From Deuterostichococcus epilithicus (taxonomy: Eukaryota > Chlorophyta > Trebouxiophyceae > Prasiolales > Stichococcaceae), in NCBI GenBank assembly GCA_033439295.1, contig JAVTLE010000023.1, positions 4,190,530 through 4,254,529 of the forward strand: 64,000 nt of DNA. Reading direction: 5' to 3'. The position numbers and the translations under genes were made by a program. A model generated the notes under the pieces. It was given only the letters and a program-made list of their open reading frames with translations. It was not told the origin of the DNA and ran no database searches. Numbering within the stretch: the stretch's first letter is position 1; every line of letters starts with the position of its first letter. Positions 1-64,000 of this stretch are shown piece after piece.

Positions 1-3000
1 GCCGCGGCGCTGCTGCGGCGACACCCACCGCCGCGTGTGGAGGCCTTCGCCGAGGTTTGTCAAGTTCTCCTGAACTGTGCTTGAGCACAGGGCACCGGGC
101 TACATCCATTCCCAGTGCAGATGGAGCCTGCGACGGGCCTTGGACCGCTGTGCTTGTGCATGCATGCCGCCTAACTCGGTCAAGTGCGACTCCCAGGTTG
201 CTGACGAGCACTTCACGGGGTCAGGCGGCGTGTCCAGGAAGCCGGAAGTGCATTCCCACCCTCTGCGGTGGCAGTACCCAGCACTGCGCACGCACGCTGA
301 AGCCTTCGCCCGGATTTTGTGCTTTGCTTGCGCTCGCTGTCAGAGCCCATCCGCAGTAAAACGCCTAGCCAGGGACTAGAGTGGTGCAGTGCTGCGACGA
401 GAGCCCGCTGCAAAGTGCTGCACCTGCCACTGAGCAGCGTGCCATAGATTTGCAGCTCTCGGTGTCGTTTGTCACACCCTCAATCCGAAGGCGGAGAGAC
501 TGACTGCAGGCGGAGAGCCTCCTTCAGTCAGTGGCTTTGCGCTTGACGCCAGTCTCCTGCTGCAGACCCTCAGACCTTGTTTGAACCCAGCAGAATCCTG
601 GTGGAGAACATCCTTCAGTCAGTGGCATGGCGCTAGACGCCAGCCCCCTGCAGAACTCCAGCACAACTTCAGACCCTGCTTGATGTTCGTCAGCCTTTCG
701 TCTGGGGTGATGTTCGTCAGCCGTGTTCTTTAGCCCTGCAGGTGGGGGGCATCCTGCAGGCGGCGCGGCTGACACTCGACGCCGCTCCCCTATTGCGATT
801 ATGCCAAACCTATTTGCACCCCGTGCTTTTCCAATTCACCTTGAACCCTGCAGGTGGAGGGCATCCTGCAGGCGGCCGGGCTGGCGCTCGACGCCAGCTC
901 CAACCGTGCGCTGGCGGCCTCGCTGGCGGCGGTCGCGGCCGCTTCGCCAGAGTCGGCGTCGCTCGTGCGTGCCCTGGCGACGCGTGCCATGTCCGAGGCG
1001 CAGTACTTTTCGACAGGTGACCTGCTGATGCAAAATATGTCGCTGCTCAAAGGCAGGGCTGGCGCCAACCGGCGGTACCTTTGCATGATGTGGGTTTTGA
1101 ATTGTTAGGCCGGGCGTCAACGACCCATTTGCTGTGCACGAGCCGCATCACTCTCCCACATGAGGGACCTGCTAGCTGCTTCCTAGAGCGTTCATAACAG
1201 CGGGCCAGCGGCTGAGCTGCTGCCGTCCATTCCCAGGCCGAGCTGGCGCCGCATCGCACATGCTCAAGCCTGCAATGTCTCCAACCTCCGCTGTGTCGCA
1301 GGTGAGGCGACACGCTTTAGCGACGGCGGCGCCGGCCACTTCGGCCTGGCGCTGACGCACTACACGCACTTCACCAGCCCCATCCGCCGCTACGCCGACC
1401 TGCTGGTGCACCGCCAGCTGCTGGCGGCCGTGGCAGCCGACGGCAACATCGGCCCGGGTGCGCACTGCAGCACATAAGCCTATTTCGTGCTAGGATGGGC
1501 ACATGTGAAACTTCGCAAATGCTCAGCAGCACGTGCAGCCGTCCAGCTCGAGCTGGTGCTGCTCTGCTGCCGGGGGCTAGCGGCTTTGGCAGCCTGCACC
1601 GGACATGGACAACGGTACAGGTGTGCACAGGAGCACAGGGATGAGGTAGGGCTGTTTAATACCATCTTTGTGCCGCCGGAGCACAGGGATGAGGTAGGGC
1701 TGTTTAATACCATCTTTGTGCCGCCGGCCAACCACACCATAGGATGTCCAGTCACAAGTCGGACGTCAAGATCACCAGGACCCAAGTGTCGGAAAATCAA
1801 AACCCGCAGGCCCGCAGCCGCCGGTGCGCAGCGGCGCGCTCGCAGCGGCGGCGGCGCACCTGAACGACGCCACGCGGGCGGCGAAGCGCGCCCAGCGCGA
1901 CTGCTCCGACCTGTACCTGCTCCTGGCGCTGCACAGGCGCGCTTCACACCAACAATAAAAGAGTGTGTCGTCTGGATGTCTGAGTGAAGGTGTTGACAGC
2001 CCAGCGCGACTGCTCCCACGCGGGCCTGCTCCTGGCGCTGCACAGGCGCGCTTGAAACACAATTGTAAGCATGTGTTGTCTTGATGTTGGCACTGCTGAA
2101 TAGAGATATCGCCGCCCGGCGCGGCTGCTCCGACATGTGCCTGCTCCTGGCTCTGCACAGGTACGCTTTACACATGACTTCACATTGTGTTGTCTAGATC
2201 TCTGGAAGATATTGCAGTCCACCGCGGCTGCTCCGACCAATGCCTGCCCCTGACGCTGCACAGGCGCGCGTTCCTCGTTCTGGACTTCTCGTCGGTTGCT
2301 GCAAATGACAGTGAAGCTCGCCGGTTGGGACTCGGTTGGGACTTGGGTGGACACTCTCTCGCTCTTTTCTTGCCGCTGGCGGCGATGTTGCAGACACCGA
2401 ACATGCCGGTCGGACACTGGGATGCCACTGGAAGTTCGTTGAGCTTGTTGCTGTGCAAAGACCCGCACTTAGAGGCTGGGTCGGCAATGCGGAGCGCCCC
2501 GGCCGGCTGCTGGTGTGTTGTGGTCACCAATGGCACTCACTGACATGTTGCATGTGGGTCAATGCTTGCATCTTGTCCTGCAGGAGGCCGCACGTGGAAG
2601 CAGGGGTGGTCTACGCCGTGCGCCCCGACCGACTGCTGGTTTTTGTGCCAGAGTACCACATCCGGGGGACGCTGCGGCTGGCAGATCGAGACGGGGTGCC
2701 GGTGCCGCCGGAGGCAGCGGAAGGGGAAGCGGAGGCAGAGGCGGCGGGACGGGACGCGTTTGCTCTGGCGGCGCGGCGGCGGCTGCGGCTCGAGACGGGT
2801 GAGCTCGCACCTCGCGCTGCAGGATGCACTCGACCATGGGCAGCAGGGGCCGGCAGCGCTTCCAACAGCGGAGGAGGTGGCTGAAGCGAGGCATGCCGGC
2901 CTGGCGCAGGATTGCGAGCACAGACGGTTGCAGATGTGAAGAAAATCAGCTTCAGGCCCTGTCGGACATGCTCAAGGTGGCCAGCAGTGCCAGCTGCACG

Positions 3001-4002
3001 GCTTGGACGTGTCCGAGTGCTCAGCCGATGCCCAACCCTCTGTGGCATCGCAGGCGAGGGCTGGGCGCGGATGAGCGACGGCGACGGCAACACCCTGCTT
3101 GACGTCCGGGCGCCGGCGCGTGTCTGGCTGCGGCTGTCCGCTGACGCTAGCCGCGCGCACGGCCCTGCCCTGAAGCTGCGGCTGCTGTCGAATGCACACC
3201 CTGCGGCGGCGGCGGCTGCGCAGGCTGCCGCCGNCGGGCAGCGGGGGGTGCAGCGGGGCGGCGGAGCGGACGCCGCGGCGGGAGCTGCCGGCCCGGGAGC
3301 CGCGGCGGCGCCTGCAGGCGGCGGCGCGGACGAGGGCGAGGCGTTCCCGTGGCTGGCAGGCGTGACAGGTGGCGACCCGCCGCGCAGTGACGGTCAGCGG
3401 TCGGCGCAGGGCGAGGTCCCGGCGGCAGGCGAACCAAAACCAGGTGGCAGCGCCAGGGGCGGCCCGGCCGGCGNGCCTGCGCGGACACGGTGGCCGCGGC
3501 GGCGGCGGGCCGGCCAGCATCGCGGCGGCGCTGGCGGGGCGCTGCGCACGGCGGCGCGGGCGGGCGGGGCGGCCCGCCAGCCGGCGGCTGCGCCGCTGCT
3601 GCGCGGCGCCCCGCCCTCGCGGCATCAGCACCTGGAGGAGCTCTGGGCGGCCCAGGTGATCCTGGGAAATCTAATGATCTCGGAATCTCACCGTCAGCGC
3701 CATGCTTCTGGTTGCACACACTAACGCAACAGCACCCAGCGCTGCCTCTTGGTGGACCCGGCATGCCCTTGCCTCTGAGCATCTCGGGGAATAAGCCGGG
3801 AGGTGTGGATGCCTGGGGAGCACGCCTGCTGCATCCCTGTGAAACTGCCATTGCGTACTTGCAGGCTGCATGCAGCCGCTGCACAGCCGTCGTCACCCGC
3901 GGCGGTGGGCGCGGTCCCAGGGCTGCGGCGCGGCGGCATGCTCTGGAGGCGGCACGGGAACAGCTGTTGCGGCTGCGCCTACCAGCCGCGAACGGCGCCT
4001 GA
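1..4002 (+). CDS. DIS3: DIS3/RRP44 exosome 3'-5' exoribonuclease, 5' partial
   Basis: Catalytic subunit of the RNA exosome (RNase II family), which degrades and trims nuclear and cytoplasmic RNA from the 3' end. Exons in frame: 1-54, 854-1016, 1302-1457, 1810-1936, 2584-2798, 3054-3655, 3865-4002 (484 residues visible). The first exon encodes LLRRHPPP, the second ends with [16 protein letters not shown], the third carries the RNB motif [19 protein letters not shown]. These match the end of the RNB domain in eukaryotic DIS3. Exons 5-6 ([28 protein letters not shown]) are the S1 domain. A long Ala/Gly-rich low-complexity stretch, containing two N bases, follows and is unlike animal DIS3. The PIN and cold-shock domains lie left of the window. 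Intron 4 needs a GC donor (CAG|GCGCGC). Introns 1 and 4 contain decayed copies of neighbouring exon edges. Confidence 0.93.
491..903 (+). repeat. Acceptor-side exon-edge echo ladder, DIS3 intron 1
   Basis: The real acceptor and exon start at 854 (CAG|GTGGAGGGCATCC, then CTCGACGCCAGC) is preceded by copies starting near 742, 601 and 510. The 742 copy keeps the acceptor and most of the first 50 exon bases. The 601 and 510 copies are more diverged but keep GACGCCAG and CATCC/CTCC. Spacings are about 112, 141 and 91 bp. Confidence 0.85.
1631..1726 (+). repeat. Exact 48-bp tandem duplication in DIS3 intron 3
   Basis: Two identical 48-bp units, 1631-1678 and 1679-1726, directly head to tail. Identity suggests a recent event. 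Confidence 0.95.
1885..2268 (+). repeat. Donor-side exon-edge echo ladder, DIS3 intron 4
   Basis: The last about 50 bases of exon 4 (ending CTGCACAG at 1936) recur three times downstream, ending at 2045, 2160 and 2263. Spacings are 109, 115 and 103 bp. The copy ending at 2160 is followed by GTACGC, a canonical donor, while the real exon is followed by GCGCGC. Confidence 0.9.
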
Positions 4003-4305
4003 TGCGCTGCGACAGCTGTCTCCACCTGAACAGTCGCAGTCGAGCACTGCAGGACATCTCGTCTGTTAGCGGGTTCCCGTACAAAGCGCCTAGAAAGTTC
4101 CTGTCTTTGTCATCCGACCGCAGATCTTCCCGGGTGACACGGCAGGGAAGCAGTTGCCACCCAGCTTCCTCAGACGACAAGTGAAGTTTGAAGTGCGGCT
4201 CCAGACGCAACATATTGACACTTGCACACTCAATTCACACCTACAGCTCAACAAACCAGCAACCTCTTTCGCCTGTCGCTTTATCCACTCACTACCACAA
4301 CAACA

Positions 4306-5265
4306 ATGGCCGGAGACAAGAGCATCGGCCAGCAGGTACGCAGCTGGCGCGTGCGCGCAACCCGCACTTGCCTTATCACGCACATGAACATTCTGCTCGT
4401 GTGCCATGCTATATCTCTGTCGCATGCATTGCAAGCGCTGTATGTGTGTCGCATGCATTGCGAGCGCTCTTGCCTTGCATGTGTCGCCATAGGCTTGTCT
4501 GTGCGACAGCGTGCCTGCTTCTTCACTTCTTGAGGAACATCACACCGATGCCTTTGCAATGGAGGCTGATGCCTGAGTATTACTACATCCGCAGGCCCAG
4601 GACGCGGCCGGTGCTGCTCAGCAAAAGGCCGGCGAGGTGAGCTGCCTTGTTCAGGCGCAGCTTTCCAGCTATGTCTCGCCTGCGGTGAAGCACAGCCATC
4701 ACGCCTTACACAGGCGGCTGCAGATAATGCTGTGCGACTGTATTGCATCGCAGTGCGCACAGCTGCACCACTTCAGACCACATTCATATTATGCTGACAT
4801 TATGTGCGCATGAACTTATTGCGCACCTTCCTTTCCTTAAAGGCGGCGAACTATGTGGGCGAGAAGGCCGGCCAGGCAAAGGATGCCGTCGTTGGCACCG
4901 CTGAGGACGCCAAGCAGGAGGGCAAGAAGCAGACAGGCAACCAGAACGCGGGCGACAAGGCCAAGGACGCGGGTGCGCATTCACTTCACCATGGTGCCAC
5001 GTACCAAGCTAGTGATTCTGCAGCCAGATCATGTGCAGGCTGTGTGAGCAGGACTACACATGCAGTCTACCTCTCAGCATGTATTGAAGCATTTTTTGTA
5101 TGCACCAATCTAGCTCGTGAACCTGAACGTGTTGTGTTTGCCCATTGTGTAGCTGGAACAGTTCAAGACAAAGCCTCGAGCGCCGCTGATACAGTGGGCC
5201 AGAAGGCGAACGAGACGAAGGACGCTGCGGGCAAGAAGGCCGAGGAGACCAAGCAACAGATCTGA
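4306..5265 (+). CDS. hiC6-like LEA protein, 104 residues
   Basis: Small hydrophilic Lys/Ala/Glu/Gln-rich late-embryogenesis-abundant (group 3) protein. Relatives such as Chlorella hiC6 are induced by cold hardening and protect enzymes and membranes during freezing or drying. Exons: 4306-4335, 4595-4636, 4843-4972, 5153-5265. Starts MAGDKSIGQQ, then 11-mer-like segments such as EKAGQAKDAVVGTAEDAK and ends AGKKAEETKQQI. There are no membrane segments or cysteines. The length matches hiC6 (about 100 residues). The first ATG follows a CA-rich leader (ACAACAACA), a good initiation context. A TGTAA polyadenylation motif lies 78 bases after the stop. A second LEA gene of the same family lies at 51.6-53.2 kb. 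Confidence 0.9.
4419..4468 (+). repeat. Short direct repeat in LEA intron 1
   Basis: GTCGCATGCATTGC(A/G)AGCGCT occurs twice, near 4419 and 4448. Confidence 0.8.
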
Positions 5266-6008
5266 GCTTGCTGTCTTTAGCACAGGGATTGGTTGCGTCA
5301 CATTTACGCCTGCAATTGTTAGAAATTGCGAGTGAAAGGAAATGTAAAACTTGGTATTCATCGAGATGAGGAGGTTAGAAGTTGTGGGGTTTAAGTCAAT
5401 AATTCCCAGGCGTGTCCTTTCTGCATGGGCCAGGCTAAATCCACGGCAATTTCTCTGGTAGAAGAGCTGGCTCTGCTGCTGCCGCCAAAGGCCGACTGCC
5501 GGGGACTGGCCATGATAATTGAAGTGCAATACCTTCGCTCACTCCGCCCACTCAAGAAAAGGAACGGCCATTGCCGCGGGGGTAGTGGGAGGAGAGGTAA
5601 TCTGGTGGTGGCGCAGACGAGGGTTTAGGAAAGGAAGCTGAAATTGGAACAGCTGCCAGTTGCCGTTATCAGCAAGTGGCTTCACAAGCTTGACAGCGGC
5701 TGGGTGTAAAACATGTCATGCATACAAATATCAGGTATGCACAGACGCCTGCAGTGAGAAACAAGAAGTTTATTCCTGTTGAAAAACTCCTCATGCAACC
5801 GCGCAGCCTTCTCACTTGCCAGCCCGGAAATGCTCAGCAGCTTTCGGTGGCACGTTCACACAGTTACACAAACATCCTCCTTCATGCCTGCAAAGCTCAA
5901 CCGAATAACAGCTCCGTTTCTGGGTGCTGGCGCCTTTTAGGTCGTTGAGACATGCAACATGCAGCGAAGCCACGTGCCTCCATTCACCCAGTTCTACGAT
6001 GCAGCACT
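5266..6008. other. Convergent 3' flanks, no gene seen
   Basis: Between the stop codons of the LEA gene (+) and the Q/G-rich gene (-). It should hold both 3' UTRs. Lower GC than the coding DNA. No conserved reading frame recognised. Confidence 0.6.
5343..5347 (+). terminator. TGTAA polyadenylation motif of the hiC6-like gene
   Basis: TGTAA is the usual green-algal poly(A) signal; here it is 78 bases after the stop codon. Confidence 0.5.
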
Positions 6009-7472
6009 TCAAAGGGCGCCCCGGAGCTGCGCCTCAGCGAGCTTGCCCAGTACGGAGGGTGGGATGTTGACGCCAGTAACCTTGTGCGCCAGCGACGACA
6101 GCATGTTGGTCTGCTGCGCGTCGCCTGTGTAGTCCTGGCCGGTCTGCAGACATGATCGATCGCAAGCATGTGAGCATCCATGTTTGACACTGAACCATGC
6201 GTGAGGACATGGCGACGAGTCTAGGCAGGAAGCCCTGTGGTGCATTGGTGCGTCACCTGTGTTTCTGATCCCCGCGGCACAAAGGAGCGATCCCAGAAGC
6301 ACAAGGAGAGCAATGCCATATCGGCGCGATGTCAATGTGCAGGGTGCGAAGGCGCTGAGCTTCGTGCCTGCTGCTTGAACGCGCCCATCAGGCTGCTCAT
6401 GGCGCTGTTGGCGTTGCCGCTGCCGCCCAGCCTGCAGAGGCCACGAAACAGCACCTGGGCAGCCGCCTCGGCTTGGGCCCAGCTGAATCGCACATGTGGC
6501 CGCCCTCGCCTTGACATGCAGTGCCCCCGCAGAGCACGTCAATGGACGCCATGCATGCGTTCCGTCTTGCACATGCGGGGCTGCCTGGAACAGAGCTGCC
6601 CAGGCGGGGTCACTCACTGCTGGACGACGTGCGAGGGGTCGTTCTCGTCCACGTTGGGGTTCGCCTTGGCCTTGGAAAAAGCCCCCGCCAGACCCTTCAG
6701 GTCGCTGGCTTGAATGCCGTCCATGAGGTTGATGCCGCTGCCGCCTTTGCCCATGAGCCCCTGCGGCGCACCAGGGACTGCCATCCGTGGTTGCTGATGA
6801 CACCCCTTTTGGTGAGGTGGCTGTGCTCTGAAGAGATGCGTGGACACAGGTGTGCCATGCCTTTGCTTTTGTCGACAGTAGAGGCGGGTCGCAGGCGGGT
6901 CTGGAGAGTGCACAGTGTCGCAGGCAGAACCAGTGGGCTTTGCCGTGCCTTGACATCGTTCATGTCGAAGCCGTCCGAGAAGTTCACACCGCCACTGTGT
7001 CCCGCTGCAAACAAGGTGTGGAGGGGCTTCAGCAGGCTCATTGCATCTTCAAGCCGTACCATGCACGCCACAAACCAGCTGCCACGCACACAGCACACAG
7101 CACACCACGACAACTCTTACAGTGTGGTGCCGGCGTCAAGCAAGCCTGACTTGTGAAGATCAAGACTGAGAGTAAGAGTCAAAAGTGCCCATGATGATGA
7201 TGCTCATTGCATCAGGCTGCACTGTGCCAAAACGGTAGCACAAGCTGTGGACTCACCCTGCTGCTGAGGAAAGCCGCCGCCCTGCTGCTGCGCAAAGCCG
7301 CCGCCCTGCTGCTGTTGACCGGGCTGGTGCTGGCCGCTCTGCTTGTTCATGTACTTCTCGGCCTGGTCCTTGAGGAACTGCACAATGACCAGTAGAACTA
7401 TCAGCAGATCTGGTTGCACCTGATCAGTTCGGCCAAGTATGAGATCACCACAGAAACGGCACTCACGTCCAT
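6009..7472 (-). CDS. Q/G-rich protein of unknown function, 174 residues
   Basis: Exons (high to low): 7467-7472, 7257-7377, 6949-7004, 6618-6760, 6368-6431, 6009-6143. All phases agree. The first exon encodes only Met-Asp before a perfect GTGAGT donor, giving the start MDFLKDQAEKYMNKQ. A Gln/Gly-rich tandem repeat follows (GGGFAQQQ, GGGFPQQQ). Then come short helical segments with repeated Gly-Ile/Val-Asn (GGVNFSDGFDMNDVK, SGINLMDGIQASDLKGL) and a C-terminus HKVTGVNIPPSVLGKLAEAQL. No signal peptide or membrane segment. I do not recognise the family. The overall layout recalls small low-complexity proteins of fungi and algae, but that is only an impression. Introns 3 and 5 need GC donors (AAG|GCACGG, CAG|GCACGA). 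Confidence 0.72.
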
Positions 7473-8169
7473 GTTGGTGCTGGTTTGTTGCCTGCACGAT
7501 GCTTAGTAGAAGGTGAGCCTGCGGTGCAACATGCATCGTCAAGACGGCCGACAAATATCTTGAGGGACGCTGCAGCGGCCCCATGCAGGGGTACGAGCCA
7601 CGTTTGCGGTCGGGCGCACCTGTGATCTTGAAATGCAAAAGAGTTCTAGAGCAAGTGGTGGGCGAAAGTTGCAAATGACCTCCTGGTAGCTTCAAACGCG
7701 GCCTTCTCGCTGACTTCACTGGGTTCACGTGATCGGCACCACAATCAGCGTGATTTGGTCAGCCGAGTCACATTCGCTACGTGTTGACTTGGTCGAATTG
7801 CAGCTGATTGTGCGAGGGCATGCGAGTTCGAGCCGGTTCAGCAACGTCTGCTGTGGACGTCAGGTGATCAAGCCGATCTTGCGGAACAAGTGTACGCCGC
7901 TGCGCGACTTGAAATTCGTCGTCGGACTCTTGTAGGCCCTGAATGCGTGCCGCTGAGCCGCCCACCAGCAGGTTCGACAGGTTGGCGGCTTCCAGAGACA
8001 AGGCGGTGCGCTCCTGCAGGCCGCGTGCTGCGCCACTGCAGAGACTGGTGCAATGCAGTGCGGGTGCGCGGCGTGTGTGTTTTCGATCTAGTTTTCGTCC
8101 GGGACTGGTTGCTTTGTACCCCCTGACTGCTGCGATGGTCGCTGTCGCCGCCACCCACCCTCCGACAGC
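7473..8169. promoter_or_regulatory. Divergent intergenic region, putative shared promoter
   Basis: Separates the start codons of the Q/G-rich gene (-) and the flavin-reductase-like gene (+). It must contain both 5' regions. No clear TATA box or coding exon recognised. Confidence 0.45.
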
Positions 8170-9667
8170 ATGCCCAACGCAGTTGAGCCGACCATGACGG
8201 CTGCCGTGGCTGCAGGCGCCGCTGTTGCCACAGAGCCGCCACCGTACCGGCAGCTCTCCCAGCCGATCTACAGCCTCAGCACCAACCCCGCAGGTGCGAT
8301 TGCCCGTAGCTGGTCCCAGTGACATCATGTGTTGTGGACGCTCCGCAGCCTTCGCTCAAAAGGTAGCGCATGCACCGGATCAACCAGCTGCTCGCTCCCG
8401 TCATGCAGGCCCGGCGGGGCGGGCGACCATGAACATTGTGACCTACGCATCGCCGGTGGCGCTGGCGCCGCCGGTGTACGCTGTTGGCTTGTACAAGGGG
8501 ACCCAGTCGTGGGAGAACTGGCGGGTCAGCGGCAAGGGGCTTCTGCAGGCAGGTGCACACTCCTAGAACACACGGTCAAACGTGTACGGCTCCCGTGCAT
8601 GCGAACGTGGCGCGCTGGCTGTGCATCCGCCCCGCTGCAAGCTGCGCGCTGGTGTATCAGGCCAGACAGGGTGGCAATGACTGTCGTGTGCACCTGATTC
8701 CTGTGCATATGCCTTGGGTTTGGGTGCGAATGGTGCGAGGGTGGCGGTGTGCGCAGGCCTTCACGCTGCCGGCTGAGTGCAGCCCTACCATCAACCTTGT
8801 CGGCTTGGTGTGGCATAGAGAAATCCGGAGCTCCGTGCTCTGCTGCCAAACCTCTGCTGCTCTTCTCGTGCAGGTCCTGCGGCGCAGCTTGCTGAGCTGG
8901 CGACGCTTTTAGGCATTTAAGCTACAAAAAAACGTGCTCTTGCTGTGAAACTTTGAAAACTCCGCTGTCGCCTGCCGTGACGATTCTGCGGCGGCAGCAC
9001 GCTGAGGCGGTAATCCTACTGGGGCACTACGCTGCTGAGCTCTGCTCTCCTGTGCAACCCATGAAACATCTGCTTCCTCGTGCAGATCCTGCGGCAGCAG
9101 CACGCTGAGCTAGTCTCGCTGCTGGGCAAGACCAGCGCTCAAGACGTGGACAAGCTCGGCCGGCTGGCGGCGGTGGGCTTTGCCACTGTCGACTGCTTTG
9201 GTTACCAAAGCCTGGCAGGTGAGCAGCTGCAAACATCGAAACCCTGCCAGATTGCTGGCTCATCAAATTGTTGAAGCTGTGGGGTGGCCCGATCGGCGTC
9301 GCAGCACACAGCTCAGTACGAGAGCTGCATGGTGTGCGCCAATGTCAACGACTGTCGTCTGCTGACACAAGGCACCATCCTTGTGCAGACTGCGCGGGCG
9401 TGATGGAGCTGCAGCAGTTGGGCGACCTCGTTGATGCCGGTGTGGCAACGTTGCTGCAGCGATGTGTCGATCAAGGGGCTCACCAAGCAAGCTTCAATGC
9501 TTGCAAAGCAAATTTGGTTCTCAGCATGCCGCCCCGCATGACGGCGGCTGTCTGTCTGCACAGGGGATCATGAGGTGGCGCTGTGCAGTGTGGGGCGGAT
9601 GCAGAACGTGGATGCAGAGGGAGAGGTGCTGTACACAGACTTTCTGCGATCCGGCGGCTACATCTGA
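8170..9667 (+). CDS. Flavin-reductase-like (FMN-binding split-barrel) protein, 183 residues
   Basis: Exons: 8170-8293, 8409-8548, 9086-9218, 9389-9439, 9564-9667. All phases agree. Order of motifs: YSLSTNPAG, GRATMNIVTYASPVALAPP (the FMN-pocket segment of flavin-reductase-like domains), YAVGLYKGTQSWENW, GKGLLQILRQQHAELVSLLGK, DCAGVMELQQLGDLVDAGDHEVALC (the GDHEVALC strand is diagnostic). Such proteins bind FMN as small dimers and transfer hydride from NAD(P)H or act in redox stress; the substrate here is unknown. The N-terminus is Ala/Thr-rich and could be an organelle transit peptide, unproven. Intron 2 must use a GC donor (CAG|GCAGGT) to reach phase 0. It contains two decayed copies of exon 3's start. 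Confidence 0.85.
8845..9115 (+). repeat. Acceptor-side exon-edge echo ladder, flavin-reductase-like gene
   Basis: The exon start at 9086 (CGTGCAG|ATCCTGCGGCAG and the preceding polypyrimidine stretch) has earlier copies with boundaries near 8873 and 8980. Spacings are about 107 and 105 bp. The 8873 copy retains an intact CAG acceptor; the 8980 copy has lost it (CGTGACG). Confidence 0.88.
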
Positions 9668-10413
9668 CTGTCACAACACTGGTCACGACGTCGCTGTGCC
9701 GCTCTGGGAGTTGCAGTGCATACTAGAGGCTACTCTGGATCTTGAGACTGAAGGCAGCATTGCGGCGCTGTCTAGCAAGCACCGATGGATGAGGTTCTTG
9801 TGGTTGAGCCAGCACCCCACCGCTCAGTGAATACACTGGCAGCAGTGATGCCCATCCAGGTACTTAGCTCTATGACGGACGAATCCAGCACACCTTCATC
9901 TTCAACTTTGTCACATCGTGCATCTATTTTCATTTCGCAGCTGGAACTTCGGAGCATTTCTCGGCGATCCGAAGCAGATGGCGACGTTCTAGTGCGCCAG
10001 ACCAGCACAGATACGCACCGGCGGTGCCCAGCAACCATCCACGCATGGACACTTCACTTTTGGCCACCTGTGCAGATCCAGCAAATTGCATTGGCAAACT
10101 CTCTTATACTGCTTCTCGGATCCAAGGTCATAGAAGCCATGACTGCGTGACCACTTGCTGATGTTGCTCACCATTATTCGCTCTGTCGTCCAGAAAGGGA
10201 GAAGTTTGAGCCGCAAGCTGGCTGGTACTGGCCTGCGCGTGAGAATGCGGCAGGTTGTCAGCCACCACACACCACACCTAAACAACTGGCAATCGACTTG
10301 CAGCTGCTGGCAGCTGAATTCTGCGAAGTCCTGCATGCTTCTCCCATTGCTGGCAAGGCGGCATGCCGCCAGCGGCTGACCACGCCGTGGCGCCACTCAT
10401 GCATGCACCCACC
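9668..10413. other. Convergent 3' flanks, no gene seen
   Basis: Between the stops of the flavin-reductase-like gene (+) and the LRR gene (-). Short open frames here show no family resemblance. Expected content is two 3' UTRs. Confidence 0.55.
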
Positions 10414-11657
10414 TCAGAAGTGCAGCCAGTGCAGCAGCGGCGCCGCGGCCGGCTCCCGCGTCATCCTCTGCCGCACCTCCCGATCCACATGCAGCTCCCG
10501 CAGGTGCGGCATCGCCGCCAGCGCCGCAAACGGCAGCGCCAGCTCGGGGCTGTTGCCAGTCAGCTTCAGCACCTGCGTGCTGTGGACATCCCGCCCTCAG
10601 GCCTGCCGATTGAGTAGCCGCAGACTCCTACGGCAAACAGCCGGAAACGCCAGCCCAAGCAGAGTGACGATGTGCAAGAGGGCTGCTCCATTCTCAGCAA
10701 ACAGCACGCCTGCCATCATCAGTTGGCCTCCACAGGTGTCGTCGAAGCAATGTGGACAGGTGAGGCGCATGCCCGAAGGTCGTCCAGGCCGGCGACTTCG
10801 GGCGGCAGGCTCGCTAGCTGGTTGTCCGACAGGTCGAGGCGGCGCAGCGAGCGCAGCGTCCAGGTGCTGGGCGGCAGCTCCGACAACCGGTTGCCACTCA
10901 GCACTAGCTCGTTAACGGCGTCCAGCTGCTCGAAGATCCTGCAGCCATTCAGAGACCAGCCGTATGGAAGAAGACGGCGTATGTGTTGTGCAGTGGGCAC
11001 GTCCCCTTGCCAGCGAGCAACTGCATTGGGTGTCCTCGAGCGGACGTGTGCCACCACGTGGCACAGTGACCCCCAGCCAGTCCGGGAGCAAGGCATGGCC
11101 AAGCGACACTCGCCTGCTGATGCGGCAGATGCAGGGCTCGCCGACCTTGTCGCACAGCAGGTTCATGCACTGCAGCTGTGGCGAGGCAGCCAGGTCCAGG
11201 CGCCACACGCTGCGCGGGCTGCGCGCCGCCTCGTGCAGGCTGGTGAACAGCCCTGGCTCGTGTTCCGCCGGCAGCGCCTGCGCTGCGCTGGAGGAGGAGG
11301 TCCTGGCGCATGTGGTGGGTGCAGCAGCGGCGACTGCGGCTGCGGCAGTGGCCCTGAGAGCCTTCCAGGCGGCAGGTGCCCCGAGGAGAGTGCCTGCAAT
11401 GCTGAACGGAGGGGTTGATGCGTGTCGAGGCATAAGGACGCTAAGTTGTGCTCACGAACGCAGCGTGCCAAGACAGAGCCGAGCTGCGAGGAGGTGAAGC
11501 GAGCTGTAGCAGTCAAGTCTGCCGTACCTTGGCAGCCGAGTAAGGCGAGCATGCGGCAGGTAAGCCTAGCTCTGGCGCTGGCTTCGCTGACTGCTGATGT
11601 GTTATAGACTTGCACGGGCAGCTTCGCAGCAAGACGGCTGCGTCGAGATTCCTCCAT
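10414..11657 (-). CDS. Leucine-rich-repeat protein, 250 residues
   Basis: Exons (high to low): 11394-11657, 11114-11277, 10773-10938, 10414-10572. The C-terminal half has LRRs of the LxxLxLxxNxL type: VNELVLSGNRLSELPP, LRRLDLSDNQLASLPPEVAG, LRVLKLTGN, then LPFAALAAMPHLRELHVD. The LRR register runs unbroken across the last intron, supporting that junction. The N-terminal half (MEESRRSRLAAKLPVQ..., CVREHNLASLCLD) is not recognised and its start is uncertain; an in-frame ATG at 11746 in another frame was not used. Probably a protein-interaction scaffold. All three introns need GC donors (CAG|GCACTC, CAG|GCGAGT, CGG|GCATGC). Confidence 0.7.
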
Positions 11658-12108
11658 TTGTCAAAGGGCAGGCGCTCTCCGCAATGAGAGCCAGCCGAGC
11701 CTGAAGCCGAGGAGTGCACGTGACCCTGAGATTTCAGGCGCGCCATGGCAACGGAAGAAGCAAGACACGGTCAGGCAAGCGCCACCTGCATAGTCCTCTG
11801 CAGAGCATCGATTGCTGCTGCTTATTCATTTGTTTGGTCAGGACTCGCGTCGTTGAGGAGGTCGTAAGCTGCGCCTCCGATCGAAACGACTGCACAACAG
11901 CATTCTGTACCCATACCAAACCGCGCTAACCGTGCTAACCGTGCCGTGTGCACGCTGGATCGGTCCTCTGCGTGCTCATAACCCTCTAATGGATTCATCT
12001 TTGAAACCAGCTGGTCGACCTCAGATCTATCGGAGCGACACCATCGCGGCGTTGCACTTGAACCTTCTTCTGGCACCGGCTGCTGTCTAGCCTGTTCTCA
12101 GACACGCC
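11658..12108. promoter_or_regulatory. Divergent intergenic region, putative shared promoter
   Basis: About 450 bp between the LRR start (-) and the WDR92-like start (+). No coding signal seen. Expected to carry both promoters. Confidence 0.45.
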
Positions 12109-15100
12109 ATGATAGCGAAGCCCGGGGAATCGAACATCCTGGAGCTCCTGTGCACGAGCCTCAACACGACAATATACTGCACCAGGCGCGCGTTCTGCTC
12201 AAGCGCGCTGGCCTGCATGGCAGAGGCTGCGAGTCCCAGTATGATCAGGTGCACGCATCGGGGTATAATTTTTATGCATACTTTGTAGAGGACGATGAGT
12301 GCGGCCGTGGAGCCGCACGCCTCAAAACCTGCAGCGTGCTGCATGCACGAATTTCCATTAAAACAGCGCCCATACCATCACCTGCGCATGCGCGCCAGCA
12401 CCCTTGAAGCATTAGCAACGCATGCTTATGATATCTCCGTGCTGCGAGCGCAGGTGGATTCCCGGCAGCGCCCGCATCGTGGTGCACGGAGCGCACACAA
12501 TGGGCACCAGCGCGCTCGAGGTGCCGCCCGTTCAGCCTTGCTGGCTGTCCTAAGTCCTGGCTGGACCCGCAGCAGCTCGCTTACAGCTCGAACGCCGGTA
12601 CAGCAAACGAACGAAGGTTTTGTGGCATCGTCAGACATGTCTCTGTACTGTACCTCGCAAGAATTCTGACCAGGGTGGCCTTGCATGGCGGCAGGTGCTG
12701 AAGATCAATGGCGTCAAGCTCAAGTCGGTGACGCAGCAGGAGCTGGACAAGCCCAGAAAGCGCGGCACCTTTGGCGCCTCAGGTACGTCCCTGCTGAGGT
12801 TGCTGCAGCCGCAGATGCACAATGTGAAGGAAGACAATGCAAAGATTCGACCGCTTGACCGCCGCCGCTGGTGCTGGGCAGCCGCGCCATTCCTGCAGCC
12901 GGATGCGCGTTCACCAGATCGGACCGGCAGTGTGATCTGCTAGCCCTCAAGCCAAGACAGCCGCTGCGCATATCACGGCTCTACGAGCACCTTTTTATGC
13001 TGACAGAACTGTCGAAGTCCCAGATGCTAAGGGACCACATGCCGCCTTGTCCCCGCCTCCGCAGACCCGATGGATTCGCAGCTGGCGACCGGCAACTTCG
13101 GCGGGCAGCTGCAGCTGTGGGACCTGAAGCGCCCGCAGGCGCTGCTGTCGGTAATGCCCACGCACACTGGAATCATCAGCGCCATCGATGGCGGCGGCAG
13201 CAAGGTGCTGGCTGCTGCAACCACATGCATTCTGCAGCATTGCGGCATGCAGTCAGGCAGCACAAGAGGGGGGACTCAACTCCTGCCATGCTTGCGACCT
13301 TTGCAGCTCGGGTGCACACAAGGCCGATGGCTAGTACGGTCATCCTTATGCTCGTATCATTGCACCGTCGACTTGATGATCTACGTACCAAGGGTCTGTA
13401 CCTGACCGAGCTTTGTTCCATGGCCTTGTCTGAGGCGGGCACAGGGCCGCCGGAGCTGGCGACAGGTGGCAAGGGTGGCGCATTGCGGGTGTGGGACATG
13501 CGGCAGCGCGACGCGCCTGCGGCGGCCTTCCTGCCGCAGGACGCCGAAAAGGCGACAGCCAGAACGATTTTGCGGCAAGGCTCCATGCTGAACGTCAGAG
13601 CACTGGACGTTAAGGCCTGCTTATTCCCTTTCCTGCCATACACCACGGCCGGTCTCGATTGACGGTGCCCTGATGTGCGACTGCCTGACAACTGCGCGCA
13701 TCGGGCCAGCGTCCCAGTTGTCGTGAGCCCTCTGCACAGGCCCCCCTTGGCTGCGAGCCAGCAACTGACGAAGGCGCTGCCCTTGAAGTCACAGAAGTGA
13801 AAAGCTCGTGCGGCTGCAGGCGCGGGACTGCTGGGCGGTGGCCTTCCGTTGGCGGCATGCACAACAAAGAGGGCGCAAAAAGGAGGAGTGCGCTCTGCTG
13901 GCGGGCTGCGACAACGGCGACGTCAAGATGTTCGACCTGCGCACCAACAGGTGCCCCCGCTGGAGCGGACACATCGATGAGCATTGACGGCTTCTGACAG
14001 CACAACCATGCACACACATCGGCAGGTCGCTTCTCCGAGGCTTTCTTCAAGCAGCGTTGCAGGGAGGCTTGAAACTCCTGCGCCTAGAGGCCTCGACAGT
14101 CCTGGCGACCTGCTCAGTCAGCCTGTCATGGTGCGCAGGGTGCGCTGGCAGAAGAACGTGGGCAATGGAGTGTGCGGCCTGGCGTTCGATCGGGCCACCA
14201 TCCCCATTAACAAGTTCATGGTCGCGACCCTTTAGGCGCAGTTCCACGTCTTTGACGCGCGCACCCACCACGAGACGACTCTGGGTGCGTCATGCCACCT
14301 GGGCGGCCCCGATGCTTTTCGCCCGCCGCCCCGATGCTCAAGCACGATTGGCGCTGTCGCCCCCGCATCGTGTCAAGACTTCTTCATCTCTCGAGCAGCC
14401 AATAACCTTATCTGCAAAAGGAGCCGGCACGGTGCATGGTCAACCTGTGGCACACAAGCCCCATCTCTCCAGAGCACTGGAAGCTCTGACCCACTTTGGC
14501 GGTAACGCTCTTCACTCTCTTGCCCCGACCTCCCCGCAGGCTTCGCCCAGTCAACGACGCAGCTGAACAAGGGAGCGACGGCGTGGGGCTGCTCGCCGCT
14601 GCCGCAGAACCGCGACCTGCTCATGGTCACCGCCGGCGATAGCACCCTGGGGCTGTACAAGTGCGTGCAATGGTTGCGCGACCCTTGAAGCATCTCAGAG
14701 TGCTCGCAACGCTCCACACCGCACTCGCTTCGATCGCATGCCTCTACAAGTAGTGCGCTTCTGCTGGGGCCAGAGGTGCAGGCCTGGCGCCGCAGTTGCG
14801 CAGCCGCTAATGATGCCTGGTGGCAGGTCGCTGCCAGAGATAGTACATGGCCCTGCTGTTATGGCCTTGGTTCACGGAGCAAGTCACATGCAGCCGAATA
14901 TTCTGCGCCTCTCCTCTACAAATCCTTCCGTATCTGACTGACACGACAGGTACAACTACCCTGACGAACGGTCGCGCCCGTTCGCCGGCTGCTGCAAGGA
15001 GGGTGTCCCAGGGACCACCATGCTCATCGCACAGGCAAAGATGACAGGTGCAGACGGCTCTCTGTTGTGATGCCATGCATATGGTTCGCATGAGGTTTCT

Positions 15101-15377
15101 AGGTTTGGTAACAGATTGGGCAGCCGGCACGTCTGCCGCCGCTCAACAGCCGCAGCCTTCCTTGTGCGCCGCAGAGCAGCTGGTGACGGCCTTCGACTGG
15201 AGCACCGACAAGCTGGGGCTGTTCTGCTGCGGCTCCTTCGACCAATGCGTGCGCGTCCGCAGCGTCACGCACTTGAACAGCTTACTAACGATCGCCACCT
15301 GCACCATGTGCGGACGACTGCAGAAGCGTCGGGCACAACGGCATCGGCGCAGGCATGCAGCTGCGCTGGAAACCTGA
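12109..15377 (+). CDS. WDR92/DNAAF10 (Monad)-type WD40 protein with an in-frame TAG
   Basis: Exons: 12109-12185, 12454-12520, 12695-12782, 13065-13204, 13435-13551, 13820-13950, 14139-14284, 14540-14660, 14950-15047, 15175-15377; all phases agree (395 codons before the final stop). Motifs align in order with WDR92: WIPGSARIVVHG, KRGTFGAS, LATGNFGGQLQLWDLKRP, ATGGKGGALRVWDMRQ, RDCWAVAF, LAGCDNGDVKMFDLR, KNVGNGVCGLAFDR, FHVFDART, AFDWSTDKLGLFCCGSFDQCVRV. The family works with the R2TP/prefoldin-like chaperone and in assembly of axonemal dyneins. At 14233-14235 the codon between VATL and AQFHVF is TAG, where relatives have Glu. It could be a sequencing error, recoding, or early decay. Introns 1 and 5 need GC donors. 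Confidence 0.85.
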
Positions 15378-15788
15378 TCAATAAATGGCACGTGTGAGAT
15401 ACCAACAGCGTTCGTTAGAATCACAAGATCCATCGCAAGGGTTGCAGGTTTGTCAGCCACTCAAACTTCGATTCTGCTCGTTCATTCATGACCTTCAAGA
15501 CTATCTCAAGACTGTTGTACAGAGCCACCGTTTTGTGTCCAGAGCGTTTGGGCAACGCCATGGATGACTTTGCATGCTCGAAAACTTGATCGCTCTGCTG
15601 TTGCTCTGGACAACTGTTCATGCCTCCCAGCCACCAGAGCGGCGCAGCGCCGCCCAGCAGCTTTCCAGGCCATGCCATCATGCAGATGTCCTCTAGGAGC
15701 TGTCGGGATCTCTGTGCGAGCTGGGTCCTGTCCCGCCATAACAGGCGTGGCCCAACACGTCCGATAGGTACCCCTCAGCAGGCTGACG
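15378..15788. other. Convergent 3' flanks, no gene seen
   Basis: Between the WDR92-like stop (+) and the ELMO-gene stop (-). An AATAAA occurs just after the first stop (about 15380). No coding exon recognised. Confidence 0.5.
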
Positions 15789-18635
15789 TCAGCTGCTGCA
15801 CAGCAGCCGCAGCACTCCGCCAAGCGAGCCGCCGCTGCCAGTCAGTGCCCGCTCAACATCTCTCCGAGTCGACCTGCGCAATGTGGCCATCAGCTGTTTA
15901 GAGACAGAGGACCTGCACAGTCTTCGGCAGGGAGTGACACGAGTCGGATGCAGGCGGGCACACACGGATGTGTGTGTTCTCAGCAGGGGGCAGCCCCCGA
16001 GCAGCTTGGCGCTGGTTGTCTCACAGGGTGAAATGTTGAAACAGCTGCCGAACAGGATCAGGAGGCAAGTTGCCAGACAGCTCCCCGCATGGCGCTTTAC
16101 ACACCGCAGCCACCCACAGCGGCGGTGCAGGCTCGGCCGGACAGTTCGCCACAACATCTGCAGCATGTGGCCAGCGGGGGAAACTCACGCCATGACTGCT
16201 GGGAACTCCATGTAGGTGGCCTTGGCCGCCAGCCAGTGCCGGTCCAGCGCCGCAAACGCGGCGCAGTNCAGCTCCTCAAAGGGTGCTGCCGCCTCTGGCG
16301 GCGACGCGCCGTCCGCGAGCGGCGGCCGCGACTTCGGCTCATCCCCCTCCGCCTGCGGAATGTTTGATATCATATTGTGAATATTGTGACTATTGTAAAC
16401 GATAATGAAATTTCATTTCGGAACAGCGTCCTACTGCTGATGGAGGAGGTCTCGCAGATTTTCCGGATCTCTCAATTAGCTCTGCCTTCTGCTACAATCA
16501 GGACAGGACGCGCACCAGCGAACAGGCAAAAGGAGCAATGCCTCCAGCGGCGCCGCTAGCCGCCCGCGACCGCACAAAGGGCTACACCCTAGTCAGGGGC
16601 GCCCGTCACGAGGCAAGCGAAAGTATTGCAGCAGGGCCAGCTGGGAAGGGAGCGCACCAGCAGACGCAGAAAGGCGCGGCCGGCGGCTGTCCTCGGCAGG
16701 CGGCTGCCATCTCGCAGGTCCAATGCCTCTGCAGCGTTTGAAAGAGTCCGCTGCTTAAGGTCATTAGCGGACTGCTTGAAGCTGGGCCTTGGTGGCTGTC
16801 TAAAACGTTTCGTTTGGCCAGCCGCCGCATTGGCAGCAGGCTGCAGGAGTGCCAGGTGCTGCCCAGTCGAGGGGCGCCTGCTGCAGTGCTGTCCGGCTCG
16901 AGGTACCATTTGACAGCTAACACAGGGTACTCTCAGCACACGCAGAGGCGCTTCCCATCGCTGCAACGACCGTGCTCCAAAGCAACGTAGCAGGGTGCAC
17001 AAGTGAGGAATCACGGAGCCCACCGACGAGCATGAAGGTGAGGTTGACGCCCGCCACCGCAAAGGGGTACTCCCACGCCGAGCGGCTGCCCTGGCGCTTG
17101 TTCCGCAGCGCATCGAACAGCGACGGGTGCCGCGCCACCATGTACAGGTGATTCTGCAGGCTGATGAAGCCGGCGCCGCGGAAGTCGGTTCCCGGGTCCG
17201 TGCCCTGGTGCGGCGGCGGTAGGAAAAGGTCAACTTTGCAGCCCGATGCGCATGCGGCCCGGTGCATTCGGAGCTGCCCAGAGCGTGGCTCCAGACCCAG
17301 TGTGACGTCGTTAAATTTAGAGTAGCATGCACGCCAGGCCGGCAGGACCGCTGCCCTGGACAGCTCGCGCCGCTTGGTGGGCGCCCCTAAACCCTAAAGG
17401 ACCCTGGACTACGCAGTGGCTCAGTGCCATGCCATGCACCCGAGGTGCCAGCCGCAAGACTGTGCCGTGCATGGTGTGCCGAGACTCGCACAGCAGGAAC
17501 AAAACAGACCGCCCTGCACCGTCCAGGTGCACACACGGCGCACCTGCCAGCCCATGTCCTGCCACCGCTTCGTCTTCAGGCTGCCGCACGCCTCCCCCGG
17601 AAATGCTGCCGCCCACAGCGACCGCAGTGCCTCCTGCGGAGGCGGAGGCCGATGCACTTCACACTCTGGCACTGGGCTCCTGATGACGGCTCATGAGGCC
17701 TGGCGCGGGACCCGGCAAGGATCAGGCGTGGTTTGCTCGAAGAGCATCGCCCGCAGCGACTTGACAGCGGTTGGCGGCCATGACCCAGAAGTGCATGCTG
17801 GGGGGCTCTTTCAAAGTGTCTTCACCATCTTCCAAGCCTTCCAAGCCATGCCGTGTGATGTGCATGGGGCCCGAGACGACCATGTGCACACGTTCCCTTT
17901 ACAAACAGGTGTGATGGCTCCCCTCTGTGTAGGCTTTCATCTACAACACCTGCACGGTGCACGCGCTCACCTGGTGCTGGGGACTTGCGCCGTCATATGG
18001 CACCGAGATGCGCTGCCGCAGTGCCTCCAGCCGTGCGATCTGCGCCACTGTGAGCTGCTGCCGTGGCTGCCGCAGCCACGAAACGCAGCTGCTGATGGTG
18101 GCTGCGCGGCAGGCAACACAGCACCCTCGCTTGCCAGGCTGTCACTGCAGGAGCTGATGCTGCGTTGGACCCTGGGACGGCCACTCAGGTTTTGGGAGAG
18201 AGCTGCGAGAGAGAGAGAGCTGAGAGAAGGCTGAGCTGGCAGGAAGAGGTGCGTATTGAGAGCGGCCCGAGCTGGCACCGCGCCAGCCGTCGGCCTATCA
18301 ATGTCGGTTCGCCCTGCCGCCGGCAGATACGCCGCGGTGCCGGGAGATCAGGCACTGTGCACAGTTGGAATTTGCAGTGGTAAGAGCTTAGGGTGCCATG
18401 GCTCACATGCGAATCCGCGCAGGCTGGTGACGGCGCCGGCGACGAGACCCCGCACCAGGTCCGCCCAGTCGTATGCGTTGATGGAGTATGGCACCAGCGC
18501 GCGGCTGCCGCCGCCGCTGCCGCTGTCACCGCGGCTGAAGCCGCGACCCGCCGCCGCGCGGTGCGCCTCGCTGTCACTGTCATAGCCCAGGAGCGGCTCG
18601 TCCAGGTCGTTGTCTGAGCGCAGGAGACGCGTCAT
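15789..18635 (-). CDS. ELMO/CED-12 domain protein, 273 residues
   Basis: Exons (high to low): 18407-18635, 17971-18047, 17544-17633, 17028-17204, 16189-16352, 15789-15873. All phases agree. The ELMO-domain signature is clear: RLEALRQRISVPYDGASPQHQ (helix before the domain), EALRSLWAAAFPG, LKTKRWQDMGWQ, GTDPGTDFRGAGFISLQN, SAWEYPFAVAGVNLTFML. ELMO-domain proteins act on small GTPases: ELMOD proteins are GAPs for ARL2/ARF, ELMO1 is part of a Rac GEF. With no PH or armadillo region this resembles the short ELMOD type. The N-terminus (DEPLLGYDSDSE) is acidic and followed by a Gly/Ser linker. One N lies in exon 5. The exon 4 donor (CTC|GTCGGT) is weak and is the least certain junction. Confidence 0.87.
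17384..17400 (+). repeat. Telomere-type repeat CCCTAAA x2 in ELMO intron 3
   Basis: CCCCTAAACCCTAAAGG; the sense strand of the gene reads TTTAGGG. It lies mid-intron. Confidence 0.8.
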
Positions 18636-20520
18636 CAGGGCGTGACAGACGAGGGGTGGCGCGATCGAGCAAGCAGCCCCGCAGCGGCATGGCGCCGGCG
18701 CCACCTGCGCTTCACTTGCAGCGGCCTGGAGCGAACCATGGCAAGCACCGATGTCGGTTCCCTGTGCGTCTCTTGCATCGCCCTCGTCCGGCTGGTCGCA
18801 TACTCACAGTGCGTCCCAGTGGCGTGTTAAAGCTGACACCGGTGCAACTTGCTGCAAGCACTGCAACACAGGGCATCCATGCCTGACCTCCATTAGTGCA
18901 ACCTCGCTCCACAGCCAGAGCTGCATGTCACTGTGACGAGCGGCTCCGCCTCACCTGCTCCGTGCCTCCTGCGCCGCAGTATTGGCTCGCTCATGTCGCC
19001 GCAGTTCCCAACTCCGCAAGGGCCACCGCTCGATGTGCCCCGGTCCCAATTAGGTCGACTCTGTCACGAGGCGCAGGGTGCCGAAGCCTCGAACAAACGC
19101 AGAACAGGTAACTGCCAGGCCTTCGAGAGGGGAAAGAGCTGCAATTATCGTCTGGTGGGAAGCTGACTCGGCACACTTCGACACTGCTGTGATTGCGCAC
19201 AGACTAGTTGACCGCTATGCAATCGATGCACATACTCTCGGAAATCCGACGAGTCTGTTGATGGAACGGTCGACAAAGCGCAAAGGCTGTGCGCTGTCTG
19301 AGTGTCGAGATCCAGTCAGTGCAAGGCGCGTGGCGGATACTCGATTTTTGGCATAGCTGTTGCCTTTGATGCCTGTTGCTGACGTGCTACCACAGTAACA
19401 ACAGGAGACAAGCAATGCAACATGCTGGCAAAAGCGTGGTACTTCACGAAAGCTTGCCGGGAAATGGCAAAATCTCAGTGAGATGTTGATCTTGGCAGAC
19501 GAGCGCGCCTTTGCTGCAACGTGTCCGAAGTCTGCAGTCCTTGAATCCACTTGTTTTGCCGGCTCGTTGACACGCAAGCGGCGTTGCAACCAGAATCACA
19601 CGATACTAGCCTTGAATAGGCCTCTGCGCGGCGATCGTTGCCAAGGACGTGGGAAACGCGTCATCGCACTGCTCAGCAGGTGATTGCATCCTGGACTCAC
19701 CGGACAATTTTAGCCTTCAGAAGGCGTGGCGCCGATGTCGCGACATCAGGATTGATATGAGAACAATCTTTGAACCTGCATGGCTGTTTGGCTGGGCGTC
19801 GCCAAGCTGGGCATCGCTGCGGCGACAAATGCTCATCTTTCACGAGCTTGCCCCCGGTGTCAGCATGATGGGGTTTGCCGCGCTCTGCAACGTCTGTGAG
19901 CGCCACAGCGCCTCATTGAATCCAAAATGCACAGACTCACATTTCCGTGCTGCACAACAAGTATCGACAAAGTCGTTGTTGTCCGCTTTACAGGAACCTG
20001 CACGTGGTGAGGGCACACGGTTCGTCAGCGTCGCGCCCAGCATGCAGACACCGACAGATCCGAGAAGGTGATATTTACAACGGTCCATTGAATCCCCCGC
20101 GCGAGGCGCACCCCAGGCTGCGGCGCAGGCTTGTCTGACAAGCGCGCATAATCTCAGCGCATCGCGTGTCTTCAAGCCGCACCGCACCGCGCTCGGCTGC
20201 ACTTCATCGACCATATCTGCGCCTCAAAATGATTAAGGCTGTCAGCGTGCCCCAACAGCGGCAGTCACGTGCAAGGCACCCGTTTAGCTTGTATGTGTGC
20301 CGGCCGCGAGATCCGTACTGGAAGCCATCTCGCCACTGTGCATTGCGCCTGCTGCGCCGCGCGGTGGATTGAGCGGCTTGAGTGGACGGGAGCCAGGTCA
20401 AGCCAGTGCACCAAGGCGCAGGTGCAGGCTCATCGTGGCGTACTGGGCAATGTTCAAGCAGCAGGAAGCACGATCAAAACAGTCGGCAACCTCACCACAC
20501 AGCAGTGTCATTGACCTTCC
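18636..20520. other. Long intergenic stretch upstream of the ELMO gene
   Basis: About 1.9 kb with no recognised protein. Open frames up to 140 codons exist on both strands (for example 19649-20071 +), but none shows a family motif or splice-linked continuation. It should contain the ELMO promoter at its left end. Confidence 0.5.
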
Positions 20521-20796
20521 TTGCGTTGCTGCCGTAGGCTGGACGCGCATTTCTGTGGCTACAGGCTGAAAACCAAGGTGCAGACGCCGTTGATGCTCAC
20601 GCCGCTGTTTCCGCTGGGGCCTGGGCGGCTGGGCATTGACCTGGAGGCCGAAGCCCTGAACAACGGCGTTAGCCTTCAGAATGGTTGCGCAGCTTCGCCC
20701 GCGCAGCGACCGTCGTCAAATGGAAGTCCGCTTTGCTGCGACATCCTTTCCAGCCCGCATCGCCAGGCGCGAGCCTCTGAAGCGCTCACCATGTGA
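20521..20796 (+). CDS. Possible exon of an unknown protein
   Basis: An open frame with a protein-like stretch: GYRLKTKVQTPLMLTPLFPL, then GPGRLGIDLEAEALNNG. The composition is unlike random antisense GC-rich frames and a possible acceptor (CTACAG|GCTGAA) precedes it at about 20566. I do not recognise the family, found no partner exons with confidence, and cannot say whether it is a gene by itself. Confidence 0.22.
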   Translation: MRCCRRLDAHFCGYRLKTKVQTPLMLTPLFPLGPGRLGIDLEAEALNNGVSLQNGCAASPAQRPSSNGSPLCCDILSSPHRQARASEALTM

Positions 20797-21087
20797 CCGG
20801 TGTCTGTACTGCTGCATCGCCCGACAAGCCCAAGAGCCCCGACTACTCTGTGCACCAGCGCTGAGCATTCTGTGTCGGTAGAGTACACAACAAGAACCAC
20901 AGGTTGTAACCGAGCCGTTAATGCAAGCTCGGCAGCCTGCCTAAACTGCGTGCCCTGTCTTCGATCACGTGCATGACTTGTGCGTGATCAGCTGCTAGGG
21001 CCGCGCCAGCCCCAGGACCCTTCTAAACCTTCCAAAGATTCCGCCTGATCGTGCCGCCGTTATACGCAGGCAGAAGCGTCTGTCTGC

Positions 21088-24000
21088 ATGCCGCCCCCGA
21101 ACGCATCTCACAGCGCCGCAGCGACAGCGCTTCCGCTGCGGCCCACCTCCCAGTCCAACGTCAGCACCGCGGACGAGCCGCAACGCCCAACTGCGTCACC
21201 CAATTGCGCCACCTCGCCCTGCACCGGCGGCTGGCTGCGAGGTGAGTGCCGCGCGACGCATGGCTGCCACTGAGCTCCTGCAGGCCTGTAGCTGCCTCTG
21301 TTCACACCACTGTACCCTGTTCAGACCAAGTGCAACGAGTCACATGTGTCCATCGTGGCCCACGACGACGATCTCCAGAATCGGAGGCGCTGGCGAACCT
21401 GTGACCACACCCTGTGCCGCCGCCCCGCAGGCGAGGACATGGCGCTGTTGCAGGAGTTAACGGCCATCGATGCGGCCACATCACCGGGCGCCCTGGCGCC
21501 CAGCACCGACGCCGGCACCCAGTGCGGCGGCGACGGCTTTACCGCGGACCTGCTGCAGGGCGCGGACTGCGACCTGGCTGCCTTCATTGCCTGCGGCGGC
21601 CTGGCAGCGGGCGCGGAGTTTGCCCCTCTCGACCGTGCCCATGAGCAGCACAACAACGGCCACCAGCGCCAGCGCATGGTGGACGGCCAGCAGGTCGTTG
21701 GTCGGCACCCGGCCCAGGCTTCGCCCATGGCAGCATACACGCCAGTTGCCGCCGGCTGCAACGCCATGCCCCACAGCGTCGACGCGCTCAGCGGCGCCGG
21801 CTTCATGTACAGCCACCCCGGCGCAGTCGCCAACAATCACCTGGCGAGCCCCAGCGACTTTGCGGGCCAGGATGCCTTCGCCATGCACATCAGCATGCTG
21901 GGCAGCGGCGGTATCGACAATGGCGGCTTCGGCCTCGAGCGCGCCCTCAGCTGCACCATGAGCGGCGCCGACGAAGACAACAACAACGGTGCGCCTCCCA
22001 TGACATGCTCTCATGCCAATATGCAGATCATGCTGATGAGTCAAGCCCACAATGTGCAGCTGCAGCAGGCGAGTTGGCGGGAACTGGTGCTGCGCTCCAG
22101 TGTGCCGGCTGTGACAGCAGCACCTTGCCATCGCCCAACGCAGATGACTTAACGTCTGTCGGGTTGCAAACTGCACAGATCCCCCATCCATGGAGGCGCT
22201 CCTGGCCGACGACAGCTGCGCCTGCAGCGAGGCGACGATACCTGCGGCCACCTCAGTGGGTACCTCATCCCGCCGCATCGCTCCCGGCCGCACCATGGTC
22301 GTGGTGCGCCTTGTTCAGTCCTCGACGGGTTGAGTAGTCGGAGGCAACAACTTGCCCCACATGCGCCTTTGACCGCCTGCGTCCAGCCACACGGTCTGGC
22401 GGGCACATGCAACCCTCCTGTATCGGCTTTACACATTGCCTGAAGCCACTGCGAGGCAGCGTTGCCACTGGCAGCAGGCTACTTGCTGCAGGGCAACACG
22501 GCACACGCTCTGCATCCATGTTGCTCACCTGCTCCGGATATTTCTCCGCCCTGCAGCTGGGCAAGAATCGCGGCGCGCAGCCATACGGGAGGGGGGAGCA
22601 CGGGGCCGGTGGCGGCGACGCCGGGGCGGCAGCTGCAGTGGTGCCCTGGGCGCATGCATCGGCACGCGACTGCTCCGACTCAGCACGCTCGTCCTACGGT
22701 GCATACCCCTACACGACATTTCCTGTGATCACGCATTCATTCTCTTCGTGCCGATCAGCATTGTTCACAATCCCCAACACCGAGGCGGTCGCTTCGATTG
22801 CCCCATCAGCAGCCATCTTTCCCTCCCTGTCCCTGTCAGGACCAGAGCTCACACGATCCGGCTCACAATTGCGCCCCCTGCCCGCCGAAGGCTGCGGCGA
22901 GGCGGAGTCGCTGTTCCTCGATGTGTCAGCCCTCGTGCCGGAGGCAGACCTCGGCGGCGGCGCCGCAGGCGGCAGCGGCGTGGTTTTGGAAGCCTTCCGT
23001 GGCACATATGCGGCAGCCGGCTCGACGCGCGTCGGCGCGCCGCCGCGGCGGGCGGCGGCGCGGAACCGTCGCCTGGCCAGCGCGCTGCTGTTGCACGACG
23101 CGGCGGCGGCGGCGCGCCGGGCCGGCCGCCGCGCCGGGGAGTATGCCCACATCACGCAGGACATGCTCAAGGACGGCGGCTTCTTCGACATGCCCATACA
23201 GGTGCGGCTTCCAGCAACATGGGCGTGGTTCTGTTGCGACTGATCAGGACACATATGCAGCAGATCTGCAGCTCAGGCCCGGCAGATGGGACACATGCGG
23301 CAGGCAGGCCAGCGCACGAGTACTGGTGAATGCCTAAGAACCTGAGCTACTGACGTCATGTAACAAAAAAAAATCCTCGCAAGTGTCCTGAGGCTGCGGT
23401 GCTCACATCCGCGGCGCTGGCTCACCACCCCCGCTCTCCACGACATGCAGGAGGCAGCGGCGCAGCTGGGCATCGGGCTGAGCGTGCTGAAGCGCGTGTG
23501 CCGCACCATAGGCCTGGCGCGCTGGCCCTACCGCAAGCGCCAGTCCCTGCGCAACGTCGTCGAGCAAACCAAGCTGTACCTTAACGTGCGTGCCGCCTCG
23601 ACATCCGTGCTCACTTGCTGTCCGGCGCCCAGTACAGCGCCGCCGCTCTGTGGTACTCTCCTTTTCGCCCAGATGACGATGCTCCTGAGGCTGCTGGTTC
23701 AGCTGTGTGGTCTGTATATTCGCACAGGACATGGACTTTGCGTCCAAGGACAAGGTGCTGCGGCTGCTGGAGCAGGCGGCGGGATCCCTGGACGGCTCCA
23801 CTGGCGAGGACCTGGGCCCCGCCTTCAAGCGGTACCGCCAGGCGGTGTTCAAGCTGAACTACAAGATCAACAAGCTCAACACCGGCAAGCGCGGCCCTGT
23901 CAAGGTGCGCATATTCTCGCCCCTGCTACTGCCCTAGCCCATGCGGCTAAATGCTCACTGGCCATGGCTGCGCGGTGCAATGTCGGCTCCTCTAGTCCAA

Positions 24001-24586
24001 CTTGCATGGAGCCTGCCGCGGGTCCAATTTTTGGTTCGAGCGCCGCCTGAGCTCCGTAGGTAGTGCGGTCGGAGTAACATCTCCAGGGAGACCGAGCTGC
24101 GTCTCACGCCATGTCACGCAGGGCCCAGGTGCCAAGTGCCGCGTGGCCATCCCCAAGTCCGCCGCCGCAAGCCTAGAGGCGCTGGCCAAATTTGCGCTCG
24201 ACGGTGACGCCGCGTCCGCCGCGGCGCTCGCGCCCGAGGACATGGACATCTTCAAGGGCGAGTCCGAGGACGATGGCGATCCGCCGCAGGGCATGTGCAG
24301 CGCCTTCCGGCCGGCACCGGTCTGCGCAGCCAGCGCAGCGCCCTGCATCGGCCCCGCGGCAGCGCCGCCGCCGCTGCCCGGGCCCCCGCCAACGCAGCCG
24401 CGGCGCGNGNGGCNCCGCTGCCGTCGGTTGCGTCGGCGGGCGGCAGCTGCAGCCACGCGGCCGCCACGGCGTCTGGTGCGGAGGCGGCGGACGCTGCAGA
24501 GGTCGGACAGCCGTATGTCGAGGTGCCTGTCACGATGCGGGCCTAGGGTGCCACGATCAGCGACATTGGCCACGATGTGGGCTTGA
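21088..24586 (+). CDS. RWP-RK domain transcription factor, about 705 residues
   Basis: Exons: 21088-21241, 21431-21988, 22179-22303, 22557-22698, 22840-23201, 23451-23585, 23728-23904, 24122-24586; phases agree. The DNA-binding domain spans exons 5-6: ITQDMLKDGGFFDMPIQ, EAAAQLGIGLSVLKRVCR, IGLARWPYRKRQSLRNV; RWPYRK is the RWP-RK motif. RWP-RK factors control nitrogen responses, gametogenesis and sexual differentiation in green algae. No GAF or PB1 domain is seen, so this is RKD/MID-like in domain content, though much longer. The N-terminal 300 residues are Gly/Ala/His/Met-rich and disordered; after the RWP-RK domain a basic helix (AFKRYRQAVFKLNYKINKLN) and an acidic patch (GESEDDGD) follow. 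Three N bases in the last exon make the C-terminus uncertain: another frame would end at 24546. Confidence 0.85.
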
Positions 24587-25593
24587 GGTGCTGCGGCCCA
24601 GCGCCGCATGCTGGCCGCCACGCGGCATGACGCCAGCATGCGGCCCGCATGGCGGCCGACAACTACTGCGGGAGATGGCCCCCACCTTCCCAAGCCAGAA
24701 GACACTGTCCAAGGCAATCAGCGCGGGAGTAACAAAACGGCGCAGCGCTAGGCGGCAGCCGGTCTGCTGCGGGGCTTATAGCTGCGGCCAATATATTACA
24801 GGATCGCCAGCCGCCATGGCGGAAGCGGTAATGCTGCCGATTAGTCGTGGATCTGGAGCTGACGGCTCGCCGCCGACAGCATGCGCCAGTAGCTGGGGTG
24901 TCCTGTGTGTTAGAGCCTTCAGAGGGGTGCAGGGGATTTGATTAGAGGGTTGCACGGCATGCTTTTTGCATGAAGTTGATTGTGCATTGCCACCACTGGC
25001 GGTGCTTGGGTGTATGTCCTATCTTCAGGTGTGATTGTTGCGGCTGACATCGATCTCTTTGTTCTAGGAAGCTACTGATTCCACGAATTTTTACAAACAG
25101 CTTGATGCCTGACATGTTCACCAAGCCTGACATGCTTGCGTGGTTGGGCATTGCGGCGGTTGACGGCAAGTAGACGGCGACAATTGTTTCCCGTTGTTGT
25201 CTTGTGTCTCACGAATTTGTGAAGCGTGTCCGCTGGCTCCACCAGCACCACACCAAAGGGGAGCAGTCCAAAGTCTATCTCCAAAATGCCGAGCATGACA
25301 TACCCGTCAGGGACTGCTGCAGCCGCCCGACACACAACACAACTTGAGCAGCAATAGCAGGCACGCTGCTAAAGCAGACGTTCACCTCACAGCCCTGCTG
25401 GTGCAGGTCAATGACAAGCGAGCTGGAACTGCTGCAGCCAATCACTGCCGCTTTGTATTGCCACAGTGTTGCCAACCTTTCACGCGCTGCGCGGCGAGAA
25501 TCCTGCACTTTGCGCAGCAGCCGGCCTCTGAAGGACCCTGCCGCGGACAGAGCCACAGCCGCCGCCGCCGCCGCCGCTTCTTCCGACGCGCCC
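24587..25593. other. Convergent 3' flanks, no gene seen
   Basis: About 1 kb between the RWP-RK stop (+) and the PRL1 stop (-), with lower GC between about 24930 and 25300. No exon recognised. Confidence 0.55.
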
Positions 25594-26359
25594 TCAGAAG
25601 CGCTTGATGTCGCGGGGCGGCCGGAAGTTGATCGGGTGCGTCTCGGGCGTCGCGTTCTCATCCTCCCTCCACATCTTGACGGACTTGTCGGCCTCTGCCG
25701 ACGCGAGGCGGGACCCGGACTTGTCGAACGCCAGGCCGAAGATGCCGGACTCGGACTCCAGGGAGCCTGGCTGGATGGGGGAGATGCCTGCCTGGAAGCG
25801 GTTGCCGCTCTTCCAGTCGTAGGCCCTGCGAGGGGGCAGCGTCATGGGGGGGCTTGGCAGACGATCGGAGGGTGATTGGCAGATGGTGTGGCAAGAATCC
25901 GGAGTCAATTCTCTCGACAGCAGCCCGGCTGTTTCAGGCTGAAGACAGCAAGCGGCAGGCGGTGTGCAGCGGCGATGCGCAAGCATGCACCTGACCGAGC
26001 AGCACGCGCGGCCACCTGCCCGGACCGTACCTGCTTGCCTGGTCTTTCACACAATGTGCAGCATGAGGGGAAGAGACAGAAGGGGTTTGTTGTGGAGGCG
26101 CGCACCAGAGGGAGCCATTGTCGCCACCGGTGACCATGACGTTGTCCTCGTTGATGGCAACCGCGTTGACGATGGTCTTGGGCTCCTGCAGCGTGTTGTG
26201 CAGGAACTCCCCCTGCGGCGGCAAGCACAGCCCAGGATGCGGTTGCGATGATGCGCCAGGAACCGATCGTCGAGACAGTGATGCAGTCATTCACAGCAGT
26301 GCCGGGCTGTTGACGTTTGCTGGCCACACGGACGGTGCAGCGCGCGTGAGGGCTTCTGT

Positions 26360-26421
<62 letters not shown>

Positions 26422-29400
26422 CGCCCCGGGACTCTGCTACAGGTCGGAGGTGCCGTCCCGCAGCGGGACTCGGCGACACTGCTGCAAACCCTAAGCCCTA
26501 GACCTGCCGCACCTGCGGCAGCCCGTACTTCTTGATGTTGTCGGCGGACGCGGCGGCGAAGGCAAACTCCTGCGGGTGCGCCGCCATTGCGCGGATGGAC
26601 TTCTTGTGGTACGTCAGCGTCGACAGCGTCTTCCCCTTGCGCAGGTCCCACATCTTGATGGTTTTGTCGTGGCTGCCGGTGATGACCTGCGCAGGCGCGG
26701 CGGGCACGGCGTGAGGTTTGCACAGCCAACACGGCGCCGGACGCTGTTCCGGCAGGCCTTCTGAGTGTGCTGCGAGCCTACGCAGTACAGGCTCTGTGGC
26801 GGCGGCGGCAGCGCAGACGGCAGGTGGTCGTGAAAGGCGCCCGCGTGCGCGGGCACGGCAGCTCAGCGATGGCTGGCGCAACGGCGGCTCAGCGGGCGCA
26901 GGCGGCAGGTGGTCGGTCCAAGCCCAAGCGCTTGGGCGTGCAGGCACGAACAGCAGTGCAGCGCTGATCGTTTCACGCATGGCACATTCAGAGCATCCTA
27001 CATTGCGATTCGAAATTGCACCTGGGGATCGGCGCCCTGCGTCAGAATGGAGGCCACCGTCTCGTCGTGCCCGCTGAGGCAGTGCACCTGCGCCAGCAGT
27101 CATGTGCGGGGTGAGGTCAAGTCTCCACAGGCACAGCGATGGTGAGGAGCAGTGGGTCCTTCTCCCAGTCCTTCTTCCACTTCTTTCTGCGTGCAGAGTC
27201 AGCAGAGCCTCTGTCGGTCCGACAGCTGAAGGCGTTTCCTGGAGGAGGACAGAGCCCTGAGTCCCGCGTCCGGAAACCTGTCCACAAACCCTGTATAACC
27301 ACTCGCCTGGACTTTGGTGCGCATGTCCCAGACGCGCGCCACGGAGTCGCGGCCGCCGGTCACGATGACGTCCAGCGTCGGGTGCAGCGCGAGCGAGTAG
27401 ATGCCGCTCAGGTGGCCGTGGTACTGCCGGATGACCTGCGGCAGCAGGACGTGGGTTTGATTTCCTGTCTTTATCTCGATTTTTTTTACTTTATTTTACT
27501 TCTATCTCTCAAAAGCAGCTTGCAATGAGCACAAACGTACGACTCTTCTGGCACTTGCCACGGTGCCTCAGGAGCACCGGGCGACCAAGATGCGTCATGT
27601 GAGCCACTGCCGGGGCAACTCATGGGCATCGAAATTCTAGAAGTAATTGGGCAACGCTGCACACAGCGCCCCTCGGCAGCAGGCGGCGCCCGCGGCGCAC
27701 GCTTGGCGGCGACGCTGTGCAGCATGCACGCGCGTGCCACAAGAGGTGCAGCAGATGCGCGCGGCGACAGGAGACACGGCAGCAGTGTGAGCGACGTAAC
27801 ACTCAGCCCTAAACCCTAAACCCTACTTGCCTTGTTGTACTCCAGGTCCCAGCACTTGACCTCCTTGTCGAGGGAGCCGGAGAACATGTACGGGTGGCGG
27901 TCCGACACCGCGATGCCCGTTACCTGGCGTACAGGTGTGAGGTTTCAGGTTCAAACCCTGAGCACTATTTTGATGATGTGTTCCAGGGGTTGCAGGGTCG
28001 CCAAGACGGGCTCACTGGAGCGCTGCACTGCCCAGTGCCGGCGCGGGTGCCAGATGGTTGCGCAGCAGGGGGCAAGCGCACATGGGCGCGGCGCACGTGG
28101 CAGTACTGTCTGCATGCACAGCAGGCGAGCAGCGGCCCACCTGCTCGATGTGTCCCGTTAGCGTCAGCTTCAGCTGCCCGCTGGCTGTGTCCCACACCTG
28201 CAGCAGACGAGCCACAAATTTGGAGCGTTATTGCAAGGCGCCCGGTCACATCTGACGTTGCAATTGCTGTCGGCATGACGCTGCGCGGTGCCCGCCATGT
28301 TTCGAAGCCTGCCTGTATGGGTGCCCGCATTCACGAGGGGATGCGGCGGCGCGGCTCACCTTGATGGTGCGGTCTGCCGACCCGGTCACGAACCACTCGT
28401 TGCCGTGGTCGAAGGCCATGCAGCGCACCCACCTGCGCAAAAGCACGCAGTTTCCTCTCAACTGTCAACAAAATCATTCTTGATCAAATATCACGCACGT
28501 CACAGGGCCGGACAGCCTGTGCAGCAGTACCAGCACGAAATTGCTGGATGCATTCCATCAGACCAGCAGCCCAGCTGCGAGCCTGCACCCTGCGGCATGG
28601 CGCAGCGCGCCAGCGTCCCCCTTTGTCAGGCAGCACCGACGATGAGTGCCATCTCCCAGGCGCAGGCCGAATGCTGAGCGCTTTTCCCATGTGGCGGAGC
28701 ATACGGCCATCGGACCACCTCGCTGCCAGGGACTTGCAATATCACAGACATGTGCTGCGTGAGGTGCCGTCCCTCACACCCTAAACTCTCACCCCAGGTG
28801 GCCGGCGATGACGCGGTACAGCTTCCAGGGCGCATGCCACACCGGGCGCGGCCACTTGCTGGGCATGCGGCGGGCGACAGCGGCCGAGGGGCGGTACTCC
28901 TCCTGCCCGCCGCCTGCCTTGGGCACCACCGCGCCGCCGCCGCTGTGCAGCACCATCGCCTGCGCCTTCTGCCGTGCCGCCGCGGCCGCCCTGCGCAGAG
29001 CCGCCGGCACCGCATTGCAGCACGTGCTGAATGGTGATGCGGTCCAAGCACTCGCGATTTGCGAGTATCGAGAGGCTGTGTGTGCAGGCTGGGTGGGTCT
29101 CAGGAAGGACGTCGGCTGCATGGCTCCAAGAGAGCCTTTGGTACCAACGTGAACGCTTTCAGGGTTGAGCTGCCGTCAAGAGGGAGCTAGCCAAGGTCCC
29201 AAAGCCGCGGCACTCACCCGTCGGACACCTTCGGCATGGCGTCGATGAGCTTCGCCGTGGCGGACCTCGACTCCACCTTGGCGCCTGTGGGCGCCGCTGC
29301 CCCCGCGTCCAGGTCCGATGGGGCAGCGCCGGCTGCAGAGGCCGCCGCTGCGCCGCCGGCCCGCGCGGCGCCGGACTCCGGTAGGTTGATATCATCCAAC

Positions 29401-29883
29401 ACCGCATACTCGTCCCGGATCTGCGGCGGGGGGAAACGTCTTGCGGCCAGCGTGATTGTGCTTGGATCACTTCAAGTGCATTGTCCAGTGAGTGTGGTGG
29501 TGTGCTGCTGATGGCTAGGCAAGTGGCGAGGAGCAGCGAGACACGGACGGGCTTTGTGACAGCCAGCGTTCGCACCTTCGAATGAATCTTGATCTTTTGA
29601 CTGCACAGTGAGGATATTAAAGCGTTCAGTGACCGACGTGCACCACTGCGCACATCTCAGAAAGGGAGATTCTGATGTGCACATGCCCATGTGACGCGCA
29701 GCCGCCGTGAGCCTGTTGCTTGTCCCACCTTGTTTCATCTGTAGGTATTCTCTGCCCATGATTGCCCACAAACATCTCCCGAGTGCGCTTTTGGGACTGG
29801 ATGATCAGGGCCTTGAGAGGCTTGACATCCGGGGGCGCCTCATCTGCCTGCTGGCCTACGGGTGGCGCGGCTGCCGGCGCCAT
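25594..29883 (-). CDS. PRL1: PRL1/PLRG1 WD40 splicing factor, 515 residues
   Basis: Exons (high to low): 29729-29883, 29576-29600, 29218-29420, 28793-29026, 28360-28432, 28141-28197, 27831-27923, 27307-27435, 27022-27087, 26513-26686, 26106-26212, 25594-25825; all phases agree. Matches PRL1/PLRG1 throughout: [144 protein letters not shown] and the KRF end. Seven WD repeats form the propeller. PRL1 is a core subunit of the Prp19/NTC complex, needed for spliceosome activation; in plants it also affects sugar and stress signalling. Introns 7 and 8 use GC donors (AAG|GCAAGT, CAG|GCGAGT). Three introns carry TTTAGGG next to the donor and one carries (CTG)19. Confidence 0.95.
26361..26417 (+). repeat. 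(CAG)19 microsatellite in PRL1 intron 10
   Basis: 19 uninterrupted CAG units followed by CAA. On the PRL1 sense strand it reads CTG. It is intronic by the gene model, so it does not encode polyglutamine. Confidence 0.95.
26486..26502 (+). repeat. Degenerate telomere-type repeat beside PRL1 donor 10
   Basis: AAACCCTAAGCCCTAGA; on the sense strand it lies about 10-27 nt after the donor at 26512. Confidence 0.75.
27807..27826 (+). repeat. Telomere-type repeat directly after PRL1 GC donor 7
   Basis: CCCTAAA x2 plus CCCTA. On the sense strand the intron begins GCAAGT and continues straight into AGGGTTTAGGGTTTAGGG. Confidence 0.92.
28779..28786 (+). repeat. Single TTTAGGG motif at PRL1 donor 4
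   Basis: CCCTAAAC on the plus strand; the sense strand reads GTGAGAGTTTAGGG from the donor. Confidence 0.7.
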
Positions 29884-30509
29884 GCCGGCTGCCTGCCACT
29901 ACTGCTGCTTGTTACTACCAAGACTGGCTCGACTTGTCGAGACTTGCAGTCGCGCAAATTTGCTGGCCGATCGGCTGCACGGACTAGGCCGATCACAAGA
30001 GCGCGGTGAACAGTCAGTAGAGGCCAGAAAAGCTGCAAGAGCTTGCTGAACGCGGATGTGCAGCGAAGACTAGAGGCCAAGACGCTGCAAGTAAAATTCG
30101 CGATGCAGGAACCTTCAGCGTGACCGCGCTGCCGTTGTGCAGATACGGTCGAGTAGCTTCACTCAAACATGAGGCAGCTTGCAATTTTGCACAGCGCGCC
30201 CCGCAGCACAGTGGCGCACCAGCGGCACCTCTTCCCGACCCTTGCACTGCTTTGCCTCATCGACCCCGCCTCACTGCTGAATCCTGAATTCGCTCGCTCG
30301 CAGCGCGGCACAGTGGCACACAAGGCGGATTGCCTTGGGTTCAGGCAGCTCTGAAGCAGCGCAGGACAGCTGCAACTTGCCAGCGCGATCGTCGGGGCGT
30401 GCGCACACAAAATATGATCGGACAGCCTGCAGAATGATGCCACATTTCCGCAGTTGATCCACTAGGCCCGGCAGACCTCCTCTGGTTGTGCGACCAGGCA
30501 GATAAAGCT
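29884..30509. promoter_or_regulatory. Divergent intergenic region, putative shared promoter of PRL1 and Nup133
   Basis: 626 bp between the two start codons. No nucleoporin propeller exon or other coding exon recognised. GATAAAG lies just before the Nup133-type ATG. Confidence 0.45.
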
Positions 30510-33500
30510 ATGCCCTCCCGCACGAGAGCGAGCGCTGGTAAGCCAGCTTCCGCATGCAGTTATGCTTGCAGCCGCGCACGCATGCTTCCTGCTTGCGGGA
30601 TCCCGATGATCGATGCTCCCTCGACAGAATCTTCAAGCCTGCAGATAGGACTGTTTTATAATTGTCTCGTCTTCAAACTCTGGTAAGCTCTCCAAGTATC
30701 CACACAGGCCGCGCCACTGACGCCGCCGCGCCTGCCGCGCCCGCCGCCGGACTGCACCCACCGGCGATGCAGGAGGCGTTCCGCCTGCTCGATGACGCCT
30801 GCCTACGCGGCGGCCCGACGGGGCAGTTGGCGCAGCAGTTGCGCGCTGGCGGCGCCCTTGGTGTTCCCGGCGAGGACAACCCCGTGTCGCTGTACAGCCA
30901 GAGGTGCACAGCCCCAGCAACCTGAACCGTCCGTGGTTCTGGAGGAGTCTCTCTCGCGGATTCAGGGAAGCCACAGGCGAGGGCCCACCTCATGAGGTTG
31001 TTGTCCACTTGCGCGGCAAGATCAGGATCAGCAAACACCGCGGACAAAGACCCACACAGAACACACAGGGATATTATATCGTCCACTCGTGTGTACCGTC
31101 TCGTGCCTGCAGGGTCGTGGACACGCTTCCAAAGCACTGGGGCGGCCGTGGCTCAGCGGCCATCCCGGAGCAGCTGACAGCAAAGGCAAACAGCCATTCG
31201 GTGCTGCTGGACACCCTGCAGCACGCTGGCGTACTGGAGCAGATGCCGCCTACCGCCCTCAGGTGCCTGCCCTGTTGATTGTGGTGGCTGCTCAGCCACT
31301 GCTGCAGCTCCGCACAATTGCATCGTGGCTTCCTCATGGCCAAAACTCTTTTCGTGCACTTGAGCCCTGGCAAGTCTTCATGAGGGTCACGTTCAAGGCT
31401 GACGAGAAGCTGCAGCTGGTCGCGCCAGCCTAATTTCTCGCATCTTCGTTCTAAGATTCTGCTTCGCTTGTAAACCAGGGCCATGTTCGAGGCTGGGGAG
31501 AAGCTGCATGCGGTTGCAGCGGTGCGGGAGGTGGAGACGAAGGCGGCCGCTGCGGCGGCGGCCCGACCGGGAGACTCGACAGCGATGGTGCTGCTGGACG
31601 CGGCCATACGCCGCGCCGGCGCGCAGTGCACGCCGCAGGCAAGGCCACACCTTCCATAGCGGTGTTGACTTGCAGCAGCGCTGACTTGCAGCGGCGTTGA
31701 CATACACCGCTTTCGAGGTGTATTGCATTGGCTTGCAGCGCCGGCCGCTCGGCGGCGCGCAGCAGGTTGGCTCGCAGCAGCATTGCCGGCTTGGGACCCT
31801 CGGTGGCCTTGCAAGGTGCATTCAGGCGCATCCTGGCCCTGCCTCCTGGCTCAGCATTTTGGTTGCCAACAATTGAACATCGGCTGGACTCTGCGCTGCC
31901 TGATGGCGCCTACCGCCAACGGCAGGTGTCGGCGGAGGTCGGTGGCCGTGAGGCATGGGAGGTCTTCTACGCCTGCCCCTCCGCCACGGCGCCGGCGTTC
32001 CTGGCGGCGGCGGCAGAGCTGGCTCCCGGCGCCGCGCAGCCGGGAGGCGCCGCCGAGCTGGCAGAGCAGCCCGCGGCGGAGCGGCTGGCGGCACTGGCGG
32101 TGCTGGCGCGGGCGACGCAGGTATACTCGTTAGAAACACCGAAAGTACATGGACGAGTTCCAGAACCTGTTGAGCAGGATGATCTCGATGCAGAGTGAGG
32201 CGGAGCAGATGATTCATTGGTGCCTTTGCAGCTGGCCTGGCCCTATATGCTGCCTGGTCCCGTCAGCTCCATCTGGACATAGAGTGCTGCGGACATGGCG
32301 CGATGCATGTGGCAGCCACTGCTGGTCACCGAGAACCCTACGCCAGGGGCCATCACCACTCATGACAAACCACCTGCAGCGTGCCGGTGCTTTGCTGTGG
32401 AGGAAGTGCATCCCCTGGCCTGAACTTTCAAGAGCCATGGCGACTGCAGGACCACCTCATTTGCGCACACCAATGCGCAAGCCTCAGTGCTGGCTGCAGT
32501 GGGAACCAGCGCCGCATTTTCCATATGCCAGTTCGCCCTACTGCTGCGTCGTGTGCTGCGCTGCCGCTTTGCCACTGCCTCCCCAACGAGACAGCCAGGA
32601 GCCATCTGCTCGACAGGCGTGTGACTGGCAGCCCGCTGCACAGCGCCATGACTCTTGGAAATTCAGTCGGGGCCTGCAATGGGTGTGACGTCAGCAGCTG
32701 ACCCAGCCAGAGGCGTCGGCGCGAGCTGTTCGCCACATTGCGCCAGATTTGCATCACATTGCTCAAAGCATGCATACACAAGCGTTCGCCGGCATTTAAC
32801 CAGCCTTAGCCTCATTGCACATAAAGCCCCCAATTCCTGCGCAGCAGGCGCGGCGCAGCCGCGCCTGGGATCAGGGGGCCGCACCGGCTTGCCAATCTCT
32901 TTGTTGGGTCACGCCCTCAGAAGCATTGACATGACCGCCTCAGATCGAGCAGCAGAGCGCTTGCGACTTTGCCAGTTTCTTCGTCGTTTACGCGCTCAGA
33001 TGTTTGATATCTGACGTCGTACATCGGTTTGATACTCGATATACCCACTGCTGTGCAGCACGCGCTGGCGGCGGGCGCGGCGCAGCGCACCTGGCACCAG
33101 GGCGCCGCTCCGGCGGCGCTCAATGCGGCGCTGGGCGGAGCTCCGGGCCCGGACTGGTTGGCGCAGCCGCCGGCGCGCGCCGCGCTGCTCGCCCTCTTCG
33201 AGACGGCGATGCAGTGAGCGCACGTTCCTCTTGAGCCCACATTTCGGAAAGCATGGCAGATGTTGTTGCACGATGTGAATTATCGTCGTGTGCTATGGCA
33301 GCCGCGCTGCTCGCCCTTGTCGAGGCGGCGCTGCAGTAAGCACACTAGTCACTTCCCGAACCTGGTATGCCCTGGTGCTCAACACCTTCTACTGCTGCCA
33401 CCACTGTGCTGAAGCAGTTGCTTGCTCGCCCTTGTCGAGGCAGGCCTTTGCTCGAATGCCTCCACAGCTGCCGCCAACCCAGGCGAAGCAGCCGCCTGCT

Positions 33501-36500
33501 CGCCCTCGTCGACGCTGCGCTGCAGTGCACGCACTGTTCACACTAGAAACCCAGCAGGTGCTGTTGCTGGGATCCCTGCACAGATGCCGTCATGGTGTCC
33601 AGCGGCAGTGCACAGGCGCACCTTTGCCCTCATCCTGCCAAGCGCTGCGTCGCAAGGCGCTGCATCGCACCACATACAAGGAGACACAAATGACGTGACG
33701 TGAATGAGTGAGACATGCATTGCCGCCGCCGCGCAGGCTGCAGGCGCAGCTGCTCGATGAGGCGCCCGGGCGCGCGGCGGAGGCAACGGCGCTCGCGGCG
33801 NATGCCGCGGACCGCGCCCTGAACGCCCAGGCGGCGGCGCTGGCAGCGTCGGAGCCGCCCGACGTGCCGGCCGCCCAGGTGGGCCTTGTTTTCGGGAATT
33901 TCAAGCGAAATCATGTCCAAGCAGTGTTTGGTCAGTGTGCCCACTGCCTGTGCCCTGGCTGCCGGTCAGGTTTCGGCGCTCTGAACTCTGGGTGTGTTTC
34001 GAGCCTGCTGCTTCGACAACATTGGCCACTTATATTGTCATCAGGCGGTGGCTGTTCACCTGTGCCTGTATTCCCACCCTCCAGTGGCTGCGTCCCTGGT
34101 GATGCCGTGTCCTCACGAGATGCGAATACGGACGCCGCTCTAGAGAGAGAGAAAGATTCCACAACCAGTACCCCTTGTACCAGATTGTACCAGGTTCCAG
34201 GGCCAAGGGCCCCTTGTACCAGTTTTTGGCTCGCTTTAGGCTGCCTTTACCTAGCTGGAGGTTTTGCACATGCCTGAATGCTCTGATCCGCATGCCGCAG
34301 GCGGAGTACGGCGGTGCTCGCCAGGCGCTGCTGGCAGCGCTGCTGCGGGAAGCCGAGCGCCTCCTGCGCGCCGGTGAGCAACCCTGCACATCGGAAACGC
34401 TCTGGTGCCTGCACGCAGCCAACGCATCCGGCCTGCCCTTGAGCAGGCGCATTCCGCAGGTAGCGCCGCTGCCGGGCGGTGCTGCATCCGGTGCATGGCG
34501 CCCGCAGACCGTGCGTGATCCCTGGAGCAGCGGTGCTGGCAGCTGCGACATTTCACTACAATATACTTCTGTGTATCTCTTCCGGACGTGTCCACCTGGG
34601 GTGGCATGCTTGATTGCCATTCACTGTCCTGACAGGCGACGCCGCCGGGGGGCAGGCGCTGCTGCGCCGCGTGGAGTCTGCCGCGGAGGCGCACGCCGCG
34701 TTCCCGCAGCTCTTCGACGTCGCGGAGCTGCTGGGCGACACGGAGCGGCTGTTCAGCCACATGGAGGCGTTTCCCGGCACGCCGGAGCCGGGCTGGGGGC
34801 AGTCGGCCGCCGCCTACGTGTTTGACAGGCAAGTCGGTGTCAGGATGGGGCGTCCTCCTCCCTGCCAAACATAGTGGGCGGCTGCATGAGTCGTTGCAGC
34901 GGAGGGGGTGACGACACGTGTTACAACTCGCGGTCTTTGGGAGTCGCAACGGAAAGGAGCACCCGCGCGCCCTTGCAGGGCGGTTCGATGCCGCCGGCGG
35001 AGTTTCTGCAGCCTCTCCTGCGCAGCCAATGCCCCCAGCCAGCTGCGCCAGCAGTTCCAACAGTGATCAGAGTCGAAGAGTAACAGAAAGCGAGGACAAA
35101 GCTTCTAAACACCGACCTGGATCCACATATTTGCGAACGATCCTGCATGTCGTCAACACAGGCTGGAGGCGGAGGGCCGCGCCTCAGAGCTGCTGGACGC
35201 CCCGCAGCGCTTCGACAGTGACCTGAGCGCGTGGCTAGCAACCCCCGCCGCCGCGGGCCGCCGCGCGCGCCTCGCCTGGCTGCACCGGCTGCGGGTCCAG
35301 GACTACGGCGGCGCGGCCGCCACTCTGGCCGCGCTGCCACAGGCGCGGCACCATCCCCCTTCCTCAGCGTCAGATCGCATGAATGTTGTCGTGAACACCG
35401 CTTCCTTTCAGGGTCCGCTGACTCGAGCCACAGAAGCTGCTCCTGAACGCTGCTGTCGGCGCTGCATCACCTGTGCGGCGTGCGGCAGCTGCGCCCGAAG
35501 CCCCCACGTCTAGGCCAGGTCTGCGGTCTGCAGCCCCGAGGAGGTCCCGGCAACAGGTCAGCAGGCAGCAAAGACGCGCGGCGACGGTGTCACCAGTCGA
35601 TTCGCGAGCGCAGCAGAGCTGAATCGGCTCAGCGCCAGCCGCTTTGCCGTCAGCTGGCCGCGCGCATCGTTCGGGGCGACGCTCCATCACTGTGTCAACA
35701 GAGGCCACCTGGAAGGCAAGAGGGCCGGGAGCTGAGAGCCCGTCCGGACCTCTGATCGGAGCTCTGACCGTGCCCCGTGCTCGCAGAGGGATGCGGCGTC
35801 GGCCAAGCGGGCGCTGGCGCTGGCCAAGCTCGCAACGCTGGCGGGCGGCGGCAACGCCCTCGACCGGTCGGAGGCGCAGCCGGCGATGGCACAGGGGCGG
35901 CAGGCGCATGCGGCAGGCGGCACAGCCGTGGCAGAGCTGGACGGCCGGCTGTCGCTGCTGGCGCTGCAGGTGACCCTTTTGGCGCTTCCGTCGCCTCCTG
36001 GGTGTCGTTTCTGGGTCGGGCACGCGACTTCGTGTGGCCACCGCTTGCCGGCTGCTCTCCGGGTGGCTGTTTGCCCTCGCGTGACCCCACCGACCCAGCC
36101 ATAAACCCTCTCAAACATGCTGCAAATTCTAGCAGAAAGGTGAAGGTGCTGTCTGCCCGATAGCCTGTGCCCTCCTGCAAAGCCTGCTTGAAATCTGGCC
36201 GGCAGGAGGCGCCGGACGTGGGCGGTGGCCCACCGACGGATGCGGCGGCGGCGGCGGCATGCAAGCTTGAAACCCACTGTCAACCCTGAACCTTGCATCC
36301 CTTGCCGGCAGGAAGCGCTGGGCCTGGGCGGCAGCCTACCGAATGGGTGCGCCAGCAGCGGCTGCCCTGAAGCTTAAACCGTAGTGCAAACCCTGAAACT
36401 TGCATCATTTTGTCGACAGGAGGCGCTGGGCCTGGGCGGCGGCCCGCCAATGGACGCGCCTTCGCTAGCGGCGGGGGCGCTCGCCGAGGACCGCCAGGCG

Positions 36501-37044
36501 GCCGACGCGGCGCTGGCGCTGGAGGTGTTTGCCGCGGCTGGGCCGCGATTCACCGCCGCCTACAGGCGCGTCATCTCCCTGCTGCCCTTTGCGTTTGTAG
36601 AAAAACAACAGCACACGGTGAACGCTCGGGAAGGGGAATGCTCAGGTTTGGAGAACGAATCACATGGAAATAGGCTCGTTGTGTGGGTGCAGCTGTACAG
36701 TCTGGTGGCGCTGGATGATCTGACAATACACGCTACTTCCTGCCCGGGGACCTCTGCTGCCTGTCTGAGCACCTCACCACCACTACCTGAAGACAGCTTG
36801 CATTGCAATGCCAGCCGCCGCGCTTGCTGTTGCAGCCGCCCTTCTGTCAGCCGCTTAGCCCGATGGCTTGCCGGTGCAGCCCACGCCAGGCTGACGCCTG
36901 CCAGCGCCTGCGCCACAGGCAGCTTGCACAGGAACATGGCTCCCAGCCATAATCGCTCGTGTCCCTGCCTGCAGACCCATGCTGGAGGCGGCATACAACA
37001 GGGTGGCGGAAGCGCTGCAACTCCCGTCACGAGACTTTCTGTAG
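30510..37044 (+). CDS. Nup133-type nucleoporin, alpha-helical part only, 623 residues
   Basis: Exons: 30510-30537, 30708-30903, 31113-31262, 31479-31638, 31926-32120, 33059-33213, 33737-33878, 34301-34373, 34636-34828, 35162-35342, 35787-35969, 36420-36565, 36975-37044; all phases agree. Recognised by the Nup133 alpha-solenoid: QLTAKANSHSVLLDTLQHAG, ALRAMFEAGEKLHAVAAVRE, ELLGDTERLFSHMEAFPGTP, AAAYVFDRLEAEGRASELLD, RLAWLHRLRVQDYGGAAATL. Nup133 anchors the Y-complex of the nuclear pore scaffold. Usual length is about 1100-1300 residues, with an N-terminal beta-propeller that is absent here. The start MPSRTRASAG is short and basic, and only 626 bp separate it from PRL1. Exons may have been missed in the 0.94-kb intron 5. 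Introns 4, 9, 10 and 12 need GC donors. Three introns carry exon-edge echoes. Confidence 0.78.
31379..31525 (+). repeat. Acceptor-side exon-edge echo, Nup133 exon 4
   Basis: The start of exon 4 (GGCCATGTTCGAGGCTGGGG, 31479) has one diverged copy starting at about 31384 (GGGTCACGTTCAAGGCTGAC, then GAGAAGCTGCA). Spacing about 94 bp. Confidence 0.85.
33178..33530 (+). repeat. Donor-side exon-edge echo ladder, Nup133 exon 6
   Basis: The exon end GCTGCTCGCCCTCTTCGAG...GATGCA|GTGAGC (33213) recurs, ending at 33335 (GCTGCA|GTAAGC), near 33450 (no donor left) and at 33524 (GCTGCA|GTGCAC). Two copies keep a usable GT donor. Confidence 0.88.
36190..36455 (+). repeat. Acceptor-side exon-edge echo ladder, Nup133 exon 12
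   Basis: Exon start CAG|GAGGCGCTGGGCCTGGG at 36420 is preceded by copies at 36312 and 36206, spacings 108 and 106 bp. Both copies keep the CAG acceptor and part of the preceding intron. Confidence 0.92.
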
Positions 37045-37980
37045 CCATCAATATGTGGCGGCACGGTTTGGTGCGGTGGCGTATGGGGACGCTGCGCAAC
37101 GTGAAGCAATGCAAGCTTCTGCGAAGCGGGCGGCCGACAACGTATAACATCTGTGACTCGAGGGTGGGGGCCACTCATGCATTGTCCTGACGTGCGGCTG
37201 GTGGATGGGCAGGATGCACGCTGGTGTATCAAGCCATGAAAACCCACCGTTTACAGACTTTCAACCAATTGGCTCCATGCAGCCGATCTCTGATGCCGCC
37301 ACCACCAACATCCAGACGGCTTCAACACTGGGTTCACGTGGGAATGCTAGCTTGTACTCGGCTGTTTCTGCGCGCACAAACATGCCTGCCACTCTATATC
37401 CACTGCCGAACCTCGAAGCAAAGCAACATTCAGCTCATGATCATGTCACAATTCAACAGTACCTGAATTAGGATTTCAGAGTCAGATGGCCTCTGTCCCG
37501 CCAAGGTTAATGTACGAGGAAAAGCGGTGGCTGCTGCAGCTGCTGCTCACCAAGCGATGGCGAGCGTGTCGAAGCATACTTTCGGCGCGCTCGCCCAATC
37601 CTCATCCTGCTTAAAAGCCCAGCCCCGGAGTTCAGGGCAGTGGCGGTAGGGCCACGCGGTGATCTCCCTTCACCGCTGTCAGGGCGGCCACCCAGTTTGG
37701 GTACCTTTTCTTCCAGTTAGTTATAGGAGGTGAAACGGATATGGATTGCTCGTCTTCCGCGACAATGAGCCGCCGAGTCGGGGAAGCATGCGCCCGCTGA
37801 GGCAGGTTAAGGGAAGCCTCCGGCAGAAGCCGGAAGCACCACAGCATCGCCACCCTGCTTGCTGCCGCGGACGGTTGCATGTCGCTGGCGATTCTGCCCG
37901 CTGCCGAATGGGGAGTCCCGGACCGAGCCTGGCAGCCCCTGCCCCACCACGCATCGCGGCGCCGGGCCGCCGCTGCGTCG
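37045..37980. other. Convergent 3' flanks, no gene seen
   Basis: Between the Nup133-type stop (+) and the membrane-protein stop (-). No exon recognised. Confidence 0.5.
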
Positions 37981-39893
37981 TCAGGCCGCAGCGCCAGTGT
38001 GGTGCTGCACTGACACGCCAGCAGCCGCCGCCGCCGGGCCCGCCGGCGCCAGCGGCGGCACCTCTGCCCACCTCAGCGCCCATGACAGCGCCCGCCAGGG
38101 GCGCGGCAGCAGCTCCTGCGGCGCCGGCAGGTGCGTGTGCATGGCCAGGAAGCGCGCGCGGGAGCGGCCCTCCAGCAGGGCGAGCGCAGCGAGCGGCGCC
38201 CCAAAGCCGAGCGCTGCCGTCCAGGCGGCGTCGCGCGCCAGCTCGGCCGGCCCCGCGCCCGCCCACCAGTTGGCCACCTGCGAATTGGGAAACCGAGCGC
38301 AGCATCAGCCTCCTGACCTGGCGTCCGTGGCGCTAGCCCCGGCGACCGGATGCATGAGCACAGACCAAGAGGGACAGCGGCAGGAGGCGCAGCACCCCAG
38401 CAATCCATGGGCGATGCCGGTGGCACTGCTCCCTGGCGCTGCACGGTAATTGATGGCATCGGCTGGCAGTGCGGCGGGCTGCCGGCAGGGAAATCGCAGG
38501 CGAAGCACTGCAGGCCACACCTCCATGACGATGAAGCACAGTAGGTTGCACAGTTGCAGCACCGCCGCCTGGCTGACGCGGATGCGGTCGAACACCAGGC
38601 TTGCGCCGCTGATCACCGTTCGCATCTGCGCAGCGCAAAACGGAGGTGGCTCACCCATGCTGCGGTGCTGTCAGCGGGAAAGCCCCAGTAGCTGCGTCGC
38701 CATACATAGAGTGAAACGATGTGACCCGTTCACATGTAAATGTCTGTGTCGACTGCCTGTTGCCTTGATTGAATTAGGAGAACTCGTTATGTCAGGCGGG
38801 CCACGAGCATGCCGGGTTGCGCACCTGCGGCGTGCTGAAGTTGTGCACCCGGATGAAGATGGCGGTGCTGCACATCTTGGCCACCATCATGATGAGGCTG
38901 TTTTGCACCTTGAGCATCTCGTGCCGTACATACCGCCGCTCGGCGCGCAGCTGCCGCATGGAAGTGACCTCTGCGGGACAGCACGCGACCTGGTCGGTCA
39001 TTTTCGCTGCCTTCGCAACGCTGCAATGCTGCTGCTGCTGCACCTCCCCCCAGCGCCCGCTGGCCAGCCCCATGTCCAACTGCTGGCCCGCACGCCGACC
39101 GCTGAGCCGCCTTGCACTGGCGTTCCCCTCTGGGGCCCCCGCCAGCATGCGCAGTCAAGCAGCCCCGCCACGCGTGCTAGTGCCCCCAAACAGCCTGCGC
39201 CAATGCGGGCTGTCACCGGCGCCGATCCCACAGCTGCTGTCGGGAGCGCTGCGGGCGCAAGGCTGCCGCCACGCTGCCGCACCTGCCCAGATGACGACCA
39301 TGACGAGGGCGTAGCCGCACGCAAAGGGCACCGCTGTCTGCGGCGTGGCAGGGTGGCGCTGCACGATCTGCACCGTCCACTTGGCAAATGCCACGGTCCA
39401 TGCCGCCAGCTGCAAACCGCGCAGCACTTGCGCCGACACCTCCGAGCCGCGCCCAAGGTAGGCGCAAAACGCGGCTTCCATCTGTAGGATGTGCGCCATC
39501 ATGGGTCGGGTTTCTGGGTCCGACTCGCCTCAAAACGAGGCCACTATGATTCGCCTCACAATGGAGCTATTTCGAGACCTGAGGTCCGGCAGCATCACGA
39601 CGCCACGCAGCTGGGGCATGCCATGCAACTGGGTAGGAGCCCCACCTGTGCTCAGTCACGAACAGCGGTCCCACGGCAGGCCCTTGCAGGGTGAAGGGTG
39701 CCCACGGACGTGCAGGGAGCTTGAGGACATGCCATGCCGGGCCGGTAGGGCGGTGGCGCACCCGGCTGTCGCTGAAACCCAGCGGGTCTCGGGCGCGTAG
39801 CACGCCGTCGCCGGCACCTGGGTCCAGCGGCGACGGCGCTGCTGCGGACGCACCGCCGCCGTCCTCTGTGTCCTCGGGCGCGCCATTCCACAT
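37981..39893 (-). CDS. Multi-pass membrane protein, paralog A
   Basis: Well-supported exons (high to low): 39283-39481, 38825-38970, 38521-38625, 37981-38277, phases 0-1-0-0. An N-terminal exon from ATG 39893 to about 39646 (MWNGAPEDTEDGGG, RPTGPAWHVLKLP) probably belongs, but its junction to 39481 is out of phase by one unpla­ced exon or a wrong boundary. Features: MEAAFCAYLGRG then hydrophobic segments LQLAAWTVAFAKW, PFACGYALVMVVIWAG, NSLIMMVAKMCSTAIFI, VLQLCNLLCFIVME, and a C-terminal RFLAMHTHLPAPQELLPRPW. Four to six membrane segments are likely. The next gene upstream (41211-42796) is clearly homologous. Family not recognised; membrane function unknown. Confidence 0.68.
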
Positions 39894-41210
39894 CGGCTGC
39901 CGCCCCGGCTTCCTGCGGCGCCGCGCCGGGAGCGCTGTTTGGTGCGCGGCGCTATCTGCCGGAATACAATGCTCACCGTGCAGCGGGCGGGTGCGTCGGT
40001 GCGTGACAGGCAGACCAAATTCACCGGCAAGATCGTAAATGGAGGGCCGTCTCAGAGCTTGGCAGTCATGTTCATGAATGAAGGCGTGCCACCCATGCGC
40101 CCCGCGGGCGGTCGCACCTGGAGCACGAATCGTCCGCTGCCTTTGGGGCGTCCTCGGAAGGGTCCTCCGGCGCGCCGTGCATTATCCGGCCAGCCGACAA
40201 ATGCTGCGGGAAGGTCGGCCTTGAATGTGTGGGTAGTGTGGATGGTGCCAACCTGCGCGAGAGCTTGCTTTCACTGCGCCAGCAGACTTTTGAAACTCCT
40301 GTGCTTGCGTGCGCTGGAAGTGAAAGAGGTTTGAGGATCCGTGCGCGGTTTTCTAGCGCGTGATACTGCAAAAGAATGGGGTTAGTGCGTTAGTCTAAGG
40401 TGACTCATTTCGCCAGGTAGAGGTCAGGTGACCGCGTACTTACAGGAGCAATACACTACAATACACAACATGTGCACGACGGTTCCTCGAAGCATGCTGT
40501 TGAGCCACGATCCAATCCAACTCTAAGGTCCCGCGCCAGCGGCACTCAACACTCTGCTGAACTCACTGCTGCTGCAAAAAGGGCAGCACGCATAACATGC
40601 GAAACCAAATGCATCTGAAACCAACAAGTGCGCAAAACAGGTTTGCGCAGAAATAACGACACAGCACCGAAGGAAGGAAACCAGCTGAGTGTTCCAGCAA
40701 GCACACCGCGCCAAGGCGCGCGCAAGGCATTGACAGCGGGACAACAGTGTCCAAGTCATGGGGCGGGGACGTCAGCGGCCGCGCAGAGTCAGGCGGCTCA
40801 GCCGTCGGTAGCCCCGCCCTCGAGACACCGCCCATAAGCATGAACCTAGAACGAATACTTTCAAGTCACGGGGTGGGGACGTCAGCGGCCGCGCAGAGGC
40901 AGGCGGCTCAGCCGTCGGTAGCCTCGCCCTCGAGACCCCGCTGGATCTAGAAACGAACAATCTTCCAACAGCAGTTGCAGGCCGGCAGGCACCGCCCAGC
41001 TGCTGTGGGTTTCCAGTCAAACTTCTGCTTTTTGAGATACTTTGACGCACTGCACTGGCGGCCTTCATATCGACCTGCTGCCACATGGAGTCGGCTGCTG
41101 GCGGCGCGGCGGCGCGCGGCCACCTGGGCGCATTTCAAGCGGAGCCGAGCCGGGCCGGCCTTGCTCTGCCTCCGCAGCCGGGGGCGGCCGAGCATCGCCG
41201 GAGGCGCGGG
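39894..41210. other. Spacer between the two membrane-protein paralogs
   Basis: Contains a diverged copy of paralog A's start on the minus strand (HGAPEDPSEDAPKAADD, about 40110-40180) and a two-copy 79-bp repeat at 40752-40940. No complete gene seen. Confidence 0.5.
40752..40940. repeat. Two-copy 79-bp direct repeat, spacing 110 bp
   Basis: Copies 40752-40830 and 40862-40940 differ at only about six positions. Each holds GGGACGTCAGCGGCCGCGCAG (GACGTC core). The minus strand is open through both (LPTAEPP, SARPLTSPP), so it could be a decaying exon duplicate. Confidence 0.9.
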
Positions 41211-42796
41211 TCACCGGCGCGCCCGTCCGGGACTGGGCGGGCGCAGCGCTGCCACCGGCATGCGGCGCCCCAGTGCCCGCCAGAAGGACGGCAGCGGCTG
41301 CCGCCGCGAGGACGGGTGCATCTTCAGGAACTGCAGCCGGGCGGACAGCTCCCTGACTGCCGCCACAGTCAGAATCACCGCTTGCACGGCCACCGCGACG
41401 CCAACGCCTGCTGCCTCCGCTGCGCCATCCCACTGCCCAGGGTGGTCCGCCAGCTGGACAGCCTGCAGCCAGAGGTGGCAGCACCTGGCTGATCGACAAG
41501 ATTGAGGCACGGCAAATGTGATGGGACGCGTAAGAAACAGCAGCACCCAAGGCGGCATGGCGTTCCCCATTCGATGTGCATGCGGCAACGCCACGCAGCT
41601 GCATAGGTTGCATGGCCCCTTTTCCGCTGCCGGACACATAGAGGAGTCGCAGAATGCCGGGCCAGACAGCTGCTGCTGCAAATGCGGTAAGTGCTGCTGT
41701 GGATGCTGCTGCTGCAGAGGCTCCTCTCTATTGTCGTCTGTAGTGGTGGTCGGGCGCACAGTGGCGGTGGCCTCTCATTGGCGCAGGACAGGCTCACTCA
41801 CCTGGACGATGGCGTAGCACAGCAGTGACATGCCCTGCAGCCGGAGCGCCACTGGCAGCCGCACCCTGCACATCGAGCAGCGAGTCATTGATGTCGGCCT
41901 CTGACCGGCGGGATTTGGCATTTGCCCTCCCACACACCCTCGCAATGCCCCGTTCTCATTGTCGGCAGCGACAGACATGCTGCTGAAGTCCTCACGAGTG
42001 TGTTCGTGTGACTCGCCGCACTCAGAGGCGGCTGCTTATGCGAAATCAGCACAGCGTGCGGCAGCGCCGCCAGGGGCAGCACACATCCGCACCTCTGCCC
42101 GTCTGCGAGCCGAGCCGGCACGGTTGACTTTGTTACGTGTGCACAGTCGATTTGCAAATCGACCACTCCCCTACCTGTCGCAGCAGACGAGGGCGGCCTG
42201 CAGAACAGCCATCCCCGCGGCCAGGTGCTGCAGCTTGCCAAGGCGCGAGCCGCCGATGGCGGCCGCCATGGACGCCGCAAGGTACATGATCTGGCCACGC
42301 GACTTGATGCTTTCGTGCAGGACGAAGCGCCGGTCACGCGCCAGCTGCATGATGGACCAGGTCACTGCATCGCAGGTGGCAGGAAGGTGCGTGAGTCTAG
42401 ATGCCATTTGTATGTGGGGTGGGGAGGAGGAGGGGGGGGGGTGCAAGGCGGCAGGATGGGGCGGGCGCGGCGCCGACTTGGGAAGATGTGGAGATGCAGT
42501 AGGAGCAGCCGCATGCGGCAAATGGGTACAGGGCGCGAGCGGCAGGGCAGCAGCGCATGCTCATCGTCACGACCAGCCCCTCTAAAATGCAAACTTGACC
42601 AAGAACTCCGACCTGATGTGAAGCACACCGCCACGGCGGTGACGATGATGAGGGAGCCACCCTTGTTGGGGGAGCCATGCTCAAGCGCTGCCCAAGCTGC
42701 GATGCCGACGAACCAGCCCAGGAGGAGAAGAATCCTCACGAGCACGGCCGCCCTGCGGCCCGCACGCCCGAGGTATGCCACGAACGCGGCTTCGAC
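41211..42796 (-). CDS. Multi-pass membrane protein, paralog B (5' end unresolved)
   Basis: Exons (high to low): 42613-42796, 42175-42364, 41802-41865, 41211-41432, phases agree. Homologous to paralog A: VEAAFVAYLGRA versus MEAAFCAYLGRG at the first exon start, both right after a splice acceptor, and FLKMHPSSRRQPLPSFWRAL versus FLAMHTHLPAPQELLPRPW at the end. Hydrophobic segments: VRILLLLGWFVGIAAW, GSLIIVTAVAVCF, IMYLAASMAAAIG, MAVLQAALVCC, MSLLCYAIVQ, VAVAVQAVILTVAAV. The coding start upstream of 42796 was not found. Same strand and order as paralog A, so a tandem gene duplication followed by much divergence. Function unknown. Confidence 0.68.
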
Positions 42797-44399
42797 CTGC
42801 AGCACCAAGGGCATGCAAATCACACCACCTGTTGCCGCTCGCCTGCCACCAACAGGGAACTCACAGACGACCGCAGATGACGCCTGGAAGTGCAGCAGGT
42901 ACAGCAGGGGTTGCAGCAGCTCACCACGCTGTCGCGGAATGCGAATCGCGCGCCACAGACTTCTGGGGCGGCAGGTCGCATCCAGGAATGAGAGCCTTCG
43001 CGGCCAGCCTGCCTGCAATGGCGCCCCAAGTTGGAATGTCACTCCACCATCAATCCAGAAGCCTTCTGCCAGTGGCTTGCTTCCACAGAAAAGCCCCTGT
43101 CACTTGTGAAGCTAATTGCATGATCAGTGTTCTGGCTCTAGCTGATCGACGGCAGCTTGGCTGCGGGCTTGAGCATCTCAACAGACTATCCGACGCCGGG
43201 AGGAAAGTCCCGGATCCAAGTACACCGCGTACCATGTCTGTGCGTACCGTCTGCGTACCTGAGCTGCGCAGACCCACCCCCTTTTTCAAAACAGTCCCCA
43301 AAAGTTGTGTTGACACACACTCGCGCGCGATACGAGCACCGAACCTGCCGTTCCGTGGACGTTTCACGCGGGCCAAATCATCGCAGACCCCAGAACTGGT
43401 GCGCGCGGAAAGAGGTTACGAGTGGCTGACGGGTTATTAATTTGGCCGACGTATTTATTAATGGCCGACATGCCCCACGAGACGGACAGGTGTCTACGGC
43501 AGGAGTGTGTGCTGCAAACAGGATGAGCGCCTTGTCTGCTGCCGGCATCGAGGCTGTCCCAAGTCCCGCACGGCATGTGGGCCATGAAAAGGCCAGCTTC
43601 CAGCTGGCCGAGTCGGCTGGCACGGCATGTCTTTCAACAGCGGCTACCTATGCATCATTCAACCAAGTCGTGGTTGAGATCACCAGACCACACGATCACA
43701 GATAGGTGCAGGTAGGTCGTCGGAGGCCCCAGCGCCGGCCGGGGCACAAAAGGCCCTGTGTAGAGTGCACCTGACCACGATCCACGGCAGCGACTAGTAG
43801 AACACATCAACCGCTACACGATGGTAGACCGAGGCAGCCGCGGTATGTTCGCAAAGTGAGCGACTAGTTCGGCAGACTTTCTACGATGGCACTTTCTAGA
43901 TGGCCCGACCCCAGTACGGCAGGTAGAGGCACTACAGAGTCATAGCATGTGCACGGACAGAAGCTCTTTGGGCAACACATCCGTGCTACGAGAGCTCGCG
44001 CCTTGCTTGCTTGACGGCCGAGACACGAGGCCGCCTGGGCGGATCCCTAGGTCGTAGATTGCGCCGTTGCCGGCCCTGGACTACTGTAGTCGCATCCGTC
44101 GCTCGCGCTCCGGGCAACCTGCAGCGGTCAGGGCTGCGCCGCTTGCGGACGTTCGTCGGAGCACAAATGAACACCCCTTCAGGCAAGGCACCTGCTGTTG
44201 GGTGGAGCGAGAAGTCTATCCTCTCGTCAGTGGCTATTACTATTACCCGTCAATTGTCGAGGCAACTAGCTGTCAAGGTGTCAACCAATAAAAGCTGATG
44301 GGCGTCTGGCTGTCACATCTACAACTGTCCTGAGAAGCACCGAGCCAGTGCAAGGACATGTGGTGGGCACTTGCGGCCGCCACTGCATCGCCTGGTGGC
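42797..44399. other. Upstream of paralog B; no clear gene
   Basis: Should contain the missing 5' exon(s) of paralog B. From about 43,700 to 44,300 GC is lower and no open frame is convincing. Confidence 0.45.
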
Positions 44400-45640
44400 T
44401 GCCAATAATTAGATCAAATCAAACCCGCTGCGTGATGCCCCCATACATGCCAGGTCAGTGCGCTCGTGGGCGGCCCGCTTCCCGCTCCCCGCTGTCGAGG
44501 AGGATCTGCAGGTCATCACGACCGCAACTACGTACCAGTTGCGCATAGGTTGGTAGTTTCTAGCGTGTCTCTCGTCGGTGTCATGTTGCTGGATGCATGG
44601 CCAACATGTGTGGCACTGCAGAGCCATTCACAATAGACTACGCATAGAGCGCTGAGGCCCTTACCAGTATGCTGCTGCAGAATGTGCTGTAGAAGTGTCT
44701 GGCGGATGAACCAAAGCCACCGTTGTCGATGCCAGTGCACTTCCTCATGCGCCAGCGCCTCCACTACCGCCGACCAAGCTGCACCTTGACACTTGCCGCA
44801 TCCCTGCGGCGCAAAGGCAGACAGCATCAGCACCGTTGCACGGCCATGCTACATGCTGAAGGCACTGTGGTGAGCAAGAGGAAAACGATTCCAACCAGAG
44901 GAACAATAACCATGGGTTGTTGCTGCGGCCTCGGCCGCCGGACAGTATCATGCCCGTTTTACATACGTCTGGACAGCAGCAGGCAGCTCCGTTTTTCGGC
45001 GGCCACTGGCAGCTCGAACGACAACGTTCCGCCACGCAAATAAATTCGATGACCGGCTTGGAACATGTATGGGGCATGCTGAGTCGAGCCAGAACGACGC
45101 CGCGACAACAGGAGGCGCTCACCCAAGAGGTCGTCGTTGGCGGTGCCCGGCATGCGTGTGAGACGGCTCCTGCAGCTCGACAGCCTGGCGGCCAGCTGTG
45201 CACTGTGTCACTAGCAGCTACAGCCGCCACCGCAAGCCGGCTGTTGGTCTTCGCTCTGCACTGCGACCAGCGCGATGGCAGCTCCCTGCGAATAGATTGC
45301 ACAGACAGATCGCGCGTTTCTGAACCATGTCAGAACCATGTCAGACGAGATTTAGCGTAGTGCATGAGTCCACCCAGAAAAACAACGAGTGGCCTTCCGC
45401 TGCTGATGGCGATGAGCCACCACAAGATCTACACGCTGATAGCTAGGCAGCTGCGCGGCATCCAATAAAAATGTGCCGCAGCATGTGGCAATTGAAGGAG
45501 AACAGGCACGTCATCAGGTTGCTGCAAGGCTGGTGGCGGCTGTTCAGGCCGCCGGCAAACGATCTCTAATGAATGAGGCCAGCCAGGCTGCCTGGGCGGT
45601 CTCGGCCGCATGATGCTGCAGATCCGGGCTGCTCGGGCCT
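44400..45640 (-). pseudogene. Possible decayed membrane-protein gene
   Basis: Minus-strand exon-like pieces: a hydrophobic stretch VIVPLVGIVFLLLTTVPSA (about 44850-44915), then GAAWSAVVEALAHEEVHWHR ending in a good GTAAGG donor near 44668, plus IRRELPSRWSQCRAKTNSR (about 45240-45295) and SSGRPLVVFLGGLMH (about 45360-45410). Order and character recall paralogs A and B (charged helix followed by membrane segments), but I could not align them convincingly or join them in one frame. It may be a real divergent gene, a decayed third paralog, or chance. Confidence 0.25.
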
Positions 45641-47770
45641 GCTGTCGGAGTTAGCAAGCTGAAAGCAACATGACCAGAACGGTATCAGCACACAGAACAG
45701 AAGGTACAATCAACATACCTGGACGGTACTGCTGATGTGCGGCGTTGCTGGCCGCTGCAAGAAGTGTTGTGCTGCCGCAACGTCTCTGTCCACCAAGCAT
45801 CATTCAACCCTCCGAGCCATCGAGGTCTCATCAAGAGGGCCCAGCAACCCGGGTCGCCCCTCGCCGCAGGCTGCGTCCTCAGGTGCACAAAGGTGGATGC
45901 AGAGGAAGAACCGCCTGCGGGGGTCAGGGTATCATCACTATGCTGTACCCACTCTTGCGGACGTCGGTGACGGCAACGTGTCAATGAGCATTTATATCGT
46001 GGTGCAACTGACCTGAACCATATCATCTAGCTCGCACAGCACGTCAGCTTGCAATGATTTGCAGCTGCGAGCTCACATGATTGCTGCTTGCGGATGAGCT
46101 CCTGCTGCTTTGCACCCCGAGACGCCGCCAGTTACCTGCAGTGCGACCAGGCGGCTCGCGAAGCAATCATGCGCAGGAGTCTAGCGGTCAGCAGGGCGAG
46201 ATTGCTAGAGACTCCCTCCAGCTGGCACCTCCTGCTTCACACGCGGCAGGCAACCACCAGTGATCGTGATCGAACAGACTGGGTGCTGTCGCTGCAATCT
46301 GTCCCTCATCCTCATCAGGGCAGGCCTGCAGCATGATTCCATCACCAGCAACGCAGCACACATTCGTGAGCCAGGCGCACCACTACACCATCAGATGCAC
46401 AGAAGTTCATGCGCTGTCGCCGCTTTCGCGTCCGCTGGGCAAATTTGCCAGAGAGTTTTTCATCTGCAATCATCGCGCCACCCCAAGCTTGGTTCCAACA
46501 GGCCAGCTGGAAAGTGCACTCCACTCGCTCGTGCAGTCAGGGTTACAAATCCGACATCAGACTTGCAAGATCCATACATGCAGCAGCAAAGTATCAGCAG
46601 AACAGCAAGCGACGGCTGCAGGAAGCTCCTGCAGCTTGCTCAAGCACCTTGGATTGATACCACGCCAAGTGCCTGCGCCGAGGCCATTGTTATTGCAACA
46701 CGCAGCATCCATCCCTTCTCCGACACAAACCCTGCCAAACGATGGAGTTGGCGATGCTAAGTCCGCTTCACGTCATGCAAATAGACAGCAGCTCAGCCAT
46801 GGACTGGGATAGGAGCATGTCTCAATCGTCAACAAGTGATACTGCAATGCAGCAGCCGCCGCATTATATCAGAGCATTGCAGCCATGGACGCCCTGGAAA
46901 GAATTGCGTGGTTTCAGACCCACAGATGCAGTGCGTTACCCCTCTGCACACATTTTGCAGTCGTCATGGTGGTAGACGTGTTGTCGCCGGCGGCAGCGCG
47001 GCACTTGTGGCGCCCGGCAGCTAGCAGCGCTGTGATATAGCAGACAGGGAAGCACCTGGCTGCAGTTGTGACGTGGATGACGCCTTCGTTGATAGGCCTC
47101 ATGTTGACTGCGTTCTCGCTGCCGCCACTGTGTGGACTCGGCTGGATAGCGGCGCCTGCGGCTTGCAGAGCAGAGGGCAAGTACACGCGAGCCTGCCTCG
47201 CTTTGCCAGCAGCACTTGACCATTACACATGATGTATAAAGCCCAGTCGGTATAATGGATACCATAAGCAGGGACGCGCTGACAAGACAAAGGGATGCAC
47301 CGTCGAAAAGAGCACCAGCAGTATGTGAACGCGTTGCACCATACGCAAGGGTGCACGGACTTGCAGTCAGCCAGAAGGGTCTTTTGCGTGCTCTTGCGGC
47401 ATTCCTAGGTACAGGGAGGCCGTTATACGCTGTGACTCGGCCGCTGTACAGAAGTACTGCCTTCGTACAACAACTTCTTTCCCCTATCGGAGCGTGGCGC
47501 GCCCTTTTCGCCGCGCACTCGATCCAGGCCTTTGGACGCAGGGACCCGGCAGAACGTATGTTGCACTTCGACTCAGGATCGTTATATATCGCCTGCTTGA
47601 CATATGGGTACCGCCTCCCGTCTGCATCCCGCGGGCCGCGTCCATTCTGCTGCAGTCGGGCCAGGTCAGACTGAGACCGGGCTTCCATAACACCGCCTCC
47701 AGCTCGGTGCTGACAGAAGCAGGTGGCCGGATACAGCATTACTGAGGTTCTCGGCTGGCCACATGCCAAC
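45641..47770. other. Long stretch without a recognised gene
   Basis: About 2.1 kb. A 353-codon minus frame (46936-47997) overlaps the AT-hook gene's first exon antisense and shows no motif. TATA-like strings (TGTATAAAG near 47230, TTATATATCG near 47581) lie upstream of the AT-hook gene. Confidence 0.45.
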
Positions 47771-50700
47771 ATGGACTGGCTCGATGCTGATGTTGCCACA
47801 CTTGCCGCGGCGCTCGGATCGCCGCAGCCCAGCCATCCCATGCTGCACAGCCCAGAGCACATGGAGCGGCTGCACGGGGTCGCAAGTAGGCACGCAGGTG
47901 GCTCCGCCAGCGACCGGTCAGCTTCGTCCGTGCTGCCGACGCTGTCGGCGCTCGTGGCGTCGCACATCACTGGCAGGCACGGCTCTCTAATTGCCATCGT
48001 GTGACGGCAGATCCTTTTGAGTGACTAAAACTGCTTCAGGCCTGTTCCTCAACCTGATGACGGGTGTTAAGCAGTGCATGGTGGCCCACAGCGTCGCCGC
48101 ACCTCTCTCTGGCGGCAGCGGCCAGAGGCAGCGGCAACAATGCTCGTGTCGGAGCGCTGCTTGTTGCTCCGGCCCTTTGTTTGAGGAACAGGCCTAGCTG
48201 GCGGAAACACGCTCCGTGTGCTGAGAAGCAACGTTGCCGGTGTCCAATCGCGGCAGGAACGTTGACGACCTTGCGGCCAGCCTCAGCAATTTCAGCCCGC
48301 GCGATTGGGGCCTCGACCTGGCGGAGCCACTGCCTGGCGATGCCGTGTCACCGGACCCGCCGGCGGGCGCTGCGGGCCGCGGCGTCGGCTCTCGCAGCCC
48401 CCTGAGCCACGGCTCACGGCAGCAGGTGGAGCAGCAGCGGAGAGCGGACAGCAGCGACGGGGCTGCAGGGTTCGACCACAGCGGACCCATGGACCTGTCG
48501 CTTCGACGAGGACAAGAGGTGCGGGACCAAAACCCCCCAGTGCGGGCTGATCGATGATGGGAATATTTTCAGCAGGCAAGGCTGCAACCAAATCCATGCT
48601 GTCTGCGTTGAACTTGCAACTGGCAAGGACAGGTGATGCTTAATTCCGTTGTCCGTTTGCTGCAGCCGCTGCGGATGCTCAGCGGCGTCAGCGACGGACC
48701 CACGTCGTCGCAGCACACACTGACGGATGACGCCGCGGCAACACGGCAGGAGCGGCAGCCACAGCCGGAGGCGATTGGGCACCAATACCAGCACCGGCTG
48801 CAGGGCAGAGGCGCCAAAGTGCGGCCAGGGCCCCTCCAGCCGGAGCAGCAGGGCTACGAGCTGCACCACAGGCGAGTCCGGGCTGCGCTGCGGGGCGCCT
48901 GTGTTTGTATTGTATGGCGCCGCACTCGAGTTGTCGAGCGATGCGCATCTGGTTTGCCGGGCCCGGCTGTGCGGACCGAGCGACCAGCGCCATGGTGCAT
49001 CATATGTGCTGCAGCACCACTAATGGCCAAGCCAAATTTTGGTGCAGGCAGCATTGACGGGCACAACTCTGCATCTCTGCACCTCTGCACCTTTGGACGT
49101 CCTTGAGGCCGGCATCAGGCCATCGATGTATCCTAGATGCCCTACACACCCAGCAAAGCGCCCACTGCCATTGCTCGGCTTCGATGTGTTCTGGATCCTT
49201 TGCTGCCTCCCATCAACTCCGTCAATTTCTATCTAACTCCTGTCAGTTCCCACCTGGCGGCATGCAGGCCGCCGAGCGCCGCCGAGGAGGACCCGGACCT
49301 CTGGAATAATATCCGCCGCACCGCCTCGTCAGTCAACTGCGTGCGCCGCAGCAGCAGGTGAGCACCAGCGCCCGTCCCAGCAAAGCGCTCTTTTCAGTTT
49401 CCCAGGCCAGTTCGGTCGATTTTTGGGTCGCTGGGTCTCCCGGTTTAGATATGCGGTCGTGTTTCTGGAGCAGATGAGGGTGTAGGTCCCGTGGGGATTT
49501 GGGCTGGGGCCGTCAGGTTTAAACCTGCTGACCAATCTGACTCTAGGGCGCCCCAGCAGGGGCTCACAGCTACCAACACAAGTGGTTCTGTTGCTGTGGC
49601 GCCGGCGCAGGGAAGTGCTAGATGCGTTCGAGTGCCGATGCAGCTGACAACTCGCAGCGCTGTGTCCGATGAAGGCTGAGTCACGCTGCATCCCACGTTC
49701 TGTGACCTCCCAGAAACCGTGATTCTCTCATCTTCTCGTTCCCTGCAGGACGAGCGCGGACGGGGACTACAGCGATGACCCGCCGGTAAAGCGCGCCCGC
49801 CGCTCGACGGCGCGCGCCCTCGAGTCAGCGCAGCTGGAGGCCATGGACGTTTTCGGGGAAAAGGAGGACGAGGAGGACCGGTGGAGGGCGGCTGCGGGCC
49901 GCAGCAGCGCCGACAGCGGCAGCGGCGGCTCAGGCGGCGGCGTCGCGCCCGCCGGCGCCCGCCGTAGCATCACCGTCGTGCTGAATCGCGGCGGCGGCGG
50001 CAGCGGCTCCCTTGGCAACGGCTCCCTCGGCAGCAGGCCCACCGGCGGCGGCATCGGCGAATCTGCTGGCCAGGTGGCAACCGCGGACCAGGTGCCACCA
50101 CCGCCGCCAGCCCCACCGCGGCGACGGGGGCGCCCCCCACGCAACGCTGCCCTGCAGGTCGGTTGAGCGCCTTGGCGATGCTGTATGTTGGATGCCCATG
50201 CGTTACCAGCCGGGCCCTTTGATGTCTGCGTCAGCGAGCAGCACTGCACCGTCAGCGCACATGTGGCCATCTGATCCCAAATTCCTGTATGTGACTGGCG
50301 TGTGCGCTTGCGGGTGTAGCACCTGCTGGCTCGGAGGAGCGCAAGAAACAGACTGCGGCGTAAGGAGACAATGGACCAAGGCTGCATTGCCAGTGCACAG
50401 GCAGCCAACAGCTATGGTGGGCCTTTCCAGGAGGCAAGCGTGCTTTTTGCGGCGCGCTGCGCAGGTGCACGGGCCGCAGCAGGAGGTGGAGCGCCTCCGG
50501 GAGGAGCTCGTGCGGGCGCACTCCGTCAACGGCCGGCTGCAGCTCCAGGTGCTGCAGATGTGTGTGCGACATGTGCACATGGCACGTGGCGCAACGGCGC
50601 TCGACCCTCCGCAGTTCCATGCGGCTCTGCGGCGCCCATGCGTCGCATGCTGCAGCCATAGTGAATATGTTGCAGCCCTTGCCACATCTTGCGAGCTCGA

Positions 50701-50822
50701 GCTGGAGGCATCGAAGATTGTCGACACGAGATGCAATGACGGGTGAACACATGCCCGAACAGGTGCAAGCGCTTAGCAGGGAGGTGCTTAGATTTCAGCG
50801 GGCCGCTGGGACCTCGCGATGA
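47771..50822 (+). CDS. AT-hook / coiled-coil nuclear protein, 447 residues
   Basis: Exons: 47771-47972, 48226-48518, 48666-48871, 49268-49357, 49749-50157, 50465-50548, 50763-50822; phases agree. A disordered Ser/Gln/Pro-rich N-terminus is followed by EEDPDLWNNIRRTAS, an acidic/basic stretch (DYSDDPPVKRARRSTARALE, probable nuclear localisation signal), a Gly/Ser linker, polyproline, and an AT-hook core PRRRGRPPRN. The last exons form a coiled coil: EVERLREELVRAHSVNGRLQLQVQALSREVLR (listed from two exons). AT-hooks bind the minor groove of AT-rich DNA; a chromatin or transcription role is inferred. Donor 3 is CAG|GCGAGT and donor 1 (CTG|GCAGGC) is also GC but weaker. Start chosen as the first Met in an open exon; an upstream extension is possible. 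Confidence 0.68.
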
Positions 50823-50851
50823 CGGCGGAGCCAAGGAGGCACAGCCGTACA

Positions 50852-51115
50852 CTAACAGGTTGTGGGCAGCAGGCTAGCAGCGACACCCCAACTGCGTACA
50901 TATAGAACAGAAGGAAAACCATGTGCCGGCAGGCACTGAACACGGCAGAAGGAGTGCAAAACACGCAGACGGCAGGAGGCCTCATAGCCAAAACCCGTTA
51001 GCGAGTAAACAATCTGGTATAGGTAGTTCTGCAGCCTTTCAACCTGCATCATCAGAGAGCGCGCCTGCGAGGACAACTGCCTGACCTCTCCAGCCATGCC
51101 GTTGGCAGCGTCCAT
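50852..51115 (-). CDS. Possible small gene or exon, unknown
   Basis: Minus frame starting MDAANGMAGEVRQLSSQARS and continuing as an amphipathic helix (MMQVERLQNYLYQ). An adjacent frame has a hydrophobic run MVFLLFYMYAVGVSLLAC (about 50880-50930), and another lies at 51430-51480 (MLVASICFIVGFSLHA). Together they could be a small tail-anchored protein, but no splice-consistent model was reached. Confidence 0.22.
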   Translation of the reverse strand: MDAANGMAGEVRQLSSQARSLMMQVERLQNYLYQIVYSLTGFGYEASCRLRVLHSFCRVQCLPAHGFPSVLYVRSWGVAASLLPTTC

Positions 51116-51615
51116 GGTGCCAGCAAACCTAACGTCATGGATTGTGGTGGCTACGTGGGGTGACTGATAGAACCTTCAACAAAATCTTCGAGTAAACACC
51201 ACCGCTCGCAGATTGGCAGAAGGTGCGAGAATGGGCACATACTTTTTCCCTTCGGCCAAGGTCATTGCTGAGGAGGGACTTCAGCAAGTGAGACTGCTGT
51301 CAAGTACGTAGGTAACTGTGTCAGCCCCCATCGCTTACACACCTCTCCTAATGGACACTCGTACTTAGATTGTACTCAAATTGCTCCTAGCGCATGCAGA
51401 CTGAACCCCACGATGAAACATATGCTCGCCACAAGCATGCGGCGGCAGCAATCCCAAGGAGCTGACAACGCTGACATGAAGAAGTGAGACTGGGCAGGAT
51501 CCAAGCTGAGATGAGCAACAGCTAGGGCAATGCGCCCGCTTGCCCAGCACTGATGCACTCTACCACACCGCACGCCTAGAAATATCTGCAGATATGACCC
51601 CCTTGTTGCCGGCAC
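51116..51615. other. 3' flank of the second LEA gene
   Basis: No recognised gene; only the hydrophobic minus-strand run noted for the neighbouring small frame. Confidence 0.4.
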
Positions 51616-53191
51616 CTACTGCTGTGCCTTGGACTTGGCCTCCTCGGCCGCGCCCTTGGTCTTCTCCTTGCCCTCCTGTGCCTTGTCCTGCAACGTAAAT
51701 ATATTTTGCCACACCATCAGAAACGCGTTTCCGACCTTTGCCTGAGACCAACAGTGCTTGGGACAGCTGTAGTTTGTCTTCCCAAGCATGCATCCACGCC
51801 CGGCTGTGGGCAGGTCCACGTCCTGCAATTGTTGGCTGCTGCACTGGCTGTTGCACGAGCCCTGCACAGATGCTCCTACGCCAGCACTGCTGACTGCCTG
51901 TAAAGAAGCTCACCTGCGCAGTGCCGGCGGCATCCTTTGCCGAGCCCTTTGCCTCCTCGGCCTTCTTCGAGGCCGCGTCGCCAGCCTCGCCCGCCTTGTC
52001 CTGCAGCAGCAGCCAAACCCAGGTCAGTGGGTATGCGCAAGTGAGTTGCACCAAGTCCTGCTGCACCTGTGACATCTTCAACAACACACATTCAAAAGTT
52101 CTAGCTTCGTGATACACAGGACATCAGCGACATGCGATTACGACACGCGCAGCGAGATAGATGTGGCATACATAGTTCAGAGGACATGCCTGCGCTGTGC
52201 CTGCCACGTCAGAGGCCTTCTCCTTAGCAGCCTGCGCAGTGTCGCCCGCCTTCTCCTGTGCCTGCCCGGCGGTCTGCTTGGCAGACTCGGTTGCCTCGCC
52301 AGCCTTTTGCTTGATCGTGTCAGACGCCTCGCCAGCCTTCTGCTGCGTCTGCTCTGCTGTCTTCGATGCGCTGTCCTTAGCGTCGTCCTGCAGGACGGTC
52401 AGAAACAGCGGGCGTCAGACGCAGTCTACGCATACATACATGCAGCAGTGCAACAAGCAATCCCAACAAAGCATGACACGGAGCAGAGGAGAGCACTGCG
52501 AAGCAGCACCTTCAGCTCGCCAGCCTTCTGCGCTGTGTTCTGCGCAAAAGAGAATACAGGCACAGCATCAGCAAGTCTGTCCATGTCTGCAATTCTTGTA
52601 TGCTGTCAGTGCATCGTGTTGAGACATCTTGAAAGCATATCAAGTGCCTGTTGATGGTGATGAGTTGCGGAGAAAGCGACACGGAACAGAGGTTCAATGC
52701 GCATGTAAGAGGGGAAACCGTTGCCGTGGAAGAGATGGTCTCCTGGACATTCTTCGTCGCGTCCGCCACGGCCTGCGTCACAGCCGACGCCTTCTCACTG
52801 GTGTAGTCGACCGCCGACTGCACGGTCTCCTTGCCTGCGTGAACAGACATCGACTGGGTTGTAAGGGCAGACGGCCAGTCGCCATCTGGAACACCGATGC
52901 AGCGAGCGCACGCAGGACCAGGACGGCAATTGATTCTCAGCAGGACCGCCGCAAGTGCCACAGCGTGCATGAAAGCTGCGAGGCGCGAGGCGCGGCAACA
53001 GCTTGGACCTTTCGGAGTTGAAACGGTGCGAGCAGCGAATGCCTCGGCGCCGCGGCATTCCCGACTATGTGGCTTGCAGCAGTGCACATGATTTGATGGC
53101 ACAGACTTAGAGGCAACAGAACGGTGCTCTCGGCGGCGCACAAAAGACACGGCAAGAACGCACCCTGCTGCACGTAGGACTTGTCCGCCAT
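51616..53191 (-). CDS. LEA group-3-like protein, 174 residues
   Basis: Exons (high to low): 53164-53191, 52725-52834, 52510-52539, 52190-52387, 51914-52000, 51616-51687; phases agree. Starts MADKSYVQQGKETVQSAVDY. The body is a run of 11-residue amphipathic repeats of the A-x-x-K-A-x-E type (QKAGEASDTIKQKAGEATE, QAQEKAGDTAQAAKEKASD, SKKAEEAKGSAKDAAGTAQ), ending EEAKSKAQQ. No Cys or Trp. Such proteins are unfolded in water and fold into helices when dried or at membranes; they protect during cold and desiccation. It belongs to the same broad class as the gene at 4306-5265 but is longer with more repeats. Each exon from 3 on holds roughly whole repeat units. Introns 2 and 4 need GC donors (ACG|GCAACG, CAG|GCATGT). 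Confidence 0.88.
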
Positions 53192-53772
53192 CTTTGAGCT
53201 GTTGCTTTGGCTGCGGGTGCTGTTAGTGTTGGTATGCGTCAAAGGTGCTTGAATGCTGTAATGGATAGGCTGCACAATGAACTTTTGAACCTCAGGGGCT
53301 GGTGCTGGGGTTTCGGGGTTGCTTCGGCTGAAGCTGGGAGGAAGTCGGAGCTGCCTGCTTACAAAGAGGAATCTATGCTGCGCAAAAAAGGATTATCGAC
53401 TGCCGGAAAAGTTGCAAGCAGGTCGGCTTCCACCTGTGCACGAAGGCTCATTTGAAATAACCAGCGAGCTCAACATCGCGGCCTTCGCACGAGTATTGCT
53501 CTGTCTGATCTCGGAGACGGTTTTTTTTTGCCTCGCTGCACCTGGTTGAAAGTTTGTGCCTTGCCACCTCGCTTCAAAACATACGCTGCATCTCTAACGA
53601 TTGTAACAGATTCAATACATGCGTTGCGGGGATTCGGAGGCCTTGTTGAAGCAAAGGACTGCACAAACACCCGCAGACTGCTTGGAGTCAAGATAGTGCA
53701 AGAGCGTCGCTCTGCATCTGCAGTGAGCAGCTCAGCTTCATCCCGTGGGCCTCCAGGCCCTGCTGCCGCACG
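53192..53772. promoter_or_regulatory. Divergent intergenic region
   Basis: About 580 bp between the LEA start (-) and the J-like start (+). No exon recognised. Expected to contain stress-responsive elements of the LEA gene; none was identified with confidence. Confidence 0.4.
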
Positions 53773-54681
53773 ATGCATTGGGCGGTGTTCCTCCCACCGG
53801 TTGTGACAGCAGTGGTGCTTGGCGGCATCGTGCTGTACCGTCAGCACATGCAAGAAACGGAGCGGAACCAGCAGGCGAGATGCTGGCGAGAGTAAATGGT
53901 CAGAAGAGTGACCAATCAGCCGCAAACCCTTGCTATTCCTTTTGCCTGCTTCATCGAAGTTCGCCCTGACATGGCATTTTGCAGGACATGTGGACGGCAG
54001 GACCTCTCGAGATCCGCTGCGCTGACTGTCTTCACTAATACAAATGCAGTACTGGGCGCCCTTTGAGCATGCGGTCCCCGCGGCAGCCGGTCCACAGCCG
54101 AGGTACGGCAGTTTTTGACCGAGCCTGGATGCGCGTCCGCCATCTACGTACATGTCCCCCCTCAGAACAGCGTCAGACGATTGGGCGACAGCCTTGAGTT
54201 CATACTCGATGCTGCCACCCGCACTCGCAGGCTGGTAGAGCAGCTTCTGGCGTCCGTTGAGGCGAGACTGCGGCACCTGCGGGGCCTGCCGCCCAGCCCA
54301 GACAGAAGGTGCGTCGCCCACTTGCAAAGCTTCGCACCCTTGGAGTCTGCCCTTTTACTGCCTGCGCCTGTGCACGGGGGCGTGAGAAGCAAGGAAGTAC
54401 AGCCTGCATTTCAGGCGGGCGCCCAAGCGTTTTGGGTCGCACATCCACAGTGCGCTCAGCCGCGGCACTCTCCCCATGCCACACATCCTGCAAGCCTCAC
54501 AGCAGTCGTGCTGCTGCGCAGCCGGCGCGTCCGGGCGCTGCGGGCGGAGTACCACCCCGACCGTTATGTGGGGCTGGGGCCGGAGATGCAGGGCATCGCG
54601 GCGGAGGTGTCGGCGGTCGTCAACACGCGGACGGAGCCGCTGCTGAGGGAGGACCGCGAGGCGGCGGCGCAGCAGCCGTGA
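53773..54681 (+). CDS. Membrane-anchored protein with J-domain-like HPD motif, 150 residues
   Basis: Exons: 53773-53874, 54050-54102, 54171-54308, 54522-54681; phases agree. An N-terminal membrane anchor (LPPVVTAVVLGGIVLY) follows MHWAVF. A helical segment comes next (LGDSLEFILDAATRTRRLVE and LLASVEARLRHLRGL), then RRVRALRAEYHPDRYVGLGP, which places HPD after a basic helix as in J-domains (helix II-HPD-helix III). The rest (IAAEVSAVVNTRTEPLL) would be helix III. J-domains stimulate Hsp70 ATPase; here it would act at a membrane. The domain is short and atypical, so the function is inferred only from HPD and context. Intron 1 uses CAG|GCGAGA. A longer antisense frame (285 codons) exists but has no motif. 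Confidence 0.6.
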
Positions 54682-55739
54682 CGTGGCCATCACGGATACG
54701 TGTCTGGCGCGACTTGCTTCAAGCAAGGTCAAGCCTGTAGGACCGGCTTGCAAGGTAGCCAGGGTCCGCGACGTGGCATGGTCCGCAGGTAGAGCTGGCA
54801 CTGCGATGTCTGTGCAGATTTTAAACAGACGACATCGATATGACGCTGCCTATGAGCAAGCAGCATTTATTTTCCGACCTGTATTCCTGTGTATTGTATG
54901 GTTCAGTTGAACGATCTCCACTGCACTTCCTGTACGAGTGGACACCCGTGGTTTTGTGGAGGAAACACCCGTGTTGAAACGCACTCTTGCTGACATAGGT
55001 GACAAGATGCCGATTGCCTTATTAGAAAGCAACGCGAAGCAAAGCTGACAGGTGAAGCTTTGAAATTTGCTGCGAAGCAATTGTGCCAGCTTGTGCGTGT
55101 GGTAAAGTACCGTAAATTTGCATACGAGCCCGAAAATTTTGTTTTCAGCATCAAACAAACACAAAACCGAAACCCATGTTTCACATCAGCGGGGAGGCAC
55201 CTTGCTTGGCCTGTAGACAGCGGGACAGTCAAGCAACGAGCCACATGCAAGGCGTCAGCAGGGCCGCAAGCTTGCTCAGATGACCCGTTATGATGGTTTG
55301 TTGAGAGCATGTGTCAACGAGCCAATTCGACCCTCCTGGTACACGTCCGAGCCTCCCAGCTGACGCGTCCATTCGGAGGTGGCCAGCCTCCCTGTGAATG
55401 CACTGCCGGCAGCGGCATACCTAGTCTAAGAAGAACGTTCATGGCCGACCATGTATGTGCGTCGAGGTACCACACGCTACGCTGAGCACCCAAGCGCTGT
55501 CGCCCTGCCATGCACATCCGCGCATCTCTGCGCCGACGCTTGGGGGACAGCTGCCGGATGCGAACTGCTTTCAGGGCTGCCCAGCCCCCACCTCACATGT
55601 CCACGTCCACTTGGCCTGCAGGCAACGCAGCATGCCGCAGTTGTGAGGGGTAGCACTGGTCCTGCAAGCCCTGGGTCTGTGACAGGCTGCGGGGCATCCT
55701 ACAAGTGTGCAGGCCCAGTGCCAGGGGCGGCAGGGCGCT
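54682..55739. other. Convergent 3' flanks, no gene seen
   Basis: Between the J-like stop (+) and the last bZIP exon (-). Lower GC at 54,850-55,200. No exon recognised. Confidence 0.5.
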
Positions 55740-58700
55740 TCAACTCACAGCATTGGGCGTGCACTCCATGTTGGCGAGACGCTTCACCACAGCGGCGATG
55801 CTTGCGACGACGCACACTGACACACACGATTCCCGAGGCACACTACAACAAGGATATGATCCCAGGAAAAGATGCCCACCGTGGATCTCGGCCACGCCAT
55901 TGCACAGGCTCAGGCTGTCGCAGTAGGCCGGGTACTTCAGCAGCACGAACCAGGCACCCTGCACAGTGGAGGGGGAAACTGGTGCAGTGAGCACACGGTG
56001 CTTGTGCAGCAGCACGAACCAGGCGCCTCCCGCAGCGGACCATGCACAAGAACGATGTGAGCAGGCCAGCCGTGAAGCGCCCGCAGCTATGCACAGCGTC
56101 GGGTGGCCAGCAAAGCACGCCGGGATAGAGTGGCGCTGCAGTGCCGCAGCGACACTGGCATGAAGCGCAGGGCTGCAGAAATAGGCTCCATAACACCGCC
56201 GGCTCAGGAACCGCTATATGCAGCAGCCTGTCGCGGTGCTGCAGCACTTTCGCTCAGGCACTGCAATATCAGCACCGCGACAGGCTGCTGCATATCGCGG
56301 TTCCTGCGCCGGCAGTGCTGCGGAGCCTGCGGCACGAGGCGCCGCCGCATCTCAAGATGCGATGGAAAACACATGGCAGCATGCTGCCGCAGCTCTGGAG
56401 CTTGTGTGGCACACAGTCTGCTGCCGGTCAGAGCACACCTGCACCGGCGTCAGGATGCGGCGGAAGACCAGGTAGTCCAGCTCGCTCGCCAGCCGCTGCT
56501 CCTCACTATGCAGCGGGCCAAGAAGAAGGGGTCAACGTCAGATCCGAACAAGCTACAGGGCGCACCATGCAAGGCGGGTCAATGTCAGATCCGAACAATT
56601 GATATTGCATGTGGGGAGAGGTCAGCATCCCCGAGTGGTGGTGCATGATGCGCTGGCAAACGGCAGCATGCAGCACACCGGAGGCAGTGCTGCAGCCGCA
56701 TCGTGCAGGCCGCCGATGTGGCTCGCGCAGCGGTGACACCAGAGGGTGGAAGGGTCGTAAAGGGACTGAAAGCTGCAAGTGTACGGTCTGAACAAGCTGC
56801 ACCTGAGGTTGTCCTTGAGATTCTCTATAGAGTCAAACTCAAAACTAAAGCAAGGTTTGTCACACTGGTCTGAACAAGCTGCACCTGAGGTTGTCCTTGA
56901 GCTTCTTCATGACGTCCTTTTGGCGGGAGGCGTGCTTGGAGCGGTGGAACATGGACGGCAGCCAGCTCTTGGCGCGCTCCACGGACATGCTCGGCGCGGA
57001 GCCGCCCCGCTCCTGCGGCAGCTGTTTGGCCACGGCACAGAACAAGGAGGTTGGTTCAGGAACGGTGCCAGGGAGCGGATCAGCTCGGTGCAGGGCCGCC
57101 CTGCTTTCTATGGCAGCAATTTTGCAGCGGCAGTGCTAGATGGGGTTTCAGGTGCTGCACGAGCAGGGAACAGTGTCAGGGAACGAAACACATGCTCAGA
57201 GTCGTCACGCTCCTGCTGCAGGCGCTTTGCAGCACACCTAGGGGCAAGGTTCGAACCTTGCCCCTAGTTGTGACTCGTCACAACACCTGCAGCTGTGCGG
57301 CAGCAGTACCGAAGGGAGTGTCAAACAAGCAGCAGGTGACAAGAGGCGGCCGGCATGCAGCTACAGTCAAACCTGCTTCCTGTGCTCCGAAAGATAGATC
57401 GACCTCGAACAAGCTGGGGAGGCAGCAGACCCCGCACCATCACAACGCCGGACCCCAGATTCGGCCTGGCGCCGGCTTTCCGATCCACCGAATGCACAAT
57501 TCGGTGTTGGGTATAGAGAAACACTTTTGTAAGTTTGCACGGGTGCCGCCCGGCACTCACCAGCACGGAGATGGCCTCCAGGTTGACCTGGCGCCGGTCC
57601 TCGTAGATGCGGTGCAGCCGGCGCAGGTGCTCCCGCCGCACGCCCAGCACCTTTTCCGCCTGCTCCCCCGTGAACATCATCTTGCGCGCCGCCTCCGCCC
57701 AGCGTCGGTTGGTGTCGTGCCGCCCGCTGGACCTGGGAGGCCGCAGGGGGAGGGAAAACTGTCAGGCCGTGTGCGTGGAGTGCCGCATGTGTGTGGTCAA
57801 ATGCGCCGCCGTCCGCTCAGCGCCAGTCGGCGCTGTGCCGCCAGCTGGGCCGGCAGGGTCGCGAGAGCCGGCGACGGGTGTCCTTCCACCTTCCCTCCTT
57901 GGCGCTGCTCCACAGAGTCTCCCCTGCCTGCGAGTCCCGGCCCTGCCCCACCTCGCAACAGCAGCGGGCACGAGGCCAGCGCCGCATGCGCCCAACGTCG
58001 CCTTCAATGCTCCTGCAACCCCCTCTAAGGACTCCAAACAGCATGCCGGCCCACCTAGTCGACGGAGGCGGACACAAAACCGGAGCTGTGAGCGCCCTTC
58101 CATGCGGCCGTGCATGACTGCGACAAAGAGAGCACGCCTCGTCCCGGCCCCTTGCACCTTCAGAGCCGCTGTCCTGCCGGCAACCCTGCCCGCGTGGTCC
58201 AGTCCTCAACCCTGCCCGCGTGTAACCCTGTCCACACTCGATCATAGGTGCAGCCGAGCCCCATGGTGGCCGCGCGCAACCGCTCCATGCGCACGAGTGG
58301 TTGACGAAGATTTCCCCATGGTCTCCCAGTGCAGTCTCAGCTGTGGGGCTCCAAGAAAATGAGCTAATGCACACCTCTCGATGGAGGCGGAGACCAGTCC
58401 CGCGGTGTGCGCCCCCTCCATGCGCAGCGCGCGCGAGTGGATGTTGTTGACGGTCTCCACGAGCTCTGCCAGGCGCTGCAGCTGCGCCTCCGGCGCCGTC
58501 GCGCCATTGATGTCCGCGCCGTCGCGGTTCTCCAGCGCATGCTTCTGCAGGATGTCCCGCAGCTCCCGCACCTGGCAGCGAGCGCAGAAGGCTTGACACA
58601 GTCTGTGCCGCCAGCCAGTTGATCCTGACAGCGCTGCTGCGGCGCCCTTGCAGATCTCCGGTGCGCGCGTCTGCACGGATTGCCTGCCATGCGTTGTGAC

Positions 58701-61700
58701 CTGACGACGTGGTTACGCTCGAGACCCAGCTGGCAGCAGCAGCCAAGCCCAGCTGCGCAGCGGGCGCTTTCCCAGCCAGTGTACCCTGAACCCCGGCCCA
58801 AGGCAGCGCGGCCCTTGACACCGCCGTCCCAAGGCGCCGCCGCGGCCATCCCCTGACCGCCAAGCCTGCAAGGCGGCTGCCGTGCTCCTGATGACGGCAG
58901 CGAGTTTGACGCGACGCTGTGCATGTTGTCTGTGCGTGTTGCCTGTGCAGCAGCGCGCACCGTGGCCTGGTAGGTGGACGACAGCTCCTCCAGCTCCTGC
59001 TGCGAGGTGGGGCCCTCGTCCGCCTTCGGCACCTCCAGCACGCGGCCGCTGTTGGTCTTCATGTACGCCGGCTGCGCCGCCTGTAATTGATATACTATCA
59101 TGTCATATATAACATCACATAAAATATATATATTTAAATACTAGCTGTTCGTCCTCGTGTACGCCGGCTGCGCCGCCTGCGGTGTGCGCGGGCGGTGTTA
59201 GAGGGTCGCACGGCAGCGGCGGCGGCACAGGCCTGTCCGGGGCCGGGACACAGCGCCCAGGGCGCCTCGAGCCCGAAGCCGCTGTTGCCGTCTGGTGCTC
59301 CGCCCGGCAGCAGGGAGATGAAGCATCCGTCTGGGCGGATGCAACCTACTGTGCTGAGCGGCGATGCCCTGCAGGGCTCCCGCAGCAGGCACTCATGCTC
59401 CTCCCATACATGCGGCCCTTCTCTCATGTTGCTAATGATACACAGCCTGCTATGGCTTTGCTGAAGTTATGCCTCCCTGCTCCCACGGAAGTCGTGCAGT
59501 CCCAGCCCCTCTCCTTGCGCACCCAGCCGGCTGACGGCCTTCCCATTACACTTGCTGGGAAATAGAGGGTTTTCAAATAAAGCTCCCGGCTGATGAGCAT
59601 GGAGCAGTCACCTGCACCCGCAGCAGCCGCTCCAGCTCCTCCTCGTGTGCACCTAGCCGGCTGACGAGCCGACCCTAAACCCTTGAACTGTCAGGCCTGG
59701 GAAGATTCGTCATGGAGCCAGCGTCACCTGCTCCCTCAGCAGCCGTTCCAGCTCCTCCTCGCGCGCCCGCAGCTGGGACACCAGCGTCAGGTTCTTGTCC
59801 TGCAGGTCCGCGTTCTCGGCGCGCACGCACTGCATCGTCTCCAGCTGCGTCGACAGCGCCGCGACCGTGTGCTCCAGCTCGCTCGCCTTGGCCTTTTTGC
59901 GCTCCCTGTGTCGAACATGGATCGAACCAAAAAAACTCTGAGTGATTGCGCGGTGTGGGCAGCTGCTTGAATCGGTGGACTTGCACACTGGACATGCACA
60001 GTCTGTGGGCCTGCCGGCCTGATGCTCAGCTTTGCCCCTGGGACACGCAGGGGTGGAGGATCTCAGGAGCCGCTGCAGCGAGCAGGGGAGCACTGAGATG
60101 CAGCCTCCGTCGCGTGGCTGTGGGGGCTGTGAGGCGGCCGCACGCAGTTGCTGCTGCCAGGATTTGAAGTTCCGACGGTGGCTGGCATTGCCGGGTTCAG
60201 GATTCAGACTACCCCTGAAGCACTGTCTCGGGGGCGCACGCACCGGTAGCGCTGCTGCGCCTGCTTGTTCAGCATCTGCTGCCGCAGCGTGCGGTGCCGC
60301 CGGTTCTTGGTGGTCCCCATGCCATCCTCGCCCATGCCCTCCATGTCCTCGCCATCTACTTCCTGCGACCAAGAGACGAAGTAGGATGTAGCCAATCATG
60401 TTCCATCTCCATGCCCTCCATGTCCTCGCCATCCACTTCCTGCGACCAGGCAAGGGGCTGTAGGTATTGATGTCCTTTGCCCACTGTCTGACAGTTGGTC
60501 TGCCGTCGGCTCTCTACGAGCCGGGGGCGGCCAGCCGGGCAATGGCCTCCCTGTCATGCAGTCGTGGCTGGGCCAGCAGAGCAGCTGGTGGGGGGCCGGC
60601 GCCAGCGGAGCAGCGAAGAGCGGGTCTGGGCATGGCTAGGCTTTCCTGTGCAGATGGACGCTGGGCATCGCCTGGCCAGCGTCCATCAGCAGAAGGCAGA
60701 CTGGCCATGCCGTCAGGGGTGGGGCAGACCGGGCCTGGCGGCAAGGTCATGCCCAGGGTTCTCATGCGGCATGCACAGGCCCCGCGCCCGGGGGGGGGAG
60801 ACCTGGAACTGGGCATCGTTGAACTCGTCGCTGCCGCCGGAGACTGCAGTTTGCGGCGTGCCGGTGTTGGGCGACACCGAGGGCCGCGGCTCGCCTGCGG
60901 CCAGCACGTGTTTGCTCTTGTCAACTCTGAAAACCGGATACGAGAGTGCTCATGCAGGCGACTCGCCTGCGGCCGCCATTCCTCTGATGTCTTGAGACAA
61001 CAGCACATAGGGTTGGTGTCTGGCGGCTGCAGCTCCAGTTGTCGCCCTGGGAATGATAGTCCCATGGCCGCTGACACCCACGGCACCTGCCCGGCAACTG
61101 GCTCGCAGGTCCTCTTGGAAGTGCGCCGGGCAATGCAACCTGCTCTGCGGGCGTGATCTGCAAGCAAGGCAGGCTGACGAGCGATTGACTGGATGCCTGC
61201 CGAAACCCTGCCGAATTACCTGCCAGGCGGTCGTAGGTGTTGGAGGCTTGTCCGGCGCGGCGCGCCGGCGGCGGCTGCATTGCACCGGCACCTGGCGGTG
61301 GCTGCGGCGAGTTGAACTGGCTCTGCGTCCCATTATGCTGCCCCTGTACCAGCACATCGGGCCCATTCGCATATTGCGAGTTGCCGCATGAGCGCTCTGG
61401 AAATCAGGCCTGCCAGCTGCGGACGGTGTGAGGGTGTGGGCACGGCAGCTGGTGATGCAGCCGGCAGGCTTCCTGGGCAGCGCTGATCTGTTCGGCACCA
61501 GGCCCAAGCTGCTAGTCCACTGTGCACTCGCAGGCTGGAGGCAACACCGGGCGGTCACTTCCCCATGACCGCTGCATGCCAGGCCGGGCGCACCAGGCCA
61601 AACTGGCTGGGGTCGGGCGGCGTGGAGCCGCTTGCGAGCACGATGCGCTGGTTGGCGACGCGGCTGGGTCCGCCGGGCGCCCCGCCACCGAACTCCGGCT

Positions 61701-64000
61701 GCAGCGGCGCCCCCGAGATGACCAGGCTCGGCGGCTGCTGCTGCGGCTGGCCCCCCGCCAGCACCAGCTGCAGGGCGAGCGCGACGCGGCGGCGTTGAGC
61801 AGGTGCGCAGTTAATGCAGGGGCCCATGCCTTGAAACAAATTCAGCAGGCAGAAGCTGTGCAGGAGCTGTGCAGCAAGACAGTGGCAGTGCGACAGGTTC
61901 AGAAGGAGACAGTCTCAGAGGCACTGTGGAGAGCCCTTCGCTGGGGTAACCCAGCACGGAGCAACTGAAGACTTGCACCACGTTTCACAGGCGCTGAGCA
62001 GTTCGCAATCGGACGGTACCTGAGGCACTGGGAGTTCGGCGCCGGCAAAGTTGGAGGGCACATTGGGGTTGCCCAACGCTTGCGGGCGGTGCCACTGGTC
62101 GGTCTGCGGCAGCAGCAGCACATCTCACGGGCAGCAGGAGCGCAGGTATGTAAGATGAGCGAGATGAGACATGCGCACGCCGAGCTTCCACACGACTCAG
62201 TGCTCCGCTGGTGGGTTGCGTTCGGGCCCTGCCCAGACCCTGGCACGCTGTGGCTGGACATGCACCCGGCCGCAGTGCAGCAGGAGCAAGGCCTCAACAT
62301 TCAATGAGATACGCAGTCTCGGGTCCAGCGCCTCCGACACGAATGATAGCGTGCAGAGCTTCAAAACTGATGGCACTGTGTCGCGTTCCCGCACACCTGC
62401 TGGAAGGCCTGCGACATGCCGGGCTCGCCGCCGCCATAGGCGGAGCCGACCGACGCTGCGCGGAGGCCCGCGCCATTGCCGGGGCCGCCGCTGCTGCCAA
62501 AGTCCAGACCCGAGGCGCCACCGAGGCCGAGCCCCGACGGCTGCTGCCCGTATTGCGCCAGCATCGATGAGATGGCCTGAGGGCGCGGCATCATCGCACA
62601 TCAAAGGCCTGGGCGAGTTGGTTAGGAGCTGGCGAGGGGAGCCGAGCCACCCGCTGGGCGCCTCCTGCTCATGCCGCCTGCCAGAAGTGCGTTGCTGCAA
62701 TGCGGTGATGGGTAAGGCTGTGCACGCCCCTTCGCAGAAGGAGAGCACCGCTCCCGCTGTCCAGGAGGCGCACTTCACAAGCTGCACTGTCCCAAAGACC
62801 GGCCGCGCACCTGCTGCTGCTGCTCGGCATAGTTTGCGGGGGCGCTGCCGGCGCGCAAGTCCTGCCCGCTGGAAGCCATGCCCGCAGAGAACGCCGGCGG
62901 CAGCGGCGGCCGCCCCTGCAGGGGACGCCATCCCAACCCTGGGTGTCTGTCGCCGTGGGCTTGTGGGCTGTAACCAGCTTTCAGCGACAGGCTCAGATGT
63001 GTCCGCGTCACATGGCAGGTTTGCAAGCTGGAGGGAATGCGGCAGCGCACGGCTTGCGCTCGTTGGGTGCGGTTGGGCTTCCAGTCCGAGGCTCACGAAG
63101 TGCTGCTCAGAGCTGCGGCCTGAATCCAACCTCAGCTGTCACGACCAGGCGAGCACCAAGTTGACGCGGCTGCTGCGACAGACCGGGTCAGCAGGCTGCA
63201 CTGTAGTTGTTTCTGAAAGCCCGGTCAAGGGCGTACCCCAAAGTCACCGCTGCCGCCAGGGAACCCAAGCTGGCCGGCCTCCGCGCCCGAACCCTGCCGC
63301 GAGCCGAAGTTCATGCCACCGCTGAAGCCGCCGCTGCCGTAGGGGTCCTGCTGCAAGCCGGCTGCGCGGCACAGGTTCGACAAGTCATACAAGCGTTATT
63401 TAGACGTCATCAGAAAGTCGTCCCCACGCCCGAACCGATCACGATACGGCTGAGCCAAGCCAGGAGCCAAGCATGCGCCGCAGCCGCAGACCAGTGCGCA
63501 CACACTCGCCATGCTTTGGATGCCAAAAGGATGGCTCGACGATGGCCTTTGTGAAGCTGCGCAGCTGCCGTGACACAGGCCTGATCAAGCTCGCTGCACA
63601 GCACAGCCTCCATCCCCGCCACGCCTCGCTGCTCCATCAGCAGGCCGTGCAATCTTGTGATAAACGCAGTTCGGGGCAGCCAACTGGGGCGGGTGTGCTC
63701 ACAGTCGCCGGAGCTTCGTTTGAGGTCCTCCAGCTGCGCCGCCTGCGCCGCATGAAGCTGTGCCTGCTGCTGTTGCTGCTGCATCAGCAGCGTCTGGTGA
63801 CGCTGCAGCGATGACTGGTGCGCCAGCGACCGCCCGTGCTGCTGCTGCTGTTGCTGCTGCGGCGGCTGGCTCACTGCCTGGCCGCCTTGCTGCGCACCGT
63901 GAAGCAGCAAGGCGTTAGCATGTCGGCAGCGGCGCGCCAGACCAATCGGTTACTTGCAGCGCACAGCAGCAGGGGGCGATCAGGACGAATGCCATCAGCG
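55740..64000 (-). CDS. bZIP transcription factor with long Gln/Gly-rich N-terminus, 5' partial
   Basis: Phased exons (high to low): 60803-60926, 60244-60362, 59728-59905, 58961-59080, 58375-58571, 57561-57732, 56885-57021, 56439-56505, and a last exon from 55958 to about 55740 (end uncertain). Basic region RRHRTLRQQMLNKQAQQRYR then ERKKAKASELEHTVAALSTQ and a leucine zipper to LERLLREQ. The core N-x-x-A-Q-x-x-Y-R resembles Pap1/Yap-type and algal stress bZIPs (for example SOR1-like) rather than plant TGA factors. Downstream helical exons include VRELRDILQKHALENRDGA, KMMFTGEQAEKVLGVRREHL and FHRSKHASRQKDVMKKLKDN. Upstream exon-like pieces of the same strand (about 61.2-61.35, 61.6-61.8, 62.0, 62.4-62.6, 62.8-62.9, 63.2-63.35, 63.7-63.9 kb) are Gln/Gly/Pro-rich, as in activation domains; their joins were not all phased. 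The true start is unknown and may lie outside the window. Confidence 0.78.
55929..56040 (-). repeat. Acceptor-side exon-edge echo, last bZIP exon
   Basis: The exon start encoding GAWFVLL (55958 down) has an upstream copy at about 55997-56040 sharing GGCGCCTGGTTCGTGCTGCT-like sequence. Spacing about 69 bp. Confidence 0.85.
56194..56317. repeat. 48-bp inverted repeat with 28-nt loop in a bZIP intron
   Basis: Arms 56194-56241 and 56270-56317 are reverse complements with three mismatches. It lies in the intron between the 56439-56505 exon and the last exon, so pre-mRNA could fold into a long hairpin. Confidence 0.93.
56799..56907 (-). repeat. Donor-side exon-edge echo, bZIP
   Basis: The exon end CTCAAGGACAACCTCAG|GTGCAG (donor after 56885) recurs with its donor after 56803, 82 bp downstream in the gene; the flanking GCTTGTTCAGAC is also copied. 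Confidence 0.92.
57238..57283. repeat. Perfect 30-bp palindrome plus adjacent 16-nt hairpin
   Basis: 57238-57267 is a perfect palindrome centred on GGTTCGAACC. It is followed at once by TTGTGAC-TC-GTCACAA (57268-57283). Intronic in the bZIP gene. Confidence 0.95.
59055..59176 (-). repeat. Acceptor-side exon-edge echo, bZIP exon after the zipper
   Basis: The exon start GCGGCGCAGCCGGCGTAC (59080 down) is repeated exactly, starting at 59176. Spacing 96 bp, with an AT-rich insert between. Confidence 0.92.
59087..59147. repeat. AT-rich island in a bZIP intron
   Basis: About 60 bp of mostly A and T (includes TATATATATTTAAATA) inside an otherwise GC-rich gene, lying exactly between the two copies of the exon edge. 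Confidence 0.85.
59500..59765 (-). repeat. Donor-side exon-edge echo ladder, bZIP zipper exon
   Basis: The zipper exon's end (GAGGAGCTGGAACGGCTGCT...CAG|GTGACG, 59728) has a copy with its boundary at 59612 (116 bp on). A more diverged third copy lies about 130 bp further (AGCCGGCTGACG at 59519-59535 versus 59649-59665). Confidence 0.85.
59673..59684 (+). repeat. Telomere-type motif in bZIP intron
   Basis: CCCTAAACCCTT, about 45-55 nt downstream of the zipper-exon donor on the sense strand. Confidence 0.65.
60330..60447 (-). repeat. Acceptor-side exon-edge echo, bZIP basic-region exon
   Basis: The exon start GTCGCAG|GAAGTAGATGGCG (60362 down) has a near-identical copy with its boundary at 60439, 77 bp upstream in the gene, including the acceptor. 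Confidence 0.92.

Follow-up and report, generated by a model that had tools for sequence, protein, structure and literature searches.

Direct copies of exon edges in adjoining introns of four gene blocks in Deuterostichococcus epilithicus, possible footprints of local break repair

Analysis of a 64,000-nucleotide stretch of the genome of the green alga Deuterostichococcus epilithicus (the whole of which we call the window) has established that the ends of exons, together with their splice sites, recur as short direct copies, or echoes, in the adjoining introns. These echoes are concentrated at exon edges and in the blocks of four genes, and the spacers that separate them from the exon copy are on average AT-rich. 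We tentatively read the echoes as footprints of local break repair, in which repair of a staggered break or of paired nicks would copy a short exon-edge tract and add filler DNA, an explanation to which we give slightly less than an even chance. The scope of the analysis is this single window, with exons that are predicted.

Gapped self-alignment of the window at offsets of 40-400 bp was compared with ten far-offset bands of equal width as a control. This comparison yielded 36 direct-repeat pairs at a score of at least 17 against a control mean of 0.2, and 33 pairs at a score of at least 18 against a control mean of 0.0, which establishes that the echoes originally noticed near exons are real and not due to chance. 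Ungapped match density per bp of offset is 0.2-0.6 at 70-140 bp, zero at 140-175 bp and 0-0.008 beyond 500 bp. Nearby matches scoring at least 18 are direct in 47 tiles and inverted in 2, with both inverted tiles belonging to one hairpin. To define loci, we took the 25 pairs with a score of at least 16 and an offset of 40-150 bp and removed four echo-to-echo pairs and three low-complexity or protein-repeat pairs, leaving 18 loci of one pair each. A locus was assigned to an exon edge when one copy held 10 or more coding bases and its partner was mostly noncoding. Fourteen of the 18 loci are edge loci, against 4.3-5.1 under random shifts (p <= 1e-4). Two of the 14 depend on exons corrected by hand, one with an adjusted start at 2584 and one added at 55958; uncorrected loose exon predictions give 12/18 edge loci (p 3.5e-4) and strict uncorrected predictions give 10/18 (p 0.001 or less). 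Echo spacing at the 14 edge loci is 69-125 bp with a mean of 102, which bears out the expectation of local direct duplications at roughly 100-bp spacing, and two additional edges have more distant echoes at 226-228 and 318-320 bp. The splice junction lies inside the aligned copy at 13 of the 14 edges, the exception being that at 2584, where the aligned part starts a few bases into the exon. Acceptor echoes had been described as lying upstream and donor echoes downstream; the edge search covered only those sides, and the pairs from the unbiased self-alignment agree with this reading.

All 14 edge loci belong to blocks of the four previously named genes, with the qualification that the exon at 55958 may be part of an adjacent gene. 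Edge loci occupy 14/52 edges in these blocks versus 0/94 elsewhere (Fisher p 1.5e-7), and a more sensitive edge search finds echoes at 18/54 edges versus 7/102 (p 4e-5). Intron length and GC content are similar in the four blocks and elsewhere. As to the identity of these genes, an RNB domain and a match to DIS3L in the PDB support a DIS3L-like gene, and the bZIP assignment is likewise supported, with bZIP_2 just above cut-off. The flavin-reductase-like name has a match just above cut-off, and that of Nup133 is only suggestive, with a Pfam match of 9e-4 that lies below cut-off and two PDB matches that are to Nup133 but have E values of 0.74 and 1.

The first three blocks lie on the plus strand. 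In the DIS3L-like gene, the exon at 854..1016 (defined by a coding HMM, the RNB domain, the PDB match and a reading of its splice sites) is the source of an acceptor ladder with echoes at 728..788 (87% over 62 bp, shift -112), 600..647 (78%, shift -253) and 504..557 (76%, shift -344; 85% to the second echo). The exon at 1810..1936, whose donor is read as AG/GC, is the source of a donor ladder with echoes at 1999..2058 (shift +109), 2114..2173 (shift +224, with GT at the junction) and 2217..2276 (shift +327). An echo at 2463..2522 (75%, shift -125) corresponds to the start of the exon at 2584-2798; this start was set by hand, and the DIS3L alignment backs it. The flavin-reductase-like exon starting at 9086 has acceptor echoes at 8857..8898 (shift about -213 to -216) and, nearer to the exon, at 8976..9006 (shift about -103 to -107), the latter having lost its AG. 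In the Nup133-like block, acceptor echoes occur at 31383..31414 (shift -94) for the exon starting at 31479 and at 32841..32888 (83%, shift about -228, with the junction outside the aligned part) for the exon starting at 33059. The exon ending at 33213 has donor echoes at 33301..33345 (87%, shift +122, with the GT kept as GTAAGC) and, farther away, at 33491..33539 (shift about +311). Two acceptor echoes of the exon starting at 36420 span 36195..36365 in 106-108 bp units detected by TRF and form the clearest true tandem array.

The bZIP block lies on the minus strand and contains three loci, labelled J, N and L, whose copies are young. Donor echo J (56785..56824; exon ending at 56885) is 39/40 identical over 22 exon and 18 intron bases, acceptor echo N (60409..60448; exon starting at 60362) is 39/40 identical over 9 intron and 31 exon bases, and acceptor echo L (59144..59179; exon starting at 59080) is 33/36 identical. 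The 36-40 bp copies stop abruptly at these loci and are separated by 37-60 bp of AT-rich DNA unrelated to them, with a GC content of 0.15-0.43, namely 42 bp at 56825..56866 (GC 0.36) for J, 37 bp at 60372..60408 (GC 0.43) for N and 60 bp at 59084..59143 (GC 0.15) for L. Plain duplication of whole tandem units is rejected for all three on account of this layout. Two other young edge loci of high identity have spacers of ordinary composition: donor echo M at 59607..59669, from the exon at 59905-59728 (shift +116, 36/39, spacer GC 0.57), and a short acceptor echo at 56007..56027 (20/21, spacer GC 0.60) of a putative exon that starts at about 55958. The latter exon was called by eye and was added only once its echo had been seen. 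Further bZIP echoes are a donor echo at 58049..58106 (76%, shift +318) from the exon ending at 58375 and acceptor echoes at 57803..57857 (79%, shift -117) and 57083..57132 (74%, shift -95) of exons starting at about 57731 and 57021, respectively.

The remaining four loci are non-edge pairs. A pair at 40752..40941, which probably sits in a promoter, consists of 80-bp copies that are 94% identical and enclose a 30-bp spacer with a GC content of 0.37; it is thus built like J, N and L and counts in favor of break repair. The others are an exact 48-bp tandem repeat without a spacer in a DIS3L-like intron (1630..1727, plus strand), a 23-bp direct repeat at 56529..56598 on the minus strand, with 22/23 identity and a separation of 47 bp, which immediately precedes a predicted exon, and a GC-rich 20-bp direct repeat (19/20, 85 bp apart) at 26811..26915 that may be low complexity. 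A local copy with unrelated filler at the junction is present in J, N, L and the 40752 pair and is not clear for the rest.

The original prediction held that a high rate of tandem duplication of about 100 bp occurs anywhere and is visible next to exons because the exon copy stays conserved. Such duplication would proceed by replication slippage or unequal exchange, with only the units that touch exons remaining recognisable once their intron parts have diverged. We consider this explanation unlikely, albeit one that carries appreciable weight. Adjacent whole units with a length equal to the spacing are indeed found at 36195-36460, a true 107-bp tandem array, and at 1630-1727, both of which are plain tandem duplications that count against break repair; the older loci are too diverged for such an assignment. 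Additionally, similarity in the donor ladder at 1810..1936 extends into the intron part, and the loci at 55938 (20/21) and M have ordinary spacers. Identity is 94-100% in all four non-edge pairs but falls below 92% at 10 of the 14 edge loci, as expected if intron pairs vanish first, and the idea that a conserved exon copy helps to keep old duplications visible is upheld. However, when uniform duplication was simulated with constrained exons and decaying introns, the share of edge loci was 0.16-0.32 as compared with 0.78 observed (P 6e-8 to 8e-5 for 14/18) or 0.67 on uncorrected exons (P 0.003 for 12/18 against the highest simulated share). Placement therefore depends on exon edges even when visibility is allowed for. 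The absence of loci from edges outside the four gene blocks also argues against duplication anywhere, as does the unrelated and AT-rich remainder of the would-be unit in J, N and L beside copies that are 92-98% identical. Duplication at a uniformly high rate is consequently left unsupported.

The composition of the spacers extends beyond these three loci. Mean GC content of the 14 primary spacers is 0.469 versus 0.596 at 111 other intron edges (p 4e-5) and 0.577 at 31 other edges in the same genes (p 0.0013), although selection for splicing might be what makes the spacers AT-rich. Direct repeats flank 10/86 AT-rich islands (GC <=0.37) versus 11/456 random noncoding segments (p 5e-4), and 4/22 islands with GC <=0.30 versus 14/442 (p 0.008), an enrichment that is not independent evidence because the islands are the loci already listed. 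A layout of copy, spacer and copy in which some spacers look foreign is also what insertion with target duplication would produce, which raises the prospect of short mobile or introner-like elements whose insertion beside exon edges left target-site duplications of unusual length. This prospect is remote. A search of 22 spacers against the window found no spacer family or source, even if a low-copy family could be missed in the window alone; the two spacers in the 36195 array resemble one another and the remaining matches are at E 0.015 or weaker. Moreover, the copies range from about 20 to 80 bp, with none of the short fixed length typical of introner or transposon targets, as compared with 3-9 bp in the earlier introner families described by Gozashti et al. 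2022 (PMC9860276).

Divergence among the copies gives a mixed picture. The assertion that copies farther from the exon are more diverged is borne out at four of nine multi-echo edges (acceptors at 853, 36419 and 59081 and the donor at 33213), with divergence flat or unordered at the other five. Mismatches between echo and exon at 15 edges number 34/219, 23/217 and 45/211 by codon position (p 0.01), a mild third-position excess that is as might be expected from a free echo compared with a coding exon. Within aligned stretches there are 25/190 mismatches in intron parts versus 102/647 in exon parts, a comparison that is biased by the local-alignment cut-off and by constraint near splice sites. 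If both intron copies decayed freely, intron parts should be about twice as diverged as exon parts, and the lack of any such increase counts against break repair. This same observation, together with the enrichment at exon edges and an AG or GT/GC kept at the junction of several echoes, would suit echoes that selection retains, whether for use as decoy or backup splice sites or within alternative exons. We regard such retention as improbable, since only 3/14 spacings are divisible by 3, echo L continues into an in-frame TAG and the third-position excess in the codon pattern is only mild, although weak constraint could still act. Least probable of all is an assembly artefact from unmerged overlaps or collapsed haplotypes. 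The window is draft sequence with 7 undetermined bases, but none of the 7 lies inside a listed echo, the copies at the 14 edge loci differ by 2-26% and the spacers are mostly unique.

For break repair we propose the following sequence of events. An exon edge would first suffer a staggered break or a pair of nicks placed close together, one on each strand. Both sides would be filled in and rejoined, leaving two copies of the overhang, each 36-40 bp long at J, N and L, as a direct repeat. Between these copies the repair would insert a small stretch of filler, in many cases AT-rich, that was untemplated or came from elsewhere. Insertion at a tract wholly inside an exon would spoil the protein and be lost by selection. 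Where the tract contains a splice site, the copy contiguous with the exon would stay in use while the other copy and the filler become intron, lengthening it by about 70-125 bp; since splicing removes the additional copy, such events would persist. Slippage or unequal exchange could later multiply the two copies into regular ladders, and the echo would drift while the exon copy stays conserved. The preponderance of direct copies fits fill-in rather than capture of randomly oriented templates. Ladder copies share an exon boundary to within 3 bp at 4/9 multi-echo edges (48/48/48, 47/48/45, 53/55 and 46/46), as unit amplification would give, and the lack of a common boundary at 5/9 counts against the proposal. 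Break repair alone does not keep intron interiors nearly free of copies, so that a bias directed by exons or by GC content must be added. When targets with GC >=0.70 were simulated, the share at edges reached 0.70 if units were 80-125 bp long (P 0.33) but 0.40 if tracts were 36-80 bp long (P 0.001). The clustering in four gene blocks is not accounted for by break repair. A bolder version, which we consider doubtful, is an active, gene-focused duplication of exon edges in which breaks would fall mainly on the exons, or on the exon-intron junctions, of a subset of genes, AT-rich filler would be added during repair and splicing would protect the outcome. Each step would lengthen an intron by about 100 bp outward from its splice site, and the functional end of the intron would time and again be replaced by new DNA.

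The exon-edge echo pattern was not found in the literature searched, and its ingredients are already known from other systems. Among the closest are the vertebrate repair-mediated duplications described by Pace et al. 2009 (PMC2671141), in which breaks give rise to short local copies with filler of 1-68 nt and the donors include partial exon/intron pieces. The likeness is in local copy plus filler, with the mechanism here inferred from one sequence. In that account 4/824 donors are partial exon/intron pieces and one exon is copied in opposite orientation, whereas here most loci are at exon edges and the copies are direct, some recurring in ladders. Schimmel et al. 2021 (PMC8355091) describe fill-in of staggered ends by Pol alpha-primase/CST that leads to short direct duplications; their abstract concerns induced breaks in human and mouse cells and is without exon edges or AT-rich filler. 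Yenerall and Zhou 2012 (PMC3443670) review two routes to intron gain, tandem genomic duplication and break repair, which share with the echoes a local duplication or repair insertion that splicing absorbs while the protein is unchanged. Those models, as outlined there, place a new intron inside an exon, whereas the echoes lengthen introns that are already there, at a splice site already in use, with no new intron seen; none of 41 pairs (score at least 16, offsets up to 400 bp) joins an exon end to the next exon start as intron gain by AGGT duplication would. Introners (PMC9860276) are similar in that inserted DNA is removed by the spliceosome, with a duplicated target in some of the families described, and differ in that the window has no repeated element, much longer duplications and reuse of an existing splice site. 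Rogers and Bendich 2025 (PMC11782384) likewise report direct repeats near intron borders; theirs are 4-30 bp long, with a mean of 11.4, and come from a comparison between both ends of an intron, while the echoes are mostly longer, lie at one edge and are in places serial.

If the pattern holds genome-wide, then exon edges would be a natural recorder of local break repair, for the coding copy stays as a reference from which the ages, sizes and fillers of many events could be read in one genome. It would also imply stepwise growth of introns from their splice sites, with renewal of the adjoining sequence and accumulation of cryptic sites. To our knowledge, lengthening of introns seems less documented than their gain or loss. 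Both the excess at edges and the clustering in genes are directly testable in any assembled genome of D. epilithicus, where the echoes may show how introns grow.

Self-alignment of the window reveals 36 pairs of direct repeats that score at least 17 at offsets of 40-400, compared with a mean of 0.2 across ten controls whose offsets were 1-30 kb, which bears out the original observation of repeated copies. The scoring was +1/-1.5/-3; with +1/-1/-2 the alignments strayed across GC-rich coding DNA, and a blastn self-comparison missed pairs near the diagonal. Many matches have offsets below 140, with others at about 190-345 that are in part second-order pairs inside ladders, where several copies (echoes) of one exon edge lie in series. 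Direct nearby matches scoring at least 18 occupy 47 tiles versus two tiles for inverted matches, both belonging to one hairpin. Capture of a template in either orientation was rejected since inverted copies in the window amount to that hairpin only. An inverted repeat at 56183-56328, with 59-nt arms that are 90% complementary and 28 nt apart, lies in the bZIP region, flanked by predicted exons. It may be either a foldback element or some structured RNA, and an Rfam search of this repeat gave nothing at gathering scores.

The window is about 60% GC and has a eukaryotic build with short exons. Its exons are predictions from a self-trained codon model (47 segments under strict and 84 under looser settings) to which hand corrections were added, giving 73 coding blocks. 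Predicted donors are GC instead of GT at 1936, 27831 (-), about 31638 and 35342. The DIS3L-like exonuclease is identified by an RNB domain (E 1e-20) and a top PDB match to DIS3L1 (E 5e-26), while the bZIP protein (bZIP_2) and the flavin-reductase-like gene (E 4.9e-6) are just over the cut-off. Assignment of the Nup133-like gene is weak, with Pfam below the cut-off and two PDB matches, both to Nup133, at E 0.74 and 1. Quiet neighbor genes include an ELMO-domain gene and a WD40 gene, whose product we take to be PLRG1-like. Scans of viral and genome contigs with this WD40 protein returned nothing usable, the lone locus coming from a cyanobacterium record. A WD40 gene has a perfect (GCA)20 microsatellite at 26360-26419, in a gap between its predicted exons. 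The stretches 4840-5253 and 51619-52835 presumably encode LEA-like repeats, judged by repeat style, and internal protein repeats in the latter generate self-matches in which both copies are coding.

The 41 pairs that score at least 16 at offsets of 40-400 comprise 25 edge pairs, defined as having at least 10 coding bases in one copy and at most 30% coding in the other, as well as 11 noncoding pairs and five with both copies coding. Random placement of the 36 pairs that are not both coding yields 10.7 edge pairs versus the 25 observed (p 2.5e-4). A per-locus set was obtained from 25 pairs at offsets of 40-150 by taking one pair per locus and excluding both echo-to-echo pairs (starting at 509, 33308, 33392 and 59502) and low-complexity or protein-repeat pairs (26360, 52242 and 63764). 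Edge loci make up 14 of the resulting 18 versus 4.3-5.1 under shifts within 2-5 kb or across the whole window (p <= 1e-4), so the proposed tie between copies and exon edges holds against shifted positions in the window. Two of the 14 (2463 and 55938) rest on hand-corrected exons, the one at 55938 having been added after its echo was noticed. Uncorrected loose predictions give 12/18 edge loci (p 3.5e-4) and uncorrected strict predictions 10/18 (p 0.001 with local shifts, 5e-5 with global shifts). The splice junction is inside the aligned copy for 13 of the 14 edge loci. Of the four non-edge loci, one is an exact 48-bp tandem at 1630 and two are pairs of 20 bp (26811) and 23 bp (56529). The fourth, at 40752-40941 where there is no predicted exon, is an 80-bp GC-rich block with GACGTCA that is doubled at 94% identity around a 30-bp AT-rich spacer.

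The simplest reading offered initially was that tandem duplication of about 100 bp occurs anywhere and is seen beside exons through exon conservation. This was simulated under 14 settings (6 + 8) with uniform duplications that are rejected within exons and then decay, coding sequence being constrained and noncoding sequence free. The simulated edge share of visible pairs is 0.16-0.32, versus 0.78 observed, and the probability of at least 14/18 edge loci is 6e-8 to 8e-5 under eight settings, with that of at least 12/18 being 0.003 at a share of 0.32. With a top value of 0.32 over all 14 settings, uniform duplication combined with visibility bias was rejected. Visibility does matter, because identity is 94-100% in all four non-edge pairs and below 92% in 10/14 edge pairs, and without another factor it does not account for the edge share. 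Limiting simulated targets to a GC of at least 0.70-0.75 gives edge shares of 0.40-0.48 for 36-80 bp tracts and 0.70-0.81 for GC-rich units of 80-125 bp. GC-directed duplication was rejected as a full account since it fits the share only with whole 80-125 bp units of GC at least 0.70, a target that is disfavored because the spacers between copies are AT-rich. As GC-rich targets raise the simulated edge share, a GC preference may nevertheless be a partial factor.

Edge loci are also clustered, occurring at 3/10 edges in the DIS3L-like block, 1/4 in the flavin-reductase-like block, 3/20 in the Nup133-like block and 7/18 in the bZIP block, versus 0/94 in the window outside these four blocks (Fisher p 1.5e-7; p 0.0015 against an assumed 28 edges of Pfam-supported quiet genes). 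A more sensitive search of each predicted edge found z >3 at 18/54 edges in the four blocks versus 7/102 elsewhere (p 4e-5), so the clustering is less absolute than 0/94. Mean edge z is 5.7 for bZIP (n=16), 3.9 for DIS3L (n=14), 3.3 for flavin (n=4) and 2.1 for Nup133 (n=20). Outside the blocks it is 0.24 over the stretch at 9.6-30.5 kb (n=47) and 0.66-1.07 over the other stretches. The weaker edges with z >3 that were not counted as loci are, with A for acceptor and D for donor, 848 D, 3537 A and 57558 D inside the blocks and 5194 A, 23725 A, 41193 A, 51619 A, 51902 A, 51902 D and 63270 A outside. By eye, several resemble repetitive coding sequence, but 23725 A does not. A difference in intron length or GC was considered and rejected (22 gaps in the four blocks, median 433 bp, GC 0.608, versus 45 other gaps, 380 bp, GC 0.597); GC, being alike in both, offers no explanation for the gene clustering.

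Primary echoes take in about 21-64 exon bases and mostly 0-20 intron bases, reaching deeper into the intron at 1936 D, 9085 A and 36419 A. Three echoes of bZIP exons, all on the (-) strand, illustrate the anatomy. Donor echo J (56785-56824) is identical at 39/40 positions (22 exon and 18 intron bases) and is followed by 42 unrelated bases with a GC of 0.36, acceptor echo N (60409-60448) is also identical at 39/40 (9 intron and 31 exon bases) with a 37-base spacer of GC 0.43, and acceptor echo L (59144-59179) is identical at 33/36 with a 60-base spacer of GC 0.15. The echo at locus 55938 (56007-56027 (-), 20/21) and bZIP donor echo M (59607-59669 (-), 36/39) have similar identity yet ordinary spacers, of GC 0.60 and 0.57. 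Plain tandem duplication seems a somewhat unlikely origin of the echoes, as duplication of a whole unit as old as J, N and L would keep the rest of that unit similar. The M spacer, 59670-59722 (-), contains GGGTTTAGGG, which we take to resemble a plant-type telomere repeat and which could be there by chance. The non-edge pair at 40752-40941, perhaps located in a divergent promoter, has the same build as J, N and L.

Overall, the 14 primary spacers have a mean GC of 0.469 versus 0.596 at 111 other intron edges (p 4e-5) and 0.577 at 31 other edges of the same genes (p 0.0013). AT-rich islands with flanking direct repeats number 10/86 versus 11/456 random noncoding segments, an excess that restates rather than adds to this result because the islands are the loci already described. 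Copying of spacers from elsewhere in the window was rejected, as a search with 22 of them turned up no convincing origin. In the tandem acceptor array at 36195, beside exon 36420, the two spacers match one another. In the edge-directed echo search, where shift-0 rows (a query overlapping its own target) were ignored, copies share an exon boundary within 3 bp at 4/9 multi-echo edges (exon bp per copy of 48, 48 and 48 at 853 A; 47, 48 and 45 at 1936 D; 53 and 55 at 36419 A; 46 and 46 at 57732 A) and differ at 5/9. Greater divergence of farther copies is clear at four of the nine edges and not at the rest. In the donor ladder at 1936 the exon donor is GC and the second echo has GT.

Mismatches between exon and best echo at 15 edges fall at codon positions one to three in 34/219, 23/217 and 45/211 cases (p 0.01). 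This third-position excess is mild, as an unconstrained echo compared with a coding exon would give, and weak constraint could still be present. Spacings are divisible by three at 3/14 edges, and echo L runs into an in-frame TAG; that echoes are kept by selection appears highly improbable. Divergence in the aligned parts is 25/190 for intron and 102/647 for exon, where simple decay expects about twice as much in the intron. The low intron value may stem from the local-alignment cut-off together with constraint beside splice sites.

The data are consistent with repair at staggered breaks or at pairs of nicks, a reading to which we give close to an even chance. Fill-in at such a break would double the overhang tract in direct orientation, and filler would be joined between the two copies. 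An event across a splice site would be tolerated, since splicing removes the filler along with the additional copy, and slippage between copies could then build ladders. The AT-rich spacers may instead reflect fillers that permit clean splicing. Tandem duplications in plants have reportedly been treated by Vaughn and Bennetzen in 2014 and by Schiml et al. in 2016. No description of exon-edge ladders was found among the papers listed in the mainly open-access literature searched. The accessible portions of related papers describe local repair duplications with filler of 1-68 nt in vertebrates, where partial exon/intron pieces are 4/824 donors (PMC2671141), fill-in duplication shown at staggered breaks in human and mouse cells (PMC8355091), intron gain through tandem duplication and through break repair (reviewed in PMC3443670), introners (PMC9860276), short direct repeats at intron borders (PMC11782384) and, in a Chlamydomonas comparison, long introns whose driving mechanism is stated as unknown (PMC8226300).

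Break repair as such leaves the scarcity of intron-interior copies and the concentration in four blocks unaccounted for. If breaks were exon-directed and purely exonic events were then removed, the paucity of intron-interior copies would follow. A bolder and, in our judgment, unlikely extension is that exon-edge duplication is an active, gene-focused process in this alga, in which breaks would favor exons or junctions of certain genes, AT-rich filler would be inserted, splicing would shield the result and introns would grow by about 100 bp per step.
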